From a virus: 64,000 bases of DNA. Of the stretch, positions 1-64,000 are shown piece by piece. Numbering within the stretch: position 1 is the stretch's first letter; each line of letters begins with the position of its first letter. The notes under the pieces are model-generated. The model ran no database searches. It was given only the letters and a program-made list of their open reading frames with translations, and had not been told where the DNA came from. The stretch covers positions 115,991 through 179,990 of the IMG/VR virus record IMGVR_UViG_3300043395_000996; one strand, written 5' to 3'. The position numbers were made by a program, and so were the translations under genes.

Positions 1-270
1 TTCAAAATGTGATTTTATAAATTTAACAATCAATCCGTTAGAACCCATTTCTATAATATAATCTTTTGCACTTATTGATTGAGTGTTTATTAATATTTTA
101 ACTCTATCTTGTATTTCTCTATATTCAATTTCTCTCAAAATATCATTGAATTTCCATCCTTTAGCTTCCCAAATTGAATGATTGGAATCATTTAAATTTT
201 TGGAAACTAATTGTACTTTTTTTGGACTTCTACTTATTTTTTGAGTGATATCTAATAAGGTTCTTTTCAT
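1..270 (-). CDS. hypothetical protein, C-terminus cut by window edge
   Basis: An open frame runs from an ATG at 270 to the left edge of the window without a stop (90 codons visible). The protein begins MKRTLLDITQKISRSPKK and is hydrophilic and charged, with no signal peptide or membrane segment. Its ATG shares one base with the TAA of the upstream gp15-like gene (TAATG), so the two are probably translationally coupled. By position it follows the neck and tail-terminator genes and could be another head-tail or tail protein. I do not recognise the family, and the C-terminus cannot be seen. Confidence 0.7.
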   Translation of the reverse strand, partial: MKRTLLDITQKISRSPKKVQLVSKNLNDSNHSIWEAKGWKFNDILREIEYREIQDRVKILINTQSISAKDYIIEMGSNGLIVKFIKSHFE

Positions 271-1373
271 TATAAATCTATAAATTTACCAGTTATCGAA
301 ATTTCATCAGTTGGAGTTACATTAAATCCTAAATTAGCGGTAATAAAATTTATACCCAAAGAATTTGATGCCATTGTTACATTAAAATGCGTTGTATGAT
401 AATAACGTACACCATTTATGTAAACTCTAATATCATATGTTGTATCGGAAAGTACAATTCCACCCGTTACAATTGACATTAATGATGTTGGTGTTTTTAT
501 AGGTTTAATATTTGAAAATGTTATTGTGTTATTAATTGTAGGATTTTGTATCTTACTATTATTCAAAGATAAGAAATCTATCAAATCTTTATTATCGTAA
601 TATGGAGAAGTTGTTGTTAAAAATCCTTCCAATCTACCATTTGCTGTCATATCGGTTTCGGTGGTAACTACAACTTTTCTAGTGCTTATAGATTTTTTTG
701 TAGTAGATTCTCCATCGAATTTTTCTGGCAATAAATAAGCATTTACATTTAATGAAAATTCCACTCTATTAATTCTATTAGTTCCTTCTCCTACTTCGTT
801 TACTACATTGTAATCCGTTACTAAAGTTCTAAACTTAAATTTATCTTTTGAACCCCAATATTGCGATGTGAAATTTAATGCTTCAATTACTGCATTTAAT
901 TGTTCTGTATAATCTGTCCAAACCATACATTCATATGATATTTGAACATATTCCGGCATCATAATATTATATAATTCCAATTTTGGTTTTGTAGCTCCAC
1001 CAAATGCTGTAAATCTATCATATCTATTATCTTTTGAATACTTTGTTACTGTTGGATACGAAACATGTCTATTCAACATAGGCATAGTATCATCCTTTGC
1101 AATAGATGTTCTACGAATCATCATTAAAGGTAATTGAATTTTACCTTTTGCATCTCTAAAAACGCCATCTCTTCTGGCTCCTTTCCATCTTTCGGAATTA
1201 CCATATATAACCGGAATACTAACGGATTTACCATTATAATCTAATTTTGGTAAAACAGTTTCTTCCAAATATGTCATCATAGCATAATCTACATCAAAAA
1301 GAGATACACTCTTTTTAACATCCCCATCATTTGACTTTATTTGGGTGGCTCTATTTATTTTATTTGATGCCAT
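270..1373 (-). CDS. 15: tail terminator / sheath stabiliser, T4 gp15-like
   Basis: Predicted to cap the tail tube and sheath and form the head-proximal joining surface, as gp15 does in T4. The conserved pattern is visible: a VxIPVIYGNSERW block near residue 52 (T4 has VPITYASKEHF), a central VQISYECMVWTDY block near 143 (T4 YELSIFTRYED), and an INRVEFSLNVNAYLLP block near 206 (T4 RRIEWSLTFEVNGWMYPP). At 367 residues it is longer than T4 gp15 (272), with an extra C-terminal beta-rich part after about 225. It follows two neck-like genes, the T4 13-14-15 order. The assignment rests on remembered motifs rather than a profile search. Confidence 0.75.
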   Translation of the reverse strand: MASNKINRATQIKSNDGDVKKSVSLFDVDYAMMTYLEETVLPKLDYNGKSVSIPVIYGNSERWKGARRDGVFRDAKGKIQLPLMMIRRTSIAKDDTMPMLNRHVSYPTVTKYSKDNRYDRFTAFGGATKPKLELYNIMMPEYVQISYECMVWTDYTEQLNAVIEALNFTSQYWGSKDKFKFRTLVTDYNVVNEVGEGTNRINRVEFSLNVNAYLLPEKFDGESTTKKSISTRKVVVTTETDMTANGRLEGFLTTTSPYYDNKDLIDFLSLNNSKIQNPTINNTITFSNIKPIKTPTSLMSIVTGGIVLSDTTYDIRVYINGVRYYHTTHFNVTMASNSLGINFITANLGFNVTPTDEISITGKFIDL

Positions 1374-1375
1374 AA

Positions 1376-1843
1376 TTAATCTATTCTTTCTTCAATATTT
1401 AATTGTGATTTTGGGACCATAAATGTAGAACATACGATACTCCAAGTTTTTTCAGAATTAGCGCCCGGCATACCACCTACAAATTGAACTTCATTTGTAT
1501 TATCAATTTCATAGTATGATTCATCAAAGTGTATTACATCACCAATTTCGGGATAAATACCTCTTTCTCTACACAATTCTCTATCAAATTTAAATTCTAT
1601 GTTTTGATTAGTATCTGCACCAAATCCTTCGTAGTTTACACTTTCAGGCTCTTTATCAATTAATACATACAATTCAACACCGGGATACCAAGTTTTATTT
1701 AAAGATTCTCCATATATGTTTACTTTTGTTTCATTTACATTTATTTTAAACAAAACGCAAGTATTTTGGATGACTGTATCAACCAATTCTCTGGCAAAAC
1801 TTCTAAATAAATCTATATCTCTACCTACTAAAAACTTTGGCAT
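1376..1843 (-). CDS. 14: neck / head-completion protein, T4 gp14-like
   Basis: A 155-residue protein likely to sit in the neck between portal and tail. It has the N-terminal RSFARELVDTVIQ helix and a C-terminal FDESYYEIDNTNEVQFVGG block followed by WSIVCSTF. This resembles the YYEI...E.Q.VGG...SI pattern of gp14-type neck proteins in T4-like marine phages. It is shorter than T4 gp14 (256), as seen in other environmental T4-like phages. It lies 2 bases after the stop of the upstream gene and 2 bases before the gp15-like start, in a tight three-gene neck operon. Moderately sure. Confidence 0.6.
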   Translation of the reverse strand: MPKFLVGRDIDLFRSFARELVDTVIQNTCVLFKINVNETKVNIYGESLNKTWYPGVELYVLIDKEPESVNYEGFGADTNQNIEFKFDRELCRERGIYPEIGDVIHFDESYYEIDNTNEVQFVGGMPGANSEKTWSIVCSTFMVPKSQLNIEERID

Positions 1844-1844
1844 A

Positions 1845-3035
1845 TTATCCTACATATATTTTTAAAGGAACTTTTCTTAACATTTCTTGGTGGTGAGTTG
1901 ATTCGTGTGCTTGCTTTTCAAACACATTTTTTCTACTCATTTCTTCCAAATTTTCTCTCAATTGAGTTACCAACGCATCTTTTTCAACCTGTGCTTCTGC
2001 TCTCAATGCTGCACCATCCAATGATACTTCGCCATCTGGAATTGGAACTGAATTATATTTTTCTCTAATTGCTCCCAATAATTCTTTTGAAAGAGCCAAT
2101 GTATATTTTCTAATCCATTGTTTTCCAACTTCATTTATGTTAGAATATTGGATAAAATTATATGGAATATCGGAATAGTCTGAAAGAGAATCAGGTTGAA
2201 TAGTTTGAGAATCATGCTCAAACTCATCTCTACTCATATATTCAAAATATATTTTTTGAGCAGTTCTAGCGGTTGGTATTGGGAATATTTCTAATTTGTT
2301 ATTTACAATACCAAAACTATATTGAGATTTACGGATGTTATCATTGAATTCAATTTCTTGCATTCTTAATACATCTTCGTAAATTGGCATTAATAAAAAT
2401 TGTGCAGCCGGAGAATATGAACCAAATCCCATTTCATCTAGTAAATTCAATGTACCCTGTCCACCAACGGAATACGGGTCAAAGAAACGTTGAATTGCAG
2501 GAGTTGCTTCATAAAATACCTTTGTTACATCAATTCGAGAACCGCTTGTAAATATATCTGTAAATGATGCAGATGTTTCTACATCAATTGCTTCAGTTAA
2601 TAAATCATATCTTTGTCTACCTATTTCAACATCTATGTATGCTTTCTTTATATCAACATTACCACCAACACCCGCTTGTGTTCCATATTGTTGAGCCATA
2701 CGAATAGCCGTAGGTAAGAACGAACCATCTACCAATGTTTGTGAAAAGTTTTGATTTGCACCTTTACGTTGGCCTCTTAAAACATCAACGTTGTTACGAA
2801 GATTGAATTGATTTACCTGTGCAGAATATTCAGATGTTGCTTCTTCGAAACAAGCCCAAATTTGTTCATTATCCAATTCTACGTTTACAATAGGGTATCC
2901 CAATCTTTTTGCTACCCAAACTGATGTTTTTGGTGCATCGGCTGTAAATTGAGAATCCGCATCATAAATACCAAATGGCGTAGATGAACCCGAAACGAAA
3001 GTACCTGAACCTGACCAATATGTGTTTACGGACAT
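1845..3035 (-). CDS. neck protein, T4 gp13-like (putative)
   Basis: A 396-residue structural protein. The N-terminal part holds WVAKRLGYPIVNVELDNEQ followed by FEEATSEYSAQVNQF (about residues 41-80). This block is typical of virion proteins encoded just after the major capsid gene in environmental T4-like phages, commonly annotated as the gp13-like neck protein. The C-terminal third is helical and charged (KDALVTQLRENLEEMSRK). It is the first gene after a terminator-promoter pair (terminator 3077-3110, promoter core 3062-3070), so it probably starts its own transcript for the neck/tail operon. The gp13 assignment comes mainly from position and the N-terminal block. Confidence 0.5.
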   Translation of the reverse strand: MSVNTYWSGSGTFVSGSSTPFGIYDADSQFTADAPKTSVWVAKRLGYPIVNVELDNEQIWACFEEATSEYSAQVNQFNLRNNVDVLRGQRKGANQNFSQTLVDGSFLPTAIRMAQQYGTQAGVGGNVDIKKAYIDVEIGRQRYDLLTEAIDVETSASFTDIFTSGSRIDVTKVFYEATPAIQRFFDPYSVGGQGTLNLLDEMGFGSYSPAAQFLLMPIYEDVLRMQEIEFNDNIRKSQYSFGIVNNKLEIFPIPTARTAQKIYFEYMSRDEFEHDSQTIQPDSLSDYSDIPYNFIQYSNINEVGKQWIRKYTLALSKELLGAIREKYNSVPIPDGEVSLDGAALRAEAQVEKDALVTQLRENLEEMSRKNVFEKQAHESTHHQEMLRKVPLKIYVG

Positions 3036-3061
3036 AATACGATTTTTATAAGTTTATTTAC

Positions 3062-3070
3062 TATAAATAT
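3062..3070 (-). promoter_or_regulatory. late-promoter-like core ATATTTATA
   Basis: On the coding (minus) strand this reads ATATTTATA, 26 nt before the ATG of the gp13-like gene. The same core precedes eight other minus-strand genes and, inverted, the single plus-strand gene. It lies directly beyond the terminator of the capsid gene. Confidence 0.5.
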
Positions 3071-3076
3071 AAAAAT

Positions 3077-3110
3077 AAAAAAAGAGTGGATATTTCTACC
3101 CACTCTTTTA
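3077..3110 (-). terminator. intrinsic terminator after the major capsid gene
   Basis: The inverted repeat GAGTGG (3084-3089) / CCACTC (3100-3105) is extended by flanking A/T pairs. On the minus strand the hairpin is followed by a T-rich run. It lies about 40 bases after the major capsid stop and would end that transcript. Confidence 0.85.
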
Positions 3111-3148
3111 TTTTATAAAGTTTATTAACCTTATCTTTTACTCAAAGA

Positions 3149-4762
3149 TTAAAGAGTTTCTAAACCATCAACGATAATCTTACCGTAGAACTCTGGTCTT
3201 ACGATTTTCTTAGCGTATCTAGTCATCACACCTCTTCTTGGAGTGAAGTTGATTGGGTCATAAACTAAAGGAGTCATAATCAACGGAACATATGGAGCGT
3301 AAACAGCACCTGTTTCGAAGAAGTTAGAACCTTTGAAACCTAATAAGATTACGTTTTCAGTCATATAAGGATTCTTATAAACATCGTATCTATTAGAGAT
3401 TGAACCGATGTTAGTTACACCTGCTGCGAATTGCATTGCATCCTTACCAGGATTTGCAGAGAAACCATTCATTGATTCTAAAATAGTTGCTACGTTTGGA
3501 GATACAACGATGAAGTTTGCACCACCTCTCATAGTTAATTGGTGAATCTTGTTAGATATCTTTTGTAATTTGATACCTAAAGTTTGATACCAAGTGTTCT
3601 TTGTGTAAGCACCTGCTGCTACTGCAGTTGAATCAGCTGCGAAACCAGCACCTGTCCAATCGTATCCAACTCTTGCAGACCAGTATTCAGTAGAGAATGC
3701 GTTTTGCTGTAACATCTCTAAAATTTCTAAATCAATCTCTAAAGAGATGTATTCAGATAACATTTGAGTTAATTCAGCTTCTGCATCTACAGAGTGGTAT
3801 GCGTTTAAGTCTTGCGCTAATTCAGGAGTCCAAATTGCTTTCAACTTACGAGTCTTAGCCACGATAGGCTCAGATTTCAATTCTAATTCAACTTCTGGGA
3901 TAGGTAAGTCAGCACCTCTATCTTCGAAATCACCACGAGAAATATCAGTTGGTTGTTTGTGGTATGCTAAAGTAGCACCTACAGTACCAAAAATTGTGTT
4001 AGCTGCTGCTACTTTCGCAACGAAAGTTACGTTTGTACCTTCAACAGATGTAAATTCAGGATATAAAGTGAAACCTGAACCAGATTGTGCTAAATCAAAT
4101 GCTCTAGCACCATTGAAATCAGCATCATCAGGTAATGCTACAGTCAAAGTCTTAACTTTGTCAGCTGCAAATGCTGCAGAGAACGCTGAATCAACCAAGT
4201 TGTAGTTAATATCTGATAAAGATGCAGATGCAACAGTTGCGTTTTTAGCTACTGCTGAATCGTTGATTGTGTATCCGAAACGTCCTGCTCCGTATAATCC
4301 ACCTTCAGCTGCTTGAGTAGAACCCAATTTGTTACCAGCTGGAGATAAAGAATCTTTACCGAAAGTACCGCCGTTACCGAACATTGATGAATTTTGAGCT
4401 GGTCTACCTGTATCAGTGTCAGTACCATACTTGAAATCCATATAGAAAATAAGACCTGAAGGTAAGTTCATTGGTTGAACTGAAACGAATTCTTTCGCTG
4501 CAATTGAACCGAAGATTCTTCTTACCAATGGTAAAGCTACACCAGCCCACTCTTCAGAACCTGCTGAAGTACCTGTTCTTGTAGCCTCATCTAATAATTG
4601 CTTAGCTTGGTTTTCTAACATTACTGCCATACCATGCTTGTTTGTTTCAGACTTAACGCCTTCTAACAAACCTGTTTTTTCCCACTTTGCTTTCAAACCT
4701 CTAGTTTGCTCAAGCATTAATGACTGTGGGTTTTTTCCTGTCATAATTGATTTTAAATTCAT
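3149..4762 (-). CDS. 23: major capsid protein, T4 gp23-like
   Basis: Forms the capsid hexamer lattice. At 537 residues it is close to T4 gp23 (521). Recognisable blocks include RKLKAIWTPELAQDLNAYHS followed by VDAEAELTQMLSEYISLEI (T4 RQLKAAYSIELAQDLRAVHG...), a VSVQPMNLPSGLIFYMDFKYG block near 98-118, and YAPYVPLIMTPLVYDPINF near the end. The N-terminal 59 residues look like a prohead delta peptide, with ENQAKQLLDE then ATRTG. Cleavage after Glu59 would fit the T4 prohead protease rule (L/I-x-E). It follows the scaffold gene by 31 bases and is closed by a strong terminator. Confidence 0.95.
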   Translation of the reverse strand: MNLKSIMTGKNPQSLMLEQTRGLKAKWEKTGLLEGVKSETNKHGMAVMLENQAKQLLDEATRTGTSAGSEEWAGVALPLVRRIFGSIAAKEFVSVQPMNLPSGLIFYMDFKYGTDTDTGRPAQNSSMFGNGGTFGKDSLSPAGNKLGSTQAAEGGLYGAGRFGYTINDSAVAKNATVASASLSDINYNLVDSAFSAAFAADKVKTLTVALPDDADFNGARAFDLAQSGSGFTLYPEFTSVEGTNVTFVAKVAAANTIFGTVGATLAYHKQPTDISRGDFEDRGADLPIPEVELELKSEPIVAKTRKLKAIWTPELAQDLNAYHSVDAEAELTQMLSEYISLEIDLEILEMLQQNAFSTEYWSARVGYDWTGAGFAADSTAVAAGAYTKNTWYQTLGIKLQKISNKIHQLTMRGGANFIVVSPNVATILESMNGFSANPGKDAMQFAAGVTNIGSISNRYDVYKNPYMTENVILLGFKGSNFFETGAVYAPYVPLIMTPLVYDPINFTPRRGVMTRYAKKIVRPEFYGKIIVDGLETL

Positions 4763-4793
4763 TTTTATTTTTTTTTAAATTTTTTTACAAAAA

Positions 4794-6032
4794 TTACTTA
4801 ATGATACCTGCTAATTTTCTAAATCTTTCAGAGAAATCTGCTGATTCTGCAATTACTTGCTTAGCTGCTTTTGGTGCAGTTGATTTAACTGCTTTAGAAG
4901 CGATTCCTTCAGAGATAGCTTTTTTAGCTGGTTTGTTATTTGAAGTATATTTGAAGTTCTCTGCTAATGTAGAGAATACCAATTTAACCTCTCTAACTGA
5001 TTTAGTTCTATCCAAAGTTTCAATCACTTTAACTTTTTGTTCGTTAGTCATGTTGTGTGCTCTGAATAATTTGTTTGCGAATAACAACTTAGCGTTCAAT
5101 AAGTTCACTTCGTTGATAGTCTTTTGTAATGATTTGATAGTTTTGTAAGCTTCTTCTAATTCAGCTTCTTTTTCTGATTCTTCAGCTTCGTCTACTTTCT
5201 CACCATCTTTCATATCAGCTTCCATTTCTCTTAAAATTTCTTCCAAGTCAACTTCATCTGATTCTTCTTCTTCGTTAGTTACAACAACTTTAGGTGTTTC
5301 ACCTTTATCAGTTCCAGCTTCAGAACCATCTGCTAAGTCTTCAGCGATTGCTGGTTGCTCTTCTGCAGGCATTTCTTCTTCTGAACCTTCTTCATCACCT
5401 AATTGTGCTTCTAACTCTCTGATGATAGCTTCTAAATCCATGTCATCTTCAGTTGATTCTTCTTCATCACCTGTTGGCATGTAATCTTCGCCTTCACCTT
5501 CTGATGCGAATGGGTCAGCTTCTGCTCCCATATCATCACCACCTTCTGCTGCATCTGCTGCGAAAGGATTTTCTTCTTCTGAACCTTCACCTTCTAATTC
5601 TGCCAATCTCGCTCTTAATTCTGCGATTTCTGCATCTTTAGAATCTGCTTCAGGTTCTGCTTCCATACCGAACTCATCTTCTTCGTTGATATCTGCTACT
5701 TTAGTGTAGTCAGTACCAGCTTGTTCTGGCTTACCACTATCTTTAGTTACACCTACTGATAAATCAGTATCCGCATCTAATGTTGGTGTTGCACCAGGAG
5801 TTTCGGCATATCCAGCTTCTACTTTAGAACCGATTCCTGTTGAATCCAATTCTTCATCAACTTGCTCCTCATCACCTTCCATTTCAGCTTCAGCTCTCAA
5901 CTTTTGAGTCAACATAGACTGAAGTCTTGGTGTAAAGGCTTCTTCAAGAGCAAGCTTTGCGTTAGCCAATGCAGTTTCTTTAACCGCTTTAGCATCTGCG
6001 ATTGCTTCTTTTAACAATTTTGAATTTGCCAT
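4794..6032 (-). CDS. 22: prohead core scaffold protein, T4 gp22-like
   Basis: A 412-residue, very acidic protein with long Glu/Asp runs (GDEEGSEEEMPAEEQPAIAE and similar) between a helical N-terminus (KEAIADAKAVKETALANAKL) and a basic helical C-terminus (SERFRKLAGIIK). It would form the internal core on which gp23-like protein assembles and then be degraded by the gp21-like protease. The composition, the place just before the capsid gene and the absence of catalytic motifs fit gp22, although sequence identity to T4 is low. It is longer than T4 gp22 (269) because of the acidic repeats. A roughly 119-base leader precedes it. Confidence 0.8.
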   Translation of the reverse strand: MANSKLLKEAIADAKAVKETALANAKLALEEAFTPRLQSMLTQKLRAEAEMEGDEEQVDEELDSTGIGSKVEAGYAETPGATPTLDADTDLSVGVTKDSGKPEQAGTDYTKVADINEEDEFGMEAEPEADSKDAEIAELRARLAELEGEGSEEENPFAADAAEGGDDMGAEADPFASEGEGEDYMPTGDEEESTEDDMDLEAIIRELEAQLGDEEGSEEEMPAEEQPAIAEDLADGSEAGTDKGETPKVVVTNEEEESDEVDLEEILREMEADMKDGEKVDEAEESEKEAELEEAYKTIKSLQKTINEVNLLNAKLLFANKLFRAHNMTNEQKVKVIETLDRTKSVREVKLVFSTLAENFKYTSNNKPAKKAISEGIASKAVKSTAPKAAKQVIAESADFSERFRKLAGIIK

Positions 6033-6151
6033 TTTTTTTTGATTTTTGTTCCTGTGAAGTTATTGTAATTGTGGAACTTCAATGATATTATATTGGTTGT
6101 TCGGTCACACCTTATAGAGAAGGGTATTCATTAACCAACTATGTTTTAATC
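6033..6151 (-). promoter_or_regulatory. leader region upstream of the scaffold gene
   Basis: About 119 bases between the bS21 terminator and the scaffold ATG, noticeably less AT-only than other gaps. On the coding strand it holds an inverted repeat GAAGTT...AACTTC (about 6056-6080) with a 13-base loop, then CAGGAAC and an A-run just before ATG. No copy of the late core or of the host-type promoter was seen inside it. The transcript may start here or read through the terminator. Function unknown. Confidence 0.4.
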
Positions 6152-6175
6152 AAAAAATCCCAAATTAGTTGGGAT
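6152..6175 (-). terminator. intrinsic terminator after the bS21-like gene
   Basis: On the minus strand the stem ATCCCAA / TTGGGAT (6169-6175 with 6157-6163) has a five-base loop and is followed by six T residues. It sits 43 bases after the stop of the bS21-like gene and separates it from the scaffold/capsid genes. Confidence 0.85.
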
Positions 6176-6217
6176 ATTTGAAAATAAATATATAAATTTT
6201 TTAGAAAACTAAAGAAA

Positions 6218-6415
6218 TTAATTGTTTTTATCAAAAATTTTCTTAAATTTCTCTACTCTAGCTACTTTTAGCTTTTGTTTTCGTTTGGTAACTGATGGTT
6301 TTTCGAATTCTTTTCTATCTCTTAATGATTCGATTTGCTTAACACTTTTTACTTTACTTTTGTAAACTTTAAGTGCTCTATCTACATTTCCATCTTTTAC
6401 ATCAATGATTAACAT
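6218..6415 (-). CDS. rpsU: ribosomal protein bS21 homologue
   Basis: A 65-residue basic protein with the layout of Bacteroidota bS21: an MLIIDVKDGNVDRALKVYKSK start (Bacteroidota bS21 begins MLII.VKDGENIDRALKR.K), a central LRDRKEFEKPSVTKR block (LR.RQ.F.KPSV..R) and a basic C-terminal helix. bS21 sits on the 30S platform near the anti-Shine-Dalgarno end of 16S rRNA. A phage copy could exchange into host ribosomes during infection. By my alignment from memory, the Tyr near residue 54 that helps hide the anti-SD in Flavobacterium ribosomes falls on Arg53 here. It is the last gene of the protease/head operon, 6 bases after the DUF5856-like gene, with its own terminator. Confidence 0.85.
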   Translation of the reverse strand: MLIIDVKDGNVDRALKVYKSKVKSVKQIESLRDRKEFEKPSVTKRKQKLKVARVEKFKKIFDKNN

Positions 6416-6421
6416 AACGTA

Positions 6422-6793
6422 TTATTGGTGGTTTACTAATTTATATTTTGTAGAATATAATAATTCTTCAATATTATCAATTTGATTTTGTAAATAAGAT
6501 GCTTGTAATTTTTCATCTTTTCTTAACTTATCTAATGCTACACATAATTTTTCAAAATAAGAAATTATGTTTTTAATATCGTTATTTGTATCCAATCCAC
6601 TTACAGGTTGTAATTTAATCAAACCATATTTACCCTGATAAGATTCTACTAAACCATCTATGATACCACCAATTGAATCATAGTATTCACCTAATGCTTC
6701 ATGTGCTGAATGCGCTCCAATTCCTTTAACTCCTAAATGAAAAGCGTGCGCTTGAGTTCTACTATGTAAAAATAATGATGCTAATTGTTCCAT
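6422..6793 (-). CDS. DUF5856-like four-helix protein
   Basis: A 123-residue helical protein from the ATG at 6793. A longer TTG-started frame to 6817 would overlap the upstream stop and is less likely. The segment MEQLASLFLHSRTQAHAFHL followed by ALGEYYDSIGGIIDGLVESY resembles the DUF5856 family of T4-like phages, which has a ferritin/Dps-like helical look (paired His/Glu-Tyr helices). The role is unknown. It lies among head genes between the protease and the bS21 homologue. The family name is from memory, and metal binding is not demonstrated. Confidence 0.6.
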   Translation of the reverse strand: MEQLASLFLHSRTQAHAFHLGVKGIGAHSAHEALGEYYDSIGGIIDGLVESYQGKYGLIKLQPVSGLDTNNDIKNIISYFEKLCVALDKLRKDEKLQASYLQNQIDNIEELLYSTKYKLVNHQ

Positions 6794-6798
6794 TTTAA

Positions 6799-7236
6799 TT
6801 ATTTTAATTTTTCGCAAGTTTTACATTCTTGTAATCCTAATCTTTGTTTCATTACATCTTCAGTTACTTCAGCTATTTCAAAGTATCTATTTAATACATG
6901 CCCCATATCTTCATAAAGAGCTTCTAATCTTTGTTCTTGTGCTTTAGCTTCTAAAGATTCTTTTTGGAATTTTTCATGCAATGCTTTCAATTCTTTCATA
7001 TTACGTTTAATAGTTACTCTATCAAACCAATCACCACCTTCTCTTAAAGTATATTCTTGTGCAGCATCTGCAATACCACCCAATGTTTCGGCAATATTTC
7101 TGATATCGGATTTTCTATTCATTTGCTCTCTAAATTGACCAAATGTAGAAATTATTTCCAAAAAATGTTTCTTAATATCAGTAGGTAATTGCTGATATGC
7201 TTCCTCTTCTTTAAGTAAATCTTTTAAACGTATCAT
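6799..7236 (-). CDS. hypothetical helical head-module protein
   Basis: 145 residues, almost entirely charged helix, with a likely coiled coil at about 70-110 (MKELKALHEKFQKESLEAKA). It ends in CKTCEKLK, a lone CxxC. The N-terminus MIRLKDLLKEEEAYQQL resembles the N-terminus of the gene at 8515-9036 (REEQDYQQLFKHML) and, in style, T4 capsid-targeting sequences of internal head proteins. It is co-transcribed with the protease gene upstream and the DUF5856-like gene downstream. No known family recognised; it may be an internal head protein. Confidence 0.65.
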   Translation of the reverse strand: MIRLKDLLKEEEAYQQLPTDIKKHFLEIISTFGQFREQMNRKSDIRNIAETLGGIADAAQEYTLREGGDWFDRVTIKRNMKELKALHEKFQKESLEAKAQEQRLEALYEDMGHVLNRYFEIAEVTEDVMKQRLGLQECKTCEKLK

Positions 7237-7242
7237 ATTATA

Positions 7243-7506
7243 TTATTTATGAGCGATTTTATATTTTTTCAATCTTTGAACCGCTTGTTGTAAATCTTGC
7301 GGAGTCATACCCAATGCATCTACTAATTTAGCCATTACCAATTGTTCTTTTCTTTTTGGTAAATTATATCCCTTAATTACTTCCAATGCTCTATCCAAAA
7401 ATTTTTCAACTTTTGCAGGAATTGTTACATCCATATCCTCCAAATCTTCGTTGATTTTAGCTACTGGCTCATAAGTGTTTACTGGCATTAAGTTTACTAA
7501 TTTCAT
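7243..7506 (-). CDS. hypothetical small head-module protein
   Basis: 87 residues. The N-terminus MKLVNLMPVNTYEPVAKINE matches the style of the gene at 12496-13263 (MKLVDLVPLKEAV) and is followed by a helical domain (VEKFLDRALEVIKGYNLPKR then LVMAKLVDALGMTPQDLQQA). It lies 7 bases after the protease stop and 6 before the next gene, so it belongs to the same transcript. Possibly packaged into the head and trimmed by the protease; this is inference from the shared N-terminus only. Confidence 0.65.
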   Translation of the reverse strand: MKLVNLMPVNTYEPVAKINEDLEDMDVTIPAKVEKFLDRALEVIKGYNLPKRKEQLVMAKLVDALGMTPQDLQQAVQRLKKYKIAHK

Positions 7507-7513
7507 ATTTTTA

Positions 7514-8104
7514 TTAGTTTAATTCAATTATAATTTCTCTCATCAAGTCTTGTGCTTTGCAGAATTTTCCACATTCTTCTGCAACTTTAGCCCATTGTTT
7601 TGATTCGTTCATTGGTGCCATAAATGCTCCATGTGTAGATGGATTGGAAACAAAATCCCATCCAACTAATTCAAAATCTTCCTGAACCATTACAGTACCA
7701 TCGGAAAGTTCTTTTACTGAACCCAATCCTCTCGATGAAATCCCTAAACGAATGTTGTTTTTTAATAATTCTTTTAAGATGTTACCAGATGGAGTTGAAA
7801 GAATTTCCACTACACCAACTACGTCATCCCCATCCCATCCAATTTCTCTGATGTTATGTGATACGTTTTTTAAGTTGATTACGGGAGAATCTGGATGGTC
7901 TAATTCACCCAATGCTCTTCTTTCTTTAATAAGTTGCTCATACTTCTTACACTCTCTTTCCAAAATTTCTTTTGGATATCTTCTGTGGTTTTGATTTGGA
8001 GCACCAGCTCTTTGAAGAATACCCTTAACTAAATAAGTTCCGTTTTCTTCTTGCTGAAGTTTTGCTTCAAACAAATGAGTTTCTATTAATAATCCCTTAT
8101 TCAT
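7514..8104 (-). CDS. 21: prohead core protease, T4 gp21-like
   Basis: Serine protease that matures the prohead by cutting scaffold, capsid and internal proteins. 196 residues, close to T4 gp21 (212). Visible motifs: NHRRYPKEILERE near 39, RRALGELDHPDSP with the likely catalytic His70, NIRLGISSRGLGS with the likely nucleophile Ser123 or Ser124, and FELVGWDFVSNPSTHGA near 144-160. It is encoded between the portal side genes and the scaffold, as in T4. Its ATG directly abuts the stop of the preceding gene. Confidence 0.9.
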   Translation of the reverse strand: MNKGLLIETHLFEAKLQQEENGTYLVKGILQRAGAPNQNHRRYPKEILERECKKYEQLIKERRALGELDHPDSPVINLKNVSHNIREIGWDGDDVVGVVEILSTPSGNILKELLKNNIRLGISSRGLGSVKELSDGTVMVQEDFELVGWDFVSNPSTHGAFMAPMNESKQWAKVAEECGKFCKAQDLMREIIIELN

Positions 8105-8434
8105 CTATTTCAAATCTTTTTTTACTTTTTCTATCACTTTACCACTATGCTGTGACCAAGTTTTTAAGAAAATGGTTTTTAATTCATTTTCTAATTCCGT
8201 TTCAGTTACCTCACCATTTGTACTATCAGAACCTTTGGTTATTTGAGTTTGTACATATGGTAATTTAACCATTTTAGATGCTATTGAATCATCGATACCT
8301 TTTTTGTTATCTAATAATTTAACAACATCATCTATAAATTTTTTATTAGATTCCAATGAACCCAATATTTTTTCTAAAACTTTCTTTGTTTCTTTTTTAT
8401 TACCCATTAAATAGTTTATTCCGTTTCCAGCCAA
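8105..8434 (-). CDS. hypothetical protein, possible -1 frameshift product with upstream gene
   Basis: The annotated frame starts at a TTG (8434) and gives 109 helical residues (KKVLEKILGSLESNKKFIDD). The same frame stays open upstream to 8536, with no ATG, GTG or TTG. The extra part reads INEDLAFDIVATVGTILIAK then VIFYYLIELAG, which is a convincing membrane helix. It reaches the A11 run where the upstream gene ends. A -1 slip there, or a homopolymer sequencing error, would join the two into a protein of about 310 residues. I therefore think the N-terminus given here is too short. Function unknown. Confidence 0.5.
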   Translation of the reverse strand: MAGNGINYLMGNKKETKKVLEKILGSLESNKKFIDDVVKLLDNKKGIDDSIASKMVKLPYVQTQITKGSDSTNGEVTETELENELKTIFLKTWSQHSGKVIEKVKKDLK

Positions 8435-8514
8435 TTCTATTAAGTAATAAAAAATAACTTTAGCAATTAAAATAGTACCAACAGTTGCTACTATATCAAA
8501 TGCTAAATCCTCAT

Positions 8515-9036
8515 TTATTTTTTTTTTTGAGATATTCTATTGAATACCTCTTTTAATCTCAATTTATCCGATATATCACTTATTTCGTTATAATCGGTTT
8601 CTTTAATTCCTCTTTCAATTTCTCTTCTACTGGCATTTGGGTCTGCACATACAGCTACTCCAATTTTTTTTCTACCATAATCACCGGCCATATCATACAT
8701 AGCCATAATTGCTTTGAAATGCCAATCGTTTGTTCCTACTTCGTTTGTAGCTCTTAATGCTTTTAAATCAGAACCCTCAATCTCTCCATCCTTATCTACA
8801 TCTAATTTCTTTTGCCCTGCTGTTAATTCAGCTTCATTGTATCCTCTTAATTTACCTTCGGATTTTGCTTTGTAAGCAGTATCTACCGCATTAAAGAATT
8901 TTTTCTTATCATCATCTGACATAGAAGTTATAGATTTACCACTTTTATCCAACATATGTTTAAATAATTGCTGATAATCTTGTTCTTCCCTAACAGTTTG
9001 CTTTACAAACTCTTTTAAATTTTTGGATACTTTCAT
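8515..9036 (-). CDS. hypothetical protein with an EF-hand-like loop
   Basis: 173 residues. A canonical 12-residue calcium loop DVDKDGEIEGSD lies at 79-90 (Asp at 1, 3, 5, Gly at 6, acidic at 12). It resembles a dockerin/EF-hand half-site without an obvious partner. The N-terminus (MKVSKNLKEFVKQTVREEQD then YQQLF) resembles that of the gene at 6799-7236. The frame ends in QKKK and a stop inside a run of eleven A residues, beyond which another frame continues with a membrane helix. The ATG overlaps the stop of the DUF3008-like gene. Likely a virion or head-associated protein; no function assigned. Confidence 0.6.
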   Translation of the reverse strand: MKVSKNLKEFVKQTVREEQDYQQLFKHMLDKSGKSITSMSDDDKKKFFNAVDTAYKAKSEGKLRGYNEAELTAGQKKLDVDKDGEIEGSDLKALRATNEVGTNDWHFKAIMAMYDMAGDYGRKKIGVAVCADPNASRREIERGIKETDYNEISDISDKLRLKEVFNRISQKKK

Positions 9037-9803
9037 TATTCTGAAATTTGTCTTATTTTTTGGTCCAATTTTAACAATCTCTCTTTTATTGTATAAATAT
9101 GGTTATTTGTTCTTTTCCAAAAACTTTTGTTGTTTATTCCACTTTCATTCTTAATTTTACCATACCAATTAAGAAATCTTTCCATTTCTGAAAGTTGTTT
9201 GCTGATATTAGAGATACCTTTTCCAATTTTTGAAACTGCCGATGAATCTTCTTTTTTTAATTCTAACCAACGATTTTCTTTCACAACACTATATCCCGTC
9301 AAATCGGCTTGTCTTTTACCTTTAGTTTTTTCATCTTCGGGCTTTCCAAACGCAAATGGAGTATTGTACTCACCTGCTGCTCCCGATGTATTCATTTCAT
9401 CTACTTTCAATTCAGCATCTTTATATAAGCCAGAAACCGAATCATCTAATTCTTTTTCCAATTGCTTTTTAGCAGTACCCAATTTTTTTAATTGTTCTAC
9501 ATACTTCTTTTCATTTGGAGTTCCTTTTGCTTTTTTATATAAATCTAAATATTGTTGAATTCCATCGATTACTTTTGCCAAATCTTTTGATATAGTACGA
9601 ACTGAACGAAGCTCTGCTAACACTTGCTCTTTAACATGGTCCGGTAATCCTTTATGAGAAGTCGATGCGAAATCTTTTGCATCTTTATCACTCATTGAAT
9701 CTGCTGCTTTTTCAACTTCTTTTGATGGGTTTTCTAAATCACCCTTTTGTGCAGCGTGAACCATACCCATAAATCTTTGTTGTGCTTTACTTTGTGCTGG
9801 CAT
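9036..9803 (-). CDS. DUF3008 domain protein
   Basis: 255 residues. The first about 55 residues (PAQSKAQQRFMGMVHAAQKG, then SKEVEKAADSMSDKDAKDFA) match the DUF3008 family, found in many phages and bacteria with unknown function. The rest is helical and charged, with a predicted coiled coil (about 75-120) and a C-terminal helical segment (LKLDQKIRQISE). Its start overlaps the end of the next upstream gene by 17 bases. One copy of the ATATTTATA core lies inside this gene about 55 bases before the next start. Probably a minor head component. Confidence 0.7.
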   Translation of the reverse strand: MPAQSKAQQRFMGMVHAAQKGDLENPSKEVEKAADSMSDKDAKDFASTSHKGLPDHVKEQVLAELRSVRTISKDLAKVIDGIQQYLDLYKKAKGTPNEKKYVEQLKKLGTAKKQLEKELDDSVSGLYKDAELKVDEMNTSGAAGEYNTPFAFGKPEDEKTKGKRQADLTGYSVVKENRWLELKKEDSSAVSKIGKGISNISKQLSEMERFLNWYGKIKNESGINNKSFWKRTNNHIYTIKERLLKLDQKIRQISE

Positions 9804-10662
9804 TTTTCAATTCTTTTAAAAGTTCATAAGTCATCATCATTGCTGATAAATGCTCTTCTTTAATTTTTTTAGCCGTTTTGATTTTCTTAATATTAGAAAT
9901 GGTTTCTGCTAATTTAATTTTTGTAACTTTATCTGAAATTTTAGAGCCAACTTCTTTCAATGAATTAACTAATGTTGTTACTTCGTTTGAAACATATTCA
10001 CTCAATTTGCCAGTATTATTGATATTATTGATATATTCTTTTAATAAGTTTTTCTGATTTACTGATAAATTAGAATATTTTTTATTAAAATTTTCTACTA
10101 ATAATTTGTAAGATAACATTCTAACTTCATCATCTTGCTTTCTATATTCAACCAATACTCTATCGTTTATTTTCTTATCTTTATTTTCGATAGATGAATT
10201 AATCATATTTTCAACTATTGTAAATTTAGAATTAACAATATCTTTTGGTTCAAATGATTCGGTAGTAATTACTGCTTCAAATACTTTATATATTGATGCT
10301 AAATTTTTATAATTTGAAATAGGAGATTTTACAAATTCATCTATATTATAAGCCTCTTTGATTTGCTTAATAAGGTTATATTTCTCTTTTGTAAGTTTTG
10401 ATTCATCCAATCTCTTACGAGCTTCACAAACAGTATCTACGAATTTTTCAGCTTTTGCTTCTGAATTGTATGTTTCGTTAATAAGATATTGATATAACTT
10501 CAATTCTTTTGAAAGCTCTTTCTTCGAATTAAAAAATTCTTTTAAAATTTTCTCTGCTTTTGAAGATTGTTTGCCAGACAACATTTCTGATGTAATTTGT
10601 CTTACAAGCAATTCAAACAAAAATCCAGTGTTTTTAAATTTCGAGTGTTTAATATTTTTCAT
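9787..10662 (-). CDS. hypothetical helical protein, portal-proximal
   Basis: 291 residues from the ATG at 10662 (a TTG one codon earlier is possible). It starts MKNIKHSKFKNTGFLFELLV followed by RQITSEMLSG, a block I associate with an uncharacterised protein next to the portal in T4-like phages. It is helical and lysine-rich throughout, with no catalytic motif. A late-promoter-like core lies 23 nt upstream, so it may begin the transcript that runs through the protease to bS21. Function unknown. Confidence 0.7.
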   Translation of the reverse strand: MKNIKHSKFKNTGFLFELLVRQITSEMLSGKQSSKAEKILKEFFNSKKELSKELKLYQYLINETYNSEAKAEKFVDTVCEARKRLDESKLTKEKYNLIKQIKEAYNIDEFVKSPISNYKNLASIYKVFEAVITTESFEPKDIVNSKFTIVENMINSSIENKDKKINDRVLVEYRKQDDEVRMLSYKLLVENFNKKYSNLSVNQKNLLKEYINNINNTGKLSEYVSNEVTTLVNSLKEVGSKISDKVTKIKLAETISNIKKIKTAKKIKEEHLSAMMMTYELLKELKNASTK

Positions 10663-10685
10663 CAATTATATATATTTTTCTCTGA

Positions 10686-10694
10686 TATAAATAT
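10686..10694 (-). promoter_or_regulatory. late-promoter-like core ATATTTATA
   Basis: ATATTTATA on the minus strand, 23 nt before the ATG at 10662, in the 46-base gap after the portal gene. Confidence 0.5.
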
Positions 10695-10711
10695 ACTTTT
10701 ATTATAGTTTA

Positions 10712-12439
10712 TTACTCTTTACCAAAATCTTCCATTAAAATAGTAGTTTTATTACCATTCATATCTTTGAAAATTTCTCTTGCTTCTCTTTGAGCTTTTT
10801 GTTTTAAAGTTTTAATTCCCAATGGGTCTCTTCCCAAAATGTGGTCATCTTTTTCATATCTAACCGGGTCTTTTGGTCTACCAACTTCTCCTTCTAATTC
10901 TAATTTCAATTTATTCAATTCTTCTTCAACATTTGTTGGTGCTTCAGTTCCCGTTTCTTTTGCCGGGTCAACACCTTGTGTTTCAATTGAAGTTAAACGG
11001 AATGCTTGTTTAGTATCTTCTATGATATCCAATGTTAATTCATCTTGCTCTTCAGGAGTCATATCCATAATTGCATCGTACATCCATTTTTTAGAGAACA
11101 TTTTTGTTTGTTGCATTTGCTGAATTAATGCTACTTTAGAAGTGTATAATTCAACTTTTTCTTGCTCATAAATTTTAGATGGAACAGTTAATTCTAATGA
11201 AAAATCTAAATCTTCTGCATTTTCTAAACCTTGTGAGTATAAGTGAACGATTGCAATCTTCGTTAATTCGGATACTAATACTTTTTGAATTCTTTCAATT
11301 GTTTTTGCAAAACGAACATCTTGTCCTGCCAAAGTGGCTTTACCACTTGTATCTTCCCCATATCCTAAAAATACTTTTGGAATTTTTAGAGCTGCCATCA
11401 TTTTATTTTTCAAATAATTGATGTCATTACTCATATCATATTCTAAACCTTTTAATGTATCGATATTAGTGCCATTATCGCTACCACGAACTGGCATATA
11501 ATAATCTTCGATTAAGTTTTGAATATTGTATTTTAAATTATATTCTCCCGTATTTGGGTCTATAAATGGAACTTTTTTAGAAGTATTGATAATCTTTTGC
11601 ATATAGTTATCAACTTCATTAGGTGGAATGTTACCAACATCCACTTTAAAAATTCTCTTTTCAGGAGCTCTCATAATACGATGGATTAACATCGCATCTT
11701 CCATTAAAGTTAATTGTTTCCAAACTCTTCTTGCGCCTTCTACCATAGATTTACCATATGGTAAGAAGTTTGAATCACCCATCAATCTAAAGTGAGCGAT
11801 TTCATAATTTTCATATTCTTGCTTTTGCCCCATCACATTACTTTGTGAGTATGCGCTGTTTGGATTTTGATATGGAGCATATACGAATTTAACTTTTTGT
11901 GGATTTAATGGGTCAAATCCTTCAACTCTCGATGTTTCATAAACTGAAAGTGGTTGGACATTTACAATACCCAATCCTTCTGCAATTTCTAAATGTAAAA
12001 AACAATCTCCGTATTTAACTAAATTTCTTGCCCAAGGCCAAAGTGTAAATTCAATGTTTAATACATCATAAAATAAATTCTTTAAAATTTCTTTAGTGTT
12101 TTCGTTTCCACAATTGATTTTAAGAATATCACCATACTCATTTTTAACAGTAGATTCATCAGCGTAAATATCCAAAGCAGATGTTATAATAGGGTCGTTA
12201 TCCATCCCATCATAATCTCTAAACAAATCAATACGAACTTGCTGATATGCCATCGTTGATTCAATCAAACCACCACTATATTGTGGGGTTCTCATACGTG
12301 TGAATCTATCAACCAAATTTGTTGTAATTTGTTGATATTCATCCGTATCTACTACTTTAATGCCTTTTGGTGTTTTACGAACAATAGTGTTCGTTGAAAA
12401 TAATTTTTGTAACCTACCAAAGAATGATTTATCTGCCAT
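10712..12439 (-). CDS. 20: portal vertex protein, T4 gp20-like
   Basis: Dodecameric portal through which DNA is packaged and ejected, and on which the neck assembles. 575 residues (T4 gp20 is 524). Conserved T4-type blocks are present: YDGMDNDPIITSALDIYADE near 75-95, WPWARNLVKYGDCFLHL near 134-150, and MRAPEKRIFKVDVGNIPPNE near 259-280. A later segment ending in LKIPKVFLGYGEDTSGKATL lies near 350. The C-terminus carries the acidic/basic helical tail usual for the family. It stands alone behind a host-type promoter (12460-12490), unlike most head genes here. Confidence 0.95.
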   Translation of the reverse strand: MADKSFFGRLQKLFSTNTIVRKTPKGIKVVDTDEYQQITTNLVDRFTRMRTPQYSGGLIESTMAYQQVRIDLFRDYDGMDNDPIITSALDIYADESTVKNEYGDILKINCGNENTKEILKNLFYDVLNIEFTLWPWARNLVKYGDCFLHLEIAEGLGIVNVQPLSVYETSRVEGFDPLNPQKVKFVYAPYQNPNSAYSQSNVMGQKQEYENYEIAHFRLMGDSNFLPYGKSMVEGARRVWKQLTLMEDAMLIHRIMRAPEKRIFKVDVGNIPPNEVDNYMQKIINTSKKVPFIDPNTGEYNLKYNIQNLIEDYYMPVRGSDNGTNIDTLKGLEYDMSNDINYLKNKMMAALKIPKVFLGYGEDTSGKATLAGQDVRFAKTIERIQKVLVSELTKIAIVHLYSQGLENAEDLDFSLELTVPSKIYEQEKVELYTSKVALIQQMQQTKMFSKKWMYDAIMDMTPEEQDELTLDIIEDTKQAFRLTSIETQGVDPAKETGTEAPTNVEEELNKLKLELEGEVGRPKDPVRYEKDDHILGRDPLGIKTLKQKAQREAREIFKDMNGNKTTILMEDFGKE

Positions 12440-12459
12440 AATAATTTTTATATAATTTA

Positions 12460-12490
12460 CAAAGATAAGTAATTTATTCTAATTTTCCAA
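12460..12490 (-). promoter_or_regulatory. Bacteroidota sigma-A type promoter (TTG-N20-TATCTTTG)
   Basis: On the minus strand TTG (12490-12488), 20 bases, then TATCTTTG (12467-12460), 20 nt before the portal ATG. It fits the Bacteroidota -33 TTG / -7 TAnnTTTG consensus. The whole 31-bp element is nearly identical to that at 39128-39158. Confidence 0.75.
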
Positions 12491-12495
12491 ATAAA

Positions 12496-13263
12496 TTACC
12501 ACTTTCTACAACTCCAATATCTTGCTTTCCATCTTGGACCTGGAGTATCACAATTATGTCTTGCTCTGAATGATTTTCTTCTTTCTGGGTTAGATTTTTT
12601 AATTCTCATATTAGGGTCTCCAAAGTTTACCTTAACAACATTTCCTTTGTCATTCTTAACATATACTTTGAATTTTTTAACATCACCTTGCATTGGTTTT
12701 CCCAACTTAACACTTCTACCCTGATATTCAGCTTCGTACACACAATCGCAACTAGCTTCTGCTAAATATTGAGTGTATTCTCTCATAAACTGAATGAATT
12801 CTTTCATATCCTCTCCGTTCTCAACATCATATTCAATCGGTTCGTTTTCTTCAGCTTCTTTGATTGGAACACAATTGGGTACTTCTTTACCATCTTTCTT
12901 TTTTGTACCAACCATTTCGTATCCTTTCCAACAAGGATTATCCATTTCTTTTACAATATTTGATAATTTCATTTCTTTTTCATTTACATATGGAGAATTA
13001 ACTGGCTCATATCCTCTATTTACTTTGTCCTTTTTTGGATTGTATGGTTCTACTTTACCAGGATTTCTATCTTTTTCTTCATCATCAAAATCCGTTGTAT
13101 CCGTATCTGCAATATTTCCCATAAAATCGCCATACATTGAACCAGCATGGTGTGCATTAAAATCAGTTTCAGCTGGTGTATCATACTTACCTATCCCATC
13201 TAACGATTTTTGATTTGTTGTAGGAACTGCTTCCTTTAATGGTACTAAATCTACTAATTTCAT
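12496..13263 (-). CDS. hypothetical protein with conserved T4-like C-terminal domain
   Basis: 255 residues from the ATG at 13263 (MKLVDLVPLKEAVPTT). The longer TTG frame overlaps the terminase end and is rejected. The N-terminal half is acidic and low in complexity. The C-terminal about 65 residues (GDVKKFKVYVKNDKGNVVKV, then NFGDPNMRIKKSNPERRKSF and RARHNCDTPGPRWKARYWSC) form a block I have seen in many T4-like marine phages, possibly DUF5872. The Cys/Arg-rich ending suggests nucleic acid or metal binding. It sits between terminase and portal with its own late-promoter-like core. Function unknown. Confidence 0.75.
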   Translation of the reverse strand: MKLVDLVPLKEAVPTTNQKSLDGIGKYDTPAETDFNAHHAGSMYGDFMGNIADTDTTDFDDEEKDRNPGKVEPYNPKKDKVNRGYEPVNSPYVNEKEMKLSNIVKEMDNPCWKGYEMVGTKKKDGKEVPNCVPIKEAEENEPIEYDVENGEDMKEFIQFMREYTQYLAEASCDCVYEAEYQGRSVKLGKPMQGDVKKFKVYVKNDKGNVVKVNFGDPNMRIKKSNPERRKSFRARHNCDTPGPRWKARYWSCRKW

Positions 13264-13282
13264 AATTCTTATAGTTTCAACA

Positions 13283-13291
13283 TATAAATAT
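13283..13291 (-). promoter_or_regulatory. late-promoter-like core ATATTTATA
   Basis: ATATTTATA on the minus strand, 19 nt before the ATG at 13263, in the gap after the terminase stop. Confidence 0.5.
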
Positions 13292-13298
13292 ATAAAAA

Positions 13299-14906
13299 TT
13301 AACGAAGTAACCAAGTTAGGTTTTCTTTTTCACCTCTACCTATTTCCATTTCATATGGATTTTGTTGTTGCCAGTTAGAAGTATATACTCCTTCATTGTT
13401 TTGAATAGTTGTAGAATTTAACATACTTCTTGTCAAATCGATACCTTCTTGTCTTAATCTCAATGCGGTGTTTCTTACCCACAATCCAATACCCAATGCC
13501 ATTGTAAGGTCATCATTATATCCTTTCATAGCTTCTGCTCTACCACCATTCCAAATAAATGTAAATAATTCATCTATTAATCTATTAGAACGAATTAGAA
13601 TGTCTTTATCTCTAAAATATGTATCCAATGCTGATATAATAAGAGGACGAGTTTTGGTTGTAGTCGAAAATCCTGCAACCATGCTTTTTTCTTGTCTATA
13701 ATATTTGTTAGACATTTGTCTTTCAACATCCACATATTGTAAATCATTACTCATATAGAATAGATTAGGATATCCCCTATCAATTACTTGCTGAATACAT
13801 GCCCAACCTACGTTTGAGTTTTCAATTACCAATAATGCGTTATTATATTCGGTTGCCAATGATGTTAGAAAATTTCCAAAATCTTTTGTATCGATTTTAC
13901 CTCTATATTCTCCAACCTGCGATGAATCTTCAATATCAATAATTTGAGCAGTGGAATAATCACTTCCATCGCCCCTCGCCACGTCGGCGGATATCATATA
14001 TTGTCTATTGTAATTAGGATATTCCCATATCCATAAGTTATTATCAAATCCTCTCTTCTCTACCGGCTCCATAACGTATGTATCTTTATACCACGTTAAT
14101 AATGCCGGGTCGATTACAGTAGCACCAGAACCAACGAAGTCACAATCACATTCTTGTGCGGCTCCCTTAACTCCCAAAATACGAGTTTGTTCATCTCTCC
14201 ACGCTTGATTTCTTTCAGGGTGTACAGTCCAATGTAGATTGATACAATTGAATCCGTTTGTTCCACTTTCACCATCTACCCACATTTTATGAAACCAGTT
14301 ACCAATACCATTTGGTGTAGATAATACAATTGCCGAACCACCCGTTGATAAGGTAGATTGTGCTGATAACCAAATTTCATCGATATCTCTAATGAATGCC
14401 GCCTCATCCACAACCAATAGAGATAGGGCTTCAGAACGACCTGCATCAGGTGAACTTGCGATTGCTTTTACTTGCGAACCATTTTTTAATTTAAGTGATA
14501 GTTTGTTATCTTCAGCTGCTGCCGTTGAACCATCTCTTAACCAAACGGGAAGTAAATCGTGCATAACCCTTACTTTCTCTACAAGGTTTTTTGCAACAGT
14601 TACTTTAGTTGCAATAACCAAAGCATTGAAGTCTTGGTTAAATAACATCTTCCAAAGTATAAAGCCCGCCGATAGGGTTGATAAACCTAACTGACGGGAT
14701 TTAAGAATAATGTTAAATCTATTATCTTTAAAATCATCTAAACAATTCTCCTGAAATGGATATAAGTGAAAAGGTATTTTTCCTCTCGTTGGATGCTGAA
14801 TCACACAATACTTTTTCATAAAGTATATTGGGTCTAAAGCACACTTCTTATACTCATCAGCGATGATTTCTTTTAAATTCTTTTTTGGTTGCCCTTGTAT
14901 AGACAT
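13299..14906 (-). CDS. 17: terminase large subunit, T4 gp17-like
   Basis: Packaging motor ATPase and headful nuclease. The start is the ATG at 14906, which overlaps the preceding stop as TAATG; this gives 535 residues. ATPase motifs: a deviant Walker A KSRQLGLST at 69-77 (the usual Lys before Thr is Leu, a common variant in this family), Walker B LLVVDEA at 163-169, and coupling motif STPNG at 196-200. RNase H-like nuclease acids include Asp308 (ISADVARGDGSD) and Glu362 (LLVIENSN). It follows the membrane module, and its 3' end is separated from the next gene by a late-promoter-like core. Confidence 0.95.
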   Translation of the reverse strand: MSIQGQPKKNLKEIIADEYKKCALDPIYFMKKYCVIQHPTRGKIPFHLYPFQENCLDDFKDNRFNIILKSRQLGLSTLSAGFILWKMLFNQDFNALVIATKVTVAKNLVEKVRVMHDLLPVWLRDGSTAAAEDNKLSLKLKNGSQVKAIASSPDAGRSEALSLLVVDEAAFIRDIDEIWLSAQSTLSTGGSAIVLSTPNGIGNWFHKMWVDGESGTNGFNCINLHWTVHPERNQAWRDEQTRILGVKGAAQECDCDFVGSGATVIDPALLTWYKDTYVMEPVEKRGFDNNLWIWEYPNYNRQYMISADVARGDGSDYSTAQIIDIEDSSQVGEYRGKIDTKDFGNFLTSLATEYNNALLVIENSNVGWACIQQVIDRGYPNLFYMSNDLQYVDVERQMSNKYYRQEKSMVAGFSTTTKTRPLIISALDTYFRDKDILIRSNRLIDELFTFIWNGGRAEAMKGYNDDLTMALGIGLWVRNTALRLRQEGIDLTRSMLNSTTIQNNEGVYTSNWQQQNPYEMEIGRGEKENLTWLLR

Positions 14907-15556
14907 TACTTTTTTAATTTGATTTTCCAATATACTCCACCTCTAATATATGGTGTTAGATACCCATTTGTACCATCGGTTGTTTTATTATTAACACCAA
15001 TACCCAAATTGTATATTTTATTAGAGTTAGAATTTACCATTACACCAATGCCAATAAAATTTACATAATCGGCTTGATTAAATCCACCTTCAAATCCAGC
15101 ATAAACTTTACGTTTAAATGGTTCTGGTATTATGAGTGTATCTATTTTAGGTGTAATTTTGGTTGTATATTTTCTACCTATTATTTTATTTTTACTTATT
15201 GTATCAATGATTGTAATTGAACCCTGTTGTTTATCAAATTTATAGGTGTTTGTAAATACATTCACATTATTCAAATATTGATTTATGATAGAATTTGTAT
15301 CTACTTTTATTTGAATCGTATCATGTACTGCGTATGGTATTGGTTTTTCGACTTCTACCGGTACTTCTACATCATAAGGCACTTCCACTTCAATTGTATC
15401 GTGAATTGGATGTAAAGATTGACCATCAACTTTAACTATTTTTTCAATAGTTTTGTTTCTATTAGGCATTACACCAAATGGGTCAAAAGATACCAATGAT
15501 AATATAATCACTAATACAACAATGATAATATGTCTTATGTCAAATAGTTTCTTCAT
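14906..15556 (-). CDS. membrane-anchored protein with C-terminal barrel-like domain
   Basis: 216 residues: a short cytoplasmic start, one membrane helix (about 10-28), then a Pro/Val-rich periplasmic stretch (EVEVPYDVEVPVEVEKPIPY). The C-terminal about 70 residues are an amphipathic beta segment with alternating aromatics (VYAGFEGGFNQADYVNFIGI... to GGVYWKIKLKK), resembling a small outer-membrane-type sheet. The layout is similar to the DUF6808-type proteins of Bacteroidota phages. It is third in an overlapping membrane module just before terminase and could span the envelope during lysis. No direct evidence of function. Confidence 0.6.
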   Translation of the reverse strand: MKKLFDIRHIIIVVLVIILSLVSFDPFGVMPNRNKTIEKIVKVDGQSLHPIHDTIEVEVPYDVEVPVEVEKPIPYAVHDTIQIKVDTNSIINQYLNNVNVFTNTYKFDKQQGSITIIDTISKNKIIGRKYTTKITPKIDTLIIPEPFKRKVYAGFEGGFNQADYVNFIGIGVMVNSNSNKIYNLGIGVNNKTTDGTNGYLTPYIRGGVYWKIKLKK

Positions 15557-15966
15557 TACTTAATCAAAAATAATACGGTCATTACTAAAGCAATACCAGA
15601 ACCAGCTTTATAAACAGCGGTTTTAAATTTCTGAACTTTTAATTCTTTCAATAAACTATTAGATTTTTCTCTCTCCAACGCAAATTGTTGGTCTTTCTTA
15701 TCTATAATAGTATTTAGGTTGTTGATTTTTTCATCTTTCAAAGTATCCTTTTGTTTATATAGGTTAATTTGTAGATTTTTTTCATCCAACGCTTTATACA
15801 CTTCCTTTAATTCAGCTTTTGCACCATCACCGCTAAGAATATCCTTAATGACTAACTTGGCCGTTGGTACTTTTAGAGGCACTATCGAGTCCGTTTTCGT
15901 AACGGTCTGCGAAAAACTTGATAAGGTCGTGAATAGTATAATCACTAACAGCATTAACTTTTTCAT
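15556..15966 (-). CDS. exported coiled-coil protein, spanin-like (putative)
   Basis: 136 residues: a signal peptide (MKKLMLLVIILFTTLSSFSQ, cleavage probably before Gln20), then a coiled coil (about 50-105, LDEKNLQINLYKQKDTLKDE...) and a C-terminal membrane helix (GIALVMTVLFLIK). The first 41 codons lie out of frame inside the end of the previous gene, as in Rz/Rz1-type spanin pairs. There is no lipobox Cys, so it is not a classical o-spanin. The ATG of the next gene overlaps its stop. The role in lysis is inferred from topology and overlap only. Confidence 0.55.
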   Translation of the reverse strand: MKKLMLLVIILFTTLSSFSQTVTKTDSIVPLKVPTAKLVIKDILSGDGAKAELKEVYKALDEKNLQINLYKQKDTLKDEKINNLNTIIDKKDQQFALEREKSNSLLKELKVQKFKTAVYKAGSGIALVMTVLFLIK

Positions 15967-16225
15967 TTGTATGTGTTTTTATTTCGGTTATATTTTTGTT
16001 GATTGTTGTAATTCTAGTTTCTACTACGTTTATTTCTTCATCTACTTTTGCAATATGTCCATCAATTACTTTGTTTGCAGTTTCAACCGAATCTATTTCA
16101 TGTTGTAAAGAATCAATTTTACGATTATATGCTTCAACATCAGTTTTGATGCCATTGTTGGTAAATAAATTATAACCAACTAAAACAATAAGAATTACTA
16201 ATATAATATTCTTTATATATTTCAT
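15845..16225 (-). CDS. inner-membrane coiled-coil protein, i-spanin-like (putative)
   Basis: 126 residues: an N-terminal membrane anchor (IKNIILVILIVLVGYNLF, about 4-21) followed by a long periplasmic coiled coil (about 30-90, KIDSLQHEIDSVETANKVID...). This is the i-spanin topology. Its last 122 bases also encode the signal peptide of the following gene in another frame. It starts 6 bases after the Zn-binding protein gene ends. No holin or endolysin was recognised in this window, so the lysis assignment is tentative. Confidence 0.55.
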   Translation of the reverse strand: MKYIKNIILVILIVLVGYNLFTNNGIKTDVEAYNRKIDSLQHEIDSVETANKVIDGHIAKVDEEINVVETRITTINKNITEIKTHTNEKVNAVSDYTIHDLIKFFADRYENGLDSASKSTNGQVSH

Positions 16226-16231
16226 AATTTT

Positions 16232-16900
16232 TTAATTTTTTATAAGCTCTGGATGATTTAATTCTCGTAACTTATCTTCTAATGCTGCTTTCCTTTCCAA
16301 TAGAGCTTCAATTGCTTCGGTAGCACCATTTATATCTCTCTGAATATCTTCTCTTACTTTATCTATATCGATATCATGTGACCACGTTTCAGTTGAACCA
16401 TCTTCATTTATGATTTCAAATGTGGTCTTTACATTAACCAATGCTTCTTCAAATTTCATTTTCATATCCTTAACATAACTCAACTGATTACAACTTATTT
16501 TGTAATCTTCGTAGTAAGGAAATGTTCCATCATCTTTTAATGTAAATTCTAACTTTTGTAAACAACTTAAACACAATCCACTTTTTCTAATTGTTTTTTT
16601 ATCTAAATGGTCGTATTTTATTGTTTTACAATCATCCGATGAACACGTATTCAACTTATCTAAATAAGCTCTTACCTCATCGAATTTAGATACATTTATT
16701 TTATACCCTTCTTTTTGCTCCCATTCTACACCTTCGGCATCAGTCCATCGTTCACCTACTTCTCTTTTCTTTTCAGCCTCTCCTTCAAATCCAAATACTT
16801 TTTGATTATTATCTTCTCTGCCAAAAACAGTATCAATAATCAATTTACGGGATTTATGCATCCCTTTACTTTTCTCATCCCAACTTTTTCTCTTTGTCAT
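16232..16900 (-). CDS. hypothetical Zn-ribbon/coiled-coil protein upstream of terminase
   Basis: 222 residues. A four-cysteine site CSSDDC (86-91) and CLSC (110-113) suggests a zinc ribbon. A W-rich block (RWTDAEGVEWEQKEGYKI) precedes it, and the C-terminus is a coiled coil (about 185-222). I recall similar proteins near terminase in other T4-like phages but no assigned function. Its place before the large terminase invites comparison with small terminase gp16, but the zinc site does not fit that family. The gap before the next gene holds only alternating TA sequence. Confidence 0.6.
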   Translation of the reverse strand: MTKRKSWDEKSKGMHKSRKLIIDTVFGREDNNQKVFGFEGEAEKKREVGERWTDAEGVEWEQKEGYKINVSKFDEVRAYLDKLNTCSSDDCKTIKYDHLDKKTIRKSGLCLSCLQKLEFTLKDDGTFPYYEDYKISCNQLSYVKDMKMKFEEALVNVKTTFEIINEDGSTETWSHDIDIDKVREDIQRDINGATEAIEALLERKAALEDKLRELNHPELIKN

Positions 16901-16948
16901 ATCCGTTTATTATAACTATTTGTTTATATATACATATATATATAAAAT

Positions 16949-19900
16949 TTATCTTCCAAACTTAAAAATTCCTAAAATTTGATTTAACGGAGCGAATGTG
17001 CCCGTTAATTTATAAGTATTTCCTTTATAAAAGAATACCAATCCTTCGTTTGGAACTAACTTATCAAATCCACCAATAGCATTTAATCTAGCTAATTCTT
17101 TTTCTAATCTTTTAATTTGAGATTCGCTACCACCACTTCTAATATCAGATATTGATGATTCTAATGATTTTCTAATAGATTGTAATGCTGAATCAGGTTG
17201 AGCAGTTAATACTGAACCCATAAATGATAATACTTCTGCACCTACTCCCAAAAAGATATCTTCAAATTTACGAAGATTTCCTTTCATAATTTTATCTTTT
17301 GCATCTTTATCTACTCCTTCTGCCCATTTTCTAGCATCCTCATCTGCAATTGATTTAATCGTGAATGATTTATTGTCAAACGCCCATCTTCTTGCCAATC
17401 CTTCTTTTTCCAATTGTGCAAGATTCTTTTTAGATTTGTTTACAAAATTCATCCACCAAGCATAGTGATAATCAGCTACACCATCTTTATCACCTAAATT
17501 AAATTCAGATTGTAATTTAGATAGCATACTATTAAATTTGCCTTTTTGAGAACTTAATTTCTCATCTTTTGGTAATTTAGTAATTGGTGGTCCCTGTATA
17601 GTATATTTTGATTGAACATCCGCATTTACCTTTTTAATCATCGATGCCAATTTACTTTCTGCTCCTTTTACTCCACCAATTGCATTTCCTTTTTCATCAT
17701 ATTCTACAACGTTGTGGAACACTAATAGATTTTGTCCATAAGGAATTACATTTGCATTTTCAGGGTAAATTACTTCTAAATTACAAAATGCCGAACCATC
17801 TTTGAATATACTTTGTCTTTCCTTTTCACCCAATCCACTTATTGCAGAATATAAATCTTTCATTGCGAAATTATATGCATCAGCTAAAGCACCTCTACCA
17901 TTGAATTTATCTGCTAATGCTGCTGCATCTAATGCGTTTTCTCCACTATTTGCCAAATGTCCTTTGTTACGAGCCGCAATCAATCTACCATTTTTCCAAC
18001 TTATTGCTAATGCCTGTCCATCGGTTTTTTCTCTAACTACTCCTAAATTACCATCCAAAGCGTTGTTGATAATTTTTTTCAAATCACCAAATGTAAGATT
18101 CATTGAAATATCAAACGGATGATTCATATGCCCATACGCCCCACCTTCCATTATCAATTCTTTTGATTGATTTACGGATTCATTTATAATTGAACCACCA
18201 TTGGTAGTTATGAAGTTTGCTATATCTGCTTCATTTTTTGCAACTACTACTCTCGGATACTTTTGTTTAAGTTTTTGTATGGTTTTTTCAGTATCCTCTT
18301 TATTTTCCATATCAAAATCCCAGCTTCCAACTTTAACATTTGTTTTCAAAAGCCAAGGTACAACTAAAATACTTTCAATTTTAATTTGATTTAAAACTAC
18401 TTCGTTCCAATCCGAATCGTAGTATAAACCATTTGAATTTAGGTATTTATCCTGAAACTCTTTTTTCTTACTCAACATATATCTATCGGCTGCATCAATG
18501 TATTTCTTAATAAATTCAGCTTTTTCTTTATTTGTAGCTGGATTATCATACATATTTTTCTTCCAATCTTCTTTGTATGGTTTTAATTCGGGTGCAAAAT
18601 TAAATACTACATCTTGCTCTCTTCCCAATCCCGAAATTATAGTACCAGGATTTACCCATCTCATTCCTTTTTTATCAGGCTCTGTCCATAAGTCCATTAT
18701 ACTTTGTGCTAATACAGTGCCTGATAATGCTACAATGATACCACCCTTTGTATGCATTCCTTTACCTTGAACAAGCTTTCCCCATTTAGTAGTTTTTGTA
18801 AAAGTAGAAATAGATTTTTGTTTTCCTTGCAATGCATCTACTTGTGGTAAATGTTCAATATCAGTAGCATGTAATGAAGTTGTTCGTATTGGTTCAACTA
18901 TTTTTTTAATAATATTAAGTGAAAGGGGCAATTTACCCAACATACATTTATCATATGCGCTATCTTCCCATTTAACTTCATTTAAGGATTCTTTAAAAGC
19001 AGATGGAGTTTTTATCTTTCTCCAACCTCCTGTAAATCTGAATATTCTAGCAGGTATTGGAAGCGTTGAACCTATTGGAAACTTATGAAAATATTTACTA
19101 TCAATGTGAATTATCTTTGTTATAAATTGATTTGTTTTATTATCAGCACCTATTAATTCTACTTCTATTGGTACTACAACTCCGTTTATTTTAAGATTTC
19201 CAGCATATAATTGACCCTTTGTAAATGCTTCGTTTGTAATTGTTTTAGAAGATGTTTGAAAATCACCTTTTCTCATTATAGTTTTGGCAATAACTTTATT
19301 AGCCATTTTTACAAATGGAATATTGATATCACTTCTACTATCTTTTACTACAATTTGATTGTATTTATCTAATAGATTTAAAAATTCTTTTTTGTGTTTT
19401 GATGCCAATCTTTTAAAAAAGCCAGTTAATTCTGGTTCTGAAATATCTTTACCATTTCTAGCATCGTTTACTCTATCGAAAAAATGTTTACTAAATTCTA
19501 TATCAGCGGGTGATAATTCTCTATCGGCATATCTCTCTACACTATCCAAATCAGCTTTAGCCATCTCTTCGGTTGTTCTGAATGTGGTTGCTTGCTTACC
19601 ATTGATAGTTGGCATTCCGTGGTCATCTTTACCAATATCTTTAACTTGTACTTTTTTGTTTTTGAATTTACCCATCAAAACAACATCACCTTTATCAACA
19701 TCTACATTAACATCTTCGTAAATATGTGAGTTTAATTTACCAAAATCTCTTAAAAGAATTCCGGCTGCTGCATTTGCTTCGTTTTCTACATCTGAACCCG
19801 TAGCACCATCTTCTACTCCACCAATATATCCACTTTGTCTTTGTTTAAGATGAACTAATTCGTGTGCCAATGTTCTTAAAATATCGGGTAAACTTCTATT

Positions 19901-22249
19901 CGTAACATATACATAAATGTTATCAGTATGTGGGTCATATCCACCAAATGATTTGTATAATGTTGCAAATTCATTATCTTTAACTAATTGAATGTTAAAT
20001 GGCATTTTTTCCAACTCCAATCTATGGGTTGCAAATTTAATGAATTCACCTATGGTTTGAGCTTTACTTTTTTTTTGTGCCAAATCTTCTCTCAACAAAT
20101 CCATTGCTGCATTTTTAGCATCCATTTCCGGTTTGTTCTTTTTATATGATTCGATAGATGCCAACATTTGTTCATCTGACATTTTGAATGTTGCCATTCT
20201 CTCACCTATTTTCTTTATTAGGTTCATCATCATATTATGTGGATTAGGTTGGGTTGAATCTACACCTTCCGCAAGTCCGCCCGTTACAATACTCAATGCA
20301 GCACCACCTACGCCGGCTTGAGCCGCATTAGCTCCTACTGCTTCAAATGCAACGTGCTTAACCATATCCTTACCCAAATGTGCGCCAAATCCCCATGCAC
20401 CGTGAGTAAATGCGCTTGTTGCACCATGTAGTGCCGCCTGTCCTATCGTACTTGCAGTAGCTCCGGCGGTTGTAGCCGCTCCGTATGCCGCTGTTCCAGC
20501 TCCAGCTGTCATCATACTAGCACACATAATAGCGGCATCTTTTGCAGTACCAATTAAACCTTTCTTTTGCTCTTGATGTTCATACCAAGACTTTTTAGCT
20601 AATGCCAATTCGTGTTTAGATAAATCTTCTCTGAATACGGGTTCTTTTGTAGTTTTTGGTCTACCTCTCCAATCGGTTGCTTGTACGGGATTACCATTTT
20701 CATCGTGAACATCATGCCCATGCTTATCTTTTTTATAAACAGGCACTTCTTTCATTTTAGAACCCCATCCTTCAGCTGCACTTCCACTTTGTGTATAATC
20801 AGACCAATGTGCTTTTTTGCCCGTTTTAGGGTCTTTTATTGTTCCTAATTTACCCGATGTTGCAAAAGAATATATTCCTTTGCCAAATTCTTTATATTGG
20901 TCAACTTTATGTGCAATCACATGCCCAACTGCTTTACCAACCGCATGTAATTTCTTACCTGTCCAATCGTTTAATTTTGAATACCAACCCTTTCTCATTT
21001 CTGATTCGGGATTATTTGCATCATCAGCCGCTTTTCTATCCTCTTCAGATAAACCAGCTTTTGCTTTATGTAATTTTTCTTTTACTTCGGATGCTGCTCC
21101 ACCTTTTTCTTTTTTCTCTGCCGAAGATTTTAATTCTGCTCCACTTAATTTTTGCTCAGGCGGTGGCGCTTGTTGACCCGGTTGCTCTCCACCATTTGGA
21201 GTTCCATCTATTTTACCCTGTGCGGTTTGTCCTTTTTTAACAGGTTGACCTGGCTGTGCTGGCTTAGCTGATTGAGTTGCCGCTTTTCCCTTTGGTTCAT
21301 TAACCGGTGCATCTTTTGGCCCTACTAATTTAGCGGCTTGAATATGTGCTTCGTGGTCTTTTGGTAATCTCAATGCACCTCTTACAGTAATTTTCTTTTT
21401 CTTACCATCTTTGGAAGTATAACTGATTTCCTTATCCATTATAGGATTTGGTTCTTCTTCTAAAAAATATTCTTCTATGAAATTATCTGCTTCAAATACC
21501 AATTTTGCTATTTGTTCAGCGATAGGGTCATAATAATCATCTTTATTAGAGTATTCTATTTCGTGTCTTGTAGGATGTGGTTCTGGTCTCATTTCTGATG
21601 ATGGGTTTGTATTATTACTTTCCTCAACCGAACCCGTTGGTGCACCATTGATATATCCATTTGGTAAATTTAACCCAACTCCGATTCCACCAGGAAATCC
21701 TTCATTTAACTTTTTTGTAATCATTTTAAAAATATCTTTATCAAATTTTGGATATGCTTTTGTGAAGAATTTTTTTGCAGTTTCTTCATCGCCACCCAAT
21801 CCCTTACGGACATCCGTTCCACTAATAGGATTTGATTCAGGTGGTACTATATAAGTATAACCAATCTCATCGTAACCATATCCAGCTTTACCATTATATG
21901 GTTTAAAGTATTTACCTTGCAATCTATTTGCATCTTTCTCACCTACTGCTGCAATATATTGAGTAGTTTTACCATCAAATTTAGAAAGTACTTCTTTTGG
22001 AGAGTATGGGTTTGCTACTTGTACAATTTTGCTTGGCGGAATACCAAACATTTTACCCATTATGATAACCTTTTCTTTGAAATTAAATGGAGATTTATCG
22101 TTATCCGTTTTATTAGACGTAGCAATATAAACATTATCCTTACCGAATTTAGATACTAACTTCTCATAAGCGGCATAATGCCCTTTATGAAAGGGTTGAA
22201 AACGGCCCGAATATATTACAACGGTCTTTGTTACTTTTGGTTTATCCAC
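16949..22249 (-). CDS. giant multidomain protein: NMNAT-like + metallopeptidase + ligase-like
   Basis: 1766 residues from a GTG start. Domains in order: nucleotidyltransferase of the NadR/NMNAT type at 8-180 (GRFQPFHKGH with HKGH 21-24; SGTDVRK 143-149). A Pro/Gln/Lys linker follows at about 210-400, then an Ala/Gly-rich hydrophobic stretch at about 570-660. A zinc metallopeptidase (HELVH 796-800, likely third ligand Glu822 or Glu824) and a conserved phage block around 915-1000 come next. The C-terminal 1365-1766 is an ATP/NAD-dependent ligase-like nucleotidyltransferase (KTDG 1408-1411, LEVIYPE with Glu1492, NEGLVF 1734-1739, YKLTG with Lys1747). It sits among head genes; I infer a virion protein, perhaps injected. 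Not split by stops. Confidence 0.8.
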   Translation of the reverse strand: MDKPKVTKTVVIYSGRFQPFHKGHYAAYEKLVSKFGKDNVYIATSNKTDNDKSPFNFKEKVIIMGKMFGIPPSKIVQVANPYSPKEVLSKFDGKTTQYIAAVGEKDANRLQGKYFKPYNGKAGYGYDEIGYTYIVPPESNPISGTDVRKGLGGDEETAKKFFTKAYPKFDKDIFKMITKKLNEGFPGGIGVGLNLPNGYINGAPTGSVEESNNTNPSSEMRPEPHPTRHEIEYSNKDDYYDPIAEQIAKLVFEADNFIEEYFLEEEPNPIMDKEISYTSKDGKKKKITVRGALRLPKDHEAHIQAAKLVGPKDAPVNEPKGKAATQSAKPAQPGQPVKKGQTAQGKIDGTPNGGEQPGQQAPPPEQKLSGAELKSSAEKKEKGGAASEVKEKLHKAKAGLSEEDRKAADDANNPESEMRKGWYSKLNDWTGKKLHAVGKAVGHVIAHKVDQYKEFGKGIYSFATSGKLGTIKDPKTGKKAHWSDYTQSGSAAEGWGSKMKEVPVYKKDKHGHDVHDENGNPVQATDWRGRPKTTKEPVFREDLSKHELALAKKSWYEHQEQKKGLIGTAKDAAIMCASMMTAGAGTAAYGAATTAGATASTIGQAALHGATSAFTHGAWGFGAHLGKDMVKHVAFEAVGANAAQAGVGGAALSIVTGGLAEGVDSTQPNPHNMMMNLIKKIGERMATFKMSDEQMLASIESYKKNKPEMDAKNAAMDLLREDLAQKKSKAQTIGEFIKFATHRLELEKMPFNIQLVKDNEFATLYKSFGGYDPHTDNIYVYVTNRSLPDILRTLAHELVHLKQRQSGYIGGVEDGATGSDVENEANAAAGILLRDFGKLNSHIYEDVNVDVDKGDVVLMGKFKNKKVQVKDIGKDDHGMPTINGKQATTFRTTEEMAKADLDSVERYADRELSPADIEFSKHFFDRVNDARNGKDISEPELTGFFKRLASKHKKEFLNLLDKYNQIVVKDSRSDINIPFVKMANKVIAKTIMRKGDFQTSSKTITNEAFTKGQLYAGNLKINGVVVPIEVELIGADNKTNQFITKIIHIDSKYFHKFPIGSTLPIPARIFRFTGGWRKIKTPSAFKESLNEVKWEDSAYDKCMLGKLPLSLNIIKKIVEPIRTTSLHATDIEHLPQVDALQGKQKSISTFTKTTKWGKLVQGKGMHTKGGIIVALSGTVLAQSIMDLWTEPDKKGMRWVNPGTIISGLGREQDVVFNFAPELKPYKEDWKKNMYDNPATNKEKAEFIKKYIDAADRYMLSKKKEFQDKYLNSNGLYYDSDWNEVVLNQIKIESILVVPWLLKTNVKVGSWDFDMENKEDTEKTIQKLKQKYPRVVVAKNEADIANFITTNGGSIINESVNQSKELIMEGGAYGHMNHPFDISMNLTFGDLKKIINNALDGNLGVVREKTDGQALAISWKNGRLIAARNKGHLANSGENALDAAALADKFNGRGALADAYNFAMKDLYSAISGLGEKERQSIFKDGSAFCNLEVIYPENANVIPYGQNLLVFHNVVEYDEKGNAIGGVKGAESKLASMIKKVNADVQSKYTIQGPPITKLPKDEKLSSQKGKFNSMLSKLQSEFNLGDKDGVADYHYAWWMNFVNKSKKNLAQLEKEGLARRWAFDNKSFTIKSIADEDARKWAEGVDKDAKDKIMKGNLRKFEDIFLGVGAEVLSFMGSVLTAQPDSALQSIRKSLESSISDIRSGGSESQIKRLEKELARLNAIGGFDKLVPNEGLVFFYKGNTYKLTGTFAPLNQILGIFKFGR

Positions 22250-22271
22250 TATAAATCCTAAATTATTTGTA

Positions 22272-22280
22272 TATAAATAT
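22272..22280 (-). promoter_or_regulatory. late-promoter-like core ATATTTATA
   Basis: ATATTTATA on the minus strand, 22 nt before the GTG of the giant protein gene. It lies just beyond the end of the 39-codon gene that closes the carbohydrate locus. Confidence 0.5.
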
Positions 22281-22294
22281 TCTAAAACTTAACT

Positions 22295-22414
22295 TTAGAA
22301 ATTTTTATATACAAATGGGTCTCTTTTTTTAAGTTCTTCTAATTTTTTCTTAATTCTTTTTTTCATTTTATACTTTTCGTATAATTCTTTTAAATATTTA
22401 AATGGATTTATCAT
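22295..22414 (-). CDS. 39-residue basic small protein
   Basis: The short frame MINPFKYLKELYEKYKMKKR...RDPFVYKNF starts with an ATG that overlaps the upstream TGA as ATGA, indicating translational coupling. It is a Lys/Glu helix flanked by aromatic ends (NPFKYLK, DPFVYK). Tiny proteins of this style (ending RDPF.YK) occur in other T4-like phages, in my recollection. It is the last gene of the carbohydrate operon. Function unknown. Confidence 0.6.
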   Translation of the reverse strand: MINPFKYLKELYEKYKMKKRIKKKLEELKKRDPFVYKNF

Positions 22415-23847
22415 AATATATCTATTTTTGGTTTACTTATTAAATATTCTCTATTTGTTAGAGCTAAAAAATGATTGTGGTCTAATGATATTTTTTTACT
22501 ACCAATTTTATACATTAATTCTTTATTATGTATTAGTCTTGGTAATAATTGTTTTACCATTTCGGAAAGCTCTTCTATTGAATAACTATTTAATCTTTTA
22601 ATTTCATTAAAAATCATAGATAATCTAATAGATGGGTCTTTTTTCGTATCATATCTTTCATCTATTATTGGATGAAATGTTTTGAACCCCATTTGTTTTA
22701 AAAATTTTAAAGAATTGTATGGGCCAATTAATACAAACGGATGACCATGTACAATTGGTTTCCAAATTTTTTCCGAAAGATATCCACTCTCTTCATAAAA
22801 TAAAGTTTCTGATACAATTGATATTAAAGATTTCATATAAACATCTTTATTTTCAAATCCATATCCCCATACATTTTCTAAATTATCATAATCTATTGTT
22901 CTTGGTGATGTTTGATTTAAATACGAAATAAAATCATTGTATTCATTTATATCCAATTTTCTTTTTAAATCATCTATTACACCATCTGTAATTAAATTAT
23001 AATCATAACTTATAAGATTAGATTCTAACATATTTTCTTTCCAAAGAAAATGCAATACTTCACTTCTATGAGGTCGTATTCTTCTATTAAAATTTAAAAA
23101 TTTAACAGATTTCATATTGAAATTTGCGATATCTTCCATATTAGAAAATGTATAGTTTGTTTTCTTCTCATCTTCTAACCAAAAATTATAATCATCTTGA
23201 TTTGATTTTTTGAAATATTCCTCTGCTTTAGAATTCAATGACCAACAAAAATGAATTAATTTTGGCATAAAATTACCAAAAATTGGTTTCATCATTTGTT
23301 CTAAATGAAAATCATTATGACAAATTATTATTTTATTTGGTGGTAGATTTAAATCCAATAAGCATTTATATAATTTTATTAATTGATTTTTTGATATATT
23401 ACCATCTATTACATAATTAATAACAAGCTTTCCACCATAATCTCTAATTTCTTCTAAAGTTTTTGAAGGAATAAATTTAGAAAATGGTATATTATGAGAT
23501 GTCTTATTCAATCCCAAAAAATTCGCAATATCACCATATGGTTCAATCAAATAATACCAATCGTAACAATTTCCACGTTCTCTTTCTCTAATAATTGCAT
23601 GAACCGAACGTGTTTCTATACCAAAATATCCAGGATTTCCTTCTTCATCATTTAATTGTACGTTAAATCGTGCATTAAATACAGACCAAAGTGCTTTATG
23701 TTTATCTTTAAAATAATTTTCTGATGTATCAAATGTATAATCTGTGTGGTATGCAAAATCCAAATATTTTGGATTTAAGCAATTTGGTACTTCATTGTAT
23801 GGAAATAAAATATCGTAACCAACTACAATTCTTTCATTATTGTTCAT
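22411..23847 (-). CDS. glycosyltransferase-like protein (paralogue of 28910-30238)
   Basis: 478 residues from the ATG at 23847; the longer TTG frame overlaps the previous gene more deeply. Two blocks are shared with the gene at 28910-30238: FLNFNRRIRPHR (about 250-261; FLSLNRTVNRTHR in the paralogue) and SEKIWKPIVHGHPFVLIGP with GFKTFHPIIDERYD (about 358-400). The SEK-x(7-10)-G/Q-P-F-x-I pattern resembles the acceptor/donor site of GT10-type fucosyltransferases and related phage glycosyltransferases. It overlaps the E1-beta-like gene by 11 bases in the order SGNH/ThDP/GT. Probably transfers a sugar; donor and acceptor unknown. Confidence 0.6.
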   Translation of the reverse strand: MNNNERIVVGYDILFPYNEVPNCLNPKYLDFAYHTDYTFDTSENYFKDKHKALWSVFNARFNVQLNDEEGNPGYFGIETRSVHAIIRERERGNCYDWYYLIEPYGDIANFLGLNKTSHNIPFSKFIPSKTLEEIRDYGGKLVINYVIDGNISKNQLIKLYKCLLDLNLPPNKIIICHNDFHLEQMMKPIFGNFMPKLIHFCWSLNSKAEEYFKKSNQDDYNFWLEDEKKTNYTFSNMEDIANFNMKSVKFLNFNRRIRPHRSEVLHFLWKENMLESNLISYDYNLITDGVIDDLKRKLDINEYNDFISYLNQTSPRTIDYDNLENVWGYGFENKDVYMKSLISIVSETLFYEESGYLSEKIWKPIVHGHPFVLIGPYNSLKFLKQMGFKTFHPIIDERYDTKKDPSIRLSMIFNEIKRLNSYSIEELSEMVKQLLPRLIHNKELMYKIGSKKISLDHNHFLALTNREYLISKPKIDIL

Positions 23848-24379
23848 AATATAATTCAGGATATTCAACTAAACAATGTATTCCACCTTCTCCAATCGCA
23901 TATTCATATGAATTATAAATATCAAATGGCGTTTTTAAATCGTGAAATTCTATATTTTTGCAAAGCGATTTAAATTCTTCGATATAACTTCCTTTATGTT
24001 GATGACCAGGGTCTAATGGTTTATCTGAACCTTTACCTAATCTAATTATAATATTTACTTTTTTATCAGTCATCATTTCGTATTTATCCAAATGATTGAT
24101 TAATTGATTTGTTGCCGAAATGATGAAATCCCAACGAGGATAGAATGTAATAACTCGCTTACCAGTCATTGCTAATCCCAAGCTCATTCCCATTTGTGTT
24201 TCTTCCATCACAGGCACTTCAATCATTTTTTCTTTTGGTACATCTCCTAATGTTGTACTCATAGGATTTCCGGCATAAACTATTTGTTGTCCAATAAAGA
24301 TTGTATCATCCATTTTTGCTAATTTTGTCATAGCATTTGTTAGTGCATCTTTGTATGGAGAATATTGTGGTGTACTCAT
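23837..24379 (-). CDS. ThDP-dependent enzyme, E1-beta-like pyrimidine-binding half
   Basis: 180 residues covering only the transketolase pyrimidine-binding domain of a dehydrogenase E1 beta subunit. The catalytic Glu is expected at 59 or 60 (VPVMEETQMGMSLGLAMTGK), followed by the ISATNQLINHLDKYEMM helix and GHQHKGSYIEEF. Cellular E1 beta chains (about 325 residues) also carry a C-terminal transketolase domain, which is absent here. The matching alpha-like half is at 30210-30839, about 6 kb upstream. It overlaps the SGNH gene by 4 bases and the GT-like gene by 11. Predicted to act with the alpha half in two-carbon or acyl transfer; substrate unknown. Confidence 0.75.
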   Translation of the reverse strand: MSTPQYSPYKDALTNAMTKLAKMDDTIFIGQQIVYAGNPMSTTLGDVPKEKMIEVPVMEETQMGMSLGLAMTGKRVITFYPRWDFIISATNQLINHLDKYEMMTDKKVNIIIRLGKGSDKPLDPGHQHKGSYIEEFKSLCKNIEFHDLKTPFDIYNSYEYAIGEGGIHCLVEYPELYYEQ

Positions 24380-25218
24380 ATTAATTTATATTTTGCATTT
24401 TCTATATTTTTAATAATGCTATCTGCTATTATTTTATGACATTCCATAGATGGATGTTCATCGTTTGGCGTATTTTCTTCAAAAAATTTTTTATTATTTA
24501 TAATTTCAAATTCAGGTTCAAATTCAATTAAATTTTGAATACATTTAAAAACATTATTATCATATTCTAAATGAATTAATCTTTTTGATAAAAATGTATC
24601 AGTTTTAATATATGGTAAATATTCATCGGTCCAACATAGCAATCTAGTATTTATGTTAAATGCTTCTTCGTAGAGAGATAATTTTTGTTTAATATTTTCA
24701 ATATTTGAAACTATGAAATCAGAATACCATTCTTCAAATGTTAAATCAATACTTTTTAAATATTTACAAAATATATTAAATGTAGCTTTATGAGATGGAT
24801 GATGAATTCCACTTTCAAATACAAATTCTTTATTATCAAAAATTAATTTATATGGATTTCTTAAAACTTGGCTTGTTTGAAATATTATGAAATTAAAATC
24901 TTTTGGTTCAAATTCTAATGGAAACAAATATTCATCTCTATCTAATTTATTTTTTAATCCTAATGTGTTATCGATAAATTCAATAGATAATGTATCTCTT
25001 CCTCCATTATATTTTTGTACTACTTCAAATGTATTAAAGTGATTTGCAACTAGTCTTGGAAAACGTTTGGATTCCATATATTTAATTTGAGCCAAACGTA
25101 AATCCATCATATTAAATTCTGAATTTTTATAAGATAGGTTACTGTTATCTAAATCAGAATAATAATATAATCCTTGTCCCCAAGTAAAAGAACAACCTGC
25201 AAATATTATACCTCTCAT
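24376..25218 (-). CDS. SGNH-like hydrolase/acyltransferase
   Basis: 280 residues from the ATG at 25218 (MRGIIFAGCSFTWGQG); the TTG extension overlaps the epimerase gene and is rejected. Block I is GCSFTWG with nucleophile Ser. The C-terminal block is NDEHPSMECH, supplying the Asp-x-x-His pair. One of four such proteins in this locus, and the one joined (ATGA) to the E1-beta-like half. Members of this superfamily remove or move O-acyl groups, often on glycans. It is cytosolic by sequence, with no signal peptide. Confidence 0.6.
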   Translation of the reverse strand: MRGIIFAGCSFTWGQGLYYYSDLDNSNLSYKNSEFNMMDLRLAQIKYMESKRFPRLVANHFNTFEVVQKYNGGRDTLSIEFIDNTLGLKNKLDRDEYLFPLEFEPKDFNFIIFQTSQVLRNPYKLIFDNKEFVFESGIHHPSHKATFNIFCKYLKSIDLTFEEWYSDFIVSNIENIKQKLSLYEEAFNINTRLLCWTDEYLPYIKTDTFLSKRLIHLEYDNNVFKCIQNLIEFEPEFEIINNKKFFEENTPNDEHPSMECHKIIADSIIKNIENAKYKLI

Positions 25219-25228
25219 AATTAAAAAA

Positions 25229-26221
25229 TTATGGTTTTGAGTTTGGGTTGTATTGATTTTTATTTTCTTTATACCACTCAATGGTTTCTTTGAGAGCTTG
25301 TTTTAAATCTCTTTTTGGAAACCAACCGGCATCGTTAATTTTCTTTGATGATAATAATCGAACCGGAATCATTGGTGCCTTATTGTTCACATATTCAATT
25401 GGATTGGTATTTCCATCTATTTCTTTAATCCAACCCAATACTTCATTCACACTAAATCCTTCACCATATGCAACGTTGAAGATATTAAATGTATCGTTGT
25501 TTTCAGCAACCCAAATAAATCCATCTGCCATATCTTCAACGTGTAATAAATCTCTTACTTCCGTACCATCACCCCAAACTGGGATTGGATTTAAACCATC
25601 TGCTACTTTACGAATATTTGCAGGAGTAACGTGGCACTTTTCAAAATCAAATTTATCATTAGGGCCGAATGCATTTGAAGGTCTAACAATCAAACACTGC
25701 ATTGGGTTATGAATTTGATGTGAGAAATAATCACATAATAATTCACCATATCGTTTCATATTACCAACTGCACCATAGATAGGAAATGTAGGTGTTGCAT
25801 GAACATTAATATCTTCAGTACAAAACTCATCCTTCATATCTGGATAGACAGTGTTAGATGAAATAAATAAGAATTTACCAACTTTATTTCTCCAACTTTG
25901 TTCCATTAAGTTTACGTTCATCTCCACATTTGGAGTAACGTGTAAAAGTGGATTTTCTTTTGTATCCAATGCGTTTGATGTGTTTGCTGCACAATGAAAT
26001 ACTACATCAACTCCTTCCGAAACTTCAGCACAAAATTTAGCATCTTGTAAGTTTCCTTTATATAATGGAATGTTTTCACATCCCTCAAAATCATTTCTCA
26101 ATCCTCTACTATGAGAAGTTGCACGTAAATTGGTGTAACCCTTCTGATGTAATAATCTTAATAAATGTGAACCAATAAATCCGCTTGCACCTGTAACTAA
26201 AATTTTGTCTGTTTTTTTCAT
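25229..26221 (-). CDS. NAD-dependent sugar epimerase/dehydratase (extended SDR)
   Basis: 330 residues. Rossmann motif TGASGFIG at 10-17, HCAANTS near 77-83 and FISSNTVYP near 120 are typical of nucleotide-sugar epimerases/dehydratases. The active-site region reads IYGAVGNMKRYGELL: Tyr150 and Lys157 are seven apart instead of the usual four, so either the loop has an insertion or the catalytic pair is altered. It lies 6 bases after the 2OG oxygenase gene and begins the SDR/SGNH/ThDP-beta/GT group. Likely makes or modifies an NDP-sugar; substrate unknown. Confidence 0.85.
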   Translation of the reverse strand: MKKTDKILVTGASGFIGSHLLRLLHQKGYTNLRATSHSRGLRNDFEGCENIPLYKGNLQDAKFCAEVSEGVDVVFHCAANTSNALDTKENPLLHVTPNVEMNVNLMEQSWRNKVGKFLFISSNTVYPDMKDEFCTEDINVHATPTFPIYGAVGNMKRYGELLCDYFSHQIHNPMQCLIVRPSNAFGPNDKFDFEKCHVTPANIRKVADGLNPIPVWGDGTEVRDLLHVEDMADGFIWVAENNDTFNIFNVAYGEGFSVNEVLGWIKEIDGNTNPIEYVNNKAPMIPVRLLSSKKINDAGWFPKRDLKQALKETIEWYKENKNQYNPNSKP

Positions 26222-26227
26222 AATTAA

Positions 26228-26821
26228 TTATTTTTTATGTATAAATGCACATATTGCATATCTTTCTGAATTTTTTACTTTTGTAACTTCGTGTTCAACT
26301 GAATTTTCTGTATAATCTATCACAACAACTCTACCATATTCTGGAACTATTTTTGTTTTATTTTTTAAAATTAAACATCCACCATTATTTTCATCATAAT
26401 TTTTATTAAGATAAATTAATATTCCGGCGATTCGTTTTGGGTCTCTCCCATCATTGTGCGGAATTATAAAACATCCATCATTAAATAATGTAACAGAATC
26501 TAAAATTTCAATATCATTTATAGAATAGAATTTTAAATAAATACTTGTTAATAAATCATATATTTCGGTTTTTTTAGGAGAATCTACATACCAAATTTGT
26601 GCTAAATTTGGATGATTTAATAATTCATTTTTTTTAATATCTAAATTAGAAAAAGAATCATATGGTAACATATGGTTATGCCCTACATTGTTATAAGAAA
26701 CTCTTAATGTATGAAAATTATTATTTGATATTATAGAATGTATATTAGATAATAATTTTAATTCATTTTCATCTGTTATATCAAACGTTATAAACCCATT
26801 TTTTATTAATTCTTCTTTCAT
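26228..26821 (-). CDS. 2OG-Fe(II) oxygenase
   Basis: 197 residues with the double-stranded beta-helix iron site: HND (His122, Asp124), distal His177 (SVEHEV) and 2-oxoglutarate-binding Arg187 (SERYAI). A GILIYLN strand and NNGGCLIL follow the first ligand pair, as in prolyl-hydroxylase-like members. It is transcribed from a host-type promoter whose -7 element ends 6 bases before its ATG, so the mRNA is probably leaderless. First gene of the SDR/SGNH/ThDP-beta/GT group; may hydroxylate the sugar, a lipid or a protein. Confidence 0.8.
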   Translation of the reverse strand: MKEELIKNGFITFDITDENELKLLSNIHSIISNNNFHTLRVSYNNVGHNHMLPYDSFSNLDIKKNELLNHPNLAQIWYVDSPKKTEIYDLLTSIYLKFYSINDIEILDSVTLFNDGCFIIPHNDGRDPKRIAGILIYLNKNYDENNGGCLILKNKTKIVPEYGRVVVIDYTENSVEHEVTKVKNSERYAICAFIHKK

Positions 26822-26827
26822 AATTTA

Positions 26828-26858
26828 CAAAGATACGACATTTATTTGATATTTCCAA
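26828..26858 (-). promoter_or_regulatory. Bacteroidota sigma-A type promoter (TTG-N20-TATCTTTG)
   Basis: TTG (26858-26856), 20 bases, TATCTTTG (26835-26828), then only six bases to the ATG of the 2OG oxygenase gene. It fills the only real gap inside the left part of the carbohydrate locus. Confidence 0.75.
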
Positions 26859-26859
26859 A

Positions 26860-27933
26860 TTAAAATAGTTCCCATTTTAAAATAATATCTTTTACAAATT
26901 TGTTATACATTTTTGCTGAAACATGCCCCAATGGACATCTCCAATCTTCATAATTTTCCAACATTTCATCAAATGTTTTAAATGGTTTATTATTTTTAGA
27001 TTGTTCCATAAACAAAATATTGTGATATTCTTGATTTGTAGATGTATCATTTATATCAAAATTTTTAATAGCCCATTCTGTAACGCCACCATATTTGTGT
27101 ATGTTTTCTTCTTCATAAAACCAAAAAGAATTCCAATCAATTAAATTCCAATAATAATTCAAATATGGATTATCTTTATATCTCATACTATCATTCCAAG
27201 TATTTGGAACATATTTGTTATATAATATTTCATATAATTCATTATGCTTACTATATTCAGGTTTAAATCGTGGAAATCCACCACTTTTTATTAAATTCAA
27301 AACATATGTATCTGAAAAATTATTGGCTATATTAAACATTTTGTATTTAATATTATTTGATTTTAAATACAACTGAAGCATTACAATTGTTTCCAAAAAA
27401 CATAACATTCGTTCTTCGTATGAATGTACCCATCCTAAATTTAAAGCCGCAAATTCCTTCATTGGGTTTTTAATATGTTCCATAAAAAATCCACCTGAAA
27501 GGAAATAATATCCATTTTCACCCATTTCACTTTTTTCTTCTACAAAGTCATTTATATGGGCATAATCATCATCCCACCTTCTTCGATGTTGTGGTAATTT
27601 TAATTTAGGATTTTCTTTTATTTTTGATGGAGAAACAAAAAATGAATTTCTATAAAAAGATGACCATTGAACTATAACCGATATATCGGATGTATCAATT
27701 CCTTCTTTTTTTAATTTTTCTATTTTATAGATAATACTTCTTGCTATTGATTGATTATCATTTGTAACATTTGCAACATTTATTACATTCAAATTTGGAT
27801 TCAGTATTTTTAATTGATGAGAAAAATAATAAATTTCCTTATGGTCCTCATTTAGAATATTATTATCTGTCACATCTATATTGATTCTACCTGCTCTAGT
27901 AAAAGAGCACCCACTTGTTACCAAATGTTTCAT
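26860..27933 (-). CDS. SGNH-like protein, possibly lacking the catalytic Asp
   Basis: 357 residues. Block I is TSGCSFTRAGR. The C-terminal block reads PLGHVSAKMY, so the His is present but the residue two before it is Leu rather than the Asp of the other three copies. Middle sequence includes ISVIVQWSSFYRNSFF, compatible with the superfamily's third block. It is the longest of four SGNH-like proteins here. Its start overlaps the stop of the SDR gene (TAATG). It could be an acyl-binding or degenerate member; the assignment is weaker than for its relatives. Confidence 0.5.
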   Translation of the reverse strand: MKHLVTSGCSFTRAGRINIDVTDNNILNEDHKEIYYFSHQLKILNPNLNVINVANVTNDNQSIARSIIYKIEKLKKEGIDTSDISVIVQWSSFYRNSFFVSPSKIKENPKLKLPQHRRRWDDDYAHINDFVEEKSEMGENGYYFLSGGFFMEHIKNPMKEFAALNLGWVHSYEERMLCFLETIVMLQLYLKSNNIKYKMFNIANNFSDTYVLNLIKSGGFPRFKPEYSKHNELYEILYNKYVPNTWNDSMRYKDNPYLNYYWNLIDWNSFWFYEEENIHKYGGVTEWAIKNFDINDTSTNQEYHNILFMEQSKNNKPFKTFDEMLENYEDWRCPLGHVSAKMYNKFVKDIILKWELF

Positions 27934-28934
27934 TATAATCTACTTTTATATTCTAAAATCGATTTAGTCAAACCTTCCTTTAAAGTAGTTTGTGGTAAAA
28001 TACCATATTTTGTTTGTAATTTAGAACCTAAACATCTAATTGGGTCTCCGTTTGTTTTAGTTTCATCCCAAACAATATTTTTAGTTTTGCCTGTAATTTC
28101 TTTATAACACTCAACAATAGTTTCAATTGTTTCTTTAATAGTTACTGCTTCCGCACATCCAAAGTTGATAATATCTTTAACTTCTTTTTTAACTACATCA
28201 ATTGTAGCCTGTGCAACATCATCACCAAATACAAAATCTCTTTTTGATGAACCATTACCCCAACATACCATATCATCTCCTTCTACATTGAACAATTTCC
28301 AAATATTAGATGAAATTACAGTTGCATCTTGCGCAAAATTATCGTTGATTCCGTAAATGTTTGAAGGTCTAATTACAGTCCAATTATCCCAACCATACTG
28401 AACTTTAAGAGCATCTAATGTAAGTTCTCCCATTCTCTTTGTCCAACCGGGATGCCAATCTAAACGTGATGGAGTTGATGCCCAAGTTTCTTGCTGATTC
28501 CAAATATCTTCTTCGTTCATTACATCTGCCGGCTTATACACTCCAACCGATGATAAATAAACAAACCAATCAACTTTTGCATCAAATGATGCTTTAATCA
28601 TATTGGTATTAAACATTAACATTGGGAATAGGTAATCGGCTGGATTTTGCGATGAACGAGCCGGCGAACCTTTTACACCTGCTATGTGGAGAACAATATC
28701 CATCTTATCCAATGCAAATAATTCTTCGCAATGAGAAAGATATGTCAAATCGGTTTTAACTAAAACCAATCTATCACCACCATATTGAGATTGTAAAAAA
28801 TTTAATTTATCACCAAATTTTAAGTCTACTGCGTAAACTTTTTCGGCTCCTTCTTCTAAACATTTTTTAACTGCCGGGAATCCAACCAATCCGTTTGCTC
28901 CAGTTATAACTACTTTTTTTCCTGTAAATTGCAT
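27933..28934 (-). CDS. NAD-dependent sugar epimerase-like SDR with altered active site
   Basis: 333 residues. Rossmann motif ITGANGLVG at 10-18, IAGVKGS near 84-90 and YLSSVGVY near 126-133 place it among extended SDRs. The active-site line reads HPGWTKRMGE: Lys166 is kept, but the Tyr four residues before it is Pro162, so the usual acid/base is missing. The substrate-binding NIYG and the YGI-x-PQT C-terminal features look intact. It overlaps the GT-like gene by 25 bases and the SGNH gene by one. It may be a dehydratase/epimerase using another residue, or a structural partner. Confidence 0.8.
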   Translation of the reverse strand: MQFTGKKVVITGANGLVGFPAVKKCLEEGAEKVYAVDLKFGDKLNFLQSQYGGDRLVLVKTDLTYLSHCEELFALDKMDIVLHIAGVKGSPARSSQNPADYLFPMLMFNTNMIKASFDAKVDWFVYLSSVGVYKPADVMNEEDIWNQQETWASTPSRLDWHPGWTKRMGELTLDALKVQYGWDNWTVIRPSNIYGINDNFAQDATVISSNIWKLFNVEGDDMVCWGNGSSKRDFVFGDDVAQATIDVVKKEVKDIINFGCAEAVTIKETIETIVECYKEITGKTKNIVWDETKTNGDPIRCLGSKLQTKYGILPQTTLKEGLTKSILEYKSRL

Positions 28935-30238
28935 ATTTCTTTTATTTTTTGTAAACTGTTTGTAAATACATCATAATTTGTAAATGATAGTAAATGATTT
29001 CTATTATATATACATATATCTTTACACGATAAAATCATTTCATTTATTTCATCTATTGATAATTTTGATAATCTTAAAATTTCATCACACACTTTTTTAA
29101 ATCGTATATGGCTATTTTCTTCCTCATCATAACTCTCATCTATTATATGACCGAACGTTTTAAATCCAAGTCTACGAAGTTCAGCCAATTGACCGTTCGA
29201 TGCTATCATTATAAATGGTTGAAAATTTAAAATTGGATGAAATGTTTTTTCTGATATAAAAACCCTATTATTGGTAAATGTTGTCTCGGTGACAATATTA
29301 ATTGCTGTATCTTGATAATATTTTTTATAATAAATTACAGATGTTGGAAAGCTACTTAAAGTATTTTTATTTTTTAAAAAATTTGTATCAATTTCCATTG
29401 GTATTTTTGATAAAAAATTATCATGTATCTCACCATATGAATCAAATTTAGATTGCGGTATAGAATCTATTGCTTGAATTTCTCTTTCTCTTAAATTTAA
29501 AAATGTAAAATACCCTTTATCCCACAAATTGTGCTCTTCTAAAAATAACCCCAATGCATATCTATGTGTTCTATTTACAGTACGATTTAGAGATAAAAAA
29601 TGTTTTTGCTTTTTTATATTAAAAATATCATATCCAACTAATTCATTTTGAAATGAAAATTCATGTCCATCCAATACTTTATTTTTTAAAAAATATTTCA
29701 AAGTTTCTGCTGCATTTTTTATAAAAAAATGGTCTGATATATAATTTAATTCGGATGTGTTTCGTATATTAGCTGCTCCTGAAAATACAAAAAAATTTGT
29801 TATATCTAAATCGTATTTTCTACAAATTCTTTTTATATGCAAATTAAATGTTTCATCATATAATGGTTCGGCAAACCAATTAAATACAACTTTCAATTTT
29901 CCATCTTTTAATTTTTTAAAAGCTTTTTCGGATATATTTTCTATAAATTTATCATAATAATATGCCGGCGGATTAAATGATTCGCACAAATATATTAAAT
30001 TATCTTCATCTATATTTGTAGTAATTAAATTATATTTTTCAGCACATCCTCTATACCCATTTCCTAATAACTTTTCAGGAGACTCTCGTATTTCATAAGT
30101 TGTCCAATTATAATATTCTGAACATTTCTTTTTAAATTCTTCCTTTTCTGATGTTGATAAATTATTTGGTATAACTCTACCAAAATCATCTACATTTTCA
30201 AAATAAAATTTAAAAGGCAATCCACTTTCCAGTTCCAT
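28910..30238 (-). CDS. glycosyltransferase-like protein (paralogue of 22411-23847)
   Basis: 442 residues. Shared blocks with its paralogue: HFLSLNRTVNRTHRYAL (213-229) and VFISEKTFHPILNFQPFIMI (326-345), then GFKTFGHIIDESYD (358-371). The SEKTF-x-PI block resembles GT10-type and related phage glycosyltransferases. The N-terminal 200 residues are not clearly related to its paralogue. It follows the E1-alpha-like gene with a 29-base overlap and precedes an SDR gene, repeating the SGNH/ThDP/GT order seen at 22.4-25.2 kb. Likely a sugar transferase with unknown donor. Confidence 0.6.
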   Translation of the reverse strand: MELESGLPFKFYFENVDDFGRVIPNNLSTSEKEEFKKKCSEYYNWTTYEIRESPEKLLGNGYRGCAEKYNLITTNIDEDNLIYLCESFNPPAYYYDKFIENISEKAFKKLKDGKLKVVFNWFAEPLYDETFNLHIKRICRKYDLDITNFFVFSGAANIRNTSELNYISDHFFIKNAAETLKYFLKNKVLDGHEFSFQNELVGYDIFNIKKQKHFLSLNRTVNRTHRYALGLFLEEHNLWDKGYFTFLNLREREIQAIDSIPQSKFDSYGEIHDNFLSKIPMEIDTNFLKNKNTLSSFPTSVIYYKKYYQDTAINIVTETTFTNNRVFISEKTFHPILNFQPFIMIASNGQLAELRRLGFKTFGHIIDESYDEEENSHIRFKKVCDEILRLSKLSIDEINEMILSCKDICIYNRNHLLSFTNYDVFTNSLQKIKEICNLQEKK

Positions 30239-30839
30239 AATGTGGGAATTTTGATTTATATTTATAATAGATTACATCTTCGGGTATTTCTCTTTTTTTA
30301 TTCCAAGTTGCTTCCGTTGGAGTGTAAGTTGAAACATCGTTATCTTCAACTATAAAGTATAGGGGTAAATCAAAGTTTCTTGCATATTTGTGAACCTCAT
30401 AAAATATACCACTTTCAAAACTCATATCACCAATAAAACACCACACTTTTTCATCACTTCCTTTTTCTTTAATTCCCATTGCTACACCTAATGCAATAGA
30501 AAGAGTTCCACCTACAATAGCAGATGAATAAAACTTTTCATCTATATTACATAATGTGATTGATTTACCTTTAAGAATTTCTTCTTCAATCCAAACAGGA
30601 CAAACTTCTTTGAGTAATGCATGATAATGAGAACGCCATGTACTGAATACCCAATCCGTTGTTTTTATTCTACTAAATATTTCAATCAATTGTTCTTCAT
30701 TACCATTTGATAAATGTATTGGTCCTCTGATTTTGGCATCTTCCCAATGTTTAACAATTAATTCTTCAAATTTAATTAAATCATTTGGCGTTTGTTCTAT
30801 CGACCTTACAATCGGATATTTTTCTAAATTTTGTATCAT
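30210..30839 (-). CDS. ThDP-dependent enzyme, E1-alpha-like diphosphate-binding half
   Basis: 209 residues matching the ThDP-binding domain of dehydrogenase E1 alpha chains. Visible are VFSTWRSHYHALLKEV (64-79; compare YR-x-H in E1 alpha), FYSSAIVGGTLSIALGVAMG (103-122), and the metal/ThDP motif GDM (137-139) with Asn167 (GDMSFESGIFYEVHKYARNF...VEDN). It is much shorter than cellular E1 alpha (about 330-400). The beta-like half is at 23837-24379. It is joined to an SGNH gene by ATGA and to a GT-like gene by a 29-base overlap. Substrate unknown. Confidence 0.8.
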   Translation of the reverse strand: MIQNLEKYPIVRSIEQTPNDLIKFEELIVKHWEDAKIRGPIHLSNGNEEQLIEIFSRIKTTDWVFSTWRSHYHALLKEVCPVWIEEEILKGKSITLCNIDEKFYSSAIVGGTLSIALGVAMGIKEKGSDEKVWCFIGDMSFESGIFYEVHKYARNFDLPLYFIVEDNDVSTYTPTEATWNKKREIPEDVIYYKYKSKFPHYGTGKWIAF

Positions 30840-31606
30840 ATAACTTTTTTTTGTATCAAACTTTTATTTATTAATTTTTTATAAATCATATTAGCAACTA
30901 TATTATGTCCTTCCATAGATAAATGTAAATCATTTTCAGGGCAATTTGGTATATCTGCCAATCTTAATTTATTTTTTTTAGCATATGCTCCTAAATTTTC
31001 TCCTTCAAATTTTATAAAATTATCATTATCTTCAAATTGAGATGAATTTCCATCATATGATAACCACAATGGATAAATATTTTTTTGAATTAACCAATTT
31101 GTATATAAATCAATATTTCTTTCAATGTTTTTTAATGCAATATCTTCATTATAAACAAATGATAAATAATTTGTATAATATTCATGTAATGGTTTATATT
31201 TTTCTTTATTTTCAAATGGTGGTTCTGAAAATTCTATTTTATTTAATTTTTTAAATTCTTTTGTATAATCGTAATAAACATGCTGTCTACTAAATAGTGT
31301 TATTTGACCGATAAACAATATATTTCTATCTGATAGATTTTCTTTTTTAAAATAATCATATGTTTTTTGGAAAATTAAATCATTGGATGACATAGATTCA
31401 GATAAATTGATGTACTCACAATTTAAAATTTTTGCCAAATATGCTATATAATTATTTTCCTTTTTAAATTGCATCGGAATTTCATTTGGCCAAGAATAAT
31501 CAACACCATCAGTTATTTTATTTAAAAACTTATAAATATTTGGATTATCAAGCCCACCACCTTCTGTAAAAGAACATCCTATTCCAACAATTAAATCATA
31601 TTTCAT
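30836..31606 (-). CDS. SGNH-like hydrolase/acyltransferase
   Basis: 256 residues. Block I IGIGCSFTEGGG (nucleophile Ser in GCSFT) lies at the N-terminus, NILFIGQITLFSRQ near 95 and the catalytic pair in ENDLHLSMEGH near 227-237. It overlaps the E1-alpha-like gene by ATGA and the previous SGNH gene by ATGA, so three genes are read as one coupled unit. The superfamily hydrolyses or transfers acyl esters. No secretion signal was seen. It probably acts on an intracellular sugar intermediate. Confidence 0.65.
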   Translation of the reverse strand: MKYDLIVGIGCSFTEGGGLDNPNIYKFLNKITDGVDYSWPNEIPMQFKKENNYIAYLAKILNCEYINLSESMSSNDLIFQKTYDYFKKENLSDRNILFIGQITLFSRQHVYYDYTKEFKKLNKIEFSEPPFENKEKYKPLHEYYTNYLSFVYNEDIALKNIERNIDLYTNWLIQKNIYPLWLSYDGNSSQFEDNDNFIKFEGENLGAYAKKNKLRLADIPNCPENDLHLSMEGHNIVANMIYKKLINKSLIQKKVI

Positions 31607-32436
31607 ATTATATTTTCAGATTTTATTCTTTCATTACTTTTTAATTTATTCAAAATAAAATTAGTAAACCATATGTGTCCATTTTTTGATAAATGGAAAT
31701 CATGTATAGATTTATTACTATCATCCCATATAGTTAATTTCATTTTACGAAATGTAGTAAGCCATCCATAATTATATGTATCCAATCCCGTATGAATTTC
31801 ATCATGTAAATAAAAATTTTCCATAAATGAATAATCATTAAATATATTAAAAAATAAAGGTTGTTTATTTGGAATTTTATCAATTCTTATAGATTCTAAA
31901 TTCCAAAAAATAACATTTTTTACTATTTTTTTATTATGTAAATATTTTGCAATATTACATAAATTTACTATACCTCTCCTATAATAATATGTAGATGGTA
32001 AAATATATTGCATAAAATCTTTACTAGCATTGAATTCAAATTCACTTATAGTATTTCCATCATATGTTTCATAATCTTTTTTAATCATATCATATGTTAT
32101 AGAATCCATTTCATTTAAAAAATACATATATCCATCTGAAACATCTTTTACTTCTTTCTTTTTGTCATAAAAAGGAAATTCATATCGTGTTATAGTACTA
32201 CTTTGTATAATAACAATATCTTCTTCTTTAAAATTTTCTATATTATCCAATATTTTTAATAGAATTCTTTCATTTGGAATACCATTATCGCTGTAATCTT
32301 TTAAATTAAAATTTAATTTATTTGATAAAAGATTTGTCCATTTATAATTCTTATCAGCATTAATGTATTCTGGTATTTCTCCATTCATACCATGCCCTTT
32401 AGTAAAACTATCACCAAATGTCCAAAGTGTAGGCAT
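31603..32436 (-). CDS. SGNH/GDSL-like hydrolase
   Basis: 277 residues and the most canonical of the four: WTFGDSFTKGHG at the N-terminus (true GDS motif), DIVIIQSSTITRYEF near 75-90 and SIHDFHLSKNGH near 250-262 with the Asp/His pair. Aromatic and Asn/Ile-rich, as are its neighbours. Its start overlaps the stop of the RmlC-like gene by one base. Probably an O-acyl esterase or transferase acting in the same sugar pathway. Confidence 0.65.
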   Translation of the reverse strand: MPTLWTFGDSFTKGHGMNGEIPEYINADKNYKWTNLLSNKLNFNLKDYSDNGIPNERILLKILDNIENFKEEDIVIIQSSTITRYEFPFYDKKKEVKDVSDGYMYFLNEMDSITYDMIKKDYETYDGNTISEFEFNASKDFMQYILPSTYYYRRGIVNLCNIAKYLHNKKIVKNVIFWNLESIRIDKIPNKQPLFFNIFNDYSFMENFYLHDEIHTGLDTYNYGWLTTFRKMKLTIWDDSNKSIHDFHLSKNGHIWFTNFILNKLKSNERIKSENII

Positions 32437-32972
32437 TATCTATCTCTTTTTTGTAATATTGGATTATTTGTAGGCCATTCCATTTGAAACTCCGGGTCAT
32501 TCCATTTAACTACACCCTGTTCATCCGCATCTACATATTTTCCATCATAAAATAAATTATAATGAAACATACAATCGGTTAATGCATAATGTCCGTTTGC
32601 AAATCCTGGCGGAACTATTACTTGCTGTCTATTACGTTCTGAAAGGATAAAAGATTCCCACTCACCATAAGTTAGAGAATCATTTCTCATATCTAAAACA
32701 ACTAAATAAATATCCCCCATTACAGCTTGAACTAATTTCCAAGTCTTATTATCCCAATGCAATCCTCTTAATACACCTTTATATGAACGAGAAAATCTTC
32801 CGTGAACTGTAATATTCAATGGTAATTTTAACATTACCGGATGTTCTTCGGTGTGTAATGTTGTAAAAATCTCACCTCTATATTCTCTATAAATCGATGG
32901 TGTATAGATTTCTACTTCATTTCCAAATTTTTTAGATGGAGTAATTTGGAACTCATCCCATTTATTGCTCAT
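32436..32972 (-). CDS. dTDP-4-dehydrorhamnose 3,5-epimerase-like (RmlC family)
   Basis: 178-residue cupin, the usual length for RmlC (about 180). GVLRGLHWDNK carries the catalytic His72. GDIYLVVLDMR, VPPGFANGHYAL (the usual GFAHGF has become GFANGH) and a Tyr near 142 before the KWNDPEFQMEWP ending complete the family pattern. It would epimerise C3 and/or C5 of an NDP-4-keto-6-deoxysugar. It directly follows an SDR gene, forming the classical epimerase pair. No RmlA or RmlB is evident in the window, so the keto-sugar may come from the host. Confidence 0.85.
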   Translation of the reverse strand: MSNKWDEFQITPSKKFGNEVEIYTPSIYREYRGEIFTTLHTEEHPVMLKLPLNITVHGRFSRSYKGVLRGLHWDNKTWKLVQAVMGDIYLVVLDMRNDSLTYGEWESFILSERNRQQVIVPPGFANGHYALTDCMFHYNLFYDGKYVDADEQGVVKWNDPEFQMEWPTNNPILQKRDR

Positions 32973-32973
32973 A

Positions 32974-33945
32974 TTAAAAATTTTGTGCGTATCCTAACGG
33001 GAATCCATTTCTAAATTCTGCTCCCATTTTAGGAACAATCATTTGATATCCCTGAATTAATTGTTTAATACCTCTATCTAAATCCCACTGTGGCTCCCAC
33101 CCAGTCGCTTCTATTTTAGCGTTTGATACGATGTAGTCTCTTTTATCGGGGTCCTCATAAAAATCGTTGTATGATACCGCAAAATCCTTTACATGATATT
33201 GTATCTTTTCCAACAATTCTTGCTTTGATAAATTTGCAGAACTCAACCCAACATTGAATACTTCACCTTTATATTCATCATAATTTTTTAACATAAAAAG
33301 AAACGCAGATGCCACATCCTCAACGTGAATGAAATTTCTTTTAAAATTCTTTTCAAACACAACAATGTATTTATCGGTAATTGCTTTGTAAGTAAAATCA
33401 TTTACTAACAAATCCGTTCTCATACGAGGAGATACACCAAATACAGTTGCTAATCTAAATATGATTGCATCGGTTGAAGTTCTTAAAAAATTTTCTGCAT
33501 CACACTTTGTTTGGCCATAAACTGATATAGGCGTTAGTGGTGATTCTTCTGTACACTCTGTTTGTCCTTCTGCAATACCATATCCACTATTTGTGTTTGG
33601 GTATAAAATTTTCTTACCTTTTCCGTTAGTAAATCTAACAATATTAAGAATTTGATGGAAGTTAATTTGTTTTGCTAATTCCGGCTCTGCTGCACATGCG
33701 GGAAATCCTACAATTGCTGCTAATGGAATAATTACATCGGCATCATTACATAGTTTTTCTAATAAAGATTCATTACGAACATCTCCGTGTATGAATTTAA
33801 AATTAGAATCAGATGTGTATTGTAAAAGTGAAGTTTGATTAAACAACAATTTATCCAATACCACAACTTGATATCCCATATTTAATAGTTTTCCAACTAT
33901 AACCGAGCCTAAATATCCAGCTCCACCTGTAACTAATACTTTCAT
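32974..33945 (-). CDS. NAD-dependent sugar epimerase/reductase (extended SDR)
   Basis: 323 residues. VTGGAGYLGS at the N-terminus (NAD-binding), GDVRNESLL near 54-62, LAAIVGFPAC near 75-84, and an intact SVYGQTK catalytic site (Tyr143, Lys147). Of the three SDRs in the locus this one has a normal active site. It lies one base before the RmlC-like gene and overlaps the LamG gene by one base. Probably a nucleotide-sugar 4-epimerase or 4-reductase. Confidence 0.9.
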   Translation of the reverse strand: MKVLVTGGAGYLGSVIVGKLLNMGYQVVVLDKLLFNQTSLLQYTSDSNFKFIHGDVRNESLLEKLCNDADVIIPLAAIVGFPACAAEPELAKQINFHQILNIVRFTNGKGKKILYPNTNSGYGIAEGQTECTEESPLTPISVYGQTKCDAENFLRTSTDAIIFRLATVFGVSPRMRTDLLVNDFTYKAITDKYIVVFEKNFKRNFIHVEDVASAFLFMLKNYDEYKGEVFNVGLSSANLSKQELLEKIQYHVKDFAVSYNDFYEDPDKRDYIVSNAKIEATGWEPQWDLDRGIKQLIQGYQMIVPKMGAEFRNGFPLGYAQNF

Positions 33946-34679
33946 TATAATTTCTCTAAATCTTTACAAAATTTCATTATGTGATTGTTGTTTCCCGTCA
34001 TGTCCCAAAACTTATAAGGAGTTTCATTTTTAAAATCAAAACAACATAGTAATCCCAATTCTTCTTTATCTAAACATCTAAAACCATATTTATTTTCAGT
34101 AACAAATGAATCAATATTTTTTCTAAAATCATTTACAACCGAACCATCTAATTTTTTATCCGATACTATAAAGAAATCTGTATAACATTCTTGTGACCAA
34201 CTAAAATCTCCTTTGGTGTCAGCTGAACCTACAAAGTATGGTGCGTTTTCATAATTTCTTAATTTACCACCCAATGTTTCCGAATATACCAATTCATCAT
34301 CAATCCAAAATTCATAAGTATTTGTATCTGCATCCCAATTTAAAGTATATAAGTGCATTTCGTTCCAAAATGCTTCATCTTTGTAGAATAAGATTTTATC
34401 TGCATACTTTTCTTCATCACCTTCTACATACCAAAAATTCAACATTATCATATCCGGCTTTCTATAAACGATTCCGGTGTGTAAACCTCTTCTCATAAAG
34501 ATTCCAGCCATATCATCAGCTTTTGAATCATCTTCACTTCTTTTCCAAGTTCCACTAATTGTCCAACTCTTTTCATTCATTACATAAAACGCAGATGTAT
34601 CAATGATACCATAAGCGTTATGTGGCCACCAAGGCAAATCTGCTAATATCAATGGCTCTTTGTAAGGTACTTTATACAT
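33945..34679 (-). CDS. LamG-like (concanavalin fold) carbohydrate-binding protein
   Basis: 244 residues, one beta-sandwich domain: SWTISGTWKRSEDD, MHLYTLNWDADTNTYEFWID (a typical LamG strand pair around 128-147), FVGSADTKGDFSWSQECYTD, then a C-terminal LLCCFDFKNETPYKFWDMTG that recalls the domain's first strand. No catalytic acids of glycanase type are apparent, so lectin-like binding is more likely. It lies between the radical SAM and SDR genes; two neighbours carry the same kind of domain fused to GT7 enzymes. Not secreted by sequence. Confidence 0.65.
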   Translation of the reverse strand: MYKVPYKEPLILADLPWWPHNAYGIIDTSAFYVMNEKSWTISGTWKRSEDDSKADDMAGIFMRRGLHTGIVYRKPDMIMLNFWYVEGDEEKYADKILFYKDEAFWNEMHLYTLNWDADTNTYEFWIDDELVYSETLGGKLRNYENAPYFVGSADTKGDFSWSQECYTDFFIVSDKKLDGSVVNDFRKNIDSFVTENKYGFRCLDKEELGLLCCFDFKNETPYKFWDMTGNNNHIMKFCKDLEKL

Positions 34680-34680
34680 A

Positions 34681-36081
34681 CTATAACTTTATTGTTTTTG
34701 TAAAATGGTAAAATTCTTCTAATTCAGGGAATGTTTTGCAAAAATCAGTTCCTCTTCTTTTATCATGCTCACTAAAATATTGATAGAAATTGTATCTCGC
34801 TTTAAACAATGCACTATCTTCAATTGGAGAAATAGCCCAATCATATGTTCTTTTTAGCTTTTGAATTTCTAAATCAGAAAATCCAACATATCCTTTTGAA
34901 TAATATGGAATTCCGTGATAGAATGCTAATTGAGCTTGGTCTAAAATATTTTGCTTAAACTGATGTGGTAATACCTGAACAGTTTGATGACGAGGATGTC
35001 TTAAATAAGATGTATCCATCAATACAGGCGATAACCAATATCTATCATCTCCAGCATATTCTCTTTTTAATTCATACACTCCTTTGATAAATTTATCAAA
35101 ACTAAATACCGATAACATATTATATGTTACCATAAATGTAATAGTAATTTTCGGAACTTCTCTTAAAATTCTATTTACGTTATTCCAAAATCTATTAAAC
35201 TCTAAACCATTACGAATATATTCAGCTTGCTCCCCCCAACCATCACACGATGTAAATAATACAAATCCCTTTACTTTATCTTCTTCTGTAATTCTTTTTA
35301 GCTTTTCAATTAATTTTGTAATCAATTCATCCGGTACACCTAAATTTGAATTGATAGAAAAATCTAAATTTTTATTTGGATTTGGTTCATCAATGATATA
35401 ATCTAATACTTTCCAAGTATCTTTGTGCATCAATGGTTCACCACCCGTAATTCTAAATGTATGTAAATCTCTATACAAATCAGGCCACCATTTCCAAAAT
35501 GCTTCTACATAAGGATTATGTTCTCTCAATGGAATTGGCATCTTTTGTTCAGCTGCCAAATGTTTTAAATCGTTAAAACTATCTGTCGTTGGGTATCCAC
35601 CAAATTGCTGAATCTCTTCCATCCATTTTGTAGAGAAAGTTGGTGAACAATATGAACATGCGAAGTTACAAGCATTTGAAAACGCAACTTCAACATAGCG
35701 TGGGTTAAAGTCATCTCTCCAATTTGAATTAATAATTTGGTCTGCTAAAGGCCAGCTCCAATCTTCCGATGATTTAAATACTCTATCCGAATATAAATCC
35801 GAATTATCTTCTACACCCCAACAATAATCACATTCCGTAGGTCTAGCACCATTCATCATCTCTTTTCTTTTTTGCTTTTTAAATAAAGTATTGTGAAGAG
35901 CAGATGGGTTTCGTGCAATCTCTAATTCAGAAACTTTATGAGTGTTTGGGTGGTGACAAGAGTGATTGTGACCTGTGTGTAAATGTGTTGTAACTTGTGT
36001 CCATTTTGCTAAACACATTCCCTTACCCACATTATCTAATTTTGTCTTTACTTCTTCGTAAAGTGGTTTTTTATATGCCAT
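34681..36081 (-). CDS. radical SAM protein, twitch type
   Basis: 466 residues. The radical SAM cluster motif is CNFACSYC (Cys138, Cys142, Cys145), followed by FRITGGEPLMHKDTW (SAM-binding GGE) near 213-227. N-terminal CLAKWTQVTTHLHTGHNHSC and CDYCWG (Cys84, Cys87) add extra cysteine sites, as in twitch-domain radical SAM proteins of T4-like cyanophages. It could carry out a radical modification of a sugar or peptide; substrate unknown. It lies between the two GT7-LamG genes and the stand-alone LamG gene, overlapping the former by 11 bases. Confidence 0.85.
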   Translation of the reverse strand: MAYKKPLYEEVKTKLDNVGKGMCLAKWTQVTTHLHTGHNHSCHHPNTHKVSELEIARNPSALHNTLFKKQKRKEMMNGARPTECDYCWGVEDNSDLYSDRVFKSSEDWSWPLADQIINSNWRDDFNPRYVEVAFSNACNFACSYCSPTFSTKWMEEIQQFGGYPTTDSFNDLKHLAAEQKMPIPLREHNPYVEAFWKWWPDLYRDLHTFRITGGEPLMHKDTWKVLDYIIDEPNPNKNLDFSINSNLGVPDELITKLIEKLKRITEEDKVKGFVLFTSCDGWGEQAEYIRNGLEFNRFWNNVNRILREVPKITITFMVTYNMLSVFSFDKFIKGVYELKREYAGDDRYWLSPVLMDTSYLRHPRHQTVQVLPHQFKQNILDQAQLAFYHGIPYYSKGYVGFSDLEIQKLKRTYDWAISPIEDSALFKARYNFYQYFSEHDKRRGTDFCKTFPELEEFYHFTKTIKL

Positions 36082-37489
36082 AACCTATTGTTTTAACGTT
36101 AATCATCTTATGTCTATTATAAATAGTATCAATTGATAAAAGTTCGTAATTCATACTATTAATTCCGTCATTTTTATAATTTATTTCTCCTTGCTGCATT
36201 TGTAAAACGTATCTTCTTTCGTTTCTTGCAGTTGTTTCACCTTTTGCCCATTTATCGATTCCACCTTCTTTTATCAATCCCTCCGTTTGGTGTGGTAAAC
36301 ATAAAAATTTACCATCTCTTCTATATGGTAAAATGGTATGTGGAATTTGTATTTGCTCTTTAACTATTTCTACATTTTCTAAATTTTCCAATTCATCATC
36401 AAAATCATAATCCAATATTAATCCATTTTGTGGAATTTGTTTGTGCATATTTTTGATTTCAGTTTTACCCAAACATCTATCCCACATTTTGATATCAGAA
36501 ATATATCCTTTAAAAAATACTTCGGTTGGTGATTTGGAATAACCAATTGTAAATGGCTCCATACCATATCTTTTCAATGGTTCATTAAAAAATAATGGAG
36601 ATTGTGTGCCAGTTCCTAATCTCGCATCACTTTCTCTACCATTCAAATAAAAATGTATTTTCTTTTTTTCAGAATCAACTGACATTGTAACCCAACTCCA
36701 TTGATTTTCATATCGTTTAATCCATTGGTATAAATGCCCTTTCATTCTATCCCAAAGTTGCATTGTATATGCTCTACTATTATTAAAAGATAATCCCCAA
36801 TCGTAACCAGGTTTTCTAAATATAGGATATTCTATAAATTGTCTTTCCCCATCCCCAATTAACCAAATTGGAACTTTTTCTATTTGCTGGTCTGCTTTTA
36901 CTAATACTGAAATTGTGTGAGAATTGGATAAACATTCTTTTAATTCTCTAGTTGGTCTATAAGTTGCTTTTGCATTTTCTCCATTAAAATATCCAACAAA
37001 CTTTTCTTCATTATATTCCAATTCCGTTTTTTCAACATAACCCTCCATCACACATCTCCAAAAAAGGTCATCATCTTCCATACCCCAATCCCAATAATCG
37101 TTTGAATAACCATTAGTTTTCTCCACTTGTTCTTTTGAAAAAATAACTGCTCCACCAAAGTATTCTTCATACTTTAATTGATAATCTGATTGTGAGATAC
37201 GAACTGCTATATGTTGTGGGTTATCGGTTGGAAACGAATAATCACAACTATCATCTTCCGGCACCATATCAATATCATGCCAAACGATGTAATCACATCC
37301 ATCATCGAATGCATGCTTAGCTGCAATGTTTTTCATTAAACCTCTATTAAAGAGTTTATCATCACATTGATGTGCTAAATAAATTGTATGCTCAATTCCT
37401 CTTTCTTCTAAAAATTTAGTAACGTGAGGAACAAACACTTTTAAATGTTCTTCTCTATTTCTATATGGAACGCATACTCCTAATTTCAT
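36071..37489 (-). CDS. GT7 galactosyltransferase fused to LamG-like lectin domain
   Basis: 472 residues. The N-terminal about 175 form a beta-1,4-galactosyltransferase-like GT7 domain: VPYRNREEHL (7-16), HDIDM metal motif (71-75), FGGAVIF (111-117) and WDWGMEDDD (133-141). A beta-sandwich LamG-like region spans about 188-345 (WSWVTMSVDSEKKKIHFYLN then GYISDIKMWDRCLGKTEIKN), and a C-terminal part again looks enzyme-like (PYRRDGKFLCL). Vertebrate-type GT7 enzymes are secretory, but this one has no signal. It overlaps its paralogue by one base (TAATG). Transfers a hexose onto an unknown acceptor. Confidence 0.85.
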   Translation of the reverse strand: MKLGVCVPYRNREEHLKVFVPHVTKFLEERGIEHTIYLAHQCDDKLFNRGLMKNIAAKHAFDDGCDYIVWHDIDMVPEDDSCDYSFPTDNPQHIAVRISQSDYQLKYEEYFGGAVIFSKEQVEKTNGYSNDYWDWGMEDDDLFWRCVMEGYVEKTELEYNEEKFVGYFNGENAKATYRPTRELKECLSNSHTISVLVKADQQIEKVPIWLIGDGERQFIEYPIFRKPGYDWGLSFNNSRAYTMQLWDRMKGHLYQWIKRYENQWSWVTMSVDSEKKKIHFYLNGRESDARLGTGTQSPLFFNEPLKRYGMEPFTIGYSKSPTEVFFKGYISDIKMWDRCLGKTEIKNMHKQIPQNGLILDYDFDDELENLENVEIVKEQIQIPHTILPYRRDGKFLCLPHQTEGLIKEGGIDKWAKGETTARNERRYVLQMQQGEINYKNDGINSMNYELLSIDTIYNRHKMINVKTIGYGI

Positions 37490-38901
37490 TATATACCAAC
37501 ATTTATTATTCTAATATTTTTATCTAATTTTTTAACACCATGTTCAATAAATTCTAAAGTAGATAATCCATCGTTTTTTAATAAATTATCATCATTACTA
37601 ACTTCATTTACAAATCTCAATTGATTCCATCTCGTACATTCATTTTTCCATTTATTATCAACAAATCCATTTTCTTCGTGTTTTAACGATTGAAATCTAC
37701 ATTTTTTTCTAAATGGTATTAAGTGATTTATTGATTGCGGTTCATTTGATTCGACAATTTCACAAGCTACAATTTCTGCATAATTTTTATTTCCAGATAA
37801 ATCTTTTAATCTATATTCATCTATTTTAGATGCATCATAATACATTTTTAATGATGTAGATTTTTGAATAGTTTCATCTAATTCAGTTCCTAATTTGTAA
37901 ATTTTATCATCAGATAAAACATCATCAAAATATGCGAATGATTTAAAATATCCTTTAAAAAAATTTGGAATTTTAATTCTTTCGGGATTTCCCACTCCAA
38001 TATAACAATTATTAACTATTTTATAATCTATTAAAAATTTTCGTATTTGAGCCGTTTCCCCTATATAAATTCCGTCTTGATAAACTTTTATTACTTTATC
38101 ATTTGCATCATATACAATTGTTATGTTTGTTAAATAATTTGGCTTTATTTCTGAATTTACAAAATGAGAATTCAGTTTATAATCAAATGCGCAAAAATTA
38201 TATCTATGAAAAGATGTATATGATATAGCAAAATCATATCCGGGTATACTGAATATAGTAAACTCATCGGATTCTTTTTTATGGTCTAATTTTAAATCAT
38301 CTGGGCAAAATGTAACGGATATTGTAAAATGATAATTGAAATCTATTACATTTTTTATTTTTATATGAGAGTCGATTCCATTAAGTTTTAATAATTTTCT
38401 ATTACCTATATTTTTAAAAATTTTAGAATCCAAAGATACATTATTCTTTTTGCATCTTAACAATAAATCATCATCTTCATACCCCCATCCCCAATACTTA
38501 TTTGAATAACCATCTATATTTTCAAAAATTTCGGTTGGAAACATAGTTACGCCACCAAAATATGTATCAAATATTTCTCTGTTTTTTTCTCCTTGAGAAT
38601 AATAAAAATTAGTAGCTAAATGTAATGGAATATGTGAATATGTGTAATCCACACTTAATGGAATCATATCCACATCGTGAAATACTACATAATCACATTT
38701 TAATTTTTTTGCATAAGTAAATCCAATATTAAGAAGCATACCACGATTGAATAATTTAGCATCATCTTGTTCAACTATTATTAATTCATAATCGATACGA
38801 CCATTATTGAAATAATTAACCAATGCTTGTTTAAATACTTCTAAATGTTCGTATCGATTTCTATATGGTACAATAATCCCTAATTTGTGATTACTACTCA
38901 T
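37489..38901 (-). CDS. GT7 galactosyltransferase fused to LamG-like domain, paralogue
   Basis: 470 residues, same layout as its neighbour: VPYRNRYEHL (11-20), HDVDM (75-79), FGGVTMFP (115-122), WGWGYEDDD (137-145), then a LamG-like domain (TNITIVYDANDKVIKVYQDG, then GYFKSFAYFDDVL) and a final PFRKKCRFQSL block. The DxD and WGWGxEDDD motifs are intact, so it should be active. It is AT-richer and more diverged than the other copy, consistent with an old duplication. It overlaps the upstream small gene by 8 bases. Confidence 0.85.
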   Translation of the reverse strand: MSSNHKLGIIVPYRNRYEHLEVFKQALVNYFNNGRIDYELIIVEQDDAKLFNRGMLLNIGFTYAKKLKCDYVVFHDVDMIPLSVDYTYSHIPLHLATNFYYSQGEKNREIFDTYFGGVTMFPTEIFENIDGYSNKYWGWGYEDDDLLLRCKKNNVSLDSKIFKNIGNRKLLKLNGIDSHIKIKNVIDFNYHFTISVTFCPDDLKLDHKKESDEFTIFSIPGYDFAISYTSFHRYNFCAFDYKLNSHFVNSEIKPNYLTNITIVYDANDKVIKVYQDGIYIGETAQIRKFLIDYKIVNNCYIGVGNPERIKIPNFFKGYFKSFAYFDDVLSDDKIYKLGTELDETIQKSTSLKMYYDASKIDEYRLKDLSGNKNYAEIVACEIVESNEPQSINHLIPFRKKCRFQSLKHEENGFVDNKWKNECTRWNQLRFVNEVSNDDNLLKNDGLSTLEFIEHGVKKLDKNIRIINVGI

Positions 38902-39106
38902 TTTCTTTTACAAACTTTGTATGAAATTCTGCTAAATAATATTGTACTCTTTCGCTCCATTCATCTTTATCAATTTCTTCAAACCACACAGTTAAAGCAT
39001 CTAATGAATTTGCAATTTTTTCTAATGCTTTTACTTTTCTAGTTTCCAAAATCAATTGTTCATCGTTTGTAGGTATTGTTTCTGTTTTTTGTGTACTTTT
39101 TGCCAT
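38894..39106 (-). CDS. hypothetical 70-residue acidic protein
   Basis: Short helical protein (LETRKVKALEKIANSLDALT then VWFEEIDKDEWSERVQYYLA) with no known family. It is the first gene behind the host-type promoter at 39128-39158 and overlaps the GT7 gene by 8 bases, so it leads the main part of the carbohydrate operon. Its position suggests an accessory or regulatory role. No further inference is possible. Confidence 0.65.
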   Translation of the reverse strand: MAKSTQKTETIPTNDEQLILETRKVKALEKIANSLDALTVWFEEIDKDEWSERVQYYLAEFHTKFVKENE

Positions 39107-39127
39107 AATTATTCGTTTAAATTTTTA

Positions 39128-39158
39128 CAAAGATAAGTAATTTATTTTAATTTTCCAA
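39128..39158 (-). promoter_or_regulatory. Bacteroidota sigma-A type promoter (TTG-N20-TATCTTTG)
   Basis: TTG (39158-39156), 20 bases, TATCTTTG (39135-39128), 21 nt before the 70-residue gene. Within the 31 bp it differs from the portal promoter at only one position. It should drive the run of genes down to about 26.9 kb. Confidence 0.8.
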
Positions 39159-39159
39159 A

Positions 39160-39996
39160 CTATATTTTAACTATTTCATTTATTAATGAATTCCATTGAC
39201 AATACGAACCAACACCCGATTTTTCTATTTTAAATTCGGGATTGGTAATGTCAATTTCAAAATTATTTCTCCTAATAGCTTGATACATTTTTAAATATTC
39301 TTTTGAAAATGCGTAATCCTTTCTAATATCAGCAACTGCTTTTATTCTTTCTACACAAGTACTATCCCATTTGAAATGATGTACCTGAACACTATACTCA
39401 TCTATTGGTGCAATTAATTTATTATCCGATTGTGGGCCCCAAAGAACTTCTCCATTTACTTTTGCATAATGCTGTCCATTGGTAATTTCAACATATCCTT
39501 TCATTACGCAAATTTTATTTGGACATGCTCCACTTAATGGGTATCTAAAGAATCCTGCTAATGGAAATTGTTCAAATATATTTTTATAAGGTTGTATTTC
39601 AGGAAAACTCCCACCTTCCCCAATTCTATCTACGAATCCACCTCTTACAATATCCCATCCATTTGTTTCACAATCTTCTATTAAAAATGGTAATGGCATT
39701 GGATACATATGAAATTCATCATCGTCTGCTATAACCCACCAATCATCGGGGTATTGTGATTTTATTTCATTATATAATTCAGTTACAACTTCCCAATTAA
39801 ACTTTTCTCTTTTTTCAACTTTTACAACTTTTGCTGATGGGAAATTTTCTAATATTTTTCCAACTTCTGCTAATATGTTAGTACCTTCCCATTCATATAC
39901 GACAACAAACATTTCATCAACTATGTGTCGATAATGATTCAACATATGCCAAAGTGTATTTGTGCGAGAACCCGTAACAGTTAATAATCTAGTCAT
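39160..39996 (-). CDS. glycosyltransferase, GT-A type (GT2/GT92-like)
   Basis: 278 residues. It starts LLTVTGSRTNTLWHMLNHYR, has a WWVIADDDEFHMYPMPLPFL metal-binding block (ADDDEF 90-95) and a conserved HHFKWDSTCVERIKAV region near 206-222. The pattern of a loose N-terminal nucleotide-binding half plus an ADDDEF motif fits phage GT-A enzymes of the GT2/GT92 type. It ends just before the host-type promoter and lies one base after the methyltransferase gene. Sugar specificity unknown. Confidence 0.75.
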   Translation of the reverse strand: MTRLLTVTGSRTNTLWHMLNHYRHIVDEMFVVVYEWEGTNILAEVGKILENFPSAKVVKVEKREKFNWEVVTELYNEIKSQYPDDWWVIADDDEFHMYPMPLPFLIEDCETNGWDIVRGGFVDRIGEGGSFPEIQPYKNIFEQFPLAGFFRYPLSGACPNKICVMKGYVEITNGQHYAKVNGEVLWGPQSDNKLIAPIDEYSVQVHHFKWDSTCVERIKAVADIRKDYAFSKEYLKMYQAIRRNNFEIDITNPEFKIEKSGVGSYCQWNSLINEIVKI

Positions 39997-40758
39997 TTAT
40001 TTTTTTGTTAGTATGCATAACCCAGTAGATGTAGGTAATTTGCCACTAAAGATACGAAAATTTTTTAAATTAACCAAATTCCATTCATCATTTTTTTCTA
40101 ATTCTTTTACAAATTTTGCAGGCCCATCAAAAGGTGCAAAATCTTTTTTAGCACTTTCGGTTACAACAAATGTATTATGATATTGTTGGTCTGTATCGTG
40201 GATTGTGATAATTCCATTTTCAGCCATTATTTGTGAATACAATTCAAAATCCTTTTTAACACCTTCGTATGAATGGTCGCCATCTATGTGTAAATAGTCA
40301 ATTTTAATATCTTGTCTTACGAAGTAATCATAAAATGCTTTTTCAGAAGTTTCTAAAATTATTTGCGGAGAGAAGTGTTGCCTTAAAAAAGAATTTTCAG
40401 AAGTCCAATCGGTAAATCCGCCAACACCATTTGCCGCATCTACTACTATTGTAGTTCCAACATCACCCCATTCATTTTGTGGATTCCCTTCGAATATTTT
40501 TTGGTGCCACAAATCTACACGAGATTGAGTCATAAGTCGTGGAATAAATCCACCACCGCTACCAATACATACGCATACTTTTGCTCTGATGAATTGTATT
40601 AAAGAATATACCATTAACCCATCACCCAAATGTAAATCGGTTGCACCATGTGTCCATCGATAATTTATTGGTGTATGAACTATATTACCATCTTCATCGA
40701 TGATATGATTATTGGTTAAATAATCTTTAACTATATTTAAATTGATAAGACTTTGCAT
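39997..40758 (-). CDS. class I SAM methyltransferase (Methyltransf_24-like)
   Basis: 253 residues from the ATG at 40758 (MQSLINLNIVKDY); a TTG start five codons earlier is possible. Motif I is VCVCIGSGGGF (61-71). The family-defining segment is IDYLHIDGDHSYEGVKKDF (153-171), followed by GIITIHDTD. Relatives are O-methyltransferases often found in glycan clusters. It overlaps the upstream glycosyltransferase gene by 22 bases. May methylate the sugar made by this locus. Confidence 0.8.
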   Translation of the reverse strand: MQSLINLNIVKDYLTNNHIIDEDGNIVHTPINYRWTHGATDLHLGDGLMVYSLIQFIRAKVCVCIGSGGGFIPRLMTQSRVDLWHQKIFEGNPQNEWGDVGTTIVVDAANGVGGFTDWTSENSFLRQHFSPQIILETSEKAFYDYFVRQDIKIDYLHIDGDHSYEGVKKDFELYSQIMAENGIITIHDTDQQYHNTFVVTESAKKDFAPFDGPAKFVKELEKNDEWNLVNLKNFRIFSGKLPTSTGLCILTKK

Positions 40759-41717
40759 ATTTGAATAACCCAATTTTGTTTATTTGTATATTTTTCTAAT
40801 CCTTTTTTTAATCTGTCAAATTGTTTTTTATTTTTTTCAAATCCATCTTCTAATATTCTTAAATATTGATAATTGAATTGTTTTTTATTCATTGCTCTAT
40901 ATCGATATTTAATATCTTTCATCCAATCTGAATGTATTATAGGTAATTTACCATTATCAATTGCATCAAAGATTGCATAACCAAATGGTTCTTTTGTATA
41001 ACATCCGTGAAATATTTTGAAATCTTTTTCAAAGAATTTATAATGAAAACGATAATCAAATTCTATGAATGTATGTACATCTGCGTTTATCTTACTACCC
41101 TCCAACATTCGTTTGTAATCGTATTTGTTTGAGAATATAAAAGCAGGTATTCCATCCAAATAATGTGCGTTTTTTCTCGTTTCACATCTTGCGGCATATC
41201 CTACTTTATTACTTACTACATCCGTATATGGTTTGTTGTGTTTCCATTCATAATAATTTGTAATAGTAATTGTATTCGGAAAATAGGTATGAATAGTATC
41301 TTTTTCATAACCTATCCAAACTATATTTTTAGAATTGTCCAAAATATCCTTTTGCCAATGCCAATCTAATCTTGTCATTAGATTTTCATACTCATCATTT
41401 AATCCCAACATATCAGGTATGAAAGCATGAACAAATGTTGTGTGAGTTTTATGTAGATACTTTTTGATTATAGGATTTGGTTTATAAGAATGATGTAAGA
41501 ATACAATCTTATCACACTCATTTAATATCCTATCTATTTCATCATCGTTTTGGTAAGTGTATATTGCACCTTTTTCTGGCAACAAAGGTCTACCATCAAC
41601 TACAATTTTGTAATCTTCCGTAACTAATGGTAAAACGTTCTCTACAAAGTTGTTACACCATATATCCGAACCCCCTACTACATTTTTTCCGTAACCAGTT
41701 GTTATGAATACTATCAT
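40737..41717 (-). CDS. glycosyltransferase, GT-B fold (GT4-like)
   Basis: 326 residues. N-terminal VFITTGYGKNVVGGSDIW (glycine-rich donor loop), middle VGYAARCETRKNAHYLDGIP near 172-191, and the GT4-type donor-binding block FHGCYTKEPFGYAIFDAIDN then GKLPI (236-260; Glu243 and Asp251 occupy the E-x7-E positions). First gene of the carbohydrate locus in reading order, 12 bases after the adhesin gene ends. The locus is thus transcribed as a continuation of the tail-fibre genes. Confidence 0.75.
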   Translation of the reverse strand: MIVFITTGYGKNVVGGSDIWCNNFVENVLPLVTEDYKIVVDGRPLLPEKGAIYTYQNDDEIDRILNECDKIVFLHHSYKPNPIIKKYLHKTHTTFVHAFIPDMLGLNDEYENLMTRLDWHWQKDILDNSKNIVWIGYEKDTIHTYFPNTITITNYYEWKHNKPYTDVVSNKVGYAARCETRKNAHYLDGIPAFIFSNKYDYKRMLEGSKINADVHTFIEFDYRFHYKFFEKDFKIFHGCYTKEPFGYAIFDAIDNGKLPIIHSDWMKDIKYRYRAMNKKQFNYQYLRILEDGFEKNKKQFDRLKKGLEKYTNKQNWVIQICKVLSI

Positions 41718-41729
41718 AAATTATTTTAT

Positions 41730-43277
41730 TTAATTAATTGGTAATGAACTACCATCGCATTTAATTGCATCATATAATGTAGCACCATCCCAATACCTAA
41801 TCCATGCTCCATCTGAATAATATCCGAAACCGGGTGAGCCTGTTCCATTTGAATTCAAATGAAATTCGGTTGCCAATTTCCAACTACTATCATTCGGTCC
41901 TATGTAATAGGTACTTGTTGTAGAATTACATGCCGTTTGTGCATCGCCATCTACCCCCAAATATACTTCAGGATAATATACATACCCACAATCTGTTGAA
42001 TTTGTTTGAATATCTACCCAAATAATACCACAATTTCCATCATAATATCTTTGTTGTTTTGTAGTTCCACTACAACGATAATCGCTTGGAGATGTACCAG
42101 CTGGTCCATATCCTGGACATGCTACTGGGCAATTTTGTCTAGATGAAAATGGTTGAACAGTATTACCTGAATACGGCTTACCAACCGCAACGTATCTTCC
42201 ATTATATGATATCCACCCAATAATACTTCCCATTCCATATGAACTAAATGCTACAGACGTAAATGTACTTGCATTTTCAAAAGTAGCACCTTGTGGCATT
42301 TCTACTTCAATACCACTACCAATATCACATCCTCCATTTGTTCCGCTTGGTTCACCCCCATCATTTACACTTTTAAATCTAACTGATAGTAAATTTGGAG
42401 CAGGTGGTAGATTGAATGTTATTTCATTGAAACTTACAACATTTCCAGCATTATCTGCTAAAAAAGGTATATATGAACCATTTGCCAAATTGTATATATA
42501 ATCACCGATTGCTCTTTGAGTTGCATCTGTATTTAAATACCAATAATATCCAGCCCCACTACCTCCACTAGCAGTTGCAACTCTAATGTATCCTGAACCA
42601 GCATATCCTCCACCCGATTGAACTGTTCCTGTCAATGATGGGTAATTACAACTAATTGCAAATGAATATAAATTTTGAGTATTGCCAACACTATCTCTAA
42701 TTTGTATCATCCATGCGCCGTTTGATAATATTGCACCCGTAGTACCCGTACCGCTTATCCAATTAGAATACGATGAATCAGGTTCAGATTCTAATTTATA
42801 TCTAAAGCTATATGGTGCTCCACTACCACCACTATACGATGAAACATTTATATAACCTTTATTTGGTGCTTGAGTTTGACAACCATATGTTGTAGATGCT
42901 GATAAATATAATGTACACGTTCCGTTTGCATTTGCATATGCTTGTCCTTCTGAATTAAAATTTGCATCACCACTTGCCAATGAGTTTGCATTTGCTTGTG
43001 AAATATATGAAGTATAAGTTTTTGAATAAGTAACACTACTTGCGGTATATCCAGCTGAACAATTGTTTCTTGTAAACGTACCACTTCTTGTTGCTGTCCA
43101 ATATTGAGATGATTTACCTCTAAATTCTAACATTTGTAAATCATTAGTACCATCGGTTGTATATGAAACCGCATATGCAGTTCCTGCTGCAGCTAAATCT
43201 ATTTGAGTACCAGATGCAATATTTCTATCGGTATTAAATAGATTCATTGATATTTCGCCAGTATTAGGAATTGCCAT
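41730..43277 (-). CDS. tail adhesin with DUF5977 and SprB-like repeats
   Basis: 515 residues. The start MAIPNTGEISMNLFNTDRNI is shared, in my recollection, by tail proteins of Bacteroidota phages. Residues about 67-121 match DUF5977 (FTRNNCSAGYTASSVTYSKT, then GQAYANANGTC). Two SprB-like repeats follow (about 133-205 and 213-290: GGSGAPYSFRYKL..., GGSGAGYYWYLNT...; each ends in a NGxW/NGSY, D-x-x-GN strand). A Cys-rich C-terminal region follows. These are Bacteroidota surface-adhesin modules. Probably the receptor-binding tip; it overlaps the S74 fibre gene by one base. Confidence 0.75.
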   Translation of the reverse strand: MAIPNTGEISMNLFNTDRNIASGTQIDLAAAGTAYAVSYTTDGTNDLQMLEFRGKSSQYWTATRSGTFTRNNCSAGYTASSVTYSKTYTSYISQANANSLASGDANFNSEGQAYANANGTCTLYLSASTTYGCQTQAPNKGYINVSSYSGGSGAPYSFRYKLESEPDSSYSNWISGTGTTGAILSNGAWMIQIRDSVGNTQNLYSFAISCNYPSLTGTVQSGGGYAGSGYIRVATASGGSGAGYYWYLNTDATQRAIGDYIYNLANGSYIPFLADNAGNVVSFNEITFNLPPAPNLLSVRFKSVNDGGEPSGTNGGCDIGSGIEVEMPQGATFENASTFTSVAFSSYGMGSIIGWISYNGRYVAVGKPYSGNTVQPFSSRQNCPVACPGYGPAGTSPSDYRCSGTTKQQRYYDGNCGIIWVDIQTNSTDCGYVYYPEVYLGVDGDAQTACNSTTSTYYIGPNDSSWKLATEFHLNSNGTGSPGFGYYSDGAWIRYWDGATLYDAIKCDGSSLPIN

Positions 43278-46200
43278 TATTTATTTTTTAATTCGTTTAT
43301 TTCGTTTTTTAATTCTTTTATAGCTTCAATTAAAAGTGGAACTACTTTTTCATATCTAACAGCTAAATATCCATCTTTTCTCTCAACAACAACTTCGGGT
43401 AAAACTTCTTTTATTTGTTGTGCGATAACGCCAACATCATGCTTTTTAACTAAAAGATTTGCATCAGGGTCATCTCCAATATGTTCTTGCATATATTCTT
43501 CAGTCCAATCAAATTCTACACCATTTAATTTATCAATTTTCTCCAATGCATTTTCAATAGGAATAATATTTTCTTTTAATCTTTCATCCGATGATGCATA
43601 TGCTATGATATTTCCTGTAGCTGATAAATCTCCTCCAATTTTAACATATGCTCCACTAAATGTACTTCTATCAATTCTAAAATATTTATCGGTTGCATTA
43701 ACTACTTGAAATCCTTTATCGGTAATTTCAGTTGCTTCTACCGATGAACCCAATGAAACATTTGAAGCGGAGCTACTTTTTGAATAAAATTGAGTAGTAG
43801 CAGTTGTATTACTATATAGAGTTCTATTCCAAACCAATCTTGCATAATATGTGCCAGATGTTGGTGCTGAAAATGCTATTGGATTTGTTGCAGCTGCTAT
43901 TGAAACTGTTCCTGCACTACTTATACCACCACTACTAATTGTACCATATCCGAGTATATTATTGAATCCGGCATCCGATGCTATTTGCCAAGCTACACCA
44001 ACATATAAATATCCACTCCATCCACCAGGGGTAGTTGCAACCCCACCAACTGCTGACATCGATATTGTTCCACTATATGTACCTCCGGCAGGTACACTAA
44101 ATGAAAAAGATGTACCATATAAAGATTGAGAACCTATATTTGATACCGCATCTGACCAAGAAAAGAAATTATAACTAGCAAATGGTATGCTTATACTATT
44201 ACCTGCTCCCAAATTCGTTAAATCACCTGCTCTTATTGTTAATTTTGGATTACCAGATGTATCATTTACAGCAATCAATGGTGATGGTGAAAATATTAAT
44301 CTACTATATCCACTACCATCTGGTGGTGAAGATAATTTATCAGGATTAATATTCCATCCACCAATTGTTCCTTGCGTAAATGTTGCAGTTTTACCTGTAA
44401 AATTCAATGCAGAAATATGAGAAGCATCTAAAGTATTTGCAACAACTTTACCCGTTGTAATAGAGTTATCATCTATATATGTGGCGTTTACACTATTCAA
44501 TGTTGATAATGTGCCCAATCCACTAACCTTTGTATTTGGAACAGTAACACCAGGTTGTAAAGTCAATGATGTTGCGGTTATTCCACCATTAATAGCTAAC
44601 GTACTACCATCAAATGTTAATTTATCACCTAATGAAAATATATTAGTAGAACCCGATTTAAAATAGAATGGTGTATTAGAATTATTATATGTACCAGTTC
44701 CAACATATATTGCTTTATTAGTACCATCCAATGTTATACCACCACTACCTACTTTTAAAACATTTGAAATATACCCATTTGCTCCTGCTATGACAGGTGA
44801 TATTATACTATCATTACTAATCAATGTACCACCATTGTATGAACCATTTGCTATACTATCCGCAATTGATTTTGCATTATTATATGCTACAGATGCCGAT
44901 AATGCTGCGTTTGAACCGGCAATCGAAGCTGCTGCTGAACCTGATGAAACTGCATTTGAACCGATAGTATTTGCATAAGTTTGAGTTGCCGCATTACCAC
45001 CTGTTACATTTATTGTTCCATTAACAGTCAGTGCACTACCATTCCAAAGTAACTGGTCTTTTAGTGAAAATTTGCCAGAACTATCCAAATAAACCGATGT
45101 ATCTGTATTATTGTAATTACCTACTCCTATGTATATTTTACGAGTTGTAGTTCTTGCATCTAAATTTATTTGCTGTGCAGATGTATCGCCAACTGTAAAT
45201 AATTCCTTTATGTATCCAACTTGCCCACCAATCGCAGGAGAATAAATTACAGTATCTCCTATAAATGAACCACTAAATTGACCATTTGCTAATTGTTGAA
45301 CTTTGGATAATGATGATGATAATATTAATACATTTGAAGCACTTACAGATGAACTTAATGATGTAATCGAAGATGATACTGAACCACTCAATGTTACAAT
45401 AGTTCCACTAACCGATGAACTTACATTTGTTAAACTGCCACTAATAGAACCACTCGTTACAACAATAGTTCCACTAATAGAAGATGATACGGCATATAGT
45501 TCTGCTAATGATGATGATTGAGATGCGCTTATAAAAATTAATGTTCCACCTAAATTATTATTACCACCGGTAAATAATGCAGATTGTGTTACGGCAACCG
45601 GCACATAGTTATTATTTACATCATAAAATTCAAAATTGAATTCATATGTTTCATTACCAATTACAGTTGGCATAGATGTTACAAATTCAATTTCGGATGG
45701 AGAAAACGCACTATCTTGTGTCAATTTTAAACTAACATTTCCTAAATGCCATTCGTTTTGTGATTGTGAGAAATATAAACTAGCCGTTGGCTCTGCTTTA
45801 GGTAAACTAAATTGAATTATTTGGTCTTTTAAATTTTTAGTAGGTGTTATACCATTTAAAGTTCCAATTAAATATTCACCATTATTAGAACCACTAATAT
45901 AAATTTCCAAATCACTTTCGGTTGATGCAGAATAAAAAGCATCCAATCCCAATTCATATACACTAACATCGGATAAATTCAAAGATGAACTATATTTGAA
46001 TTTACCAGCTCCATTTAATTTAACACCATTATCAATACGGCTTGATGTTAATTCAGTAGTTACACCATCTACAATCCATAATTTTTCTAAAGTTTCCGAT
46101 GTGAATAATCCACCATTACCAACTACACTACCACTCAACTCATAGGTTGATAATAATTCCTTTGATTCAACTAAAATATCTTGTATTAAATCGGAATCGG

Positions 46201-46876
46201 AAATATCACCTAAAGATGTTCTGAATACTTTTATTCTTTTAACATCTCCCGCAAAAGTTTCCATTTGCGATATTTTTATATTAGCAAATGAAGATACTAC
46301 ATTTGATTCAACTTTAACACCATTACTAAATGTATAAATTGGTGAAAGAGTTTCCGTAATAGTTGCTTGGGGTCTACGATAGAAACGAATTTTTGTTGTA
46401 TTAGCTAAAGCAGGGTTTACATTAATTTGCTTTTGCCATTTTACATTATATTGTCCTTCCCATTGAGTTGGAATAGGTGTAATTAATCCGTTATTATTAT
46501 AAGATGATAATTCTCCTAATATTGTAATTGTGGCAGGTCCATAAGATGTATCGGGATAAATGTGAACTGCTACAACTTTTGATATACCTTCATAATATTC
46601 GGTAACTATTTCAGTCCCACCAACTGATGATGAAACTATACCTTCACCTGGTTCGTGGTAAATTACATTTCCTTGCGAATCTTTTATTTCTATTTTCAAT
46701 AAAGTATCGGCTACCAAATATTCAGAACCCGCAATTAGAAATGCATTTTTACCACCTGTAAATGTATCGGGTAATTCGGTTATTTTAAAATATTCTGATG
46801 ATGGATTCGTATCTTCTACAAATACGTTATATCTTTCTAAATTCTCCGGAAATAATGTTTTCTTAACAACAGCCAT
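43277..46876 (-). CDS. tail fibre/spike with C-terminal S74 self-cleaving chaperone
   Basis: 1199 residues. The N-terminal about 450 are beta-rich attachment domains. About 450-520 is a Ser/Gly heptad-like stretch (SISGSLTNVSSSVSGTIVTL) suggesting a trimeric stalk. Then come repeated short fibre motifs (SGSFIGDTVIYSPAIGGQVG; YNNTDTSVYLDSSGKFSLKD; YNNSNTPFYFKSG...). The C-terminal about 105 residues are a peptidase S74 chaperone (YASSDERLKENIIPIENALE; VGVIAQQIKEVLPEVV), which normally folds the trimer and cuts itself off at the SD site. It is the first gene leftward of the divergent promoter region at 46877-46983. Confidence 0.9.
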   Translation of the reverse strand: MAVVKKTLFPENLERYNVFVEDTNPSSEYFKITELPDTFTGGKNAFLIAGSEYLVADTLLKIEIKDSQGNVIYHEPGEGIVSSSVGGTEIVTEYYEGISKVVAVHIYPDTSYGPATITILGELSSYNNNGLITPIPTQWEGQYNVKWQKQINVNPALANTTKIRFYRRPQATITETLSPIYTFSNGVKVESNVVSSFANIKISQMETFAGDVKRIKVFRTSLGDISDSDLIQDILVESKELLSTYELSGSVVGNGGLFTSETLEKLWIVDGVTTELTSSRIDNGVKLNGAGKFKYSSSLNLSDVSVYELGLDAFYSASTESDLEIYISGSNNGEYLIGTLNGITPTKNLKDQIIQFSLPKAEPTASLYFSQSQNEWHLGNVSLKLTQDSAFSPSEIEFVTSMPTVIGNETYEFNFEFYDVNNNYVPVAVTQSALFTGGNNNLGGTLIFISASQSSSLAELYAVSSSISGTIVVTSGSISGSLTNVSSSVSGTIVTLSGSVSSSITSLSSSVSASNVLILSSSLSKVQQLANGQFSGSFIGDTVIYSPAIGGQVGYIKELFTVGDTSAQQINLDARTTTRKIYIGVGNYNNTDTSVYLDSSGKFSLKDQLLWNGSALTVNGTINVTGGNAATQTYANTIGSNAVSSGSAAASIAGSNAALSASVAYNNAKSIADSIANGSYNGGTLISNDSIISPVIAGANGYISNVLKVGSGGITLDGTNKAIYVGTGTYNNSNTPFYFKSGSTNIFSLGDKLTFDGSTLAINGGITATSLTLQPGVTVPNTKVSGLGTLSTLNSVNATYIDDNSITTGKVVANTLDASHISALNFTGKTATFTQGTIGGWNINPDKLSSPPDGSGYSRLIFSPSPLIAVNDTSGNPKLTIRAGDLTNLGAGNSISIPFASYNFFSWSDAVSNIGSQSLYGTSFSFSVPAGGTYSGTISMSAVGGVATTPGGWSGYLYVGVAWQIASDAGFNNILGYGTISSGGISSAGTVSIAAATNPIAFSAPTSGTYYARLVWNRTLYSNTTATTQFYSKSSSASNVSLGSSVEATEITDKGFQVVNATDKYFRIDRSTFSGAYVKIGGDLSATGNIIAYASSDERLKENIIPIENALEKIDKLNGVEFDWTEEYMQEHIGDDPDANLLVKKHDVGVIAQQIKEVLPEVVVERKDGYLAVRYEKVVPLLIEAIKELKNEINELKNK

Positions 46877-46897
46877 TTACAATATGTTTTACTTTAT

Positions 46898-46906
46898 TAT
46901 AAATAT
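46898..46906 (-). promoter_or_regulatory. late-promoter-like core ATATTTATA, fibre gene
   Basis: ATATTTATA on the minus strand, 21 nt before the fibre ATG. The flanks match the copy at 60497-60505: 18 bases, AAG-core-ATAAAG, are identical. Confidence 0.6.
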
Positions 46907-46927
46907 CTTCAAAAAAATAAATATCCC

Positions 46928-46936
46928 ATATTTATA
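46928..46936 (+). promoter_or_regulatory. late-promoter-like core ATATTTATA in plus orientation
   Basis: The same core on the plus strand, 47 nt before the only plus-strand gene and followed by TAAAG as at two minus-strand copies. Together with 46898-46906 it forms a divergent pair. Between it and the gene, the short direct repeat ACTAAAGAAAACTAAAG is visible. Confidence 0.55.
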
Positions 46937-46983
46937 TAAAGAAAACTAATATACTCTTTAAAAAACTAAAGAAAACTAAAGTT

Positions 46984-47163
46984 ATGAAATACGCAATGTT
47001 ACAAATAAAAAAAGAAACCCACGAACTTCTCAAAAATTATTGTGAAGAACATGGGTTTAAGATGGGAAGTTTAGTAGAAAACTTAATTAAGAAACACGTT
47101 GGTGTAACTAAACCTCAAGCGGGTGTGTTAAGAGCTGACAAGGTTAAAAGTCAATCTTACTAA
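46984..47163 (+). CDS. ribbon-helix-helix-like small DNA-binding protein
   Basis: 59 residues, on the opposite strand to everything else in the window. The first 39 residues fit an Arc/CopG-type fold: a beta strand MKYAMLQIKKE, helix THELLKNYCEEHG, a GFKMGS turn, then helix LVENLIKKHV. A basic tail follows (KPQAGVLRADKVKSQSY). Its last 20 bases overlap, antisense, the end of the Mre11-Rad50 gene. It faces away from the fibre gene across a short divergent promoter region, a typical place for an autoregulated repressor. DNA binding is inferred from the pattern only. Confidence 0.65.
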   Translation: MKYAMLQIKKETHELLKNYCEEHGFKMGSLVENLIKKHVGVTKPQAGVLRADKVKSQSY

Positions 47164-50100
47164 ATCCATCTACTTTCTTTATTTCAATCAATCCATCTAC
47201 GATATCTCTCATAGCATCTAAATGGGAAATTACCCATATGAAATCGAATTGAGTTTTTAAATACTGCATCATTCCAAATAAAGATGAAAGGTTATTACTA
47301 TCTAATGTTCCAAAACCTTCATCGATTACTAAAAAGTTAGGTCGAGGTAATCCACAAATGTTTATAAGTGCAACTCTAATTGCTAATCCACTAATAAACT
47401 TCTCCATACCACTACACATCTCCAAAGCCCATTCTTGGTCTTCGTAAACAATCTTAGCGTTAATAGATTTACCATCGACATCCATAACAATACCAAAATC
47501 AACAACCTGTCCTAATATATTATTAATTTCACTTTCAATAACTGGCATTGCTTTTGAAATTAATTCGTATGGAACACCATCTCGCTTAATAGCATCTAAA
47601 TAATATGTGTATAATCGATTCTTTTCTTCCAATTCTTTAACCTCATCCATTTTATCCTTTACATTATCTATAAACGATTGTATTTGAGTAATAGAACCTT
47701 TTAAATCGGATATTTTTTTATTCAAACCTTTTATTTCAGAATCTATTTCAGATTTAGTTCTAGTTAATCCTTCAATTACCGATTCTATTTGCTGATTCTT
47801 CTTAATAGTATCTTCATTGTCGTGATATTTTTGAATATCGTTATTTACTTGCTCTAATTGAGTATCATATAATTCTTTTTGAGTTTCAAATCCTTTTAAC
47901 TCAACAATTGTCTTTTCTTTGAGAACAATTGATTTTTGATATTTAGATTTTAATTCAACTAACTCTTCCCATTGCTCTTCTACATCTGCAATATATGATG
48001 CCTGTTGAATTAACGATTGATGTTTATTACCTAAATCGGATAACTCTTCTTCTTGCTTTTCTACAATTTCCTTTGTGGCGATGGCATCTTTTACAAAGAC
48101 GTTATCCATACAAAACTTACAATTTGGGTCATATTCATGCTTTTCCAAATGTGAAAGTTTCTCTTTATTTGTTTTTATAGATTGTTCTAATAACTGAATT
48201 TGATGTTCGGTTTCATTTATTTCATTTTTGTATTCATCCCATTCCTTTTTAGCATCTTCAATTGATTTTCCATTAATCGTTTTATGTTCTTCAATTGATT
48301 GTGATATTTCTGATATGGATTGAGTCATCGAATCCAATTTTTCATTTTTAGCTTTTTCTTCTGCTAAAACGTGTAAAATATCTCTACCAATTTGATTCTT
48401 TTTCTTTTCTAATTTTTCCAAATCCAAATTACCATCAATTGGAACTAATTCTTTTGTTAATCCCAATATTCTTTCCGATAAATCAGTTGAATCATTTACT
48501 TTATTTTCTAATTCCTTTTCTAAACCTCTTAATTCGGATTTCTTTGTTTGCTTTTCTAAACCCTTTTCAGCTAATTCGGTTGTAAAATCAGTTTTCTTAA
48601 AGTTTTTAATAAGAACACTTACTTCTTTAATATCCTCATTAGCAGTTTCATACAACTTATCAAATATATCCAATCCCATAAATTGTGCTAACAAATCTTT
48701 ACGTTCTGATTGTGATTTATCAATAAAGATTGAATTATTACCTTGTAGTGATAAAGCAGTTAATACAAAATCCTCATATCTACCTACATATTGTTCAATA
48801 GCTGCGTTTGTATCTCTTCTTTCAGTTCCGTTTAATAATTCCTTTTGTCCACCTTCTTCTTTCCAAAATTGAACATCAACTTTAACATTCTTTCCTTTAT
48901 TAATTGTTTTAGCAGTTCTTTCAATAAAGAAATCTACACCATTGATTTGAAATTGTAATTTACAATAGAAATCACTCTTACGATTATTCATAATGTTTTG
49001 AGCTTTAAATGCTCTACTACTTTTATCGTATAAGCAGAATGAAATTGCATCAAATAGAGATGATTTACCACTTGCGTTTGGTGCAAATAATCCCATCAAC
49101 CCACCTACTTTACTGAAATCAATTTTATTGTTCTCACCATATGAAAACATATTACTGAATTCAAATCTGATAGGTTTCCAATGAATATTTCTATGTAAAT
49201 CTTCTTTTTTAATTCTATTATTTACATCAGTATTGATTACTTCTAATGCATCCAAATCTTCCGTTGTTGTAAACGGCATCATTCTTTGAATATAATCTCT
49301 TAATAAAGAGTTTTGATATGATACATCGGAAATATCTTCAAAATCTAATTTTGATGCTCTATTACCCGTTTTAGATTTAGCCAATGAATCGGTTCTGATA
49401 ATTGTAAAATCATCAACACCATATCTCATTTTAATTTCGGTTACTACTTTCTTTGTATCAGCAGTATCGGTATTAGATAAACGAACTCGCAATCTCGGAT
49501 ATTTTGGCATATTTGTTACAACTGGCACATTTCCGTTATCAACATCTAATGTATAATATCCATAATCATTTTGAATATCAACGGATTCATAAGTCATTGT
49601 ATCCAAATCCCATACAACAAATCCATGCTTATCTAAAGTTTCACCAAAGTTTTGTTGAACCAAAGAACCCGCATAAACTACTTTACAACCTTTTGGAGAA
49701 ATCATCTCTTGTCGTTTGTGAATATCACCCAATAGGGCTAAATCGAATCCATCAAACATATCCGTTGTAAAATGTCTACTACTTACTACATAACCAATAT
49801 CAGTCATAGAATTATCAACTGGTCCGTGGAATAAAGCAATTTTCTTATTGCCAAACATTTTATCAGCAGTAATCCAATTCTTCTTATCATCAAAAATACT
49901 GAATACTGAAAAATCTACATCATCTATTGAATAAACTTGCGTATCTCTTAAATAATGAAAGTTTGGTAGGTTTAAAGCGTTTACAATTGGGGTTAGAACA
50001 TCCATTCTATCCAAATTGTTCATATTACAATCATGATTACCCGTAATAAGAATGGTTTCACAATGTTTAGAACATTCGGTAAACAACCAATTGATTTCGT

Positions 50101-50287
50101 TCACTAATTCGGGTGACATTTCCAATTTAGCATGAGCAATATCTCCTGCCAAATAAATGATAGAATCTTCCGTTCCTCTTTTACGGATTTCTTCAAACAT
50201 CTTTTCAAATACTTGTCTATATTCTTTGTGTCGTTGCACATTACGAATATGAACATCGGCAATGTGGTAAATTCGTTTTAAACTCAT
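47144..50287 (-). CDS. 47/46: fused Mre11-Rad50 (SbcD-SbcC, T4 gp47-gp46) nuclease/ATPase
   Basis: 1047 residues in one frame. Residues 1 to about 340 are an Mre11-type phosphoesterase (ADVH 10-13, GD 48-49, GNHD 83-86, LFHGP 152-156, GDIH 187-190). Residues about 365-1047 are Rad50-like: Walker A PNASGKSS 403-410, coiled coil with zinc hook CKFC 723-726, second coil, signature CSGMEK 958-963 and Walker B FLVIDEGFGTLD 985-996. In T4 these are two proteins (339 and 560 residues) that degrade host DNA and resect ends for recombination-dependent replication. Its ATG overlaps the reading strand's next gene as ATGA with the primase stop. Confidence 0.95.
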   Translation of the reverse strand: MSLKRIYHIADVHIRNVQRHKEYRQVFEKMFEEIRKRGTEDSIIYLAGDIAHAKLEMSPELVNEINWLFTECSKHCETILITGNHDCNMNNLDRMDVLTPIVNALNLPNFHYLRDTQVYSIDDVDFSVFSIFDDKKNWITADKMFGNKKIALFHGPVDNSMTDIGYVVSSRHFTTDMFDGFDLALLGDIHKRQEMISPKGCKVVYAGSLVQQNFGETLDKHGFVVWDLDTMTYESVDIQNDYGYYTLDVDNGNVPVVTNMPKYPRLRVRLSNTDTADTKKVVTEIKMRYGVDDFTIIRTDSLAKSKTGNRASKLDFEDISDVSYQNSLLRDYIQRMMPFTTTEDLDALEVINTDVNNRIKKEDLHRNIHWKPIRFEFSNMFSYGENNKIDFSKVGGLMGLFAPNASGKSSLFDAISFCLYDKSSRAFKAQNIMNNRKSDFYCKLQFQINGVDFFIERTAKTINKGKNVKVDVQFWKEEGGQKELLNGTERRDTNAAIEQYVGRYEDFVLTALSLQGNNSIFIDKSQSERKDLLAQFMGLDIFDKLYETANEDIKEVSVLIKNFKKTDFTTELAEKGLEKQTKKSELRGLEKELENKVNDSTDLSERILGLTKELVPIDGNLDLEKLEKKKNQIGRDILHVLAEEKAKNEKLDSMTQSISEISQSIEEHKTINGKSIEDAKKEWDEYKNEINETEHQIQLLEQSIKTNKEKLSHLEKHEYDPNCKFCMDNVFVKDAIATKEIVEKQEEELSDLGNKHQSLIQQASYIADVEEQWEELVELKSKYQKSIVLKEKTIVELKGFETQKELYDTQLEQVNNDIQKYHDNEDTIKKNQQIESVIEGLTRTKSEIDSEIKGLNKKISDLKGSITQIQSFIDNVKDKMDEVKELEEKNRLYTYYLDAIKRDGVPYELISKAMPVIESEINNILGQVVDFGIVMDVDGKSINAKIVYEDQEWALEMCSGMEKFISGLAIRVALINICGLPRPNFLVIDEGFGTLDSNNLSSLFGMMQYLKTQFDFIWVISHLDAMRDIVDGLIEIKKVDGFSKIDF

Positions 50288-51225
50288 AATGAATTTATTT
50301 TATTTAATAATAAATCTTCTGATGAAAATTCTTTTGTTTTATTTAATTCTTCGTAAAATTTTTCATAACCCATATCAGATGCATCTTTATCTTTTAGATA
50401 CATCATCTTTACATTGATTCCATTTTTTCTAAAATAATCAGCTGCTTTAAGTGCTTCATTGATTGCATCATTATCCAATGAAATTATGATATCACTTATA
50501 CCACTAATGAATATTTTTTCAACTAATTGTTTAGATGGAAACTTACCTAAAAGTGGAATAGCATTTCGTTTGATTGTTATAGCATCAAATACACCTTCAC
50601 ATAATATAATTGGTTCTTTCCAATTAACTTGCGATTCAAAACAAATTATATTTTTACTGATTGGTGGATTTTTGTATTTCATTTTCTCTTCTGGGTAATA
50701 TGAACGAGAAACAAAATAGTTTAATAATCCATCCGAATTATATGATGGAATTATTACTCGTCTCGCATACAATCCATCTTTACAATAACCAATATTATGT
50801 TTTATTATATCTTTTATAGTAATACCTCTTTCAGTTAAATAATACATAGCATGTTTATATTCGGGATTAAATCCCTTTGGTTCTTCTGCTAATGAAATAA
50901 ATTCTTTTGGGAGAGAGATGAATACCTTTGTTTCGGCATCTTCTTGTTGTGGTGTCCAATTACTATCACCATAAATTTCTCTAATTACGGATATAGTTTT
51001 TCTATCTACATCTAATTTACGAAGTAAAGATGTTAATTTTTTACCACCACTATTGCAAGTCCAACAATGCCATTTTTGGGTTTCAGTATTTATTTGTAAT
51101 TTGGGCTTATGATGGTTACAAAACGGGCAATAATATGCTATTTCGTTCCCTTTTAGGGAAACGCCACTACCCAACACATTATTTAGGGTATGTATTACCT
51201 TATTTTTGTCATTGCTACTTAACAC
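50284..51225 (-). CDS. DNA primase, DnaG/T4 gp61-like (CHC2 zinc finger + Toprim)
   Basis: About 313 residues. Zinc finger YYCPFCNHHKPKLQINTE then WHCWTCNSGG near the start (two CxxC pairs); Toprim core PIILCEGVFDAITIKRNAIP, then DIIISLDNDAINEALKAADY and LKDKDASDMG. It makes RNA primers for lagging-strand synthesis. The start is uncertain: the longest frame begins at a TTG (51243) inside the promoter at 51230-51260. I prefer GTG 51225 or TTG 51222, close to the expected transcript start, which implies a leaderless mRNA. It is coupled by ATGA to the Mre11-Rad50 gene. Confidence 0.88.
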   Translation of the reverse strand: MLSSNDKNKVIHTLNNVLGSGVSLKGNEIAYYCPFCNHHKPKLQINTETQKWHCWTCNSGGKKLTSLLRKLDVDRKTISVIREIYGDSNWTPQQEDAETKVFISLPKEFISLAEEPKGFNPEYKHAMYYLTERGITIKDIIKHNIGYCKDGLYARRVIIPSYNSDGLLNYFVSRSYYPEEKMKYKNPPISKNIICFESQVNWKEPIILCEGVFDAITIKRNAIPLLGKFPSKQLVEKIFISGISDIIISLDNDAINEALKAADYFRKNGINVKMMYLKDKDASDMGYEKFYEELNKTKEFSSEDLLLNKINSL

Positions 51226-51229
51226 AAAA

Positions 51230-51260
51230 CAAATATACGACAAATATTTTAAATTACCAA
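51230..51260 (-). promoter_or_regulatory. Bacteroidota sigma-A type promoter (TTG-N20-TATATTTG)
   Basis: TTG (51260-51258), 20 bases, TATATTTG (51237-51230). The spacing equals that of the three other host-type promoters. It should drive primase and the fused nuclease early, using host RNA polymerase. Confidence 0.7.
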
Positions 51261-51264
51261 ATTT

Positions 51265-51678
51265 TTATGGTTCTAAAAACCAACTTTCTGGTATTTCTTT
51301 ATCTGCGTATTTAAATCCGTTTTTTTCACACCACAATGCATATGTGGTTTTAGAATTTTTACTGATTTTGTTCTTTGAATTCGAGAATACGAATCTGATA
51401 TCTAATTGCGGATTTTGCTCCTTAACTAACAAATGTTTTTTTCTATCTGCTGCAAGAAATCTACCTTTTGTTTCTACGAATATACCATTAGGCAACTTAA
51501 AATCAGGATTGTAAGTATGTTTAGAAGCAGGTACAATATAATTGACCTTTTCCGATTCATATTTAACTTCAATCCCCTTTCTTTCAATTTGTGTTGAAAT
51601 GTTTTCTTCAAGACCGGATTTAAATCCATATTTTCTAGCAACCCATGTGCTAGATTTTTTTATAACTTTTTTAGCCAT
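51265..51678 (-). CDS. Holliday-junction resolvase, T7 endonuclease I-like
   Basis: 137 residues (T7 gp3 has 149). The PD-(D/E)XK site is complete: Glu24 (SGLEENIS), Asp59 (YNPDF), Glu69 and Lys71 (FVETKGRF). The spacing matches T7 endonuclease I (20, 55, 65, 67), with all positions moved by four. The lysine-rich N-terminus and DRKKHLLVKEQNP helix also fit. It would cut branched DNA before packaging, replacing T4 endonuclease VII. It lies 5 bases after a small gene and just before the host-type promoter of the primase. Confidence 0.88.
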   Translation of the reverse strand: MAKKVIKKSSTWVARKYGFKSGLEENISTQIERKGIEVKYESEKVNYIVPASKHTYNPDFKLPNGIFVETKGRFLAADRKKHLLVKEQNPQLDIRFVFSNSKNKISKNSKTTYALWCEKNGFKYADKEIPESWFLEP

Positions 51679-51683
51679 TAAAA

Positions 51684-51893
51684 TTATTTTTTCTTCATAT
51701 CGGAGTATTTACCTCCAGCGATTTCACCACCTCTACCAGTTTTGAATTTTGCAGCAGTTAGTACTTGCTCATCTATTTTTTTCAAATCATTTGTAGTGTA
51801 TGGCGTTTTTGCATTAACACCGGCTTCATAAGAAATTTTATCAACTCCTAATGCTGCTTTGTTTGCTTCGTATAAATCTAAAATCTTTGACAT
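51684..51893 (-). CDS. hypothetical 69-residue protein
   Basis: Small soluble protein starting MSKILDLYEANKAALGVDKI, with a Gly-rich basic end (FKTGRGGEIAGGKYSDMKKK). No family recognised. A variant late core (ATATTTATT, 51911-51919) lies 17 nt upstream, so it may start the resolvase transcript. Its regular composition and defined flanks suggest a real gene; function unknown. Confidence 0.65.
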   Translation of the reverse strand: MSKILDLYEANKAALGVDKISYEAGVNAKTPYTTNDLKKIDEQVLTAAKFKTGRGGEIAGGKYSDMKKK

Positions 51894-51918
51894 AGTTTCT
51901 ATTGTTTAGTAATAAATA

Positions 51919-52602
51919 TTAAATATTTTTGTTTAATTCAAAAAATGTGGTATAAGCAAATCTAATAAATCCATTTTTAACAGGGTTTACACCATGTGTG
52001 ATATTACTATTTACAAATTCTAATAAAGAAAAATTTCCTAAAACAGGTTTTATACTAAATTCTTTTTTACTGTTTGTTATAATAGTTAATTCACCGCCGC
52101 CATCGTTATACTCTTCTTCTGGTGTTAAATATATAATTAACCCACAAACTCTACCATCGTTCAATCCATCCATATGTGGGCATATCATATCCCCATCTAA
52201 ATACATTGTAAAATTTCCATTATTTTTAAAATCTTCTATTTTATAATTTGAATTTGGATACATTGCTTTTACAATATCAAATCCAATTTTTCTGAAATAT
52301 TGATTTAATGTAAAATCACTATGAAATTCGTACCATCTTTGCCAAATATTCAAATTGTTTTCTTTTACAAATTTATTCCTAGCATCCACTTCATCAAATG
52401 CGATTGAATCTTCATAATTTTTTTCACCTGGATAATATTGATATCTGCATCTTATATCCGATGTATTTTCTTTTGCAAACTTTTTTAATAAATTAATATT
52501 ATTTAATAAGGTAGCATCATTTTTATCAACAAAATCAAATAAACTTCCAACATATACTCCTTCATTAATATAATCGTTTGGATTGATAGGTGTGCTTTTC
52601 AT
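51919..52602 (-). CDS. 2OG-Fe(II) oxygenase
   Basis: 227 residues with a complete iron site: HMD (His143, Asp145 in CPHMDGLNDG), distal His203 (SNITHGVNPV) and Arg214 (GFIRFAYTTF). GLIIYLTPEEEYNDGGGELT is the typical strand pair of prolyl 4-hydroxylase-like members. It lies between structural genes and the small gene, apart from the carbohydrate locus, and is distinct in sequence from the oxygenase at 26228-26821. Such oxygenases are common in T4-like environmental phages, with unknown targets. Confidence 0.8.
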   Translation of the reverse strand: MKSTPINPNDYINEGVYVGSLFDFVDKNDATLLNNINLLKKFAKENTSDIRCRYQYYPGEKNYEDSIAFDEVDARNKFVKENNLNIWQRWYEFHSDFTLNQYFRKIGFDIVKAMYPNSNYKIEDFKNNGNFTMYLDGDMICPHMDGLNDGRVCGLIIYLTPEEEYNDGGGELTIITNSKKEFSIKPVLGNFSLLEFVNSNITHGVNPVKNGFIRFAYTTFFELNKNI

Positions 52603-52605
52603 AAA

Positions 52606-53793
52606 TTATGTATCAAATCTAATAATAAAGTTTACAGGTATATCTGGTTCTGATTTAATAGGTTGTGGTAATTTTGCTACTGCTACCAAATCCATATCAT
52701 CATCATATAATCCGATTGTGGTTATAAATGGAGCAAGGAATGAACCCGTTGAATCCATAGAACCACTTAAATCGTAATGTTCGAATCCGGCGAATTTATT
52801 AGAATCAACTGATGATGTAAATCGATAATCCAACTCATTTCCATTATCTAATATAGATTTTTTACGAATATATTTTACACCAGGTTTTGTTATTGTTTGA
52901 TATATTTTACCATCCGAACCTATTAATTTTTCGGTTTCTTTTCCTACTTCTACAATTGCAGATGGATTTTGTGAAACATTAAATTCATCTTTATTAACAA
53001 TTAACAAATATTCATGTTCATAAATAGTTTGAGTAGATTTGTAACTTAAATCAAATGATGCAGTTAATATTTCTTCAACATCCTTTGTTATTACCAATAT
53101 ACCTTGATTATAAAATACATTACCAACTTTATAGTCTGCAGCAGAACCTATTAAGAATGGCATTTGTTTTACTTTCAATTTGCCAGTATTGATATCAAAT
53201 GATATCAATTGCATTTCGTAAGTATTTCCTTCATATTTTAATGTCAATGTATCATTTTGAATATCCATATCATCCAATCCGTTTAAAAACGTAGTATGAT
53301 ATTCTACACCATTTATATCTTCAAATAATAATTGATTAAATGAACCCGTATCAAATCCAGCTATTAAAGATGTTACACTAACCGAATCTCCGCTAGCATC
53401 TATTAAATTACCATTCTCATCATCGATAAATATTTTAGCCGATGAAGCATCGTTCAATATTAATGAACCCTTTTTAATTCCTTCCCCAACATATATTTGT
53501 GGAATAGAAAGTATTTTTGCATTTGACCCCAAATATCTTTCACCTGCACTACTTGTATCATATAAATTAGTTTTTGAACCCAATCTATAAAACGGATTAT
53601 CTTCGTTTCCATTATAAAATGCTGAACGTAGTGTTCCGTAGATTGAATTTTTGGGATATAAGCCGGAGAATTCGGATGAAGATACGTTGGCTTCTAATAA
53701 TGTAATCTCCGTAGAGTTTTCATCAAAGCTCCAATTCTTATACGCCTTAAACGGGCGAATACTAATATCTGATTTAGGTATTCTTTTTAACAT
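52606..53793 (-). CDS. tail/baseplate structural protein
   Basis: 395 residues, beta-rich, starting MLKRIPKSDISIRPFKAYKN. Its C-terminus (FITTIGLYDDDMDLVAVAKL, then PQPIKSEPDIPVNFIIRFD) is related to that of the next upstream gene product (YITTVGLYNDANELLAVAKT...). The two probably share a C-terminal structural fold and an assembly partner. A late core lies only 6 nt before the ATG, so the mRNA may have almost no leader. Precise T4 equivalent not recognised. Confidence 0.65.
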   Translation of the reverse strand: MLKRIPKSDISIRPFKAYKNWSFDENSTEITLLEANVSSSEFSGLYPKNSIYGTLRSAFYNGNEDNPFYRLGSKTNLYDTSSAGERYLGSNAKILSIPQIYVGEGIKKGSLILNDASSAKIFIDDENGNLIDASGDSVSVTSLIAGFDTGSFNQLLFEDINGVEYHTTFLNGLDDMDIQNDTLTLKYEGNTYEMQLISFDINTGKLKVKQMPFLIGSAADYKVGNVFYNQGILVITKDVEEILTASFDLSYKSTQTIYEHEYLLIVNKDEFNVSQNPSAIVEVGKETEKLIGSDGKIYQTITKPGVKYIRKKSILDNGNELDYRFTSSVDSNKFAGFEHYDLSGSMDSTGSFLAPFITTIGLYDDDMDLVAVAKLPQPIKSEPDIPVNFIIRFDT

Positions 53794-53799
53794 ATCACA

Positions 53800-53808
53800 T
53801 ATAAATAT
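53800..53808 (-). promoter_or_regulatory. late-promoter-like core ATATTTATA
   Basis: ATATTTATA on the minus strand, directly after the terminator at 53819-53843 and 6 nt before the ATG at 53793. Confidence 0.5.
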
Positions 53809-53818
53809 CTTATTAATG

Positions 53819-53843
53819 AAAAACCCAATCCTTTGAGATTGGG
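53819..53843 (-). terminator. intrinsic terminator between structural genes
   Basis: On the minus strand CCCAATC / GATTGGG (53843-53837 with 53830-53824), loop of six, followed by five T residues. It lies about 32 bases after the stop of the 414-residue structural gene. Confidence 0.85.
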
Positions 53844-53874
53844 CTTTCAGTTTTATATTTAGATTGTTCTCTGA

Positions 53875-55119
53875 TTAGAAATCTAATTTAACCTTAATAG
53901 AAACTTCTTTATCAAATGATTTTTCAATCGGTTTAGAAGTTTTTGCTACTGCTAATAATTCATTTGCATCATTGTATAAACCTACAGTTGTAATATAAAC
54001 ATGCGGGTCTTTTTCAAACGTTGCTTGAACAAATTGGCCAGTTGAGCCAGTTACGAATGTTGGGTTGTTTGAGAAGTTAAACTCTCTATTGTTTGCTCTT
54101 ACGAAGTAATGTGAAGTAGAAACGTTTTCAGTTCTACGAGCTTGGAAATCGTTTCCATTATCTAATGCTTTTAACAATGCTACACCACCAAAGTTTGCAC
54201 CTCTATTGATGTGGTATGTAGATGCTGCTGAAGATGTTGCTGCTGCTAATGCTCCTCCAACTGATGCTGATAAAGCGGTTGGATTTAATAAGATAACTCC
54301 CATATCAGGATAGAATAAACCATATCCTTGCTTTGTGTAAGTATCAGAATATTGTGCAACTGATGCAGTTGTAGCAACTCCAATATTTAATGAACCACTA
54401 ACTAAATTGTAAACTCTACCTGAAGCAGTTACATTTTCATCAGTTGCTCCACTATCATCAATCAAAGTTACAGTACCAGCGGTACCTGTTAATGTGATTG
54501 AAATGTTACCCGGGTCTAATCTTTCTTTGTATCTAGCTCTATTGATATTGATTACATAGAAGTTTGATAAATCGTATGCTGCTGCAGTTGAACCACTATA
54601 TACACTAAATGCGTTATCACCACTTCCTAACAATACGTTTTTATATTGGTTGAAAGTTGCGATTGTAGATAATGTTGAATTATCATCTTGTGTTAAAGTT
54701 GGTGCACCATATCCATTCACATCACCATAAGCGATTGAGAATTGAACTTCTGATGCTTCAGATGAAGTTAATCCATTATATACATCAATGTAGTATTTAC
54801 CACTTGTAGATGCTACTTGCGCTGAAGATGTATAAGTTGAATCTACTGATAATGAACCAGTATCACCACTCCATATACCTGAAGTTACAACTTCCGTTCT
54901 GTTAGTTACTTTATCGATGGCGCCAAACTTCTTATAAATTCCGTTTGATATTGTTGTCGAATCGGAGCTGATTTGTTCACCCGTTCCTAAAAATTGGTTC
55001 ATTAATTTAACCAATTCGTTAGTATCGATAGGTGTACCTGCTGTATTTGCTGCGCCTGCTAAATACTGCGAAATGTTACTTGCTAAAAGCGCTCCTCTAT
55101 TATCTCTTATTACTGCCAT
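53875..55119 (-). CDS. tail structural protein (sheath/baseplate-associated)
   Basis: 414 residues, starting MAVIRDNRGALLASNISQYL. The body is rich in Ser, Thr, Gly and Ala and looks like a secreted-virion beta structure (TLTGTAGTVTLIDDSGATDE). The C-terminus YITTVGLYNDANELLAVAKT then SKPIEKSFDKEVSIKVKLD is a block I recall in tail-associated proteins of other T4-like environmental phages. A terminator follows. Exact position in the tail unknown. Confidence 0.65.
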   Translation of the reverse strand: MAVIRDNRGALLASNISQYLAGAANTAGTPIDTNELVKLMNQFLGTGEQISSDSTTISNGIYKKFGAIDKVTNRTEVVTSGIWSGDTGSLSVDSTYTSSAQVASTSGKYYIDVYNGLTSSEASEVQFSIAYGDVNGYGAPTLTQDDNSTLSTIATFNQYKNVLLGSGDNAFSVYSGSTAAAYDLSNFYVININRARYKERLDPGNISITLTGTAGTVTLIDDSGATDENVTASGRVYNLVSGSLNIGVATTASVAQYSDTYTKQGYGLFYPDMGVILLNPTALSASVGGALAAATSSAASTYHINRGANFGGVALLKALDNGNDFQARRTENVSTSHYFVRANNREFNFSNNPTFVTGSTGQFVQATFEKDPHVYITTVGLYNDANELLAVAKTSKPIEKSFDKEVSIKVKLDF

Positions 55120-55127
55120 AGTTTATA

Positions 55128-55751
55128 TTATTGAACGTATGTTACGGTTACCGGAATTGTTTGTGAACCACCCGTTTCGTTACCATAAACAGTTATAGTT
55201 GTTTTGATAGTCGAAGTTAATGATGGGTTTGGAATAAATTTGAAAGTTAATCCTTTTGCGATTGCTGCTGTTGCAGATACATCATCTCCAATAAATACTG
55301 GTACTGAACCAATATCAGATGATACACCTTCACCAATGATATCTCCGGCATTTTTATTAGATAAAACGATAGTATATCCTATTGTTCTATTACCTGCTGG
55401 CGATGTTGTTGGTGATAATGCAACTTCACCACTTTTTTGATTAACTGAAATGTTAGGAACACCAAATTCTACAACTGGGATTCTTGTAGTATTTTTTGGT
55501 AAAGTTACCAACTTATACTTCATTACTTGCGTTTCATCCGGATTTGCTTCTAATACTGGCATATTTTTAATTGCCGCATCATAATAAGCACTTCCAAGTG
55601 GATGAGCCGGTTCGTATAAAGAATAATCAACCTCATCATCTGCTAAAGCAAATTGAGTGATGTTTAATCCTTGTCCAGCTGCTAATTTTTCTCTTCCTTT
55701 TTTAGTAAGAATCGCATCTACTGTCAATTCTGAATTACTTAAATATCCCAT
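55128..55751 (-). CDS. tail/baseplate structural protein
   Basis: 207 residues. The start MGYLSNSELTVDAILTKKGR then EKLAAGQGLNITQFALADDE is a conserved block in environmental T4-like phages, where it is found next to the preceding type of protein. The C-terminal half is a beta-sandwich-like Ig region (TFKFIPNPSLTSTIKTTITV). Its own late core lies 28 nt upstream. It lies 8 bases from the next gene, with which it is probably co-expressed. Confidence 0.65.
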   Translation of the reverse strand: MGYLSNSELTVDAILTKKGREKLAAGQGLNITQFALADDEVDYSLYEPAHPLGSAYYDAAIKNMPVLEANPDETQVMKYKLVTLPKNTTRIPVVEFGVPNISVNQKSGEVALSPTTSPAGNRTIGYTIVLSNKNAGDIIGEGVSSDIGSVPVFIGDDVSATAAIAKGLTFKFIPNPSLTSTIKTTITVYGNETGGSQTIPVTVTYVQ

Positions 55752-55779
55752 AATTTATATTATTATATCTTTTGTTAAT

Positions 55780-55788
55780 TATAAATAT
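55780..55788 (-). promoter_or_regulatory. late-promoter-like core ATATTTATA
   Basis: ATATTTATA on the minus strand, 28 nt before the ATG at 55751, in the gap after the 1558-residue protein gene. Confidence 0.5.
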
Positions 55789-55806
55789 ATTATTTTTAAA
55801 ATTCCG

Positions 55807-58800
55807 TTATTCTACTTCCAAAATTGGTTCGTTAGCTGCTCTACCTGCTTTATTAACTTTCAATGTATTTGGATTAGTTACGAATGTTTCAATTGGTGAA
55901 CTACCATCTAATGTAGTTGCTGCAGTGTTTTTTGAACCTTTATAGAAAGAATTTTGTAATCCTCTCGTTAAATCGGTTGTATTTCTATAATGTGTTGGCA
56001 AATATCCATTTAATGGTTTTACATCTATAATATTTCCACCAATAGATGGAACATATGAGCCAGAGAATGGTTGGATATTTAATTTAGTTTCGGTATATGT
56101 TTGTATATCTGAAACAAAACCTCCTCTCGGGTCACCCATTCCCGTAGCCGAAGCCGTTACTGCAAATTTTGCTACAATTCTTTCTTTCTCTTCAGTTACT
56201 AATTGAACTCTAACTCTTTCTTTTGTTAGTTTTCCATTTTTATCAAAATATGTTCTTATAGCAGAACCATTTTGTGCATATATACCAAATCCAATTTCTT
56301 CATATGCAGTTTGTCCAACTACTTTGGATATATCATAAATATCAATTTCAGTTAATATTGTTGGATTATCCAATTTAGCGTTTATACTTACATCTTTAGA
56401 ATAAACTTCTCCTTCCACATTGGTATTTGAATTATAATCATATTCACTTTCTAATTGATAATTCTCTCCTATTAATTGATTATTTAATGTAGAATCAATT
56501 AGTGTTTCGTATTGATTATTTTCACCTATTAATTTTTCCGATAAATTTGCGTTCAATACAACATCGTGCTGATTATTTTCAGCCATCGTTAATATATGTT
56601 TAGTTGTATCTATTAACGATTCTTTTTGATAATCTTCTCCCGTTGGTTTAGTATGTGGAACTTTACTTCTTTCTAAAAAGTGTGGTTCAATTAATAAACC
56701 AGTAGTTGCTTTAACTCTAGCCGGCAACATCTTCTTAATATCTTCAAACATTGATTTCTCATATAGTTTGATTAAGTTGATGTATGCGTAAATATCTCTA
56801 CCATCGAATCTTTGGAAATAATATTTTCTCAAAGAATCTAATTTAGAATATGTAGATTTGTAGTTATCAGATGGGTCACCAATGTAATCATCTAAATTAA
56901 TACCACCAAATGATTTAGCAATATCAATATTCAACTCTTTTGTTGGAGAGAAGAATAATCCAACTCTATTTGAATCGGTTGGTGATTGGTCGAATGCTTT
57001 TTTAGTTGCTCTACCTTTTGAAGATAAATCGGAAACCAATGTTTGTGATTCGAATCTAACTTTATTTGTAGAATAACGAGATGAACCTGCATCAGGCATC
57101 GATAATACAACACTTCTATCGATTGCTTCAAATTGATATGGGTATGTATTTACATTTTCAAATCCACTTACCGATGCTGATAATAGTGGTGTTACGTTTT
57201 CCGAATATAATGGAGAATTTGAACCATTCTCATAATCATTTCTTGTCAAACTACCACTAAAGTATATATTAGTATCAACATTTATTAATGATTGAGTAGC
57301 GTGTAAATTTTTTGGATATTCAAAATCTAAACGGAAATATAAATCATCCGTTGAAGATGAAGTATGATTACCATTAATCATTTCAGGGAATGAAACGTGC
57401 TCAAAGAATCTACCATTTGCCAATACTTCCGACCATAAACGGAATTCATCTACACTACCACTATAATTACCTCCTAATTTAATAGTAGAACCATTATTCC
57501 AATTTGTTGGAGATTGATTACTAATTGTTTCTTGGAATATTGTTCTTTCTTTTTTAGCTTGTCTTAAAGATAATTGTAAACCATCTTCCGAACCACTATG
57601 AACCATTATACCAAAGAAATCACCATTAAATAATGGTAACAATGATGATGTTATTGAATTTGAATCTGAATAATTAAATATTGCTTTACCATAATCCGAA
57701 TTTAAAGAACCGCTCAATTGAACATTCCATCCACTACCCGAAATAAGAGTTTGTGTTTGGTTTAATTTATTTGGTTTAATAAATAATTCAATTGTATTTG
57801 GTTTTCTACCTTTATCGGTATTTTTCCATTCCATTTCAATCGAAGATGTTAAATTCATCTTCAATGCGGTAGTTATATTATCAAATTCATATTTAGATTT
57901 TGAATCGGCATGTATTTCTGGTCCGCCAAATTCTAAAATTGAAAGATTTGATGATGGGATACCATAACAAGCTAATAAAGCGTAAACACCCTTCCTTGTA
58001 CCTTTATGTTTTAATAAATAAGGTAAGTTGTTTACAATTCTTCTCCAAACTTCATTTGTTCTAGCTTTAGCAGGATTTGATTCTATTTCGTTTCCTTCTG
58101 AATCTTGTCCGAACACATATTTCCATAAGTTTGCATCTGCTGCAAGATTTTTTGCATCCCATCCAAATGATTGTAATGTATCATACAATAATTTATCAGA
58201 AATTCCGTTAGAAGAATTATAACCCAATCCTCTACTCTTCTCAATTGCCTTTGTATAATAGTAAATGTTATCAAAATGCTGACCAATCATTGAAGTGAAC
58301 AATAAGAATTGGTCATTTTCTTCATTATTTACAATGTATTGAGGGATATTATTCTGAACCCAATTTGGGTTTTCAATATCAAAATCTTCAGCTAATGTAA
58401 TAATCGTATCATACCAATTACCAACTTCAGCTTGAGTTGATGCTATTCTTTGCGTTCCATTATATGGCCAACTTAATGAAGATGATGTATATAAAAACTT
58501 TTCAAATCCATCAAATCCATTTACTAATTGGTCTTTTTTAAGTTGTTGTCTTTCTCTTTCTTGTACTGCTGCAATTGATGAAGTGTGAGCTAATCCCGTT
58601 GGATTTACATATGATGCTGATATAGCAGTTTCATAAACTTCTATCAATTGTACTTTATATACAAAGTTATCTACTCTTTCTTTTGCAGAGCTGAAGTGTA
58701 CAAAGTTATCCCATAAATATGTAGAACCACTTGCATATTGAATATTTAAATCATCAGTATTTACCAATGAAGAACTTAAATATTGCGATACTAATTGAGA

Positions 58801-60483
58801 TGAGCTTGAAACGGATGCGTTTAATATCAATGAATCCAATGATTCAAAATTTGTAGATTGACCCGTTGTAAAATCAACATCTAAATCAAAATTAGGTCCT
58901 TTTAATGGCGGACAATGTAAATTATCCTGCTCCGTTAATACAATCGTTTCAACTAATGGATTTGCCATCATTTTGGTAATCCAAAGAGTTGTATTGTTTG
59001 CTATATTAGCAGATAAAGGTGAATATAATTTTAAAATTAAAGATTTAACTTCATCTTCGGGCTTTACAAATATGTTACCCAATTCATCTTCTGATTTTTT
59101 GGATAATGTCCAATTATCCTCTTCCCAAGAAGAAATTAAACTTTGCTCATCATCTCCAAAATTTCCTAAATGAGTTAAATATTTACTTTCTTTATCCGGC
59201 TCTACGATTTTTAAAGATGTTGCAAATGCTTCAAATAAAGCAGAACTAATCATGGATTCATCTAAAAATATAGATGGTAAATCTAAATTAGTTACTATTT
59301 CATAGTCGTTACCAATTAATTCCTCTACACCACCTCTATTGAATGGTTTGAATTTTAATGTAATATCTTTACTACCAACCCAATTTGGATAAGATTCTTT
59401 TAATTTCTTTAGATTGATTTTAAAAGAGCCATTTGATGGTAATGAAGATAAAAATGGAACATATGAACCATCTTTTACTTTTAATATCACATTAACGCTT
59501 GTAGTTGAATATGATGAGTATTTTACTTCATATTCTAAATTGTAATCCGAAAACGCAGGTACTACTAATTTATCAACACTAACTACTTCGGTAATTGATG
59601 GAAAATCATTTACAGAAGAATATGTTATTAATATTTCTTTTCTTACACCTGCTCCGTATGAATTACCAATTGGTACGATTAAAATCTTTTTAGTACCATA
59701 AACTTCTGCAAAGTTTTTTTGAAAATAAACTTTAAATTGTTTATCAGATGCTGGCACATCCACATAATCGTTTTCTGAAAAATATACTCTAACAAAATCT
59801 GCGTTTTGAGATGCAAATGGTATTATAGTTTCTTTTTCAGTATCGGATTCTTTTACATAAACATTATATGTATCAGAATTTAATGTTAAAGTTGGTTCTG
59901 CGAATTTAATTACTTTCTCCAATTTAACAGCAACAATAATACTTTCACCTAATGATGATGCCGGTATTGAAAATGCGTAATTTTGTTTTGTTAGTTTACT
60001 GAAATCAAATGATACGTTGTTTCCGGCATTTTTAGTTAAACCATTGTATATTCCAACAATAGAATAACCATCTGGTAAATTTCCATTTACTTGAAGATTT
60101 ACTTTACCACCATTTAAAACATTTCTAGTTATTTGACCGGTTGCTGCGTTTCTACCACTAATAGTTTTACTATCAACTATTAAATCATCGGAAGTTACAA
60201 TATCATATTTTAATGATAAAGCAGAACCAATTTCGTTATCCAAATTTGATGCAAATACAATTTCATAATTGATATTTGGATTTGGGTTAGAAATCGTTTG
60301 TTTTTCAATTATCTCAATTGGTTGTAAAATCGGATTAGTTATTGGAGTAATTGGATATGTGATTGGTCCTACTTCGGGCACATAATTTCCACCACCGGTT
60401 TCGCCAACGGTATTTAAAACATCGAATGGAATTCCTCCATTGTTGTTAGGGTCATTTGAAAGTAAATCTATTGCTTTTTCCAA
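55807..60483 (-). CDS. large baseplate/tail protein with LamG-like domain
   Basis: 1558 residues. The start is unusual: no ATG exists near the beginning, and the only standard start after the upstream in-frame stop is TTG 60483. A block NEVWRRIVNNLPYLLKHKGT then RKGVYALLACYGIPSSNLSI (about 815-855) is conserved in large structural proteins of T4-like environmental phages. A LamG-like domain follows (about 905-1045, ending SGSVDEFRLWSEVL). A short tandem repeat lies at about 1301-1372. Possibly a baseplate wedge component of gp7 size class, but homology to gp7 is not visible to me. Confidence 0.7.
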   Translation of the reverse strand: MEKAIDLLSNDPNNNGGIPFDVLNTVGETGGGNYVPEVGPITYPITPITNPILQPIEIIEKQTISNPNPNINYEIVFASNLDNEIGSALSLKYDIVTSDDLIVDSKTISGRNAATGQITRNVLNGGKVNLQVNGNLPDGYSIVGIYNGLTKNAGNNVSFDFSKLTKQNYAFSIPASSLGESIIVAVKLEKVIKFAEPTLTLNSDTYNVYVKESDTEKETIIPFASQNADFVRVYFSENDYVDVPASDKQFKVYFQKNFAEVYGTKKILIVPIGNSYGAGVRKEILITYSSVNDFPSITEVVSVDKLVVPAFSDYNLEYEVKYSSYSTTSVNVILKVKDGSYVPFLSSLPSNGSFKINLKKLKESYPNWVGSKDITLKFKPFNRGGVEELIGNDYEIVTNLDLPSIFLDESMISSALFEAFATSLKIVEPDKESKYLTHLGNFGDDEQSLISSWEEDNWTLSKKSEDELGNIFVKPEDEVKSLILKLYSPLSANIANNTTLWITKMMANPLVETIVLTEQDNLHCPPLKGPNFDLDVDFTTGQSTNFESLDSLILNASVSSSSQLVSQYLSSSLVNTDDLNIQYASGSTYLWDNFVHFSSAKERVDNFVYKVQLIEVYETAISASYVNPTGLAHTSSIAAVQERERQQLKKDQLVNGFDGFEKFLYTSSSLSWPYNGTQRIASTQAEVGNWYDTIITLAEDFDIENPNWVQNNIPQYIVNNEENDQFLLFTSMIGQHFDNIYYYTKAIEKSRGLGYNSSNGISDKLLYDTLQSFGWDAKNLAADANLWKYVFGQDSEGNEIESNPAKARTNEVWRRIVNNLPYLLKHKGTRKGVYALLACYGIPSSNLSILEFGGPEIHADSKSKYEFDNITTALKMNLTSSIEMEWKNTDKGRKPNTIELFIKPNKLNQTQTLISGSGWNVQLSGSLNSDYGKAIFNYSDSNSITSSLLPLFNGDFFGIMVHSGSEDGLQLSLRQAKKERTIFQETISNQSPTNWNNGSTIKLGGNYSGSVDEFRLWSEVLANGRFFEHVSFPEMINGNHTSSSTDDLYFRLDFEYPKNLHATQSLINVDTNIYFSGSLTRNDYENGSNSPLYSENVTPLLSASVSGFENVNTYPYQFEAIDRSVVLSMPDAGSSRYSTNKVRFESQTLVSDLSSKGRATKKAFDQSPTDSNRVGLFFSPTKELNIDIAKSFGGINLDDYIGDPSDNYKSTYSKLDSLRKYYFQRFDGRDIYAYINLIKLYEKSMFEDIKKMLPARVKATTGLLIEPHFLERSKVPHTKPTGEDYQKESLIDTTKHILTMAENNQHDVVLNANLSEKLIGENNQYETLIDSTLNNQLIGENYQLESEYDYNSNTNVEGEVYSKDVSINAKLDNPTILTEIDIYDISKVVGQTAYEEIGFGIYAQNGSAIRTYFDKNGKLTKERVRVQLVTEEKERIVAKFAVTASATGMGDPRGGFVSDIQTYTETKLNIQPFSGSYVPSIGGNIIDVKPLNGYLPTHYRNTTDLTRGLQNSFYKGSKNTAATTLDGSSPIETFVTNPNTLKVNKAGRAANEPILEVE
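56370..56583 (-). repeat. in-protein tandem repeat (about 20 residues each)
   Basis: Within the 1558-residue protein, units around AENNQHDVVLNANLSEKLI, GENNQYETLIDSTLNNQLI and GENYQLESEYDYNSNTNV, then a weaker GEVYSKDVSINAKLDNP. The repeating core is G-E-N-x-Q-x-E. Possibly a solenoid or a stack of strands. Confidence 0.6.
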
Positions 60484-60496
60484 ACTAATTCTTTAT

Positions 60497-60505
60497 TATA
60501 AATAT
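60497..60505 (-). promoter_or_regulatory. late-promoter-like core ATATTTATA
   Basis: ATATTTATA on the minus strand, 13 nt before the TTG start at 60483. An 18-base context around it is identical to that of the fibre promoter at 46898-46906. Confidence 0.55.
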
Positions 60506-60518
60506 CTTAATGATTATT

Positions 60519-61772
60519 TTATTTATAGTTGTATGTATTTCTTACAAATTTATCAAAATTTGTAATTCCACCATTTTCATTTACACCGGTATCTATCATA
60601 CCACCACCGCCTCCGCCGCCGCCAGTAGATGGTGGTAATACGGGTGTAGGCTCTGGTAGATTAATAACCGGAGTTGGTTGTGGTTCTAATGGAGCTGGTA
60701 GGGTTATCTTTTTCTCAATGACTTCAACAATTGGTGGTAATTCACTAACACCCCCAATATTTACATTAACAGAATCTGATGTAAATACATTTCTTTTTAT
60801 TTCGTTATATGTATTGAAAGTATTTAAATTATCTTGTATTTGCTTTCTCAATTCAACTACTGCAAACTCTTTTGGTAATTGATTGAATTCCACACTTCTT
60901 CTTTTCAATCTTTTTATATTGAAAGATATACAATTATTTAATATAGATTGTATTTGTGCCATCAATTCGGTAAAATCATATTTATCACAATCATCAAATC
61001 TCTCTTCAGATTTTTTACCAAAATTAGATTGTGTTATATCGTAATATCTATTATTTAACCAATTATGAATACTATCTCTAAAATTTTCAAATATTCTAGT
61101 TCTAAATGATTGAAAATCTCTTATTCCAAAATCGTTTCTCAATATTGAAATAAAATCATTTCCAAATTTATTAACCATCATATCATCGATTTTAGTTAAT
61201 AATTTGGTTTCAAATGAATCTAGCGAATCTAATATGTTTTTCTTATAGTATTTAAAATCCGCATTTAATTTAACCAAATCATCAAATTGTTTTTTTGTAT
61301 GATTAGTTATATTTTTATCAGTTACTTTCAATGGAATAACTCGTATCTCTTCTCTCGATGGAGATATTTCGTGTATCCAAACTCTAGTCAATTCATTATC
61401 AGTTCCTACACTATTTCTTACAAAATTAATATTAACTTTAAAAATACCATTTGTGAATCCAATAGTATTTAATAATTTCTCAATATCAATTGCTAATTCT
61501 TTTTGACCACCTTTATTTGTTATTTGATAAAGATAATTTTTAATATCGGATGTTTTGATGTAAGCAACTTTGTTTCCCGATTTTTGTGGTAATAAATTAT
61601 TATTAACATCATAAACGGAAACTTCCATTACATCATACTTACAATCACCAAATTCGGTATCATCGATTTGATTTTGATTGACAATAAACAAATCATCGGC
61701 TTGAAGAAACTTACCTTCATTTTCCGAATTAGTGTTAATTGATTCTATATTTGTATATTTCTTAATGCTCAT
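60519..61772 (-). CDS. tail/baseplate structural protein with Pro/Gly-rich tail
   Basis: 417 residues. The N-terminal half is beta-rich (KYDVMEVSVYDVNNNLLPQK), the middle helical (DFQSFRTRIFENFRDSIHNW). The C-terminus contains a proline stretch (LEPQPTPVINLPEPTPVLPP) followed by eight glycines, a flexible linker before a short terminal motif (NFDKFVRNTYNYK). The linker may tether the terminal peptide to the adjacent large protein. No T4 equivalent recognised. It overlaps nothing and follows the coiled-coil gene by 6 bases. Confidence 0.6.
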   Translation of the reverse strand: MSIKKYTNIESINTNSENEGKFLQADDLFIVNQNQIDDTEFGDCKYDVMEVSVYDVNNNLLPQKSGNKVAYIKTSDIKNYLYQITNKGGQKELAIDIEKLLNTIGFTNGIFKVNINFVRNSVGTDNELTRVWIHEISPSREEIRVIPLKVTDKNITNHTKKQFDDLVKLNADFKYYKKNILDSLDSFETKLLTKIDDMMVNKFGNDFISILRNDFGIRDFQSFRTRIFENFRDSIHNWLNNRYYDITQSNFGKKSEERFDDCDKYDFTELMAQIQSILNNCISFNIKRLKRRSVEFNQLPKEFAVVELRKQIQDNLNTFNTYNEIKRNVFTSDSVNVNIGGVSELPPIVEVIEKKITLPAPLEPQPTPVINLPEPTPVLPPSTGGGGGGGGMIDTGVNENGGITNFDKFVRNTYNYK

Positions 61773-61778
61773 ATTCTA

Positions 61779-62921
61779 TTAGTATGAAGATGGGTGATTT
61801 TTTGTAAATCTAGTTGGATACGTTTTTGAATCTTTACTACCATCGCCTCTAGTTACAGTCAATGTTATATTTGAATTATAATCAGCACTATGACCCCAAC
61901 CAGATAACCAACCGTGATATGATGATTCAATTCCATCTCCTGCATTTTTAGCTACACCCAATGTTAAAGTTTCTTCAGCTCCAGCTGCTAGTTGGAAAGA
62001 CCATTTTGGCGATGTAATCCATTGATTTCTCATATCGGATGGTTTTGGTGCTACAATTTCAATATTAACAGGTTGAGTATCGTTGTTTATAAACTTCAAT
62101 GCACCACCACTTTCAAATTTAGTATCACCATTTTTTGGATTCATTTTACCATGTAATTTTACATTAGGTGTATTTTTTGGTCCATCAAATGATGCAACTA
62201 CAACTTTATTTATAACATCTCCGCCGGCTGCTAATGCCTGTGATTGAGTTCCTTGCTGAATAGATTGTTGTTGTTGAACTGCTCCCAATTGAGCTTGTAA
62301 ACCTTTGATAATAGCGTTTAATGAATCGATTTGTTTTATTAAAGCATTAATTTGTGCTTTGAATCCAGCGTTTTGGGATTGTAAAGCCGCTCTTAAAATA
62401 GATTCATCAACCGATTTTTGTAGCGATGTTGCTATTTGACCCGTAATATCGGTTACAGTTCCTCCCAATGTTTCCAACTGATTAACTACTACATCGTTAG
62501 TTTGTTCAATGTTTAATCTTTGGTTTATTTCAGATTGAACTTGTGTTTTCAAATCAGAAACTTCTGCATTTAAAGTAGTTACTTCAGTAGTTAATTTTGT
62601 TACTTGCTTTCTTAAATCTTCATTAGTTGCAACCTCTTCATCATAAATTGGTTTTGGAACTAAATCACGATTTATTTTAGGAATATCAGGTTTTAATTCT
62701 TTTACTTCAACGTCAACTGCTTTTAATAATTCTTCTTCATCATATTTTGGTTTATTCAATGTTTTGAATACCAAAGATGATGCTACGTTTTTATCATCAA
62801 CAATTGTTACACCATATTCATTTTTAGCAATAGATTGAGAACCCGATACACTTAATATCGATTCTAATTTAGCTTTTCTTTCCTCTTCTAATTTAAGAGC
62901 TATTGCTTCTAAATTTGTCAT
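61779..62921 (-). CDS. coiled-coil structural protein
   Basis: 380 residues. A helical N-terminus, then heptad-rich segments at about 90-145 (LTTEVTTLNAEVSDLKTQVQ) and about 175-225 (INALIKQIDSLNAIIKGLQA). The C-terminal 150 residues form a beta domain (FELQ...KWSFQLAAGAEETLTLG). This trimeric-fibre-like layout suggests a short tail fibre or whisker-like part. It lies 2 bases after the upstream gene's stop. Function inferred from architecture only. Confidence 0.6.
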   Translation of the reverse strand: MTNLEAIALKLEEERKAKLESILSVSGSQSIAKNEYGVTIVDDKNVASSLVFKTLNKPKYDEEELLKAVDVEVKELKPDIPKINRDLVPKPIYDEEVATNEDLRKQVTKLTTEVTTLNAEVSDLKTQVQSEINQRLNIEQTNDVVVNQLETLGGTVTDITGQIATSLQKSVDESILRAALQSQNAGFKAQINALIKQIDSLNAIIKGLQAQLGAVQQQQSIQQGTQSQALAAGGDVINKVVVASFDGPKNTPNVKLHGKMNPKNGDTKFESGGALKFINNDTQPVNIEIVAPKPSDMRNQWITSPKWSFQLAAGAEETLTLGVAKNAGDGIESSYHGWLSGWGHSADYNSNITLTVTRGDGSKDSKTYPTRFTKNHPSSY

Positions 62922-62923
62922 TA

Positions 62924-63985
62924 TTAAACTATTTCAAATGTATGATGTTCATCAATTATAGTAGAGATACCATCTTCCACTATCTTTAATTTCAACTTAT
63001 ATACTCTATTTATTGGTAATGTTCCTAAATCCATTTTAAAATAATTACCTTCCGAATCACAACTTACTTTAGTATATTCGCCAAATGGAAATATGATTTC
63101 TCCTGTCTTATAATCTTCTAATTGATAATAAGTTGTTTCTGGCAAATACTTTGTTTGGTCATATTCAAATGAAGTTCCGAAATCTTTCAATGGATATCTA
63201 TCTCTACCTTTAACTCTGATTTTTACTACCGAATCTGCTTCGTATTTTGTTTTTAAATTCTTAACAACAACTTTATAATCATCATCGGAAATGGAACCCG
63301 TTACAGGTGATAAACTTCCCGTATTGAATATTGTATCGAAATGTACTACTTCTAATTTTGGTTCGTAAATTGTATTAGTTTCTTTTGAAAAGAATTTTAA
63401 TAAACCATAATCCAATGAATCATTTTCAGCATCTAAACTATGGTGAATTACAAATCCATTATTTGGTAGCGAACCACTTACCCATAATTTTACTATGTTT
63501 GTAACATCAATTCTAACATCATCAGGCTCATTATTGAATGATTGAGATGCCATTGAAGCCGTGTACCAAGTACCACCTTCAGCGTTTGCCGAACCCGTTG
63601 TTCCTGCTACATAATATGCCGTTCCACCTATTGTATTATCTTGCCAACTATTGATACCATCTCTATATTTCCAACTAATACCATCCGATGTTATGTTATC
63701 GAATTTAGTACCCGTTCCCATAGACCAGCTTTGAGATACTGCGTTTGCATAGATGGTATATTCTAATGGAATTTCTTCTGAATTAGCAGACTTTAAATTT
63801 AAATATACTCTACTACCTTCTAAATTGATATTAGATACATCGAATTTAATAAATGTTCTTGCTATATCTTTAGTAGAACCATAATATAGTTTACCAACCT
63901 CTAATATCTCATCTCTACCTGCGTTTTGTTCAGGTTGTTGTAGGTAGATACTGGCATCGTATGATGATGTGAAAAATTTATGCAT
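62924..63985 (-). CDS. tail structural protein with DNRLRE-like N-terminal domain
   Basis: 353 residues. The N-terminal about 210 residues resemble the DNRLRE beta-sandwich of surface proteins: SSYDASIYLQQPEQNAGRDE, then ARTFIKFDVSNINLEGSRVY, and VTNIVKLWVSGSLPNNGFVI. The rest is a further beta domain. DNRLRE-type domains are common in Bacteroidota and Firmicutes adhesins, which fits an exposed tail protein. The gene starts 15 bases from the right edge of the window; upstream genes are not visible. Confidence 0.65.
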   Translation of the reverse strand: MHKFFTSSYDASIYLQQPEQNAGRDEILEVGKLYYGSTKDIARTFIKFDVSNINLEGSRVYLNLKSANSEEIPLEYTIYANAVSQSWSMGTGTKFDNITSDGISWKYRDGINSWQDNTIGGTAYYVAGTTGSANAEGGTWYTASMASQSFNNEPDDVRIDVTNIVKLWVSGSLPNNGFVIHHSLDAENDSLDYGLLKFFSKETNTIYEPKLEVVHFDTIFNTGSLSPVTGSISDDDYKVVVKNLKTKYEADSVVKIRVKGRDRYPLKDFGTSFEYDQTKYLPETTYYQLEDYKTGEIIFPFGEYTKVSCDSEGNYFKMDLGTLPINRVYKLKLKIVEDGISTIIDEHHTFEIV

Positions 63986-64000
63986 ATTATAAAGCTCTTC

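What the first reader, a model, noticed from the sequence alone, without database searches (positions are those of the whole stretch)
16949..22249. 1766-residue protein joining NMNAT-like, metallopeptidase and ligase-like domains
An N-terminal HxGH nucleotidyltransferase (NAD synthesis type) and a C-terminal KxDG ligase-like domain are carried on the same chain, with a HELVH zinc peptidase and a hydrophobic Ala/Gly stretch between. It sits in the head module and has a late-type promoter core. It may be a packaged protein, injected with the DNA, that makes or uses NAD/AMP adducts and separates itself by proteolysis.
Basis: partly seen in the sequence, partly recalled or inferred. Interest (0 to 1): 0.8.

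Follow-up and report, generated by a model that had tools for sequence, protein, structure and literature searches.

The report
Phage head polyprotein with swappable enzymes
A large protein of an uncultured T4-like phage has an NAD-synthesis-type enzyme at one end, an RNA-ligase-like enzyme at the other and exchangeable effector modules between, and it carries the phage head protease's cutting signal at module borders, so it is probably packed in the virus head, cut into separate enzymes and injected with the DNA.

Summary
The ORF is real (minus strand, 22249→16949, GTG start, 1766 aa). All three motifs are there and conserved. The N-terminus is a HIGH-superfamily nucleotidyltransferase closest to NMNATs. 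The C-terminus has all covalent-nucleotidyltransferase motifs and a model whose top 43 PDB fold matches are RNA/DNA ligases and capping enzymes (individual E-values weak). At least 582 relatives exist in IMG/VR. In 74 of 78 complete relatives both ends share one chain; the middle varies as shuffled modules (zincin, RegB-like, Tudor-like, ParB-like, DUF5661, possibly ART). New finding: the T4 gp21 prohead-protease signal L/I-x-E|A/G/S sits at the start of the C-domain in 153 of 158 relatives and, family-wide, is threefold enriched in linkers and depleted in folded modules. Variant motifs are less enriched or depleted. The same phage encodes a gp21-type protease, and its capsid protein has such a site at the T4 position. 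Best reading: a head-packaged, prohead-protease-cut polyprotein related to "polyvalent proteins". Self-cleavage by the zincin is not: 41 of 78 relatives lack it yet the sites persist. Virion presence and every enzyme activity remain untested.

The parts
22272..22279 (-). TATTTATA element, probable late promoter core, 30 bp upstream of the GTG start
   Evidence: 10 of 13 minus-strand copies lie within 120 bp upstream of a gene; TATTTATA is also visible upstream of relatives
16949..22249 (-). whole ORF, 1766 aa, GTG start at 22249
21701..22249 (-). N-domain (residues 1-183): HIGH-superfamily nucleotidyltransferase, NMNAT-like (GRFQPFHKGH, SGTDVR)
   Evidence: Pfam PF01467 6.6e-6; phrog_395 5.1e-12; PDB NMNATs as the only hits (best E 0.005); NCBIfam NMNAT best but below cut-off; conservation
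21698..21709 (-). predicted prohead-protease site LNE|G (cut after E183), directly after the N-domain
21632..21700 (-). LPGG module (residues 184-206), shared by 39 of 78 relatives
20270..20527 (-). Ala/Gly-rich hydrophobic stretch (residues about 575-660)
   Evidence: translation, read by eye
20264..20275 (-). predicted prohead-protease site LAE|G (cut after E661)
19715..20071 (-). zincin metallopeptidase module (residues 727-845), HELVH at 796-800, E822 conserved; stand-alone genes exist in Synechococcus phages
   Evidence: phrog_87 metallo-protease only 0.018
19577..19702 (-). KGD module (residues 850-891), in 65 of 78 relatives, function unknown
19247..19561 (-). m894 module (residues 897-1001), RegB/RelE-like endoribonuclease candidate; stand-alone in other T4-like phages
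   Evidence: Pfam REGB_T4 best 3.5e-4 in 2 of 10 members, not in the window's copy
18989..19222 (-). m1014 module (residues 1010-1087), Tudor/SH3-like barrel candidate
   Evidence: fold matches dominated by Tudor domains; model
18200..18931 (-). m1110 module (residues 1107-1350), possible ADP-ribosyltransferase (invariant H, SxS, WNE); stand-alone about 300 aa in marine contigs
   Evidence: motifs only; no confirmation by profile (59, 62) or by fold search (98)
18176..18187 (-). predicted prohead-protease site INE|S (cut after E1357)
18143..18154 (-). predicted prohead-protease site IME|G (cut after E1368), start of the C-domain; [LI]xE|G in 153 of 158 relatives
16949..18145 (-). C-domain (residues 1369-1766): covalent nucleotidyltransferase, RNA-ligase-like: motif I EKTDGQ (K1408), ARNK (R1427), III NLEVIYP (E1492), IV EGLVF (E1735), V YKLTG (K1747)
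7514..8104 (-). T4 gp21-type head maturation protease, the proposed cutter; own N-terminal site HLFE|A
   Evidence: phrog_207 E 6e-53
4794..6032 (-). probable prohead scaffold (412 aa), five [LI]xE|[AGS] sites, the highest density in the window
   Evidence: assigned by position and site density only
3149..4762 (-). major capsid protein with LLDE|ATRT at residue 59, the gp23-type maturation site
   Evidence: phrog_138 8.9e-74; alignment with Mel-JY01, immuto and LR756508
13299..14930 (-). terminase large subunit (context)
   Evidence: phrog_2 7.3e-47

Best explanation
It is a late-expressed head polyprotein. It enters the prohead core, and the phage's own T4 gp21-type protease cuts it at L/I-x-E|A/G/S signals lying between folded modules. 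In this window the predicted products are an NMNAT-like enzyme (residues 1-183, 20.6 kDa), a mostly low-complexity/hydrophobic piece (184-661, 50.8 kDa), a multi-module effector piece with zincin, RegB-like, Tudor-like and possibly ART modules (662-1357, 79.0 kDa), an 11-residue peptide, and an RNA-ligase-like nucleotidyltransferase (1369-1766, 43.7 kDa). The packaged products are ejected with the DNA and act in the first minutes of infection. The constant pair, adenylyltransferase plus ligase-like enzyme, most likely repairs damage done by host defence (resealing cut RNA, restoring NAD), while the exchangeable middle modules attack or reprogramme the host. Shown here: domains, conservation, obligate pairing of the two ends, module shuffling, and placement of the sites. 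Inferred: packaging, cleavage, ejection and every enzyme activity.
For: 153 of 158 unique C-domains begin at [LI]xE|G. In 78 complete relatives, linkers hold 290 sites against 94 expected and module cores 23 against 83. In 23 non-redundant representatives, 5 of 83 sites lie in cores against 36 for random glutamates, 0 of 1000 simulations as low. Specificity: [LI]xE[AGS] 2.45x in linkers; other P1' choices weaker (up to 1.59x); D, Q, K or N at P1 0.45-0.70x; reversed motif 0.92x. Control ORFs of the same genome 1.37x. The phage encodes the protease, and its capsid protein has LLDE|A where T4 gp23 is cut, aligned in Mel-JY01 and LR756508. T4 gp21 specificity L/I-X-E and the 10-residue capsid-targeting peptides are published (PMC9026906; T4 IpII propeptide MKTYQEFIAE checked). 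35 of 71 family N-termini carry a site in residues 4-33 against 8.7% of background ORFs, and stand-alone copies of the same modules start with such peptides, e.g. MIKLKDILFE|S, MKNFHQFITE|A. A cyanophage cytidylyltransferase was detected in virions by mass spectrometry (PMC10665884). 74 of 78 complete C-domain ORFs have the N-domain on the same chain; in two of the other four it is on an adjacent gene. In cyanophages a DUF6267 gene and a cytidyltransferase gene are neighbours, fused in reverse order in S-PM2.
Against: No mass spectrometry of this phage or of a close relative is available here. The short L/I-x-E signal occurs by chance in most large proteins. The window's own protein has no N-terminal targeting peptide, so how it would enter the prohead is unknown. 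The S-CREM2 authors note that co-purification could explain their detection. Linkers may be enriched for such sites merely because modules were fused together with their old targeting peptides. The C-domain's fold matches are individually weak (best PDB E 0.039). Several middle-module assignments rest on motifs only.
Confidence: 0.62

Rival explanations
1. Classical polyvalent protein: packaged and injected whole, then separated by its own zincin domain.
For: A zincin with all catalytic residues sits between the ends. Iyer et al. 2017 propose autoproteolysis by embedded zincins in such proteins (PMC5512222).
Against: 41 of 78 complete relatives lack this peptidase module, while the L/I-x-E signals occur family-wide. 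The zincin also exists as a small stand-alone gene in Synechococcus phages, which suggests a substrate of its own.
Confidence: 0.15
2. Intracellular bifunctional enzyme: NMNAT plus NAD- or ATP-dependent ligase acting during replication, with regulatory modules; not in virions.
For: In cyanophages the homologous pair (DUF6267 + cytidyltransferase) lies in the replication region, near primase-helicase and MazG in S-PM2.
Against: The gene sits in the head module just upstream of terminase with a TATTTATA late-type element. Prohead-protease signals are placed between modules. The genome shows no NadV partner, although a published survey found every NadM phage to have NadV (PMC9503650).
Confidence: 0.15
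3. Mainly a scaffold or head-structural protein whose enzyme domains are decayed, and which is chopped up like gp22.
For: Position in the head module and several predicted cleavage sites.
Against: Both active sites are essentially invariant across 163 C-domains and 93 N-domains. A separate scaffold-like gene with the highest site density sits directly beside the capsid gene.
Confidence: 0.06

Closest known systems
Polyvalent proteins of phages and conjugative elements (Iyer et al. 2017, PMC5512222)
   Same: Very large chains joining unrelated enzyme domains, shuffled between relatives; zincin common; phage with a portal-terminase packaging system; ParB-like and RelE-fold domains among the cargo.
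   Different: Invariant pair of end domains (NMNAT-like and ligase-like), for which the passages read describe no precedent; module borders marked with the head protease's signal, which points to cutting in the prohead rather than by the zincin.
T4 internal head proteins (Alt, IPI-III) cut by gp21
   Same: L/I-x-E|A/G/S signals; cognate gp21-type protease; targeting-peptide-like N-termini in distant relatives and stand-alone modules; products are basic (pI 8.5-9.5).
   Different: T4 proteins are single units trimmed at the N-terminus; here one chain would yield several different enzymes. The window's own N-terminus has no targeting peptide.
DUF6267 + cytidyltransferase pair of T4-like cyanophages (S-PM2 S-PM2d138, T4-GC 71/190)
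   Same: KxDG-type domain paired with a HIGH nucleotidyltransferase, as neighbours or fused; Foldseek match of the C-domain model to the S-PM2 protein (E 6.8e-5).
   Different: Reverse order in S-PM2, no modules between. Sequence profiles do not unite the two ligase-like families (hhalign probability 1%).
T4 RNA ligases Rnl1/Rnl2 and the covalent nucleotidyltransferase superfamily
   Same: Motifs I, III, IV and V in order, lysine nucleophile invariant; the top 43 PDB fold matches belong to this superfamily.
   Different: No Pfam or PDB sequence match; about 240 residues, largely helical, between motifs III and IV; chain ends about 16 residues after motif V, leaving no room for an OB domain.
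Archaeal-type NMNAT (NadM) and NadR
   Same: GRFQPFHKGH and SGT(D/E)xR motifs; NMNATs are the best PDB and NCBIfam matches.
   Different: Far below the NCBIfam cut-offs (25.7 against 127 bits); no Nudix or kinase partner; substrate untested.

Membership tests
Polyvalent proteins | two or more domains of unrelated biochemistry on one chain, with architectures shuffled between relatives | tested here: met
Polyvalent proteins | packaged in the virion and injected | not testable with these tools
   indirect support only:
Polyvalent proteins | embedded zincin peptidase (common, not universal) | tested here: met
   present in 37 of 78 relatives
T4-type internal head protein / gp21 substrate | L/I-x-E|A/G/S cleavage signals outside folded domains | tested here: met
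T4-type internal head protein / gp21 substrate | N-terminal capsid-targeting propeptide | tested here: not met
   absent from the window protein; present in distant relatives and stand-alone modules
T4-type internal head protein / gp21 substrate | cognate head protease and capsid site in the same genome | tested here: met
Covalent nucleotidyltransferase (ligase/capping) superfamily | motifs I (KxDG), III, IV (EG), V (K) in order and invariant | tested here: met
   K1408, D1410, G1411, E1492, E1735, G1736, K1747 at 100% of 163
Covalent nucleotidyltransferase (ligase/capping) superfamily | fold | tested here: met
   model pLDDT 85; top 43 PDB matches all of this superfamily, best E 0.039
Covalent nucleotidyltransferase (ligase/capping) superfamily | match to a curated ligase family | tested here: not met
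NMNAT (NadM/NadR) | HxGH and ISxTxxR motifs | tested here: met
NMNAT (NadM/NadR) | curated family cut-off | tested here: not met
   25.7 bits against 127
NMNAT (NadM/NadR) | NMN adenylylation | not testable with these tools
   needs an assay
DUF6267 | sequence-profile match | tested here: not met
   hhalign probability 1%, E 0.053
DUF6267 | fold and pairing with a HIGH nucleotidyltransferase | tested here: met
RegB/RelE-fold RNase (m894 module) | profile match or fold | tested here: inconclusive
   Pfam 3.5e-4 in 2 of 10 members; no RelE hit among the 50 listed in the mixed-domain fold search
ADP-ribosyltransferase (m1110 module) | R/H - STS - E triad and fold | tested here: inconclusive
   motif-like pattern invariant; not confirmed

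The most novel reading that the evidence does not exclude
A T4-like phage lineage uses a true capsid polyprotein: one gene encodes an injected set of separate enzymes, the head protease cuts it inside the prohead at module borders, and lineages swap effectors simply by inserting or removing modules flanked by the protease signal, while an NMNAT-like/RNA-ligase-like pair is kept at the two ends.
Probability: 0.5. Interest if true: 0.8.

Novelty: new variant of a known kind. Interest (0 to 1): 0.66.

Why it matters
If true, tailed phages use the head maturation protease to process an enzyme polyprotein as some RNA viruses use their proteases, and the protease signal becomes a readable address label for finding injected effectors in uncultured T4-like phages. 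It also makes the function of an abundant paired enzyme (HIGH nucleotidyltransferase plus KxDG ligase-like domain), present in at least 582 IMG/VR stretches and, as DUF6267 + cytidyltransferase, in hundreds of cyanophage records, testable as a packaged repair or counter-defence kit.

Tried and rejected
1) Self-cleavage by the zincin as the general mechanism: rejected, because 41 of 78 complete relatives lack it. 2) NAD salvage through NadV: no NadV in the 180-kb record, though the record may be incomplete. 3) A second, conventional ligase in the genome: PF09414, PF01068 and PF01653 give none. 4) PDB and Pfam sequence profiles for the C-domain: no relevant hit. 5) DUF6267 identity by profile: failed, although folds resemble each other. 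6) ART reading of m1110 and RelE reading of m894 by fold search: the mixed model returned mostly Tudor-like matches for m1014 and neither expected fold among the 50 listed. 7) A longer N-terminus with a targeting peptide in the window protein: upstream frame checked, no start codon; GTG is conserved in the subclade. 8) PADLOC defence families: none. 9) Bacterial genome contigs: six loci in MAG contigs from mixed taxa, probably co-binned phage, so no host call. 10) Virion proteomics for Mel-JY01 or immuto phages: no paper in the library gave it.

Full report
OBSERVATION. The ORF lies on the minus strand, 22249 to 16949, 1766 aa, GTG start. It is unique in its 180-kb virus record. The head module is confirmed by terminase and portal, head maturation protease and major head protein. 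The closest terminases are those of Flavobacterium phage immuto (53.5%) and Microcystis phage Mel-JY01 (52.9%).

THE TWO ENDS. Residues 1-183 match Pfam CTP_transf_like and phrog_395. The only PDB matches are NMNATs, and NCBIfam ranks NMNAT models first but far below their cut-offs. GRFQPF, His24, Thr145 and Arg148 are 96-100% conserved in 93 unique N-domains. So the HIGH superfamily is firm; NMN as substrate is a guess.

Residues 1369-1766 carry, in order, EKTDGQ, AARNK, NLEVIYP, EGLVF and YKLTG; K1408, D1410, G1411, R1427, E1492, E1735, G1736 and K1747 are invariant in 163 unique C-domains. No Pfam or PDB sequence match was found. An AlphaFold2 model (pLDDT 85, pTM 0.81) gives T4 RNA ligase 1 as best PDB match. 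Individual E-values are weak (0.039 at best), but the first 43 matches are all RNA/DNA ligases or capping enzymes. In the viral model library it matches phage "cytidyltransferase-like" proteins down to 1e-4, including S-PM2 (E 6.8e-5). That S-PM2 protein is DUF6267 plus CTP_transf_like, in the opposite order. In many cyanophage records the two are neighbouring genes. Profile comparison did not unite the C-domain with DUF6267, so that link rests on fold and on shared pairing.

THE FAMILY. Scans of IMG/VR gave 40 loci with the whole protein, at least 582 matching stretches with the C-domain profile and a further group 42-47% identical to Mel-JY01. Of 78 complete C-domain ORFs, 74 have the N-domain on the same chain; in two of the remaining four it sits on an adjacent gene. 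The middle varies in length and module order: a KGD module in 65, LPGG in 39, the zincin in 37, DUF5661 in 15, m894 in 13, m1014 in 12, ParB-like in 5, m1110 in 4. The minimal form, N- and C-domain only, is the 639-aa protein of Mel-JY01. Modules also occur alone in other T4-like phages.

THE CUT SIGNALS. T4 gp21 cuts after L/I-X-E (PMC9026906). In 153 of 158 unique C-domains the chain reads [LI]xE|G exactly at the start of the conserved C-domain. The window protein has only four such sites, after E183, E661, E1357 and E1368; none is inside a recognised module. Over 78 complete ORFs the linkers hold 290 sites against 94 expected, and the module cores 23 against 83. With 23 non-redundant representatives, 5 of 83 sites fall in cores, against a mean of 36 for random glutamates and a minimum of 20 in 1000 trials. 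The exact motif is the most enriched (2.45x); other residues after the cut give up to 1.59x; replacing Glu by Asp, Gln, Lys or Asn gives 0.45-0.70x; the reversed motif 0.92x. Other ORFs of the same genome show 1.37x. The capsid protein carries LLDE|A at residue 59, aligned with sites in Mel-JY01 and LR756508, close to residue 65 where T4 gp23 is cut (PMC9958956); the presumed scaffold has five sites.

TARGETING PEPTIDES. T4 internal proteins enter the prohead by a 10-residue peptide; T4 IpII starts MKTYQEFIAE|A. Cyanophage cytidyltransferases start MKNFHQFITE|A and MKSFLNFLFE|A. Stand-alone m894, m1110 and zincin genes start MIKLKDILFE|S, MIKLKELLLE|A and MNYKQFLRE|S. Many distant family members start like MKGLAKFLVETILGE|A, directly before the N-domain. 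35 of 71 family N-termini carry a site in residues 4-33 against 8.7% of background ORFs. A cytidylyltransferase was found by mass spectrometry in S-CREM2 virions, with the authors' caveat of co-purification (PMC10665884). The window's own subclade lacks such a peptide, which is the main gap in the argument.

MECHANISM. I infer a late polyprotein that is packaged, cut by the head protease and ejected with the DNA. The constant pair would act as a repair kit (resealing RNA, restoring NAD). The exchangeable middle would attack or reprogramme the host: a zincin, a RegB-like RNase (Pfam 3.5e-4 in two relatives), a Tudor-like barrel, and a module with an ART-like pattern H - SxS - WNE that no search confirmed. 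The zincin is not needed for processing in general, because 41 of 78 relatives lack it. Packaging, cleavage and activities are all untested.

KNOWN OR NEW. Polyvalent proteins (PMC5512222) are the nearest kind; that paper proposes processing by embedded zincins and cites prohead proteases only in its references. T4 internal head proteins are the nearest mechanism. Joining the two, and the NMNAT-like/ligase-like ends, appear new, hence "new variant of a known kind". The literature was searched only in an open-access library, so novelty is provisional.

Noticed in passing
window 47144-50287 (-): A 1047-aa ORF joins a calcineurin-type phosphoesterase (residues 5-191) and an SMC/Rad50-type ATPase on one chain; in T4 the equivalents gp47 and gp46 are separate (own knowledge)..
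   Followed up: no
window 12496-13314 (-): Gene between portal and terminase whose internal ATG would give MKLVDLVPLKE|AVPT, a T4-like capsid-targeting peptide, plus two more L/I-x-E sites: candidate second packaged protein.
   Followed up: partly
whole window, minus strand: TATTTATA, rather than T4's TATAAATA, looks like this phage's late promoter core: 13 copies on the transcribed strand, 10 within 120 bp upstream of a gene.
   Followed up: partly
L226, L229, L230, L231 and L211: Marine contigs carry m1110 alone as a gene of about 300 aa, several with a targeting-like peptide (MIKLKELLLE|A); it sometimes lies beside the C-domain gene (L211).
   Followed up: partly
L042:2674-5397: Flavobacterium phage immuto encodes a 907-aa mosaic with a Pol-beta-like stretch by eye, a HIGH-type motif and an HExxH peptidase, but no C-domain match.
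   Followed up: no
window 43277-46876 (-): 1199-aa protein ending in an S74 endosialidase-chaperone domain (Pfam 1.6e-16), probably a self-cleaving tail fibre.
   Followed up: no
G000 37560-38024 (-), outside the window: A second, small HIGH-motif protein (154 aa, GYFNPVHRGH) in the same genome.
   Followed up: no
L041:20863-21090: Mel-JY01 has a gene annotated as ribosomal protein S21 in its head-gene region, between the protease and capsid genes.
   Followed up: no

Follow-up and report, generated by a model that had tools for sequence, protein, structure and literature searches.

We propose that a 20-gene block of a T4-like phage encodes the remaking of a nucleotide-activated heptose. The predicted enzymes would probably take GDP-heptose through a 4-keto sugar, add a two-carbon branch with a thiamine diphosphate (ThDP) enzyme, and then transfer and decorate the product. 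A broader reading, which we hold to be evenly balanced, extends the pathway beyond phages: several lineages of marine bacteria would have it too, and it would lead to a C-branched heptose (a nonose) by a route not yet described. In it, a two-subunit E1-type ThDP enzyme of minimal size, lacking the C-terminal domain, would ligate the two-carbon branch to GDP-4-keto-heptose, and paired SDRs lacking the YxxxK motif would finish the sugar. A literature search, thin on subscription journals, turned up no such ThDP-heptose pathway in either phages or bacteria.

In the route we envisage, a phage HddA kinase, whose gene lies elsewhere in the genome, would help to feed the GDP-heptose pathway of the host. 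SDR3 would oxidize C4, and the RmlC-like enzyme would epimerize C3 and/or C5 of the resulting 4-keto sugar; homology is strong for both steps. The E1-type pair would decarboxylate a 2-oxo acid, pyruvate being the likeliest, or split a ketose, and pass the two-carbon unit to the 4-ketone. A tertiary-alcohol branch would result; this step is suggested by how the genes are linked, by the catalytic residues and by the example of alphaKADH2. Where present, SDR1 and SDR2 may jointly reduce or rearrange this product. Variable glycosyltransferases, together with the SGNH, 2OG and methyltransferase proteins, may then transfer and decorate the sugar, either on the surface of the host, where it could alter the receptor or exclude other phages, or on the tail fibres.

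The window, the whole 64,000-nucleotide stretch of DNA that was analysed, belongs to a 180-kb phage record. Its 20 ORFs from 22411 to 41717 all lie on the minus strand, closely spaced with short overlaps, which makes co-transcription plausible. They are flanked by tail-fibre genes on one side (41730-43277, and 43277-46876 on the minus strand, annotated as a long tail fibre with S74 chaperone) and by terminase, portal and MCP genes on the other, so the initial annotation placed the locus correctly between tail-fibre and head genes. Comparison of the site among relatives sets one border of the cassette at a 1766-aa cytidylyltransferase-fusion protein (16949-22249, minus strand; PF01467, phrog_395). 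Megablast of the whole block against phages gave zero matches. Profile searches agree with the annotation of SDRs (three), an RmlC-like epimerase (dTDP_sugar_isom, 6e-33), a twitch-domain radical SAM protein (34681-36081; NF033640, 354 bits, above cut-off), a 2OG-Fe(II) oxygenase (26228-26821; PF13640, 1.5e-11) and a methyltransferase (39997-40773; Methyltransf_24, PF13578, 1e-10). The LamG proteins fared unevenly: Pfam recovers two GT7-LamG fusions (36071-37489 and, weaker, 37489-38901), and a weak LamG/ConA-like candidate (33945-34679), with no Pfam match, was recognized by eye and through homologues in relatives.

A core of SDR3, epimerase, E1-alpha and E1-beta, usually with SDR1 and SDR2, comes back in the same order in dozens of phage contigs from metagenomes. 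The carriers belong to the T4-like group and are so far known from metagenomes only. Of 34 contigs that could be scored at the cassette site, 25 have the core, sometimes inverted, and nine lack it; gain and loss as a cassette, the check suggested at the outset, is thus borne out. The immuto and Mel-JY01 stretches examined lack it. Both SDR3 and RmlC occur in 47 of 56 non-redundant phage loci that hold both E1 genes, and the minimal phage form consists of keto-maker, epimerase and E1-alpha/beta alone. In bacteria, the E1-alpha/beta genes neighbour GmhA-, HddA-, HddC- and gmd-like genes as well as SDR2, RmlC and SDR1.

Around this core lie the genes that may place and decorate the sugar. A 442-aa protein (28910-30238) has a predicted GT-B fold (AlphaFold2, pLDDT 91.6), with Foldseek matches to VldE, SdgB and TarM at E ~1e-4, and is fast evolving. 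It is homologous to a 485-aa paralogue (22411-23868; aligned family A2, 21% identity, shared invariant residues). This homology and the predicted fold bring the glycosyltransferases or glycosyltransferase-like proteins of the block to six, the upper of the two numbers first given; the others are the GT7 fusions, a GT2-like protein (39160-39996; PF13704, 0.0018, under cut-off) and a GT4-like protein identified by motif only, with no Pfam match (40737-41717). The four SGNH-like enzymes of the initial annotation all carry GxSFT...H motifs: protein 1 (24376-25281; GCSFT, a homologous family), protein 2 (26860-27933; weak DUF6071), protein 3 (30836-31606; GCSFT and HLS-GH, weak DUF6071) and protein 4 (31603-32436; GDSFT and FHLS-GH). 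Protein 2, the one of the four that was modelled, gave weak GDSL-esterase fold matches only (best E 7.5e-3).

Whether the product ends on the virion, on its tail fibres, rather than on the host surface is a question compatible with the proposed pathway, and we regard the virion as a tentative second choice. The cassette adjoins fibre genes; in two contigs that lack the heptose core (L181, L214) a GT7-LamG gene still stands beside the fibre; and the GT4-like protein has a paralogue (32% identity) beside another tail-fibre gene in the same genome. The bacterial counterparts, however, sit in surface-polysaccharide-type loci, and the consulted part of the pelagimyophage work favours a change of the host O-chain for such regions (PMC7029224). 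The host-recognition cassettes of pelagimyophages and cyanomyophages described there are likewise hypervariable, lie by tail-fibre genes, and hold glycosyltransferases, sugar enzymes and LPS genes; that part of the paper does not mention a ThDP-heptose core.

As read from its two genes, the ThDP enzyme is pared down to two short subunits, both with their catalytic motifs intact. E1-beta (23837-24379; 180 aa, Pyr domain only) matches Transket_pyr at 1.3e-7 and E1-beta structures in the PDB, and has its catalytic Glu59 within PV[MF]E[ED], a Glu kept in all homologues shown. E1-alpha (30210-30839; 209 aa, PP domain only) matches E1_dh at 5e-13 and carries the GDM...EDN motif (D138/N167), kept in phage and bacterial homologues. 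E1-beta was found in 30 of 30 E1-alpha records. In bacteria and in the minimal phage loci the two genes adjoin or overlap; two cyanophages have them fused; here six genes lie between them. A ThDP enzyme had thus been recognized correctly, but the description of it as split misleads: alpha and beta are normal, separate subunits, and we rule out that they are halves of one broken enzyme. A classical PDH/E1 role is also ruled out because the lipoyl partner is absent, Biotin_lipoyl being unmatched anywhere in the 180-kb record.

Precedent for a branching role comes from alphaKADH2, the two-subunit E1-like enzymes that branch keto-sugars with pyruvate (PMC12247030). In the aldgamycin, kosinostatin and kibdelomycin (KbDH-alpha/beta) systems an E1-like alpha and beta likewise stand beside makers of keto-nucleotide sugars. 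Those are antibiotic pathways acting on deoxyhexoses, whereas the phage pair is of 209 and 180 aa and lacks the Transketolase_C domain of a standard E1-beta. YerE, of yersiniose synthesis, likewise uses ThDP to ligate carbon to a 4-keto nucleotide sugar destined for a surface glycan, but it is a single chain of the decarboxylase family, a ThDP family other than the E1 type. A ThDP branching step is plausible, and we infer that the 4-keto-heptose receives its two-carbon branch from E1-alpha/beta. Donor and carbon position of the branch are not readable from sequence.

The same pair might instead be a dedicated transketolase-like enzyme that boosts sedoheptulose-7-P or another ketose phosphate, with an unbranched epimerized heptose as the final sugar, as in C. 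jejuni; we consider this unlikely. The GmhA/HddA/HddC-like genes of the bacterial operons would suit such a role, as would the fused cyanophage relatives, which adjoin heptose-type kinase and nucleotidyltransferase genes. Against it, E1-alpha is closest in profile comparison to PDH/2-oxo-acid E1 (PDH E1-alpha, 2e-19), split transketolase being far weaker, and Transketolase_C has zero matches above cut-off in the 180-kb record. Moreover, the phage E1 genes travel with the 4-keto maker and epimerase, whereas HddA is unlinked to them and is missing from several large module-bearing records. The cyanophage homologue, a "transketolase central region" protein in S-SM2 and P-TIM68 (43-44% over the E1-alpha part, one fused chain), lies beside Zn-ADH, PfkB kinase and CTP-transferase genes; since these neighbours lack 4-keto enzymes, its role may be different. 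Phage-borne GmhA/HddA annotations also occur in SynMITS9220M01 and Cr30. No Cj1427-type SDR3 or heptose epimerase was found beside the fused ThDP gene. In one cyanophage, a product labelled "phosphoheptose isomerase" (L086:22998-23309) shows weak HAD rather than GmhA likeness in Pfam, and GmhA labels in cyanophages were therefore given no weight.

The identity of the starting sugar is indicated by the keto-maker and the epimerase. SDR3 (32974-33945, 323 aa) matched PDB 6vo6/6vo8 by phmmer with E=9.5e-106 across 308 aa, the runner-up reaching 6e-25, and its YGQTK active site is intact. We take 6vo6 to be Cj1427, the GDP-heptose C4-dehydrogenase of Campylobacter. This strong homology argues that SDR3 is an orthologue of that dehydrogenase (Cj1427/MlghA type; reaction taken from PMC10680097). 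The RmlC-like protein (32436-32972, 178 aa) is closest to the GDP-4-keto-heptose epimerases 8db5, 7an4 and 7m14 (E~1e-41, versus 4e-23 for true RmlC), and is a predicted C3/C5 epimerase of this type; the label RmlC-like was right as to family and overlooked the heptose substrate. In the alignment to 8db5, H72, K79, Y138 and D177 correspond to H67, K74, Y134 and D173 of DdahB/MlghB (PMC7949155), and N126/H128 occupy the N121/H123 positions of the heptose epimerases. Two positions deviate: S61 stands in place of I56, and F136 in place of Y132. The first is a heptose-pocket residue of DdahB that is likewise Ser in RmlC, which counts against a heptose substrate. A plain dTDP-rhamnose pathway was rejected because the epimerase is nearer to the heptose enzymes and an RmlA-type gene is absent.

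Supply of the substrate, by the GmhA-HddA-GmhB-HddC route, would be shared with the host. Profile searches for the NTP_transferase and NTP_transf_3 types found no sugar-1-phosphate nucleotidylyltransferase in the block or in the 180-kb record, and the record, which is possibly incomplete, gave no SIS_2 (GmhA-type) match. With neither a GmhA- nor an HddC-type gene found, the phage would depend on its host. The reported lack of a nucleotidylyltransferase thus stands for those types, with a CTP_transf_like protein elsewhere in the record and the N-terminal cytidylyltransferase-like domain of the flanking 1766-aa protein to be set beside it. Elsewhere, the genome has a gene for an HddA-like heptose-7-P kinase (NF049969 as top match, 1.8e-102, below the curated cut-off), as do all four records of the same clade that reach 198 kb. 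The proposed remodelling of a host NDP-sugar survives in that the block would remodel a nucleotide sugar without making it in full; with its own kinase, the phage would not merely take up a finished host sugar. A sm2_NT211-like match in the genome is a cupin and no nucleotidyltransferase, and borderline SIS_2 matches in three relatives (about 28 bits) were not used as evidence.

The heptose kinship of SDR3 and the epimerase, the HddA gene, and the bacterial E1 genes among GmhA/HddA/HddC-like genes together make GDP-D-glycero-D-manno-heptose, with a 4-keto intermediate, the most likely substrate. Action on GDP-mannose or another hexose nucleotide, the heptose likeness being merely familial, is improbable. 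It would draw on the weak activity of MlghB and DdahB on mannose substrates (PMC7949155), the resemblance of SDR1 and SDR2 to GDP-fucose synthases and the Ser in place of Ile56, but it is opposed by the SDR3 orthology, N126/H128, HddA and the bacterial heptose operons.

SDR1 (25229-26221; GDP-fucose-synthase-like, PDB matches at E~1e-26) has a Tyr at K-7 (Y-x-x-VGWMKR) in place of YxxxK. SDR2 (27933-28934; PDB GDP-fucose synthases at E~1e-16) lacks the catalytic Tyr and has a PGW-x-KR-x-x-E motif kept in phages and bacteria. The two occur together in 45 of 47 loci with either. Their reaction is uncertain because the canonical Tyr is missing in both; the C4-reductase MlghC (Cj1428) of C. jejuni is likewise without it, a precedent for a Tyr-less SDR. 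The C. jejuni Mlgh (Cj1427-Cj1430-Cj1428) and Ddah (DdahA-B-C) routes share with the phage a C4 dehydrogenase or 4,6-dehydratase as first enzyme, a C3/C5 epimerase and a GDP-fucose-synthase-like SDR. Across phage loci SDR3 and a 4,6-dehydratase substitute for each other, which mirrors MlghA/DdahA. The consulted literature on the C. jejuni pathway reports no ThDP enzyme, whereas the phage has one, has two divergent SDRs, and leaves parts of GDP-heptose synthesis to its host.

That the ORFs are functionless passengers at a hypervariable site is highly improbable given a core pN/pS of 0.10-0.20, conserved catalytic residues and a gene order recurring in dozens of contigs. The glycosyltransferase and SGNH genes evolve fast and the core is conserved, which suggests a fixed sugar donor with shifting placement. 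If the proposed pathway is correct, phages carry most of a heptose-remodelling route so far characterized in Campylobacter capsule, and the added ThDP carbon-branching step would yield an unreported sugar class, new to phages. It would also offer a testable route to phage rewriting of receptor glycans and supply a naturally small E1-type ThDP carboligase with two divergent SDRs. It would further predict this sugar on marine bacteria, Pelagibacter among them, about whose surface glycans little is known. For the contig L089, the Pelagibacterales bin label was not counted as host evidence; the nearest relatives of the MCP are from Microcystis and Flavobacterium phages (53-56%).

Within the window (positions 115991-179990 of an IMG/VR virus record of 179,990 bases), 20 ORFs, all on the minus strand, span 22411 to 41717. 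On one side the block is bordered by genes for a fibre protein (41730-43277) and for a long tail fibre (43277-46876); on the other lie a 1766-aa cytidylyltransferase-fusion gene, the terminase, the portal and the major capsid protein. The initial annotation's gene list for the block agrees closely with profile searches. Two large unassigned products, of 28910-30238 and 22411-23868, are homologous to each other, and the former is predicted to adopt a GT-B fold. Phage cassettes of surface-sugar genes beside tail fibres are a known kind; judged from sequence, what is new here is the well-supported but putative GDP-heptose substrate and, likely, a ThDP-dependent branching step.

The sugar-nucleotide enzymes point to heptose. 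SDR3 (32974-33945) matches PDB entries 6vo6/6vo8 with E=9.5e-106, against 6e-25 for the second-best match; 6vo6 is titled 'putative sugar-nucleotide epimerase/dehydratase', and we take it to be C. jejuni Cj1427, a GDP-heptose C4-dehydrogenase. The RmlC-like protein (32436-32972) is closer to GDP-4-keto-heptose epimerases (~1e-41) than to true RmlC (~4e-23). By alignment, its H72, K79, Y138 and D177 correspond to H67, K74, Y134 and D173 of DdahB/MlghB (PMC7949155), and N126 and H128 occupy the N121/H123 positions; it differs at S61 (I56) and F136 (Y132). SDR1 (25229-26221) and SDR2 (27933-28934), which nearly always occur together, have GDP-fucose synthases and related SDRs as nearest matches. 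Both lack YxxxK: SDR1 presents Y-x-x-VGWMKR, with the Tyr seven residues ahead of the Lys, and SDR2 presents PGW-x-KR with no Tyr, motifs conserved in phages and bacterial homologues alike. The missing Tyr is not in itself proof of inactivity, since C. jejuni MlghC likewise lacks it.

Bacterial homologues of the ThDP genes, on Pelagibacter, gammaproteobacterial and Chloroflexi contigs, neighbor homologues of SDR2, RmlC and SDR1, together with genes that match HddA, HddC, GmhA and gmd best in NCBIfam (all below curated cut-offs). Independent evidence for heptose comes from an HddA-like kinase in the phage record itself (G000:C1:40930-41976; NF049969, E=1.8e-102, with 343 bits where the cut-off is 600), found also in all four same-clade records of at least 198 kb and in 31 viral contigs. 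GDP-heptose is thus a well-supported putative substrate. SIS_2, NTP_transferase and NTP_transf_3 have no match anywhere in the record, so other steps must come from the host if the record is complete. Near HddA, a small CTP_transf_like protein (G000:C1:37560-38024; L134:18560-19024 in the stretch compared), kept in many relatives, is a candidate heptose-1-P nucleotidylyltransferase; its best equivalog match is rfaE domain II, at 55 bits, which is below cut-off. A full-length GroEL (G000:C1:38468-40093; L135:468-2093; 820 bits, over cut-off), conserved in several relatives, is encoded beside HddA and a gene for an Fe-S biosynthesis protein.

E1-alpha (30210-30839, 209 aa) and E1-beta (23837-24379, 180 aa) are E1-type by sequence, and both the Mg/ThDP motif and the catalytic Glu are retained across phage and bacterial homologues. 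Since E1-beta has no Transketolase_C domain and the record no lipoyl domain, the pair is unlikely to work in a dehydrogenase complex. The locus had been described as carrying a split ThDP enzyme; the genes do lie apart here, with six between them, but they encode two subunits, as they abut or overlap in bacteria and in minimal phage versions (contigs L078, L079, L231), and S-SM2 and P-TIM68 carry them in fused form. Fused homologues (L117, a MAG labelled Bifidobacterium; L126, L127, L121-L124, L086), carried by cyanophage S-SM2, Prochlorococcus and candidate phyla, adjoin the gene of a Zn-alcohol dehydrogenase and in many cases also that of a carbohydrate kinase, a CTP-transferase or both; theirs is a related but different pathway.

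A single IMG/VR scan with E1-alpha gave 153 relatives; the order SDR3, RmlC, E1-alpha, SDR2, SDR1, E1-beta is recurrent among the 80 kept. All 30 large records that were searched for E1-beta contain it. Among 56 non-redundant loci with both E1 genes, 47 have SDR3 and RmlC without the dehydratase; 45 hold SDR1 together with SDR2, nine hold neither and two hold just one of them. SDR3 and a GDP-mannose-4,6-dehydratase-like SDR replace each other among loci (SDR3 only, dehydratase only and neither: 8, 3 and 4 at the cassette site, 3, 11 and 27 in cellular genomes; SDR3 only, both and neither: 70, 1 and 9 in the E1-alpha set), in overlapping sets where an absence may reflect the end of a contig or a more distant family. 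This alternation parallels MlghA versus DdahA of C. jejuni. Because the same epimerase and ThDP pair follow either keto-maker, and minimal versions hold no core gene besides keto-maker, epimerase and ThDP pair, the pair most likely acts on the 4-keto sugar. In antibiotic pathways, two-subunit E1-like enzymes use pyruvate to branch keto-sugars (PMC12247030), the closest precedent for the likely branching of a 4-keto-heptose here; in the literature searched we found no report of one within a heptose pathway.

Gain and loss of the block as a cassette is borne out where it adjoins the 1766-aa gene: at this position, in contigs with enough sequence, the core is present in 25 and absent in nine, and in five it is inverted. 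Two cultured phages related through the capsid protein, Flavobacterium phage immuto (53%) and Microcystis phage Mel-JY01 (56%), have the backbone order in common with this phage; the ORF block is absent from the stretches of both examined. Simple pairwise counts give pN/pS of ~0.10-0.20 for core genes and ~0.25-0.6 for the two large glycosyltransferase-like proteins and SGNH2. In the E1-alpha tree, phage proteins cluster with one another, apart from the Pelagibacter/gamma/Chloroflexi proteins, with several deeper forks weakly supported; the few contigs labelled cellular inside the phage group resemble phage.

The bacterial context and the pelagimyophage literature (PMC7029224) point to host surface glycans as the place of display. 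The fibre-side GT7-LamG gene persists beside the fibre where the core is absent (contigs L181, L214), which, for that enzyme, points to the fibres.

The 1766-aa protein (16949-22249), variable in length and make-up among relatives, carries an N-terminal cytidylyltransferase-like domain. By eye it also shows a metallopeptidase motif of the HELVH type and, at the C-terminus, a ligase-like EKTDG stretch. Just before its gene lies a conserved basic 39-aa ORF (22295-22414; MINPFKYLKELYEKYKMKKRIKKKLEELKKRDPFVYKNF); dozens of relatives retain it, including some that lack the 485-aa glycosyltransferase-like gene. A second sugar locus at ~46-58 kb of the record (G000:C1, stretch L135) encodes an SDR, a GT2, several GT4/GT1 proteins, an SGNH protein and a radical SAM/SPASM protein.

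Follow-up and report, generated by a model that had tools for sequence, protein, structure and literature searches.

The closest described counterparts of the proteins analysed here are the animal galactosyltransferases B4GalT1 and B4GalT7 of CAZy family GT7. In B4GalT1 residues 338-365 form a mobile lid and residues 328-334 lie near the acceptor in a modelled dimer, and Tyr285 of the human enzyme is a donor-specificity residue (PMC6198961). In lactose synthase the acceptor specificity of B4GalT1 is altered by a separate partner protein, alpha-lactalbumin. A different arrangement is found in the polypeptide GalNAc-transferases (GT27), whose lectin has a ricin-type fold. These enzymes join a catalytic and a lectin domain by a flexible linker, and the lectin steers acceptor choice (PMC4432651). 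Among phages, the host recognition cluster of the Pelagimyophages is a T4-like island with tail fibres, several glycosyltransferases and radical SAM cassettes, in which GT8 is reported to be the most represented family; the passages covered here mention neither GT7 nor a nested LamG domain (PMC7029224). Our search of the open-access literature found no description of a GT7 enzyme with LamG, a phage GT7 or an inserted lectin.

The window analysed here, 64,000 nucleotides in length, covers positions 115,991 to 179,990 of the 179,990-base IMG/VR virus record IMGVR_UViG_3300043395_000996. The record encodes a major head protein of the T4 type as well as portal, prohead protease and terminase, which supports the phage origin assumed in the original prediction, and the two whole gene copies that were predicted are present as intact, abutting ORFs on the minus strand, the stop of the first and the start of the second overlapping in TAATG. 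The upstream gene (37489..38901) encodes GT7b (P0002, 470 aa) and the downstream gene (36071..37489) GT7a (P0001, 472 aa), each recognised as a GT7 glycosyltransferase with a LamG insert from its ORF, Pfam profiles, AF2 model and VIA comparison. Both proteins score far above the curated cut-offs of Glyco_transf_7N (PF13733) and Glyco_transf_7C (PF02709) with E-values of 2e-17 to 2e-21, and at E <= 0.01 the GT7 profiles match all 120 aligned family rows (60/60 for GT7a and 60/60 for GT7b); NCBIfam has no family for either protein. The AF2 models (pLDDT 89.5 for GT7a and 92.3 for GT7b) resemble B4GalT1 in the VIA comparison over the whole catalytic domain, in GT7a over the range 1..471 (Z 27.4, 217 aligned, 2.2 A) and in GT7b over 1..470 (Z 26.2, 216 aligned, 2.6 A).

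The likeness to B4GalT1 and B4GalT7 extends to the DxD motif, the Trp loop, WGWGxEDDD, the metal-binding histidine and the donor tyrosine. The motifs HDIDM/HDVDM and WDWGMEDDD/WGWGYEDDD, said at the outset to be complete, are indeed so and are conserved among relatives; the DxD, the equivalents of E317/D318 and that of H347 are invariant (60/60 rows in each set), and the donor-selecting tyrosine (bovine 289, human 285) is kept in 60/60 GT7a and 59/60 GT7b relatives. At the position equivalent to Met344, GT7a has Cys in 60/60 rows and GT7b mostly Ser or Leu. The assignment to GT7 thus stands, and with it the very well supported conclusion, as far as architecture goes, that both genes encode intact GT7-type glycosyltransferases, whose activity is predicted.

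It is in the layout that our results depart from the original prediction, which had envisaged each transferase fused to a LamG-like domain. The beta-sandwich held up, in that structure prediction, proposed from the start and run on both proteins, shows such a second domain in each, but the end-fusion did not: in the two separately modelled paralogues the sandwich (~225 residues, pentraxin/PAPP-A-like) sits inside the GT7 catalytic domain. In GT7a the catalytic domain consists of an N-terminal segment (residues 1-160, 37010..37489; DID 72-74, Tyr110, WDWGMEDDD), delimited by Pfam 7N/7C and conservation, and a C-terminal segment (residues 385-472, 36074..36337; Cys397, His400, Asn423, DGI), delimited by phmmer, alignment with insert-less viral GT7 and VIA; the insert between them (residues 161-384, 36338..37009) matches the LamG domain of PAPP-A over residues 161-384 (Z ~21, 194 aligned). 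The corresponding parts of GT7b are residues 1-166 (38404..38901; DVD 76-78, Tyr114, WGWGYEDDD), defined likewise by Pfam 7N/7C and conservation, residues 396-470 (37492..37716; His408, Asn426, DGL), defined by the same alignment and VIA, and the insert (residues 167-395, 37717..38403), which over about this range matches 4dqa, PAPP-A and pentraxins with Z 17-21. Both inserts are predicted to adopt the beta-sandwich jellyroll fold of the LamG/concanavalin-A-like superfamily, and 4dqa, among their nearest folds, is titled putative carbohydrate binding protein. The Pfam profile Laminin_G_3 recognises the insert of GT7a (1.7e-10) and, slightly below the curated cut-off, that of GT7b (1.8e-5), as well as 60/60 GT7a and 56/60 GT7b aligned relatives.

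Beyond the insert the GT7 sequence resumes with the metal-binding histidine and a C-terminal 'DGL/DGINSxxY' segment; residues 438-455 of GT7a match the B4GALT1 C-terminus in a second phmmer stretch that is weak by itself, and viral GT7 proteins without insert align straight across the insertion site. Because GT7 sequence picks up again past the sandwich in phmmer, alignment and VIA alike, we reject a C-terminal LamG fusion. The insert follows the WxWGxEDDD helix and precedes the metal-binding histidine, at human ~329-336 by residue counting, a position that maps directly before the lid closing over the acceptor in B4GalT1 and that is, as judged from sequence, on the acceptor side of the active site. 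Its mean pairwise identity is 55% as compared to 73% for the GT7 part in the GT7a set, and 45% as compared to 59% in the GT7b set. We have counted this lower conservation against a lectin-docking reading, LamG folds often binding protein instead of sugar. The LamG domain is most likely a built-in acceptor-recognition domain, presumably of lectin type, and it may plausibly hold the growing glycan.

Unlike B4GalT1 and B4GalT7 the phage proteins carry a LamG domain nested before the lid and have no transmembrane anchor or stem. Bacterial GT7 proteins of Chlamydiota, Elusimicrobiota, Bacteroidota and Pseudomonadota share the N and C segments, with up to 48% identity, but lack the insert, so that the two segments adjoin (about 0 residues at the insertion site as compared to 232-254 in phage GT7). 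GT7 folds also occur in giant viruses (a Megaviridae sample, Mimivirus LCMiAC01 and an Aureococcus virus), the best two being proteins of 258 and 315 aa with a GT7 match of ~150-160 columns, and none of the best 50 matches to GT7a in BFVD was close over GT7 and LamG together. The likeness to GT27 is one of working principle, a catalytic plus a lectin-like domain; the families differ, and the phage LamG is nested instead of being a separate, linker-joined domain. The comparison with lactose synthase is likewise functional, with the difference that the phage LamG, whose effect on specificity is putative, is built in.

The pair is co-conserved in uncultured viruses. GT7a has 227 reported relatives, a tandem GT7 pair with a spacing within 60 nt occurs in 120 of 154 GT7-bearing loci, and the core order methyltransferase - GT2 - GT7b - GT7a - radical SAM is kept in most of them. 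No match to either GT7 protein was found in 50,697 isolate phage records, and in two isolates that are related, Mel-JY01 and Flavobacterium phage immuto, the annotation shows no glycan island from primase/SbcC to terminase. In Mel-JY01 this interval includes a protein with the annotation FkbM methyltransferase. The view that GT7 is mainly known from animals proved right for characterised enzymes but not by sequence, as bacterial GT7 are common, control genomes included. Phylogeny, which had also been proposed, did not place the phage proteins in another GT family; three animal sequences fall outside the phage ones, with no resolution of the deep branches, and lend no support to a close animal origin by transfer. 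A recent tandem duplication is rejected because the copies are ~30% identical and fall into two distinct clades, both supported (100/99 and 100/97). The tree data are compatible with the insert having arisen once, which they neither reject nor establish (AU p 0.319).

The pair is embedded in a glycan island on the minus strand. Downstream, and overlapping the GT7a gene by 11 nt, is the gene of a twitch-domain radical SAM protein (P0004, 34681..36081; NF033640, 354 bits against a cut-off of 170); related genes occur in 137/156 loci, and in isolates only weak matches were found, in Vibrio phages. Upstream follow a GT2-type glycosyltransferase (39160..39996; Glyco_tranf_2_4, E 0.0018, below cut-off; 143/156 loci) and a methyltransferase (39997..40773; Methyltransf_24, E 9.7e-11; 109/156 loci, where flanks permit). 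An accessory stand-alone LamG-like protein (P0003, 33945..34679; profile match to the LamG inserts with HH probability 95.7-98%) has orthologues in 16 loci only. The rest of the island (22411..33945; Pfam, NCBIfam) comprises three SDR/NDP-sugar epimerase-type genes, an RmlC-like epimerase, split TPP-enzyme halves, a 2OG-Fe(II) oxygenase and DUF6071-like proteins, and a large tail-fibre-like protein with an S74 endosialidase chaperone (43277..46876, likewise on the minus strand; Peptidase_S74, E 1.6e-16, tail-fibre PHROGs) adjoins it. A scan of the 21 genes at 22.4-43.3 kb found no clear membrane-spanning protein, a result that speaks for an acceptor in the cytoplasm rather than one that is lipid-linked and exported.

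Taken together, the two proteins are most likely cytoplasmic transferases of the UDP-Gal type in a phage glycan pathway. We suggest that GT7b and GT7a would be soluble, metal-dependent inverting enzymes which in succession probably use a UDP-sugar to transfer galactose, or a hexose much like it, in a pathway shared with the GT2 transferase, the methyltransferase and the radical SAM enzyme. The product would most likely decorate a phage-made cytoplasmic acceptor, for which the adjoining tail fibre is the best candidate, and the LamG domain would keep the acceptor glycan or glycoprotein beside the active site. Adjacency to the fibre gene is weak as evidence because the region is rich in islands, and as a whole we regard this reading as evenly poised between right and wrong.

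Alternatively, the same enzymes may modify host O-antigen or capsule during infection, for receptor masking or superinfection exclusion, with LamG docking to host polysaccharide. Pelagimyophage glycosyltransferases in a similar tail-fibre island with radical SAM cassettes are so interpreted (PMC7029224), and the RmlC-like and NDP-sugar epimerase genes recall O-antigen clusters. In the island, however, no integral membrane protein, flippase, polymerase or initiating transferase is clearly recognisable; since the host's own enzymes might take on the flippase and lipid carrier roles, host-surface modification is compatible with these gaps, and we consider it possible, if unlikely. We are equally doubtful that the transferases carry an insert which is passive or serves protein binding, for oligomerisation or as a tether to the fibre or a partner enzyme, and has no carbohydrate role. 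LamG domains commonly bind proteins, PAPP-A, itself no simple lectin, is among the nearest solved folds, and the two paralogues nearly always occur together, yet the title of 4dqa and the apparent acceptor-side position of the insert point the other way. T4 glucosyltransferases glycosylate modified bases of phage DNA, and DNA glucosyltransferases are GT-B enzymes. That the enzymes of this T4-like phage, whose island combines glycosyltransferases with a 2OG-Fe(II) oxygenase, act on such bases is highly improbable, because the only PF00303 protein of the record is by its LPFN motif and nearest solved structures a true thymidylate synthase and not a dCMP hydroxymethylase, and moreover GT7 resembles enzymes with sugar acceptors and not the GT-B type.

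Glycosylation of a phage-made acceptor can be taken one step further, in a rather unlikely extension which we offer as speculation: the nested LamG would be an acceptor-specifying module that reshapes or completes the lid pocket for a fibre glycoprotein, and the GT7 pair with the radical SAM enzyme would form a virion glycosylation line widespread in uncultured T4-like phages. The LamG domain would then do, as a covalent part of the enzyme, what alpha-lactalbumin does in lactose synthase. Glycoengineering, too, could find a use for soluble galactosyltransferases that have a docking domain built in. What the locus adds is a lectin-like domain within the catalytic domain of a glycosyltransferase, seemingly on its acceptor side, in a widely distributed family of uncultured phages, and this makes two questions testable, namely how a GT7 enzyme can carry its acceptor choice within its own chain and whether T4-like phages add sugars to the fibres that they make.

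The two GT7 glycosyltransferase genes lie on the minus strand, GT7b (P0002, 37489-38901) being transcribed first and GT7a (P0001, 36071-37489) adjacent to it, and both are intact reading frames, of 470 and 472 amino acids, respectively. The GT7b stop overlaps the GT7a start, and the GT7a gene overlaps by 11 nt the next gene, which encodes a tightly linked Twitch-domain radical SAM protein (34681-36081, NF033640); these overlaps suggest that the three genes form a translationally coupled operon. The Pfam profiles Glyco_transf_7N and 7C match both proteins far over cut-off, and Laminin_G_3 is matched in both, in GT7b with a score just under the curated cut-off. The GT7 and Laminin_G_3 profiles are seen again in all or nearly all of the 60 aligned relatives per protein, and both proteins match B4GalT1 and B4GalT7 in the PDB (E 1e-23 to 1e-30). 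Reading frames, Pfam and these matches thus bear out the original prediction of two intact, adjacent GT7 copies.

The LamG-like domain, however, is not fused to GT7, as had been proposed, but nested inside it. The Pfam GT7 matches stop near residue 151-157, and the metal-ligand histidine and the GT7 'DGL' segment come only after residue 384-395; residues 438-455 of GT7a align to the B4GALT1 C-terminus in a second phmmer stretch, which is not significant alone. Viral GT7 proteins without the insert (L150-L154) run directly across the insert site, and their 'YRDGTFIALDH' corresponds to YRRDGKFLCLPH, located after LamG in the phage proteins. Bacterial GT7 proteins with both segments found have them side by side (gap -1 to 7 residues), and the phage type, copies on MAG contigs among them, has 232-254 residues between the two. 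Confident AlphaFold2 models (pLDDT 89.5 for GT7a, 92.3 for GT7b) align by VIA-align with B4GalT1 over residues 1-471 of GT7a (Z 27.4, 217 residues, 2.2 A) and 1-470 of GT7b (Z 26.2, 216 residues, 2.6 A). The second domain, at about 161-384 and 167-395, respectively, separately matches the LamG folds of PAPP-A, 4dqa and pentraxin (Z 17-21), so that its predicted nature is upheld. The two inserts are homologous (HH probability 99.8%), and a lone LamG-like protein (33945-34679), which adjoins the radical SAM gene and has orthologues in only 16 loci, is homologous to both (95.7-98%).

Counted forward from EDDD and backward from the histidine that binds the metal, the insert site would correspond to about bovine 333-340 or human 329-336. 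The lid of human B4GalT1 comprises 338-365, its C-terminal helix contacting the acceptor, and residues 328-334 lie near the acceptor GlcNAc in a dimer model (PMC6198961). In sequence terms the insert thus lies on the enzyme's acceptor side. The equivalents of DxD, E317, D318 and H347 are invariant in both sets (60/60 rows each), the position of Met344 is occupied by Cys in every GT7a row, and that of D319 is variable among the GT7b rows (D 37, T 14, N 9). The equivalent of bovine Tyr289 (human Tyr285) is Tyr in 60/60 GT7a and 59/60 GT7b rows, which presumably favours UDP-Gal over UDP-GalNAc as the putative donor. This residue is named as a donor-specificity residue in the same study (PMC6198961).

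For GT7a there are 227 related stretches in viral contigs and for GT7b there are 75, in sets that share contigs; no relatives were found among 50,697 isolate phage records. Some contigs enter the locus set more than once, so that the numbers given here and below count loci rather than phages. The pair is spaced by at most 60 nt in 120 of 154 GT7-bearing loci. LamG-inserted GT7 also occurs on MAG contigs of a genome collection (L157-L162, L171), which are probably phage contigs binned with bacteria; support for this is indirect and confined to a MAG named Flavobacteriales, whose contigs also carry the pair and which has several Gp23 genes. With animals represented by three sequences and genomes by 40 loci, a tree of the GT7 N segment (161 columns) has GT7a and GT7b in separate clades (support 100/99 and 100/97) with the animal sequences outside both and the deep branches without resolution; a single insert origin is not rejected (p-AU 0.319). 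In about thirty loci the pair is preceded upstream by a further GT7-LamG gene, the third and a divergent one (for instance L043:785-2275, L030:785-2236 and L034:774-2252); the copy in L043, from which DxD has been lost, may be a pseudo-enzyme.

The source record (179,990 bases) encodes a T4-type head protein, portal, protease and terminase, the head protein being nearest to those of Microcystis phage Mel-JY01 (56%) and then Flavobacterium phage immuto (53%). In the related Mel-JY01 (L197, PP395634.1) the region from primase/SbcC to terminase, which in this phage holds the glycan island, encodes at 4750-8430 a large protein with the annotation FkbM methyltransferase. Across 156 loci with limited flanks, relatives of the GT2-like protein were found in 143, of the radical SAM protein in 137 and of the methyltransferase in 109, in the order methyltransferase, GT2, GT7b, GT7a, radical SAM; the sugar-nucleotide genes further down vary more (NDP-sugar epimerase in 52 loci, RmlC in 29). 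Within the island the halves of a TPP-dependent enzyme (Transket_pyr, E1_dh) lie 6 kb apart, at 23837-24379 and 30210-30839. Just past it is a 1766-residue protein with an N-terminal cytidylyltransferase-like domain (16949-22249), and a DUF5977 protein (41730-43277) lies between the island and the S74 tail-fibre gene (43277-46876). A scan of 21 genes between 22.4 and 43.3 kb shows no clear membrane segment, with three marginal peaks in the TPP-enzyme, epimerase and methyltransferase proteins.

What would the GT7 pair glycosylate? The main alternative to the reading we favour is that it modifies the host surface, as comparable pelagimyophage islands have been interpreted to do (PMC7029224). Glycosylation of DNA is unlikely, because the one protein found with PF00303 is a thymidylate synthase. 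A phage-made acceptor is the reading we favour, and chloroviruses, which glycosylate virion proteins with their own enzymes and without need of cell organelles, provide a precedent (PMC7826918). GT7b and GT7a would carry out a two-step transfer of putative galactosyl type in the cytoplasm onto this putative acceptor, with LamG, on the acceptor side, serving for docking as a domain that may bind sugar.
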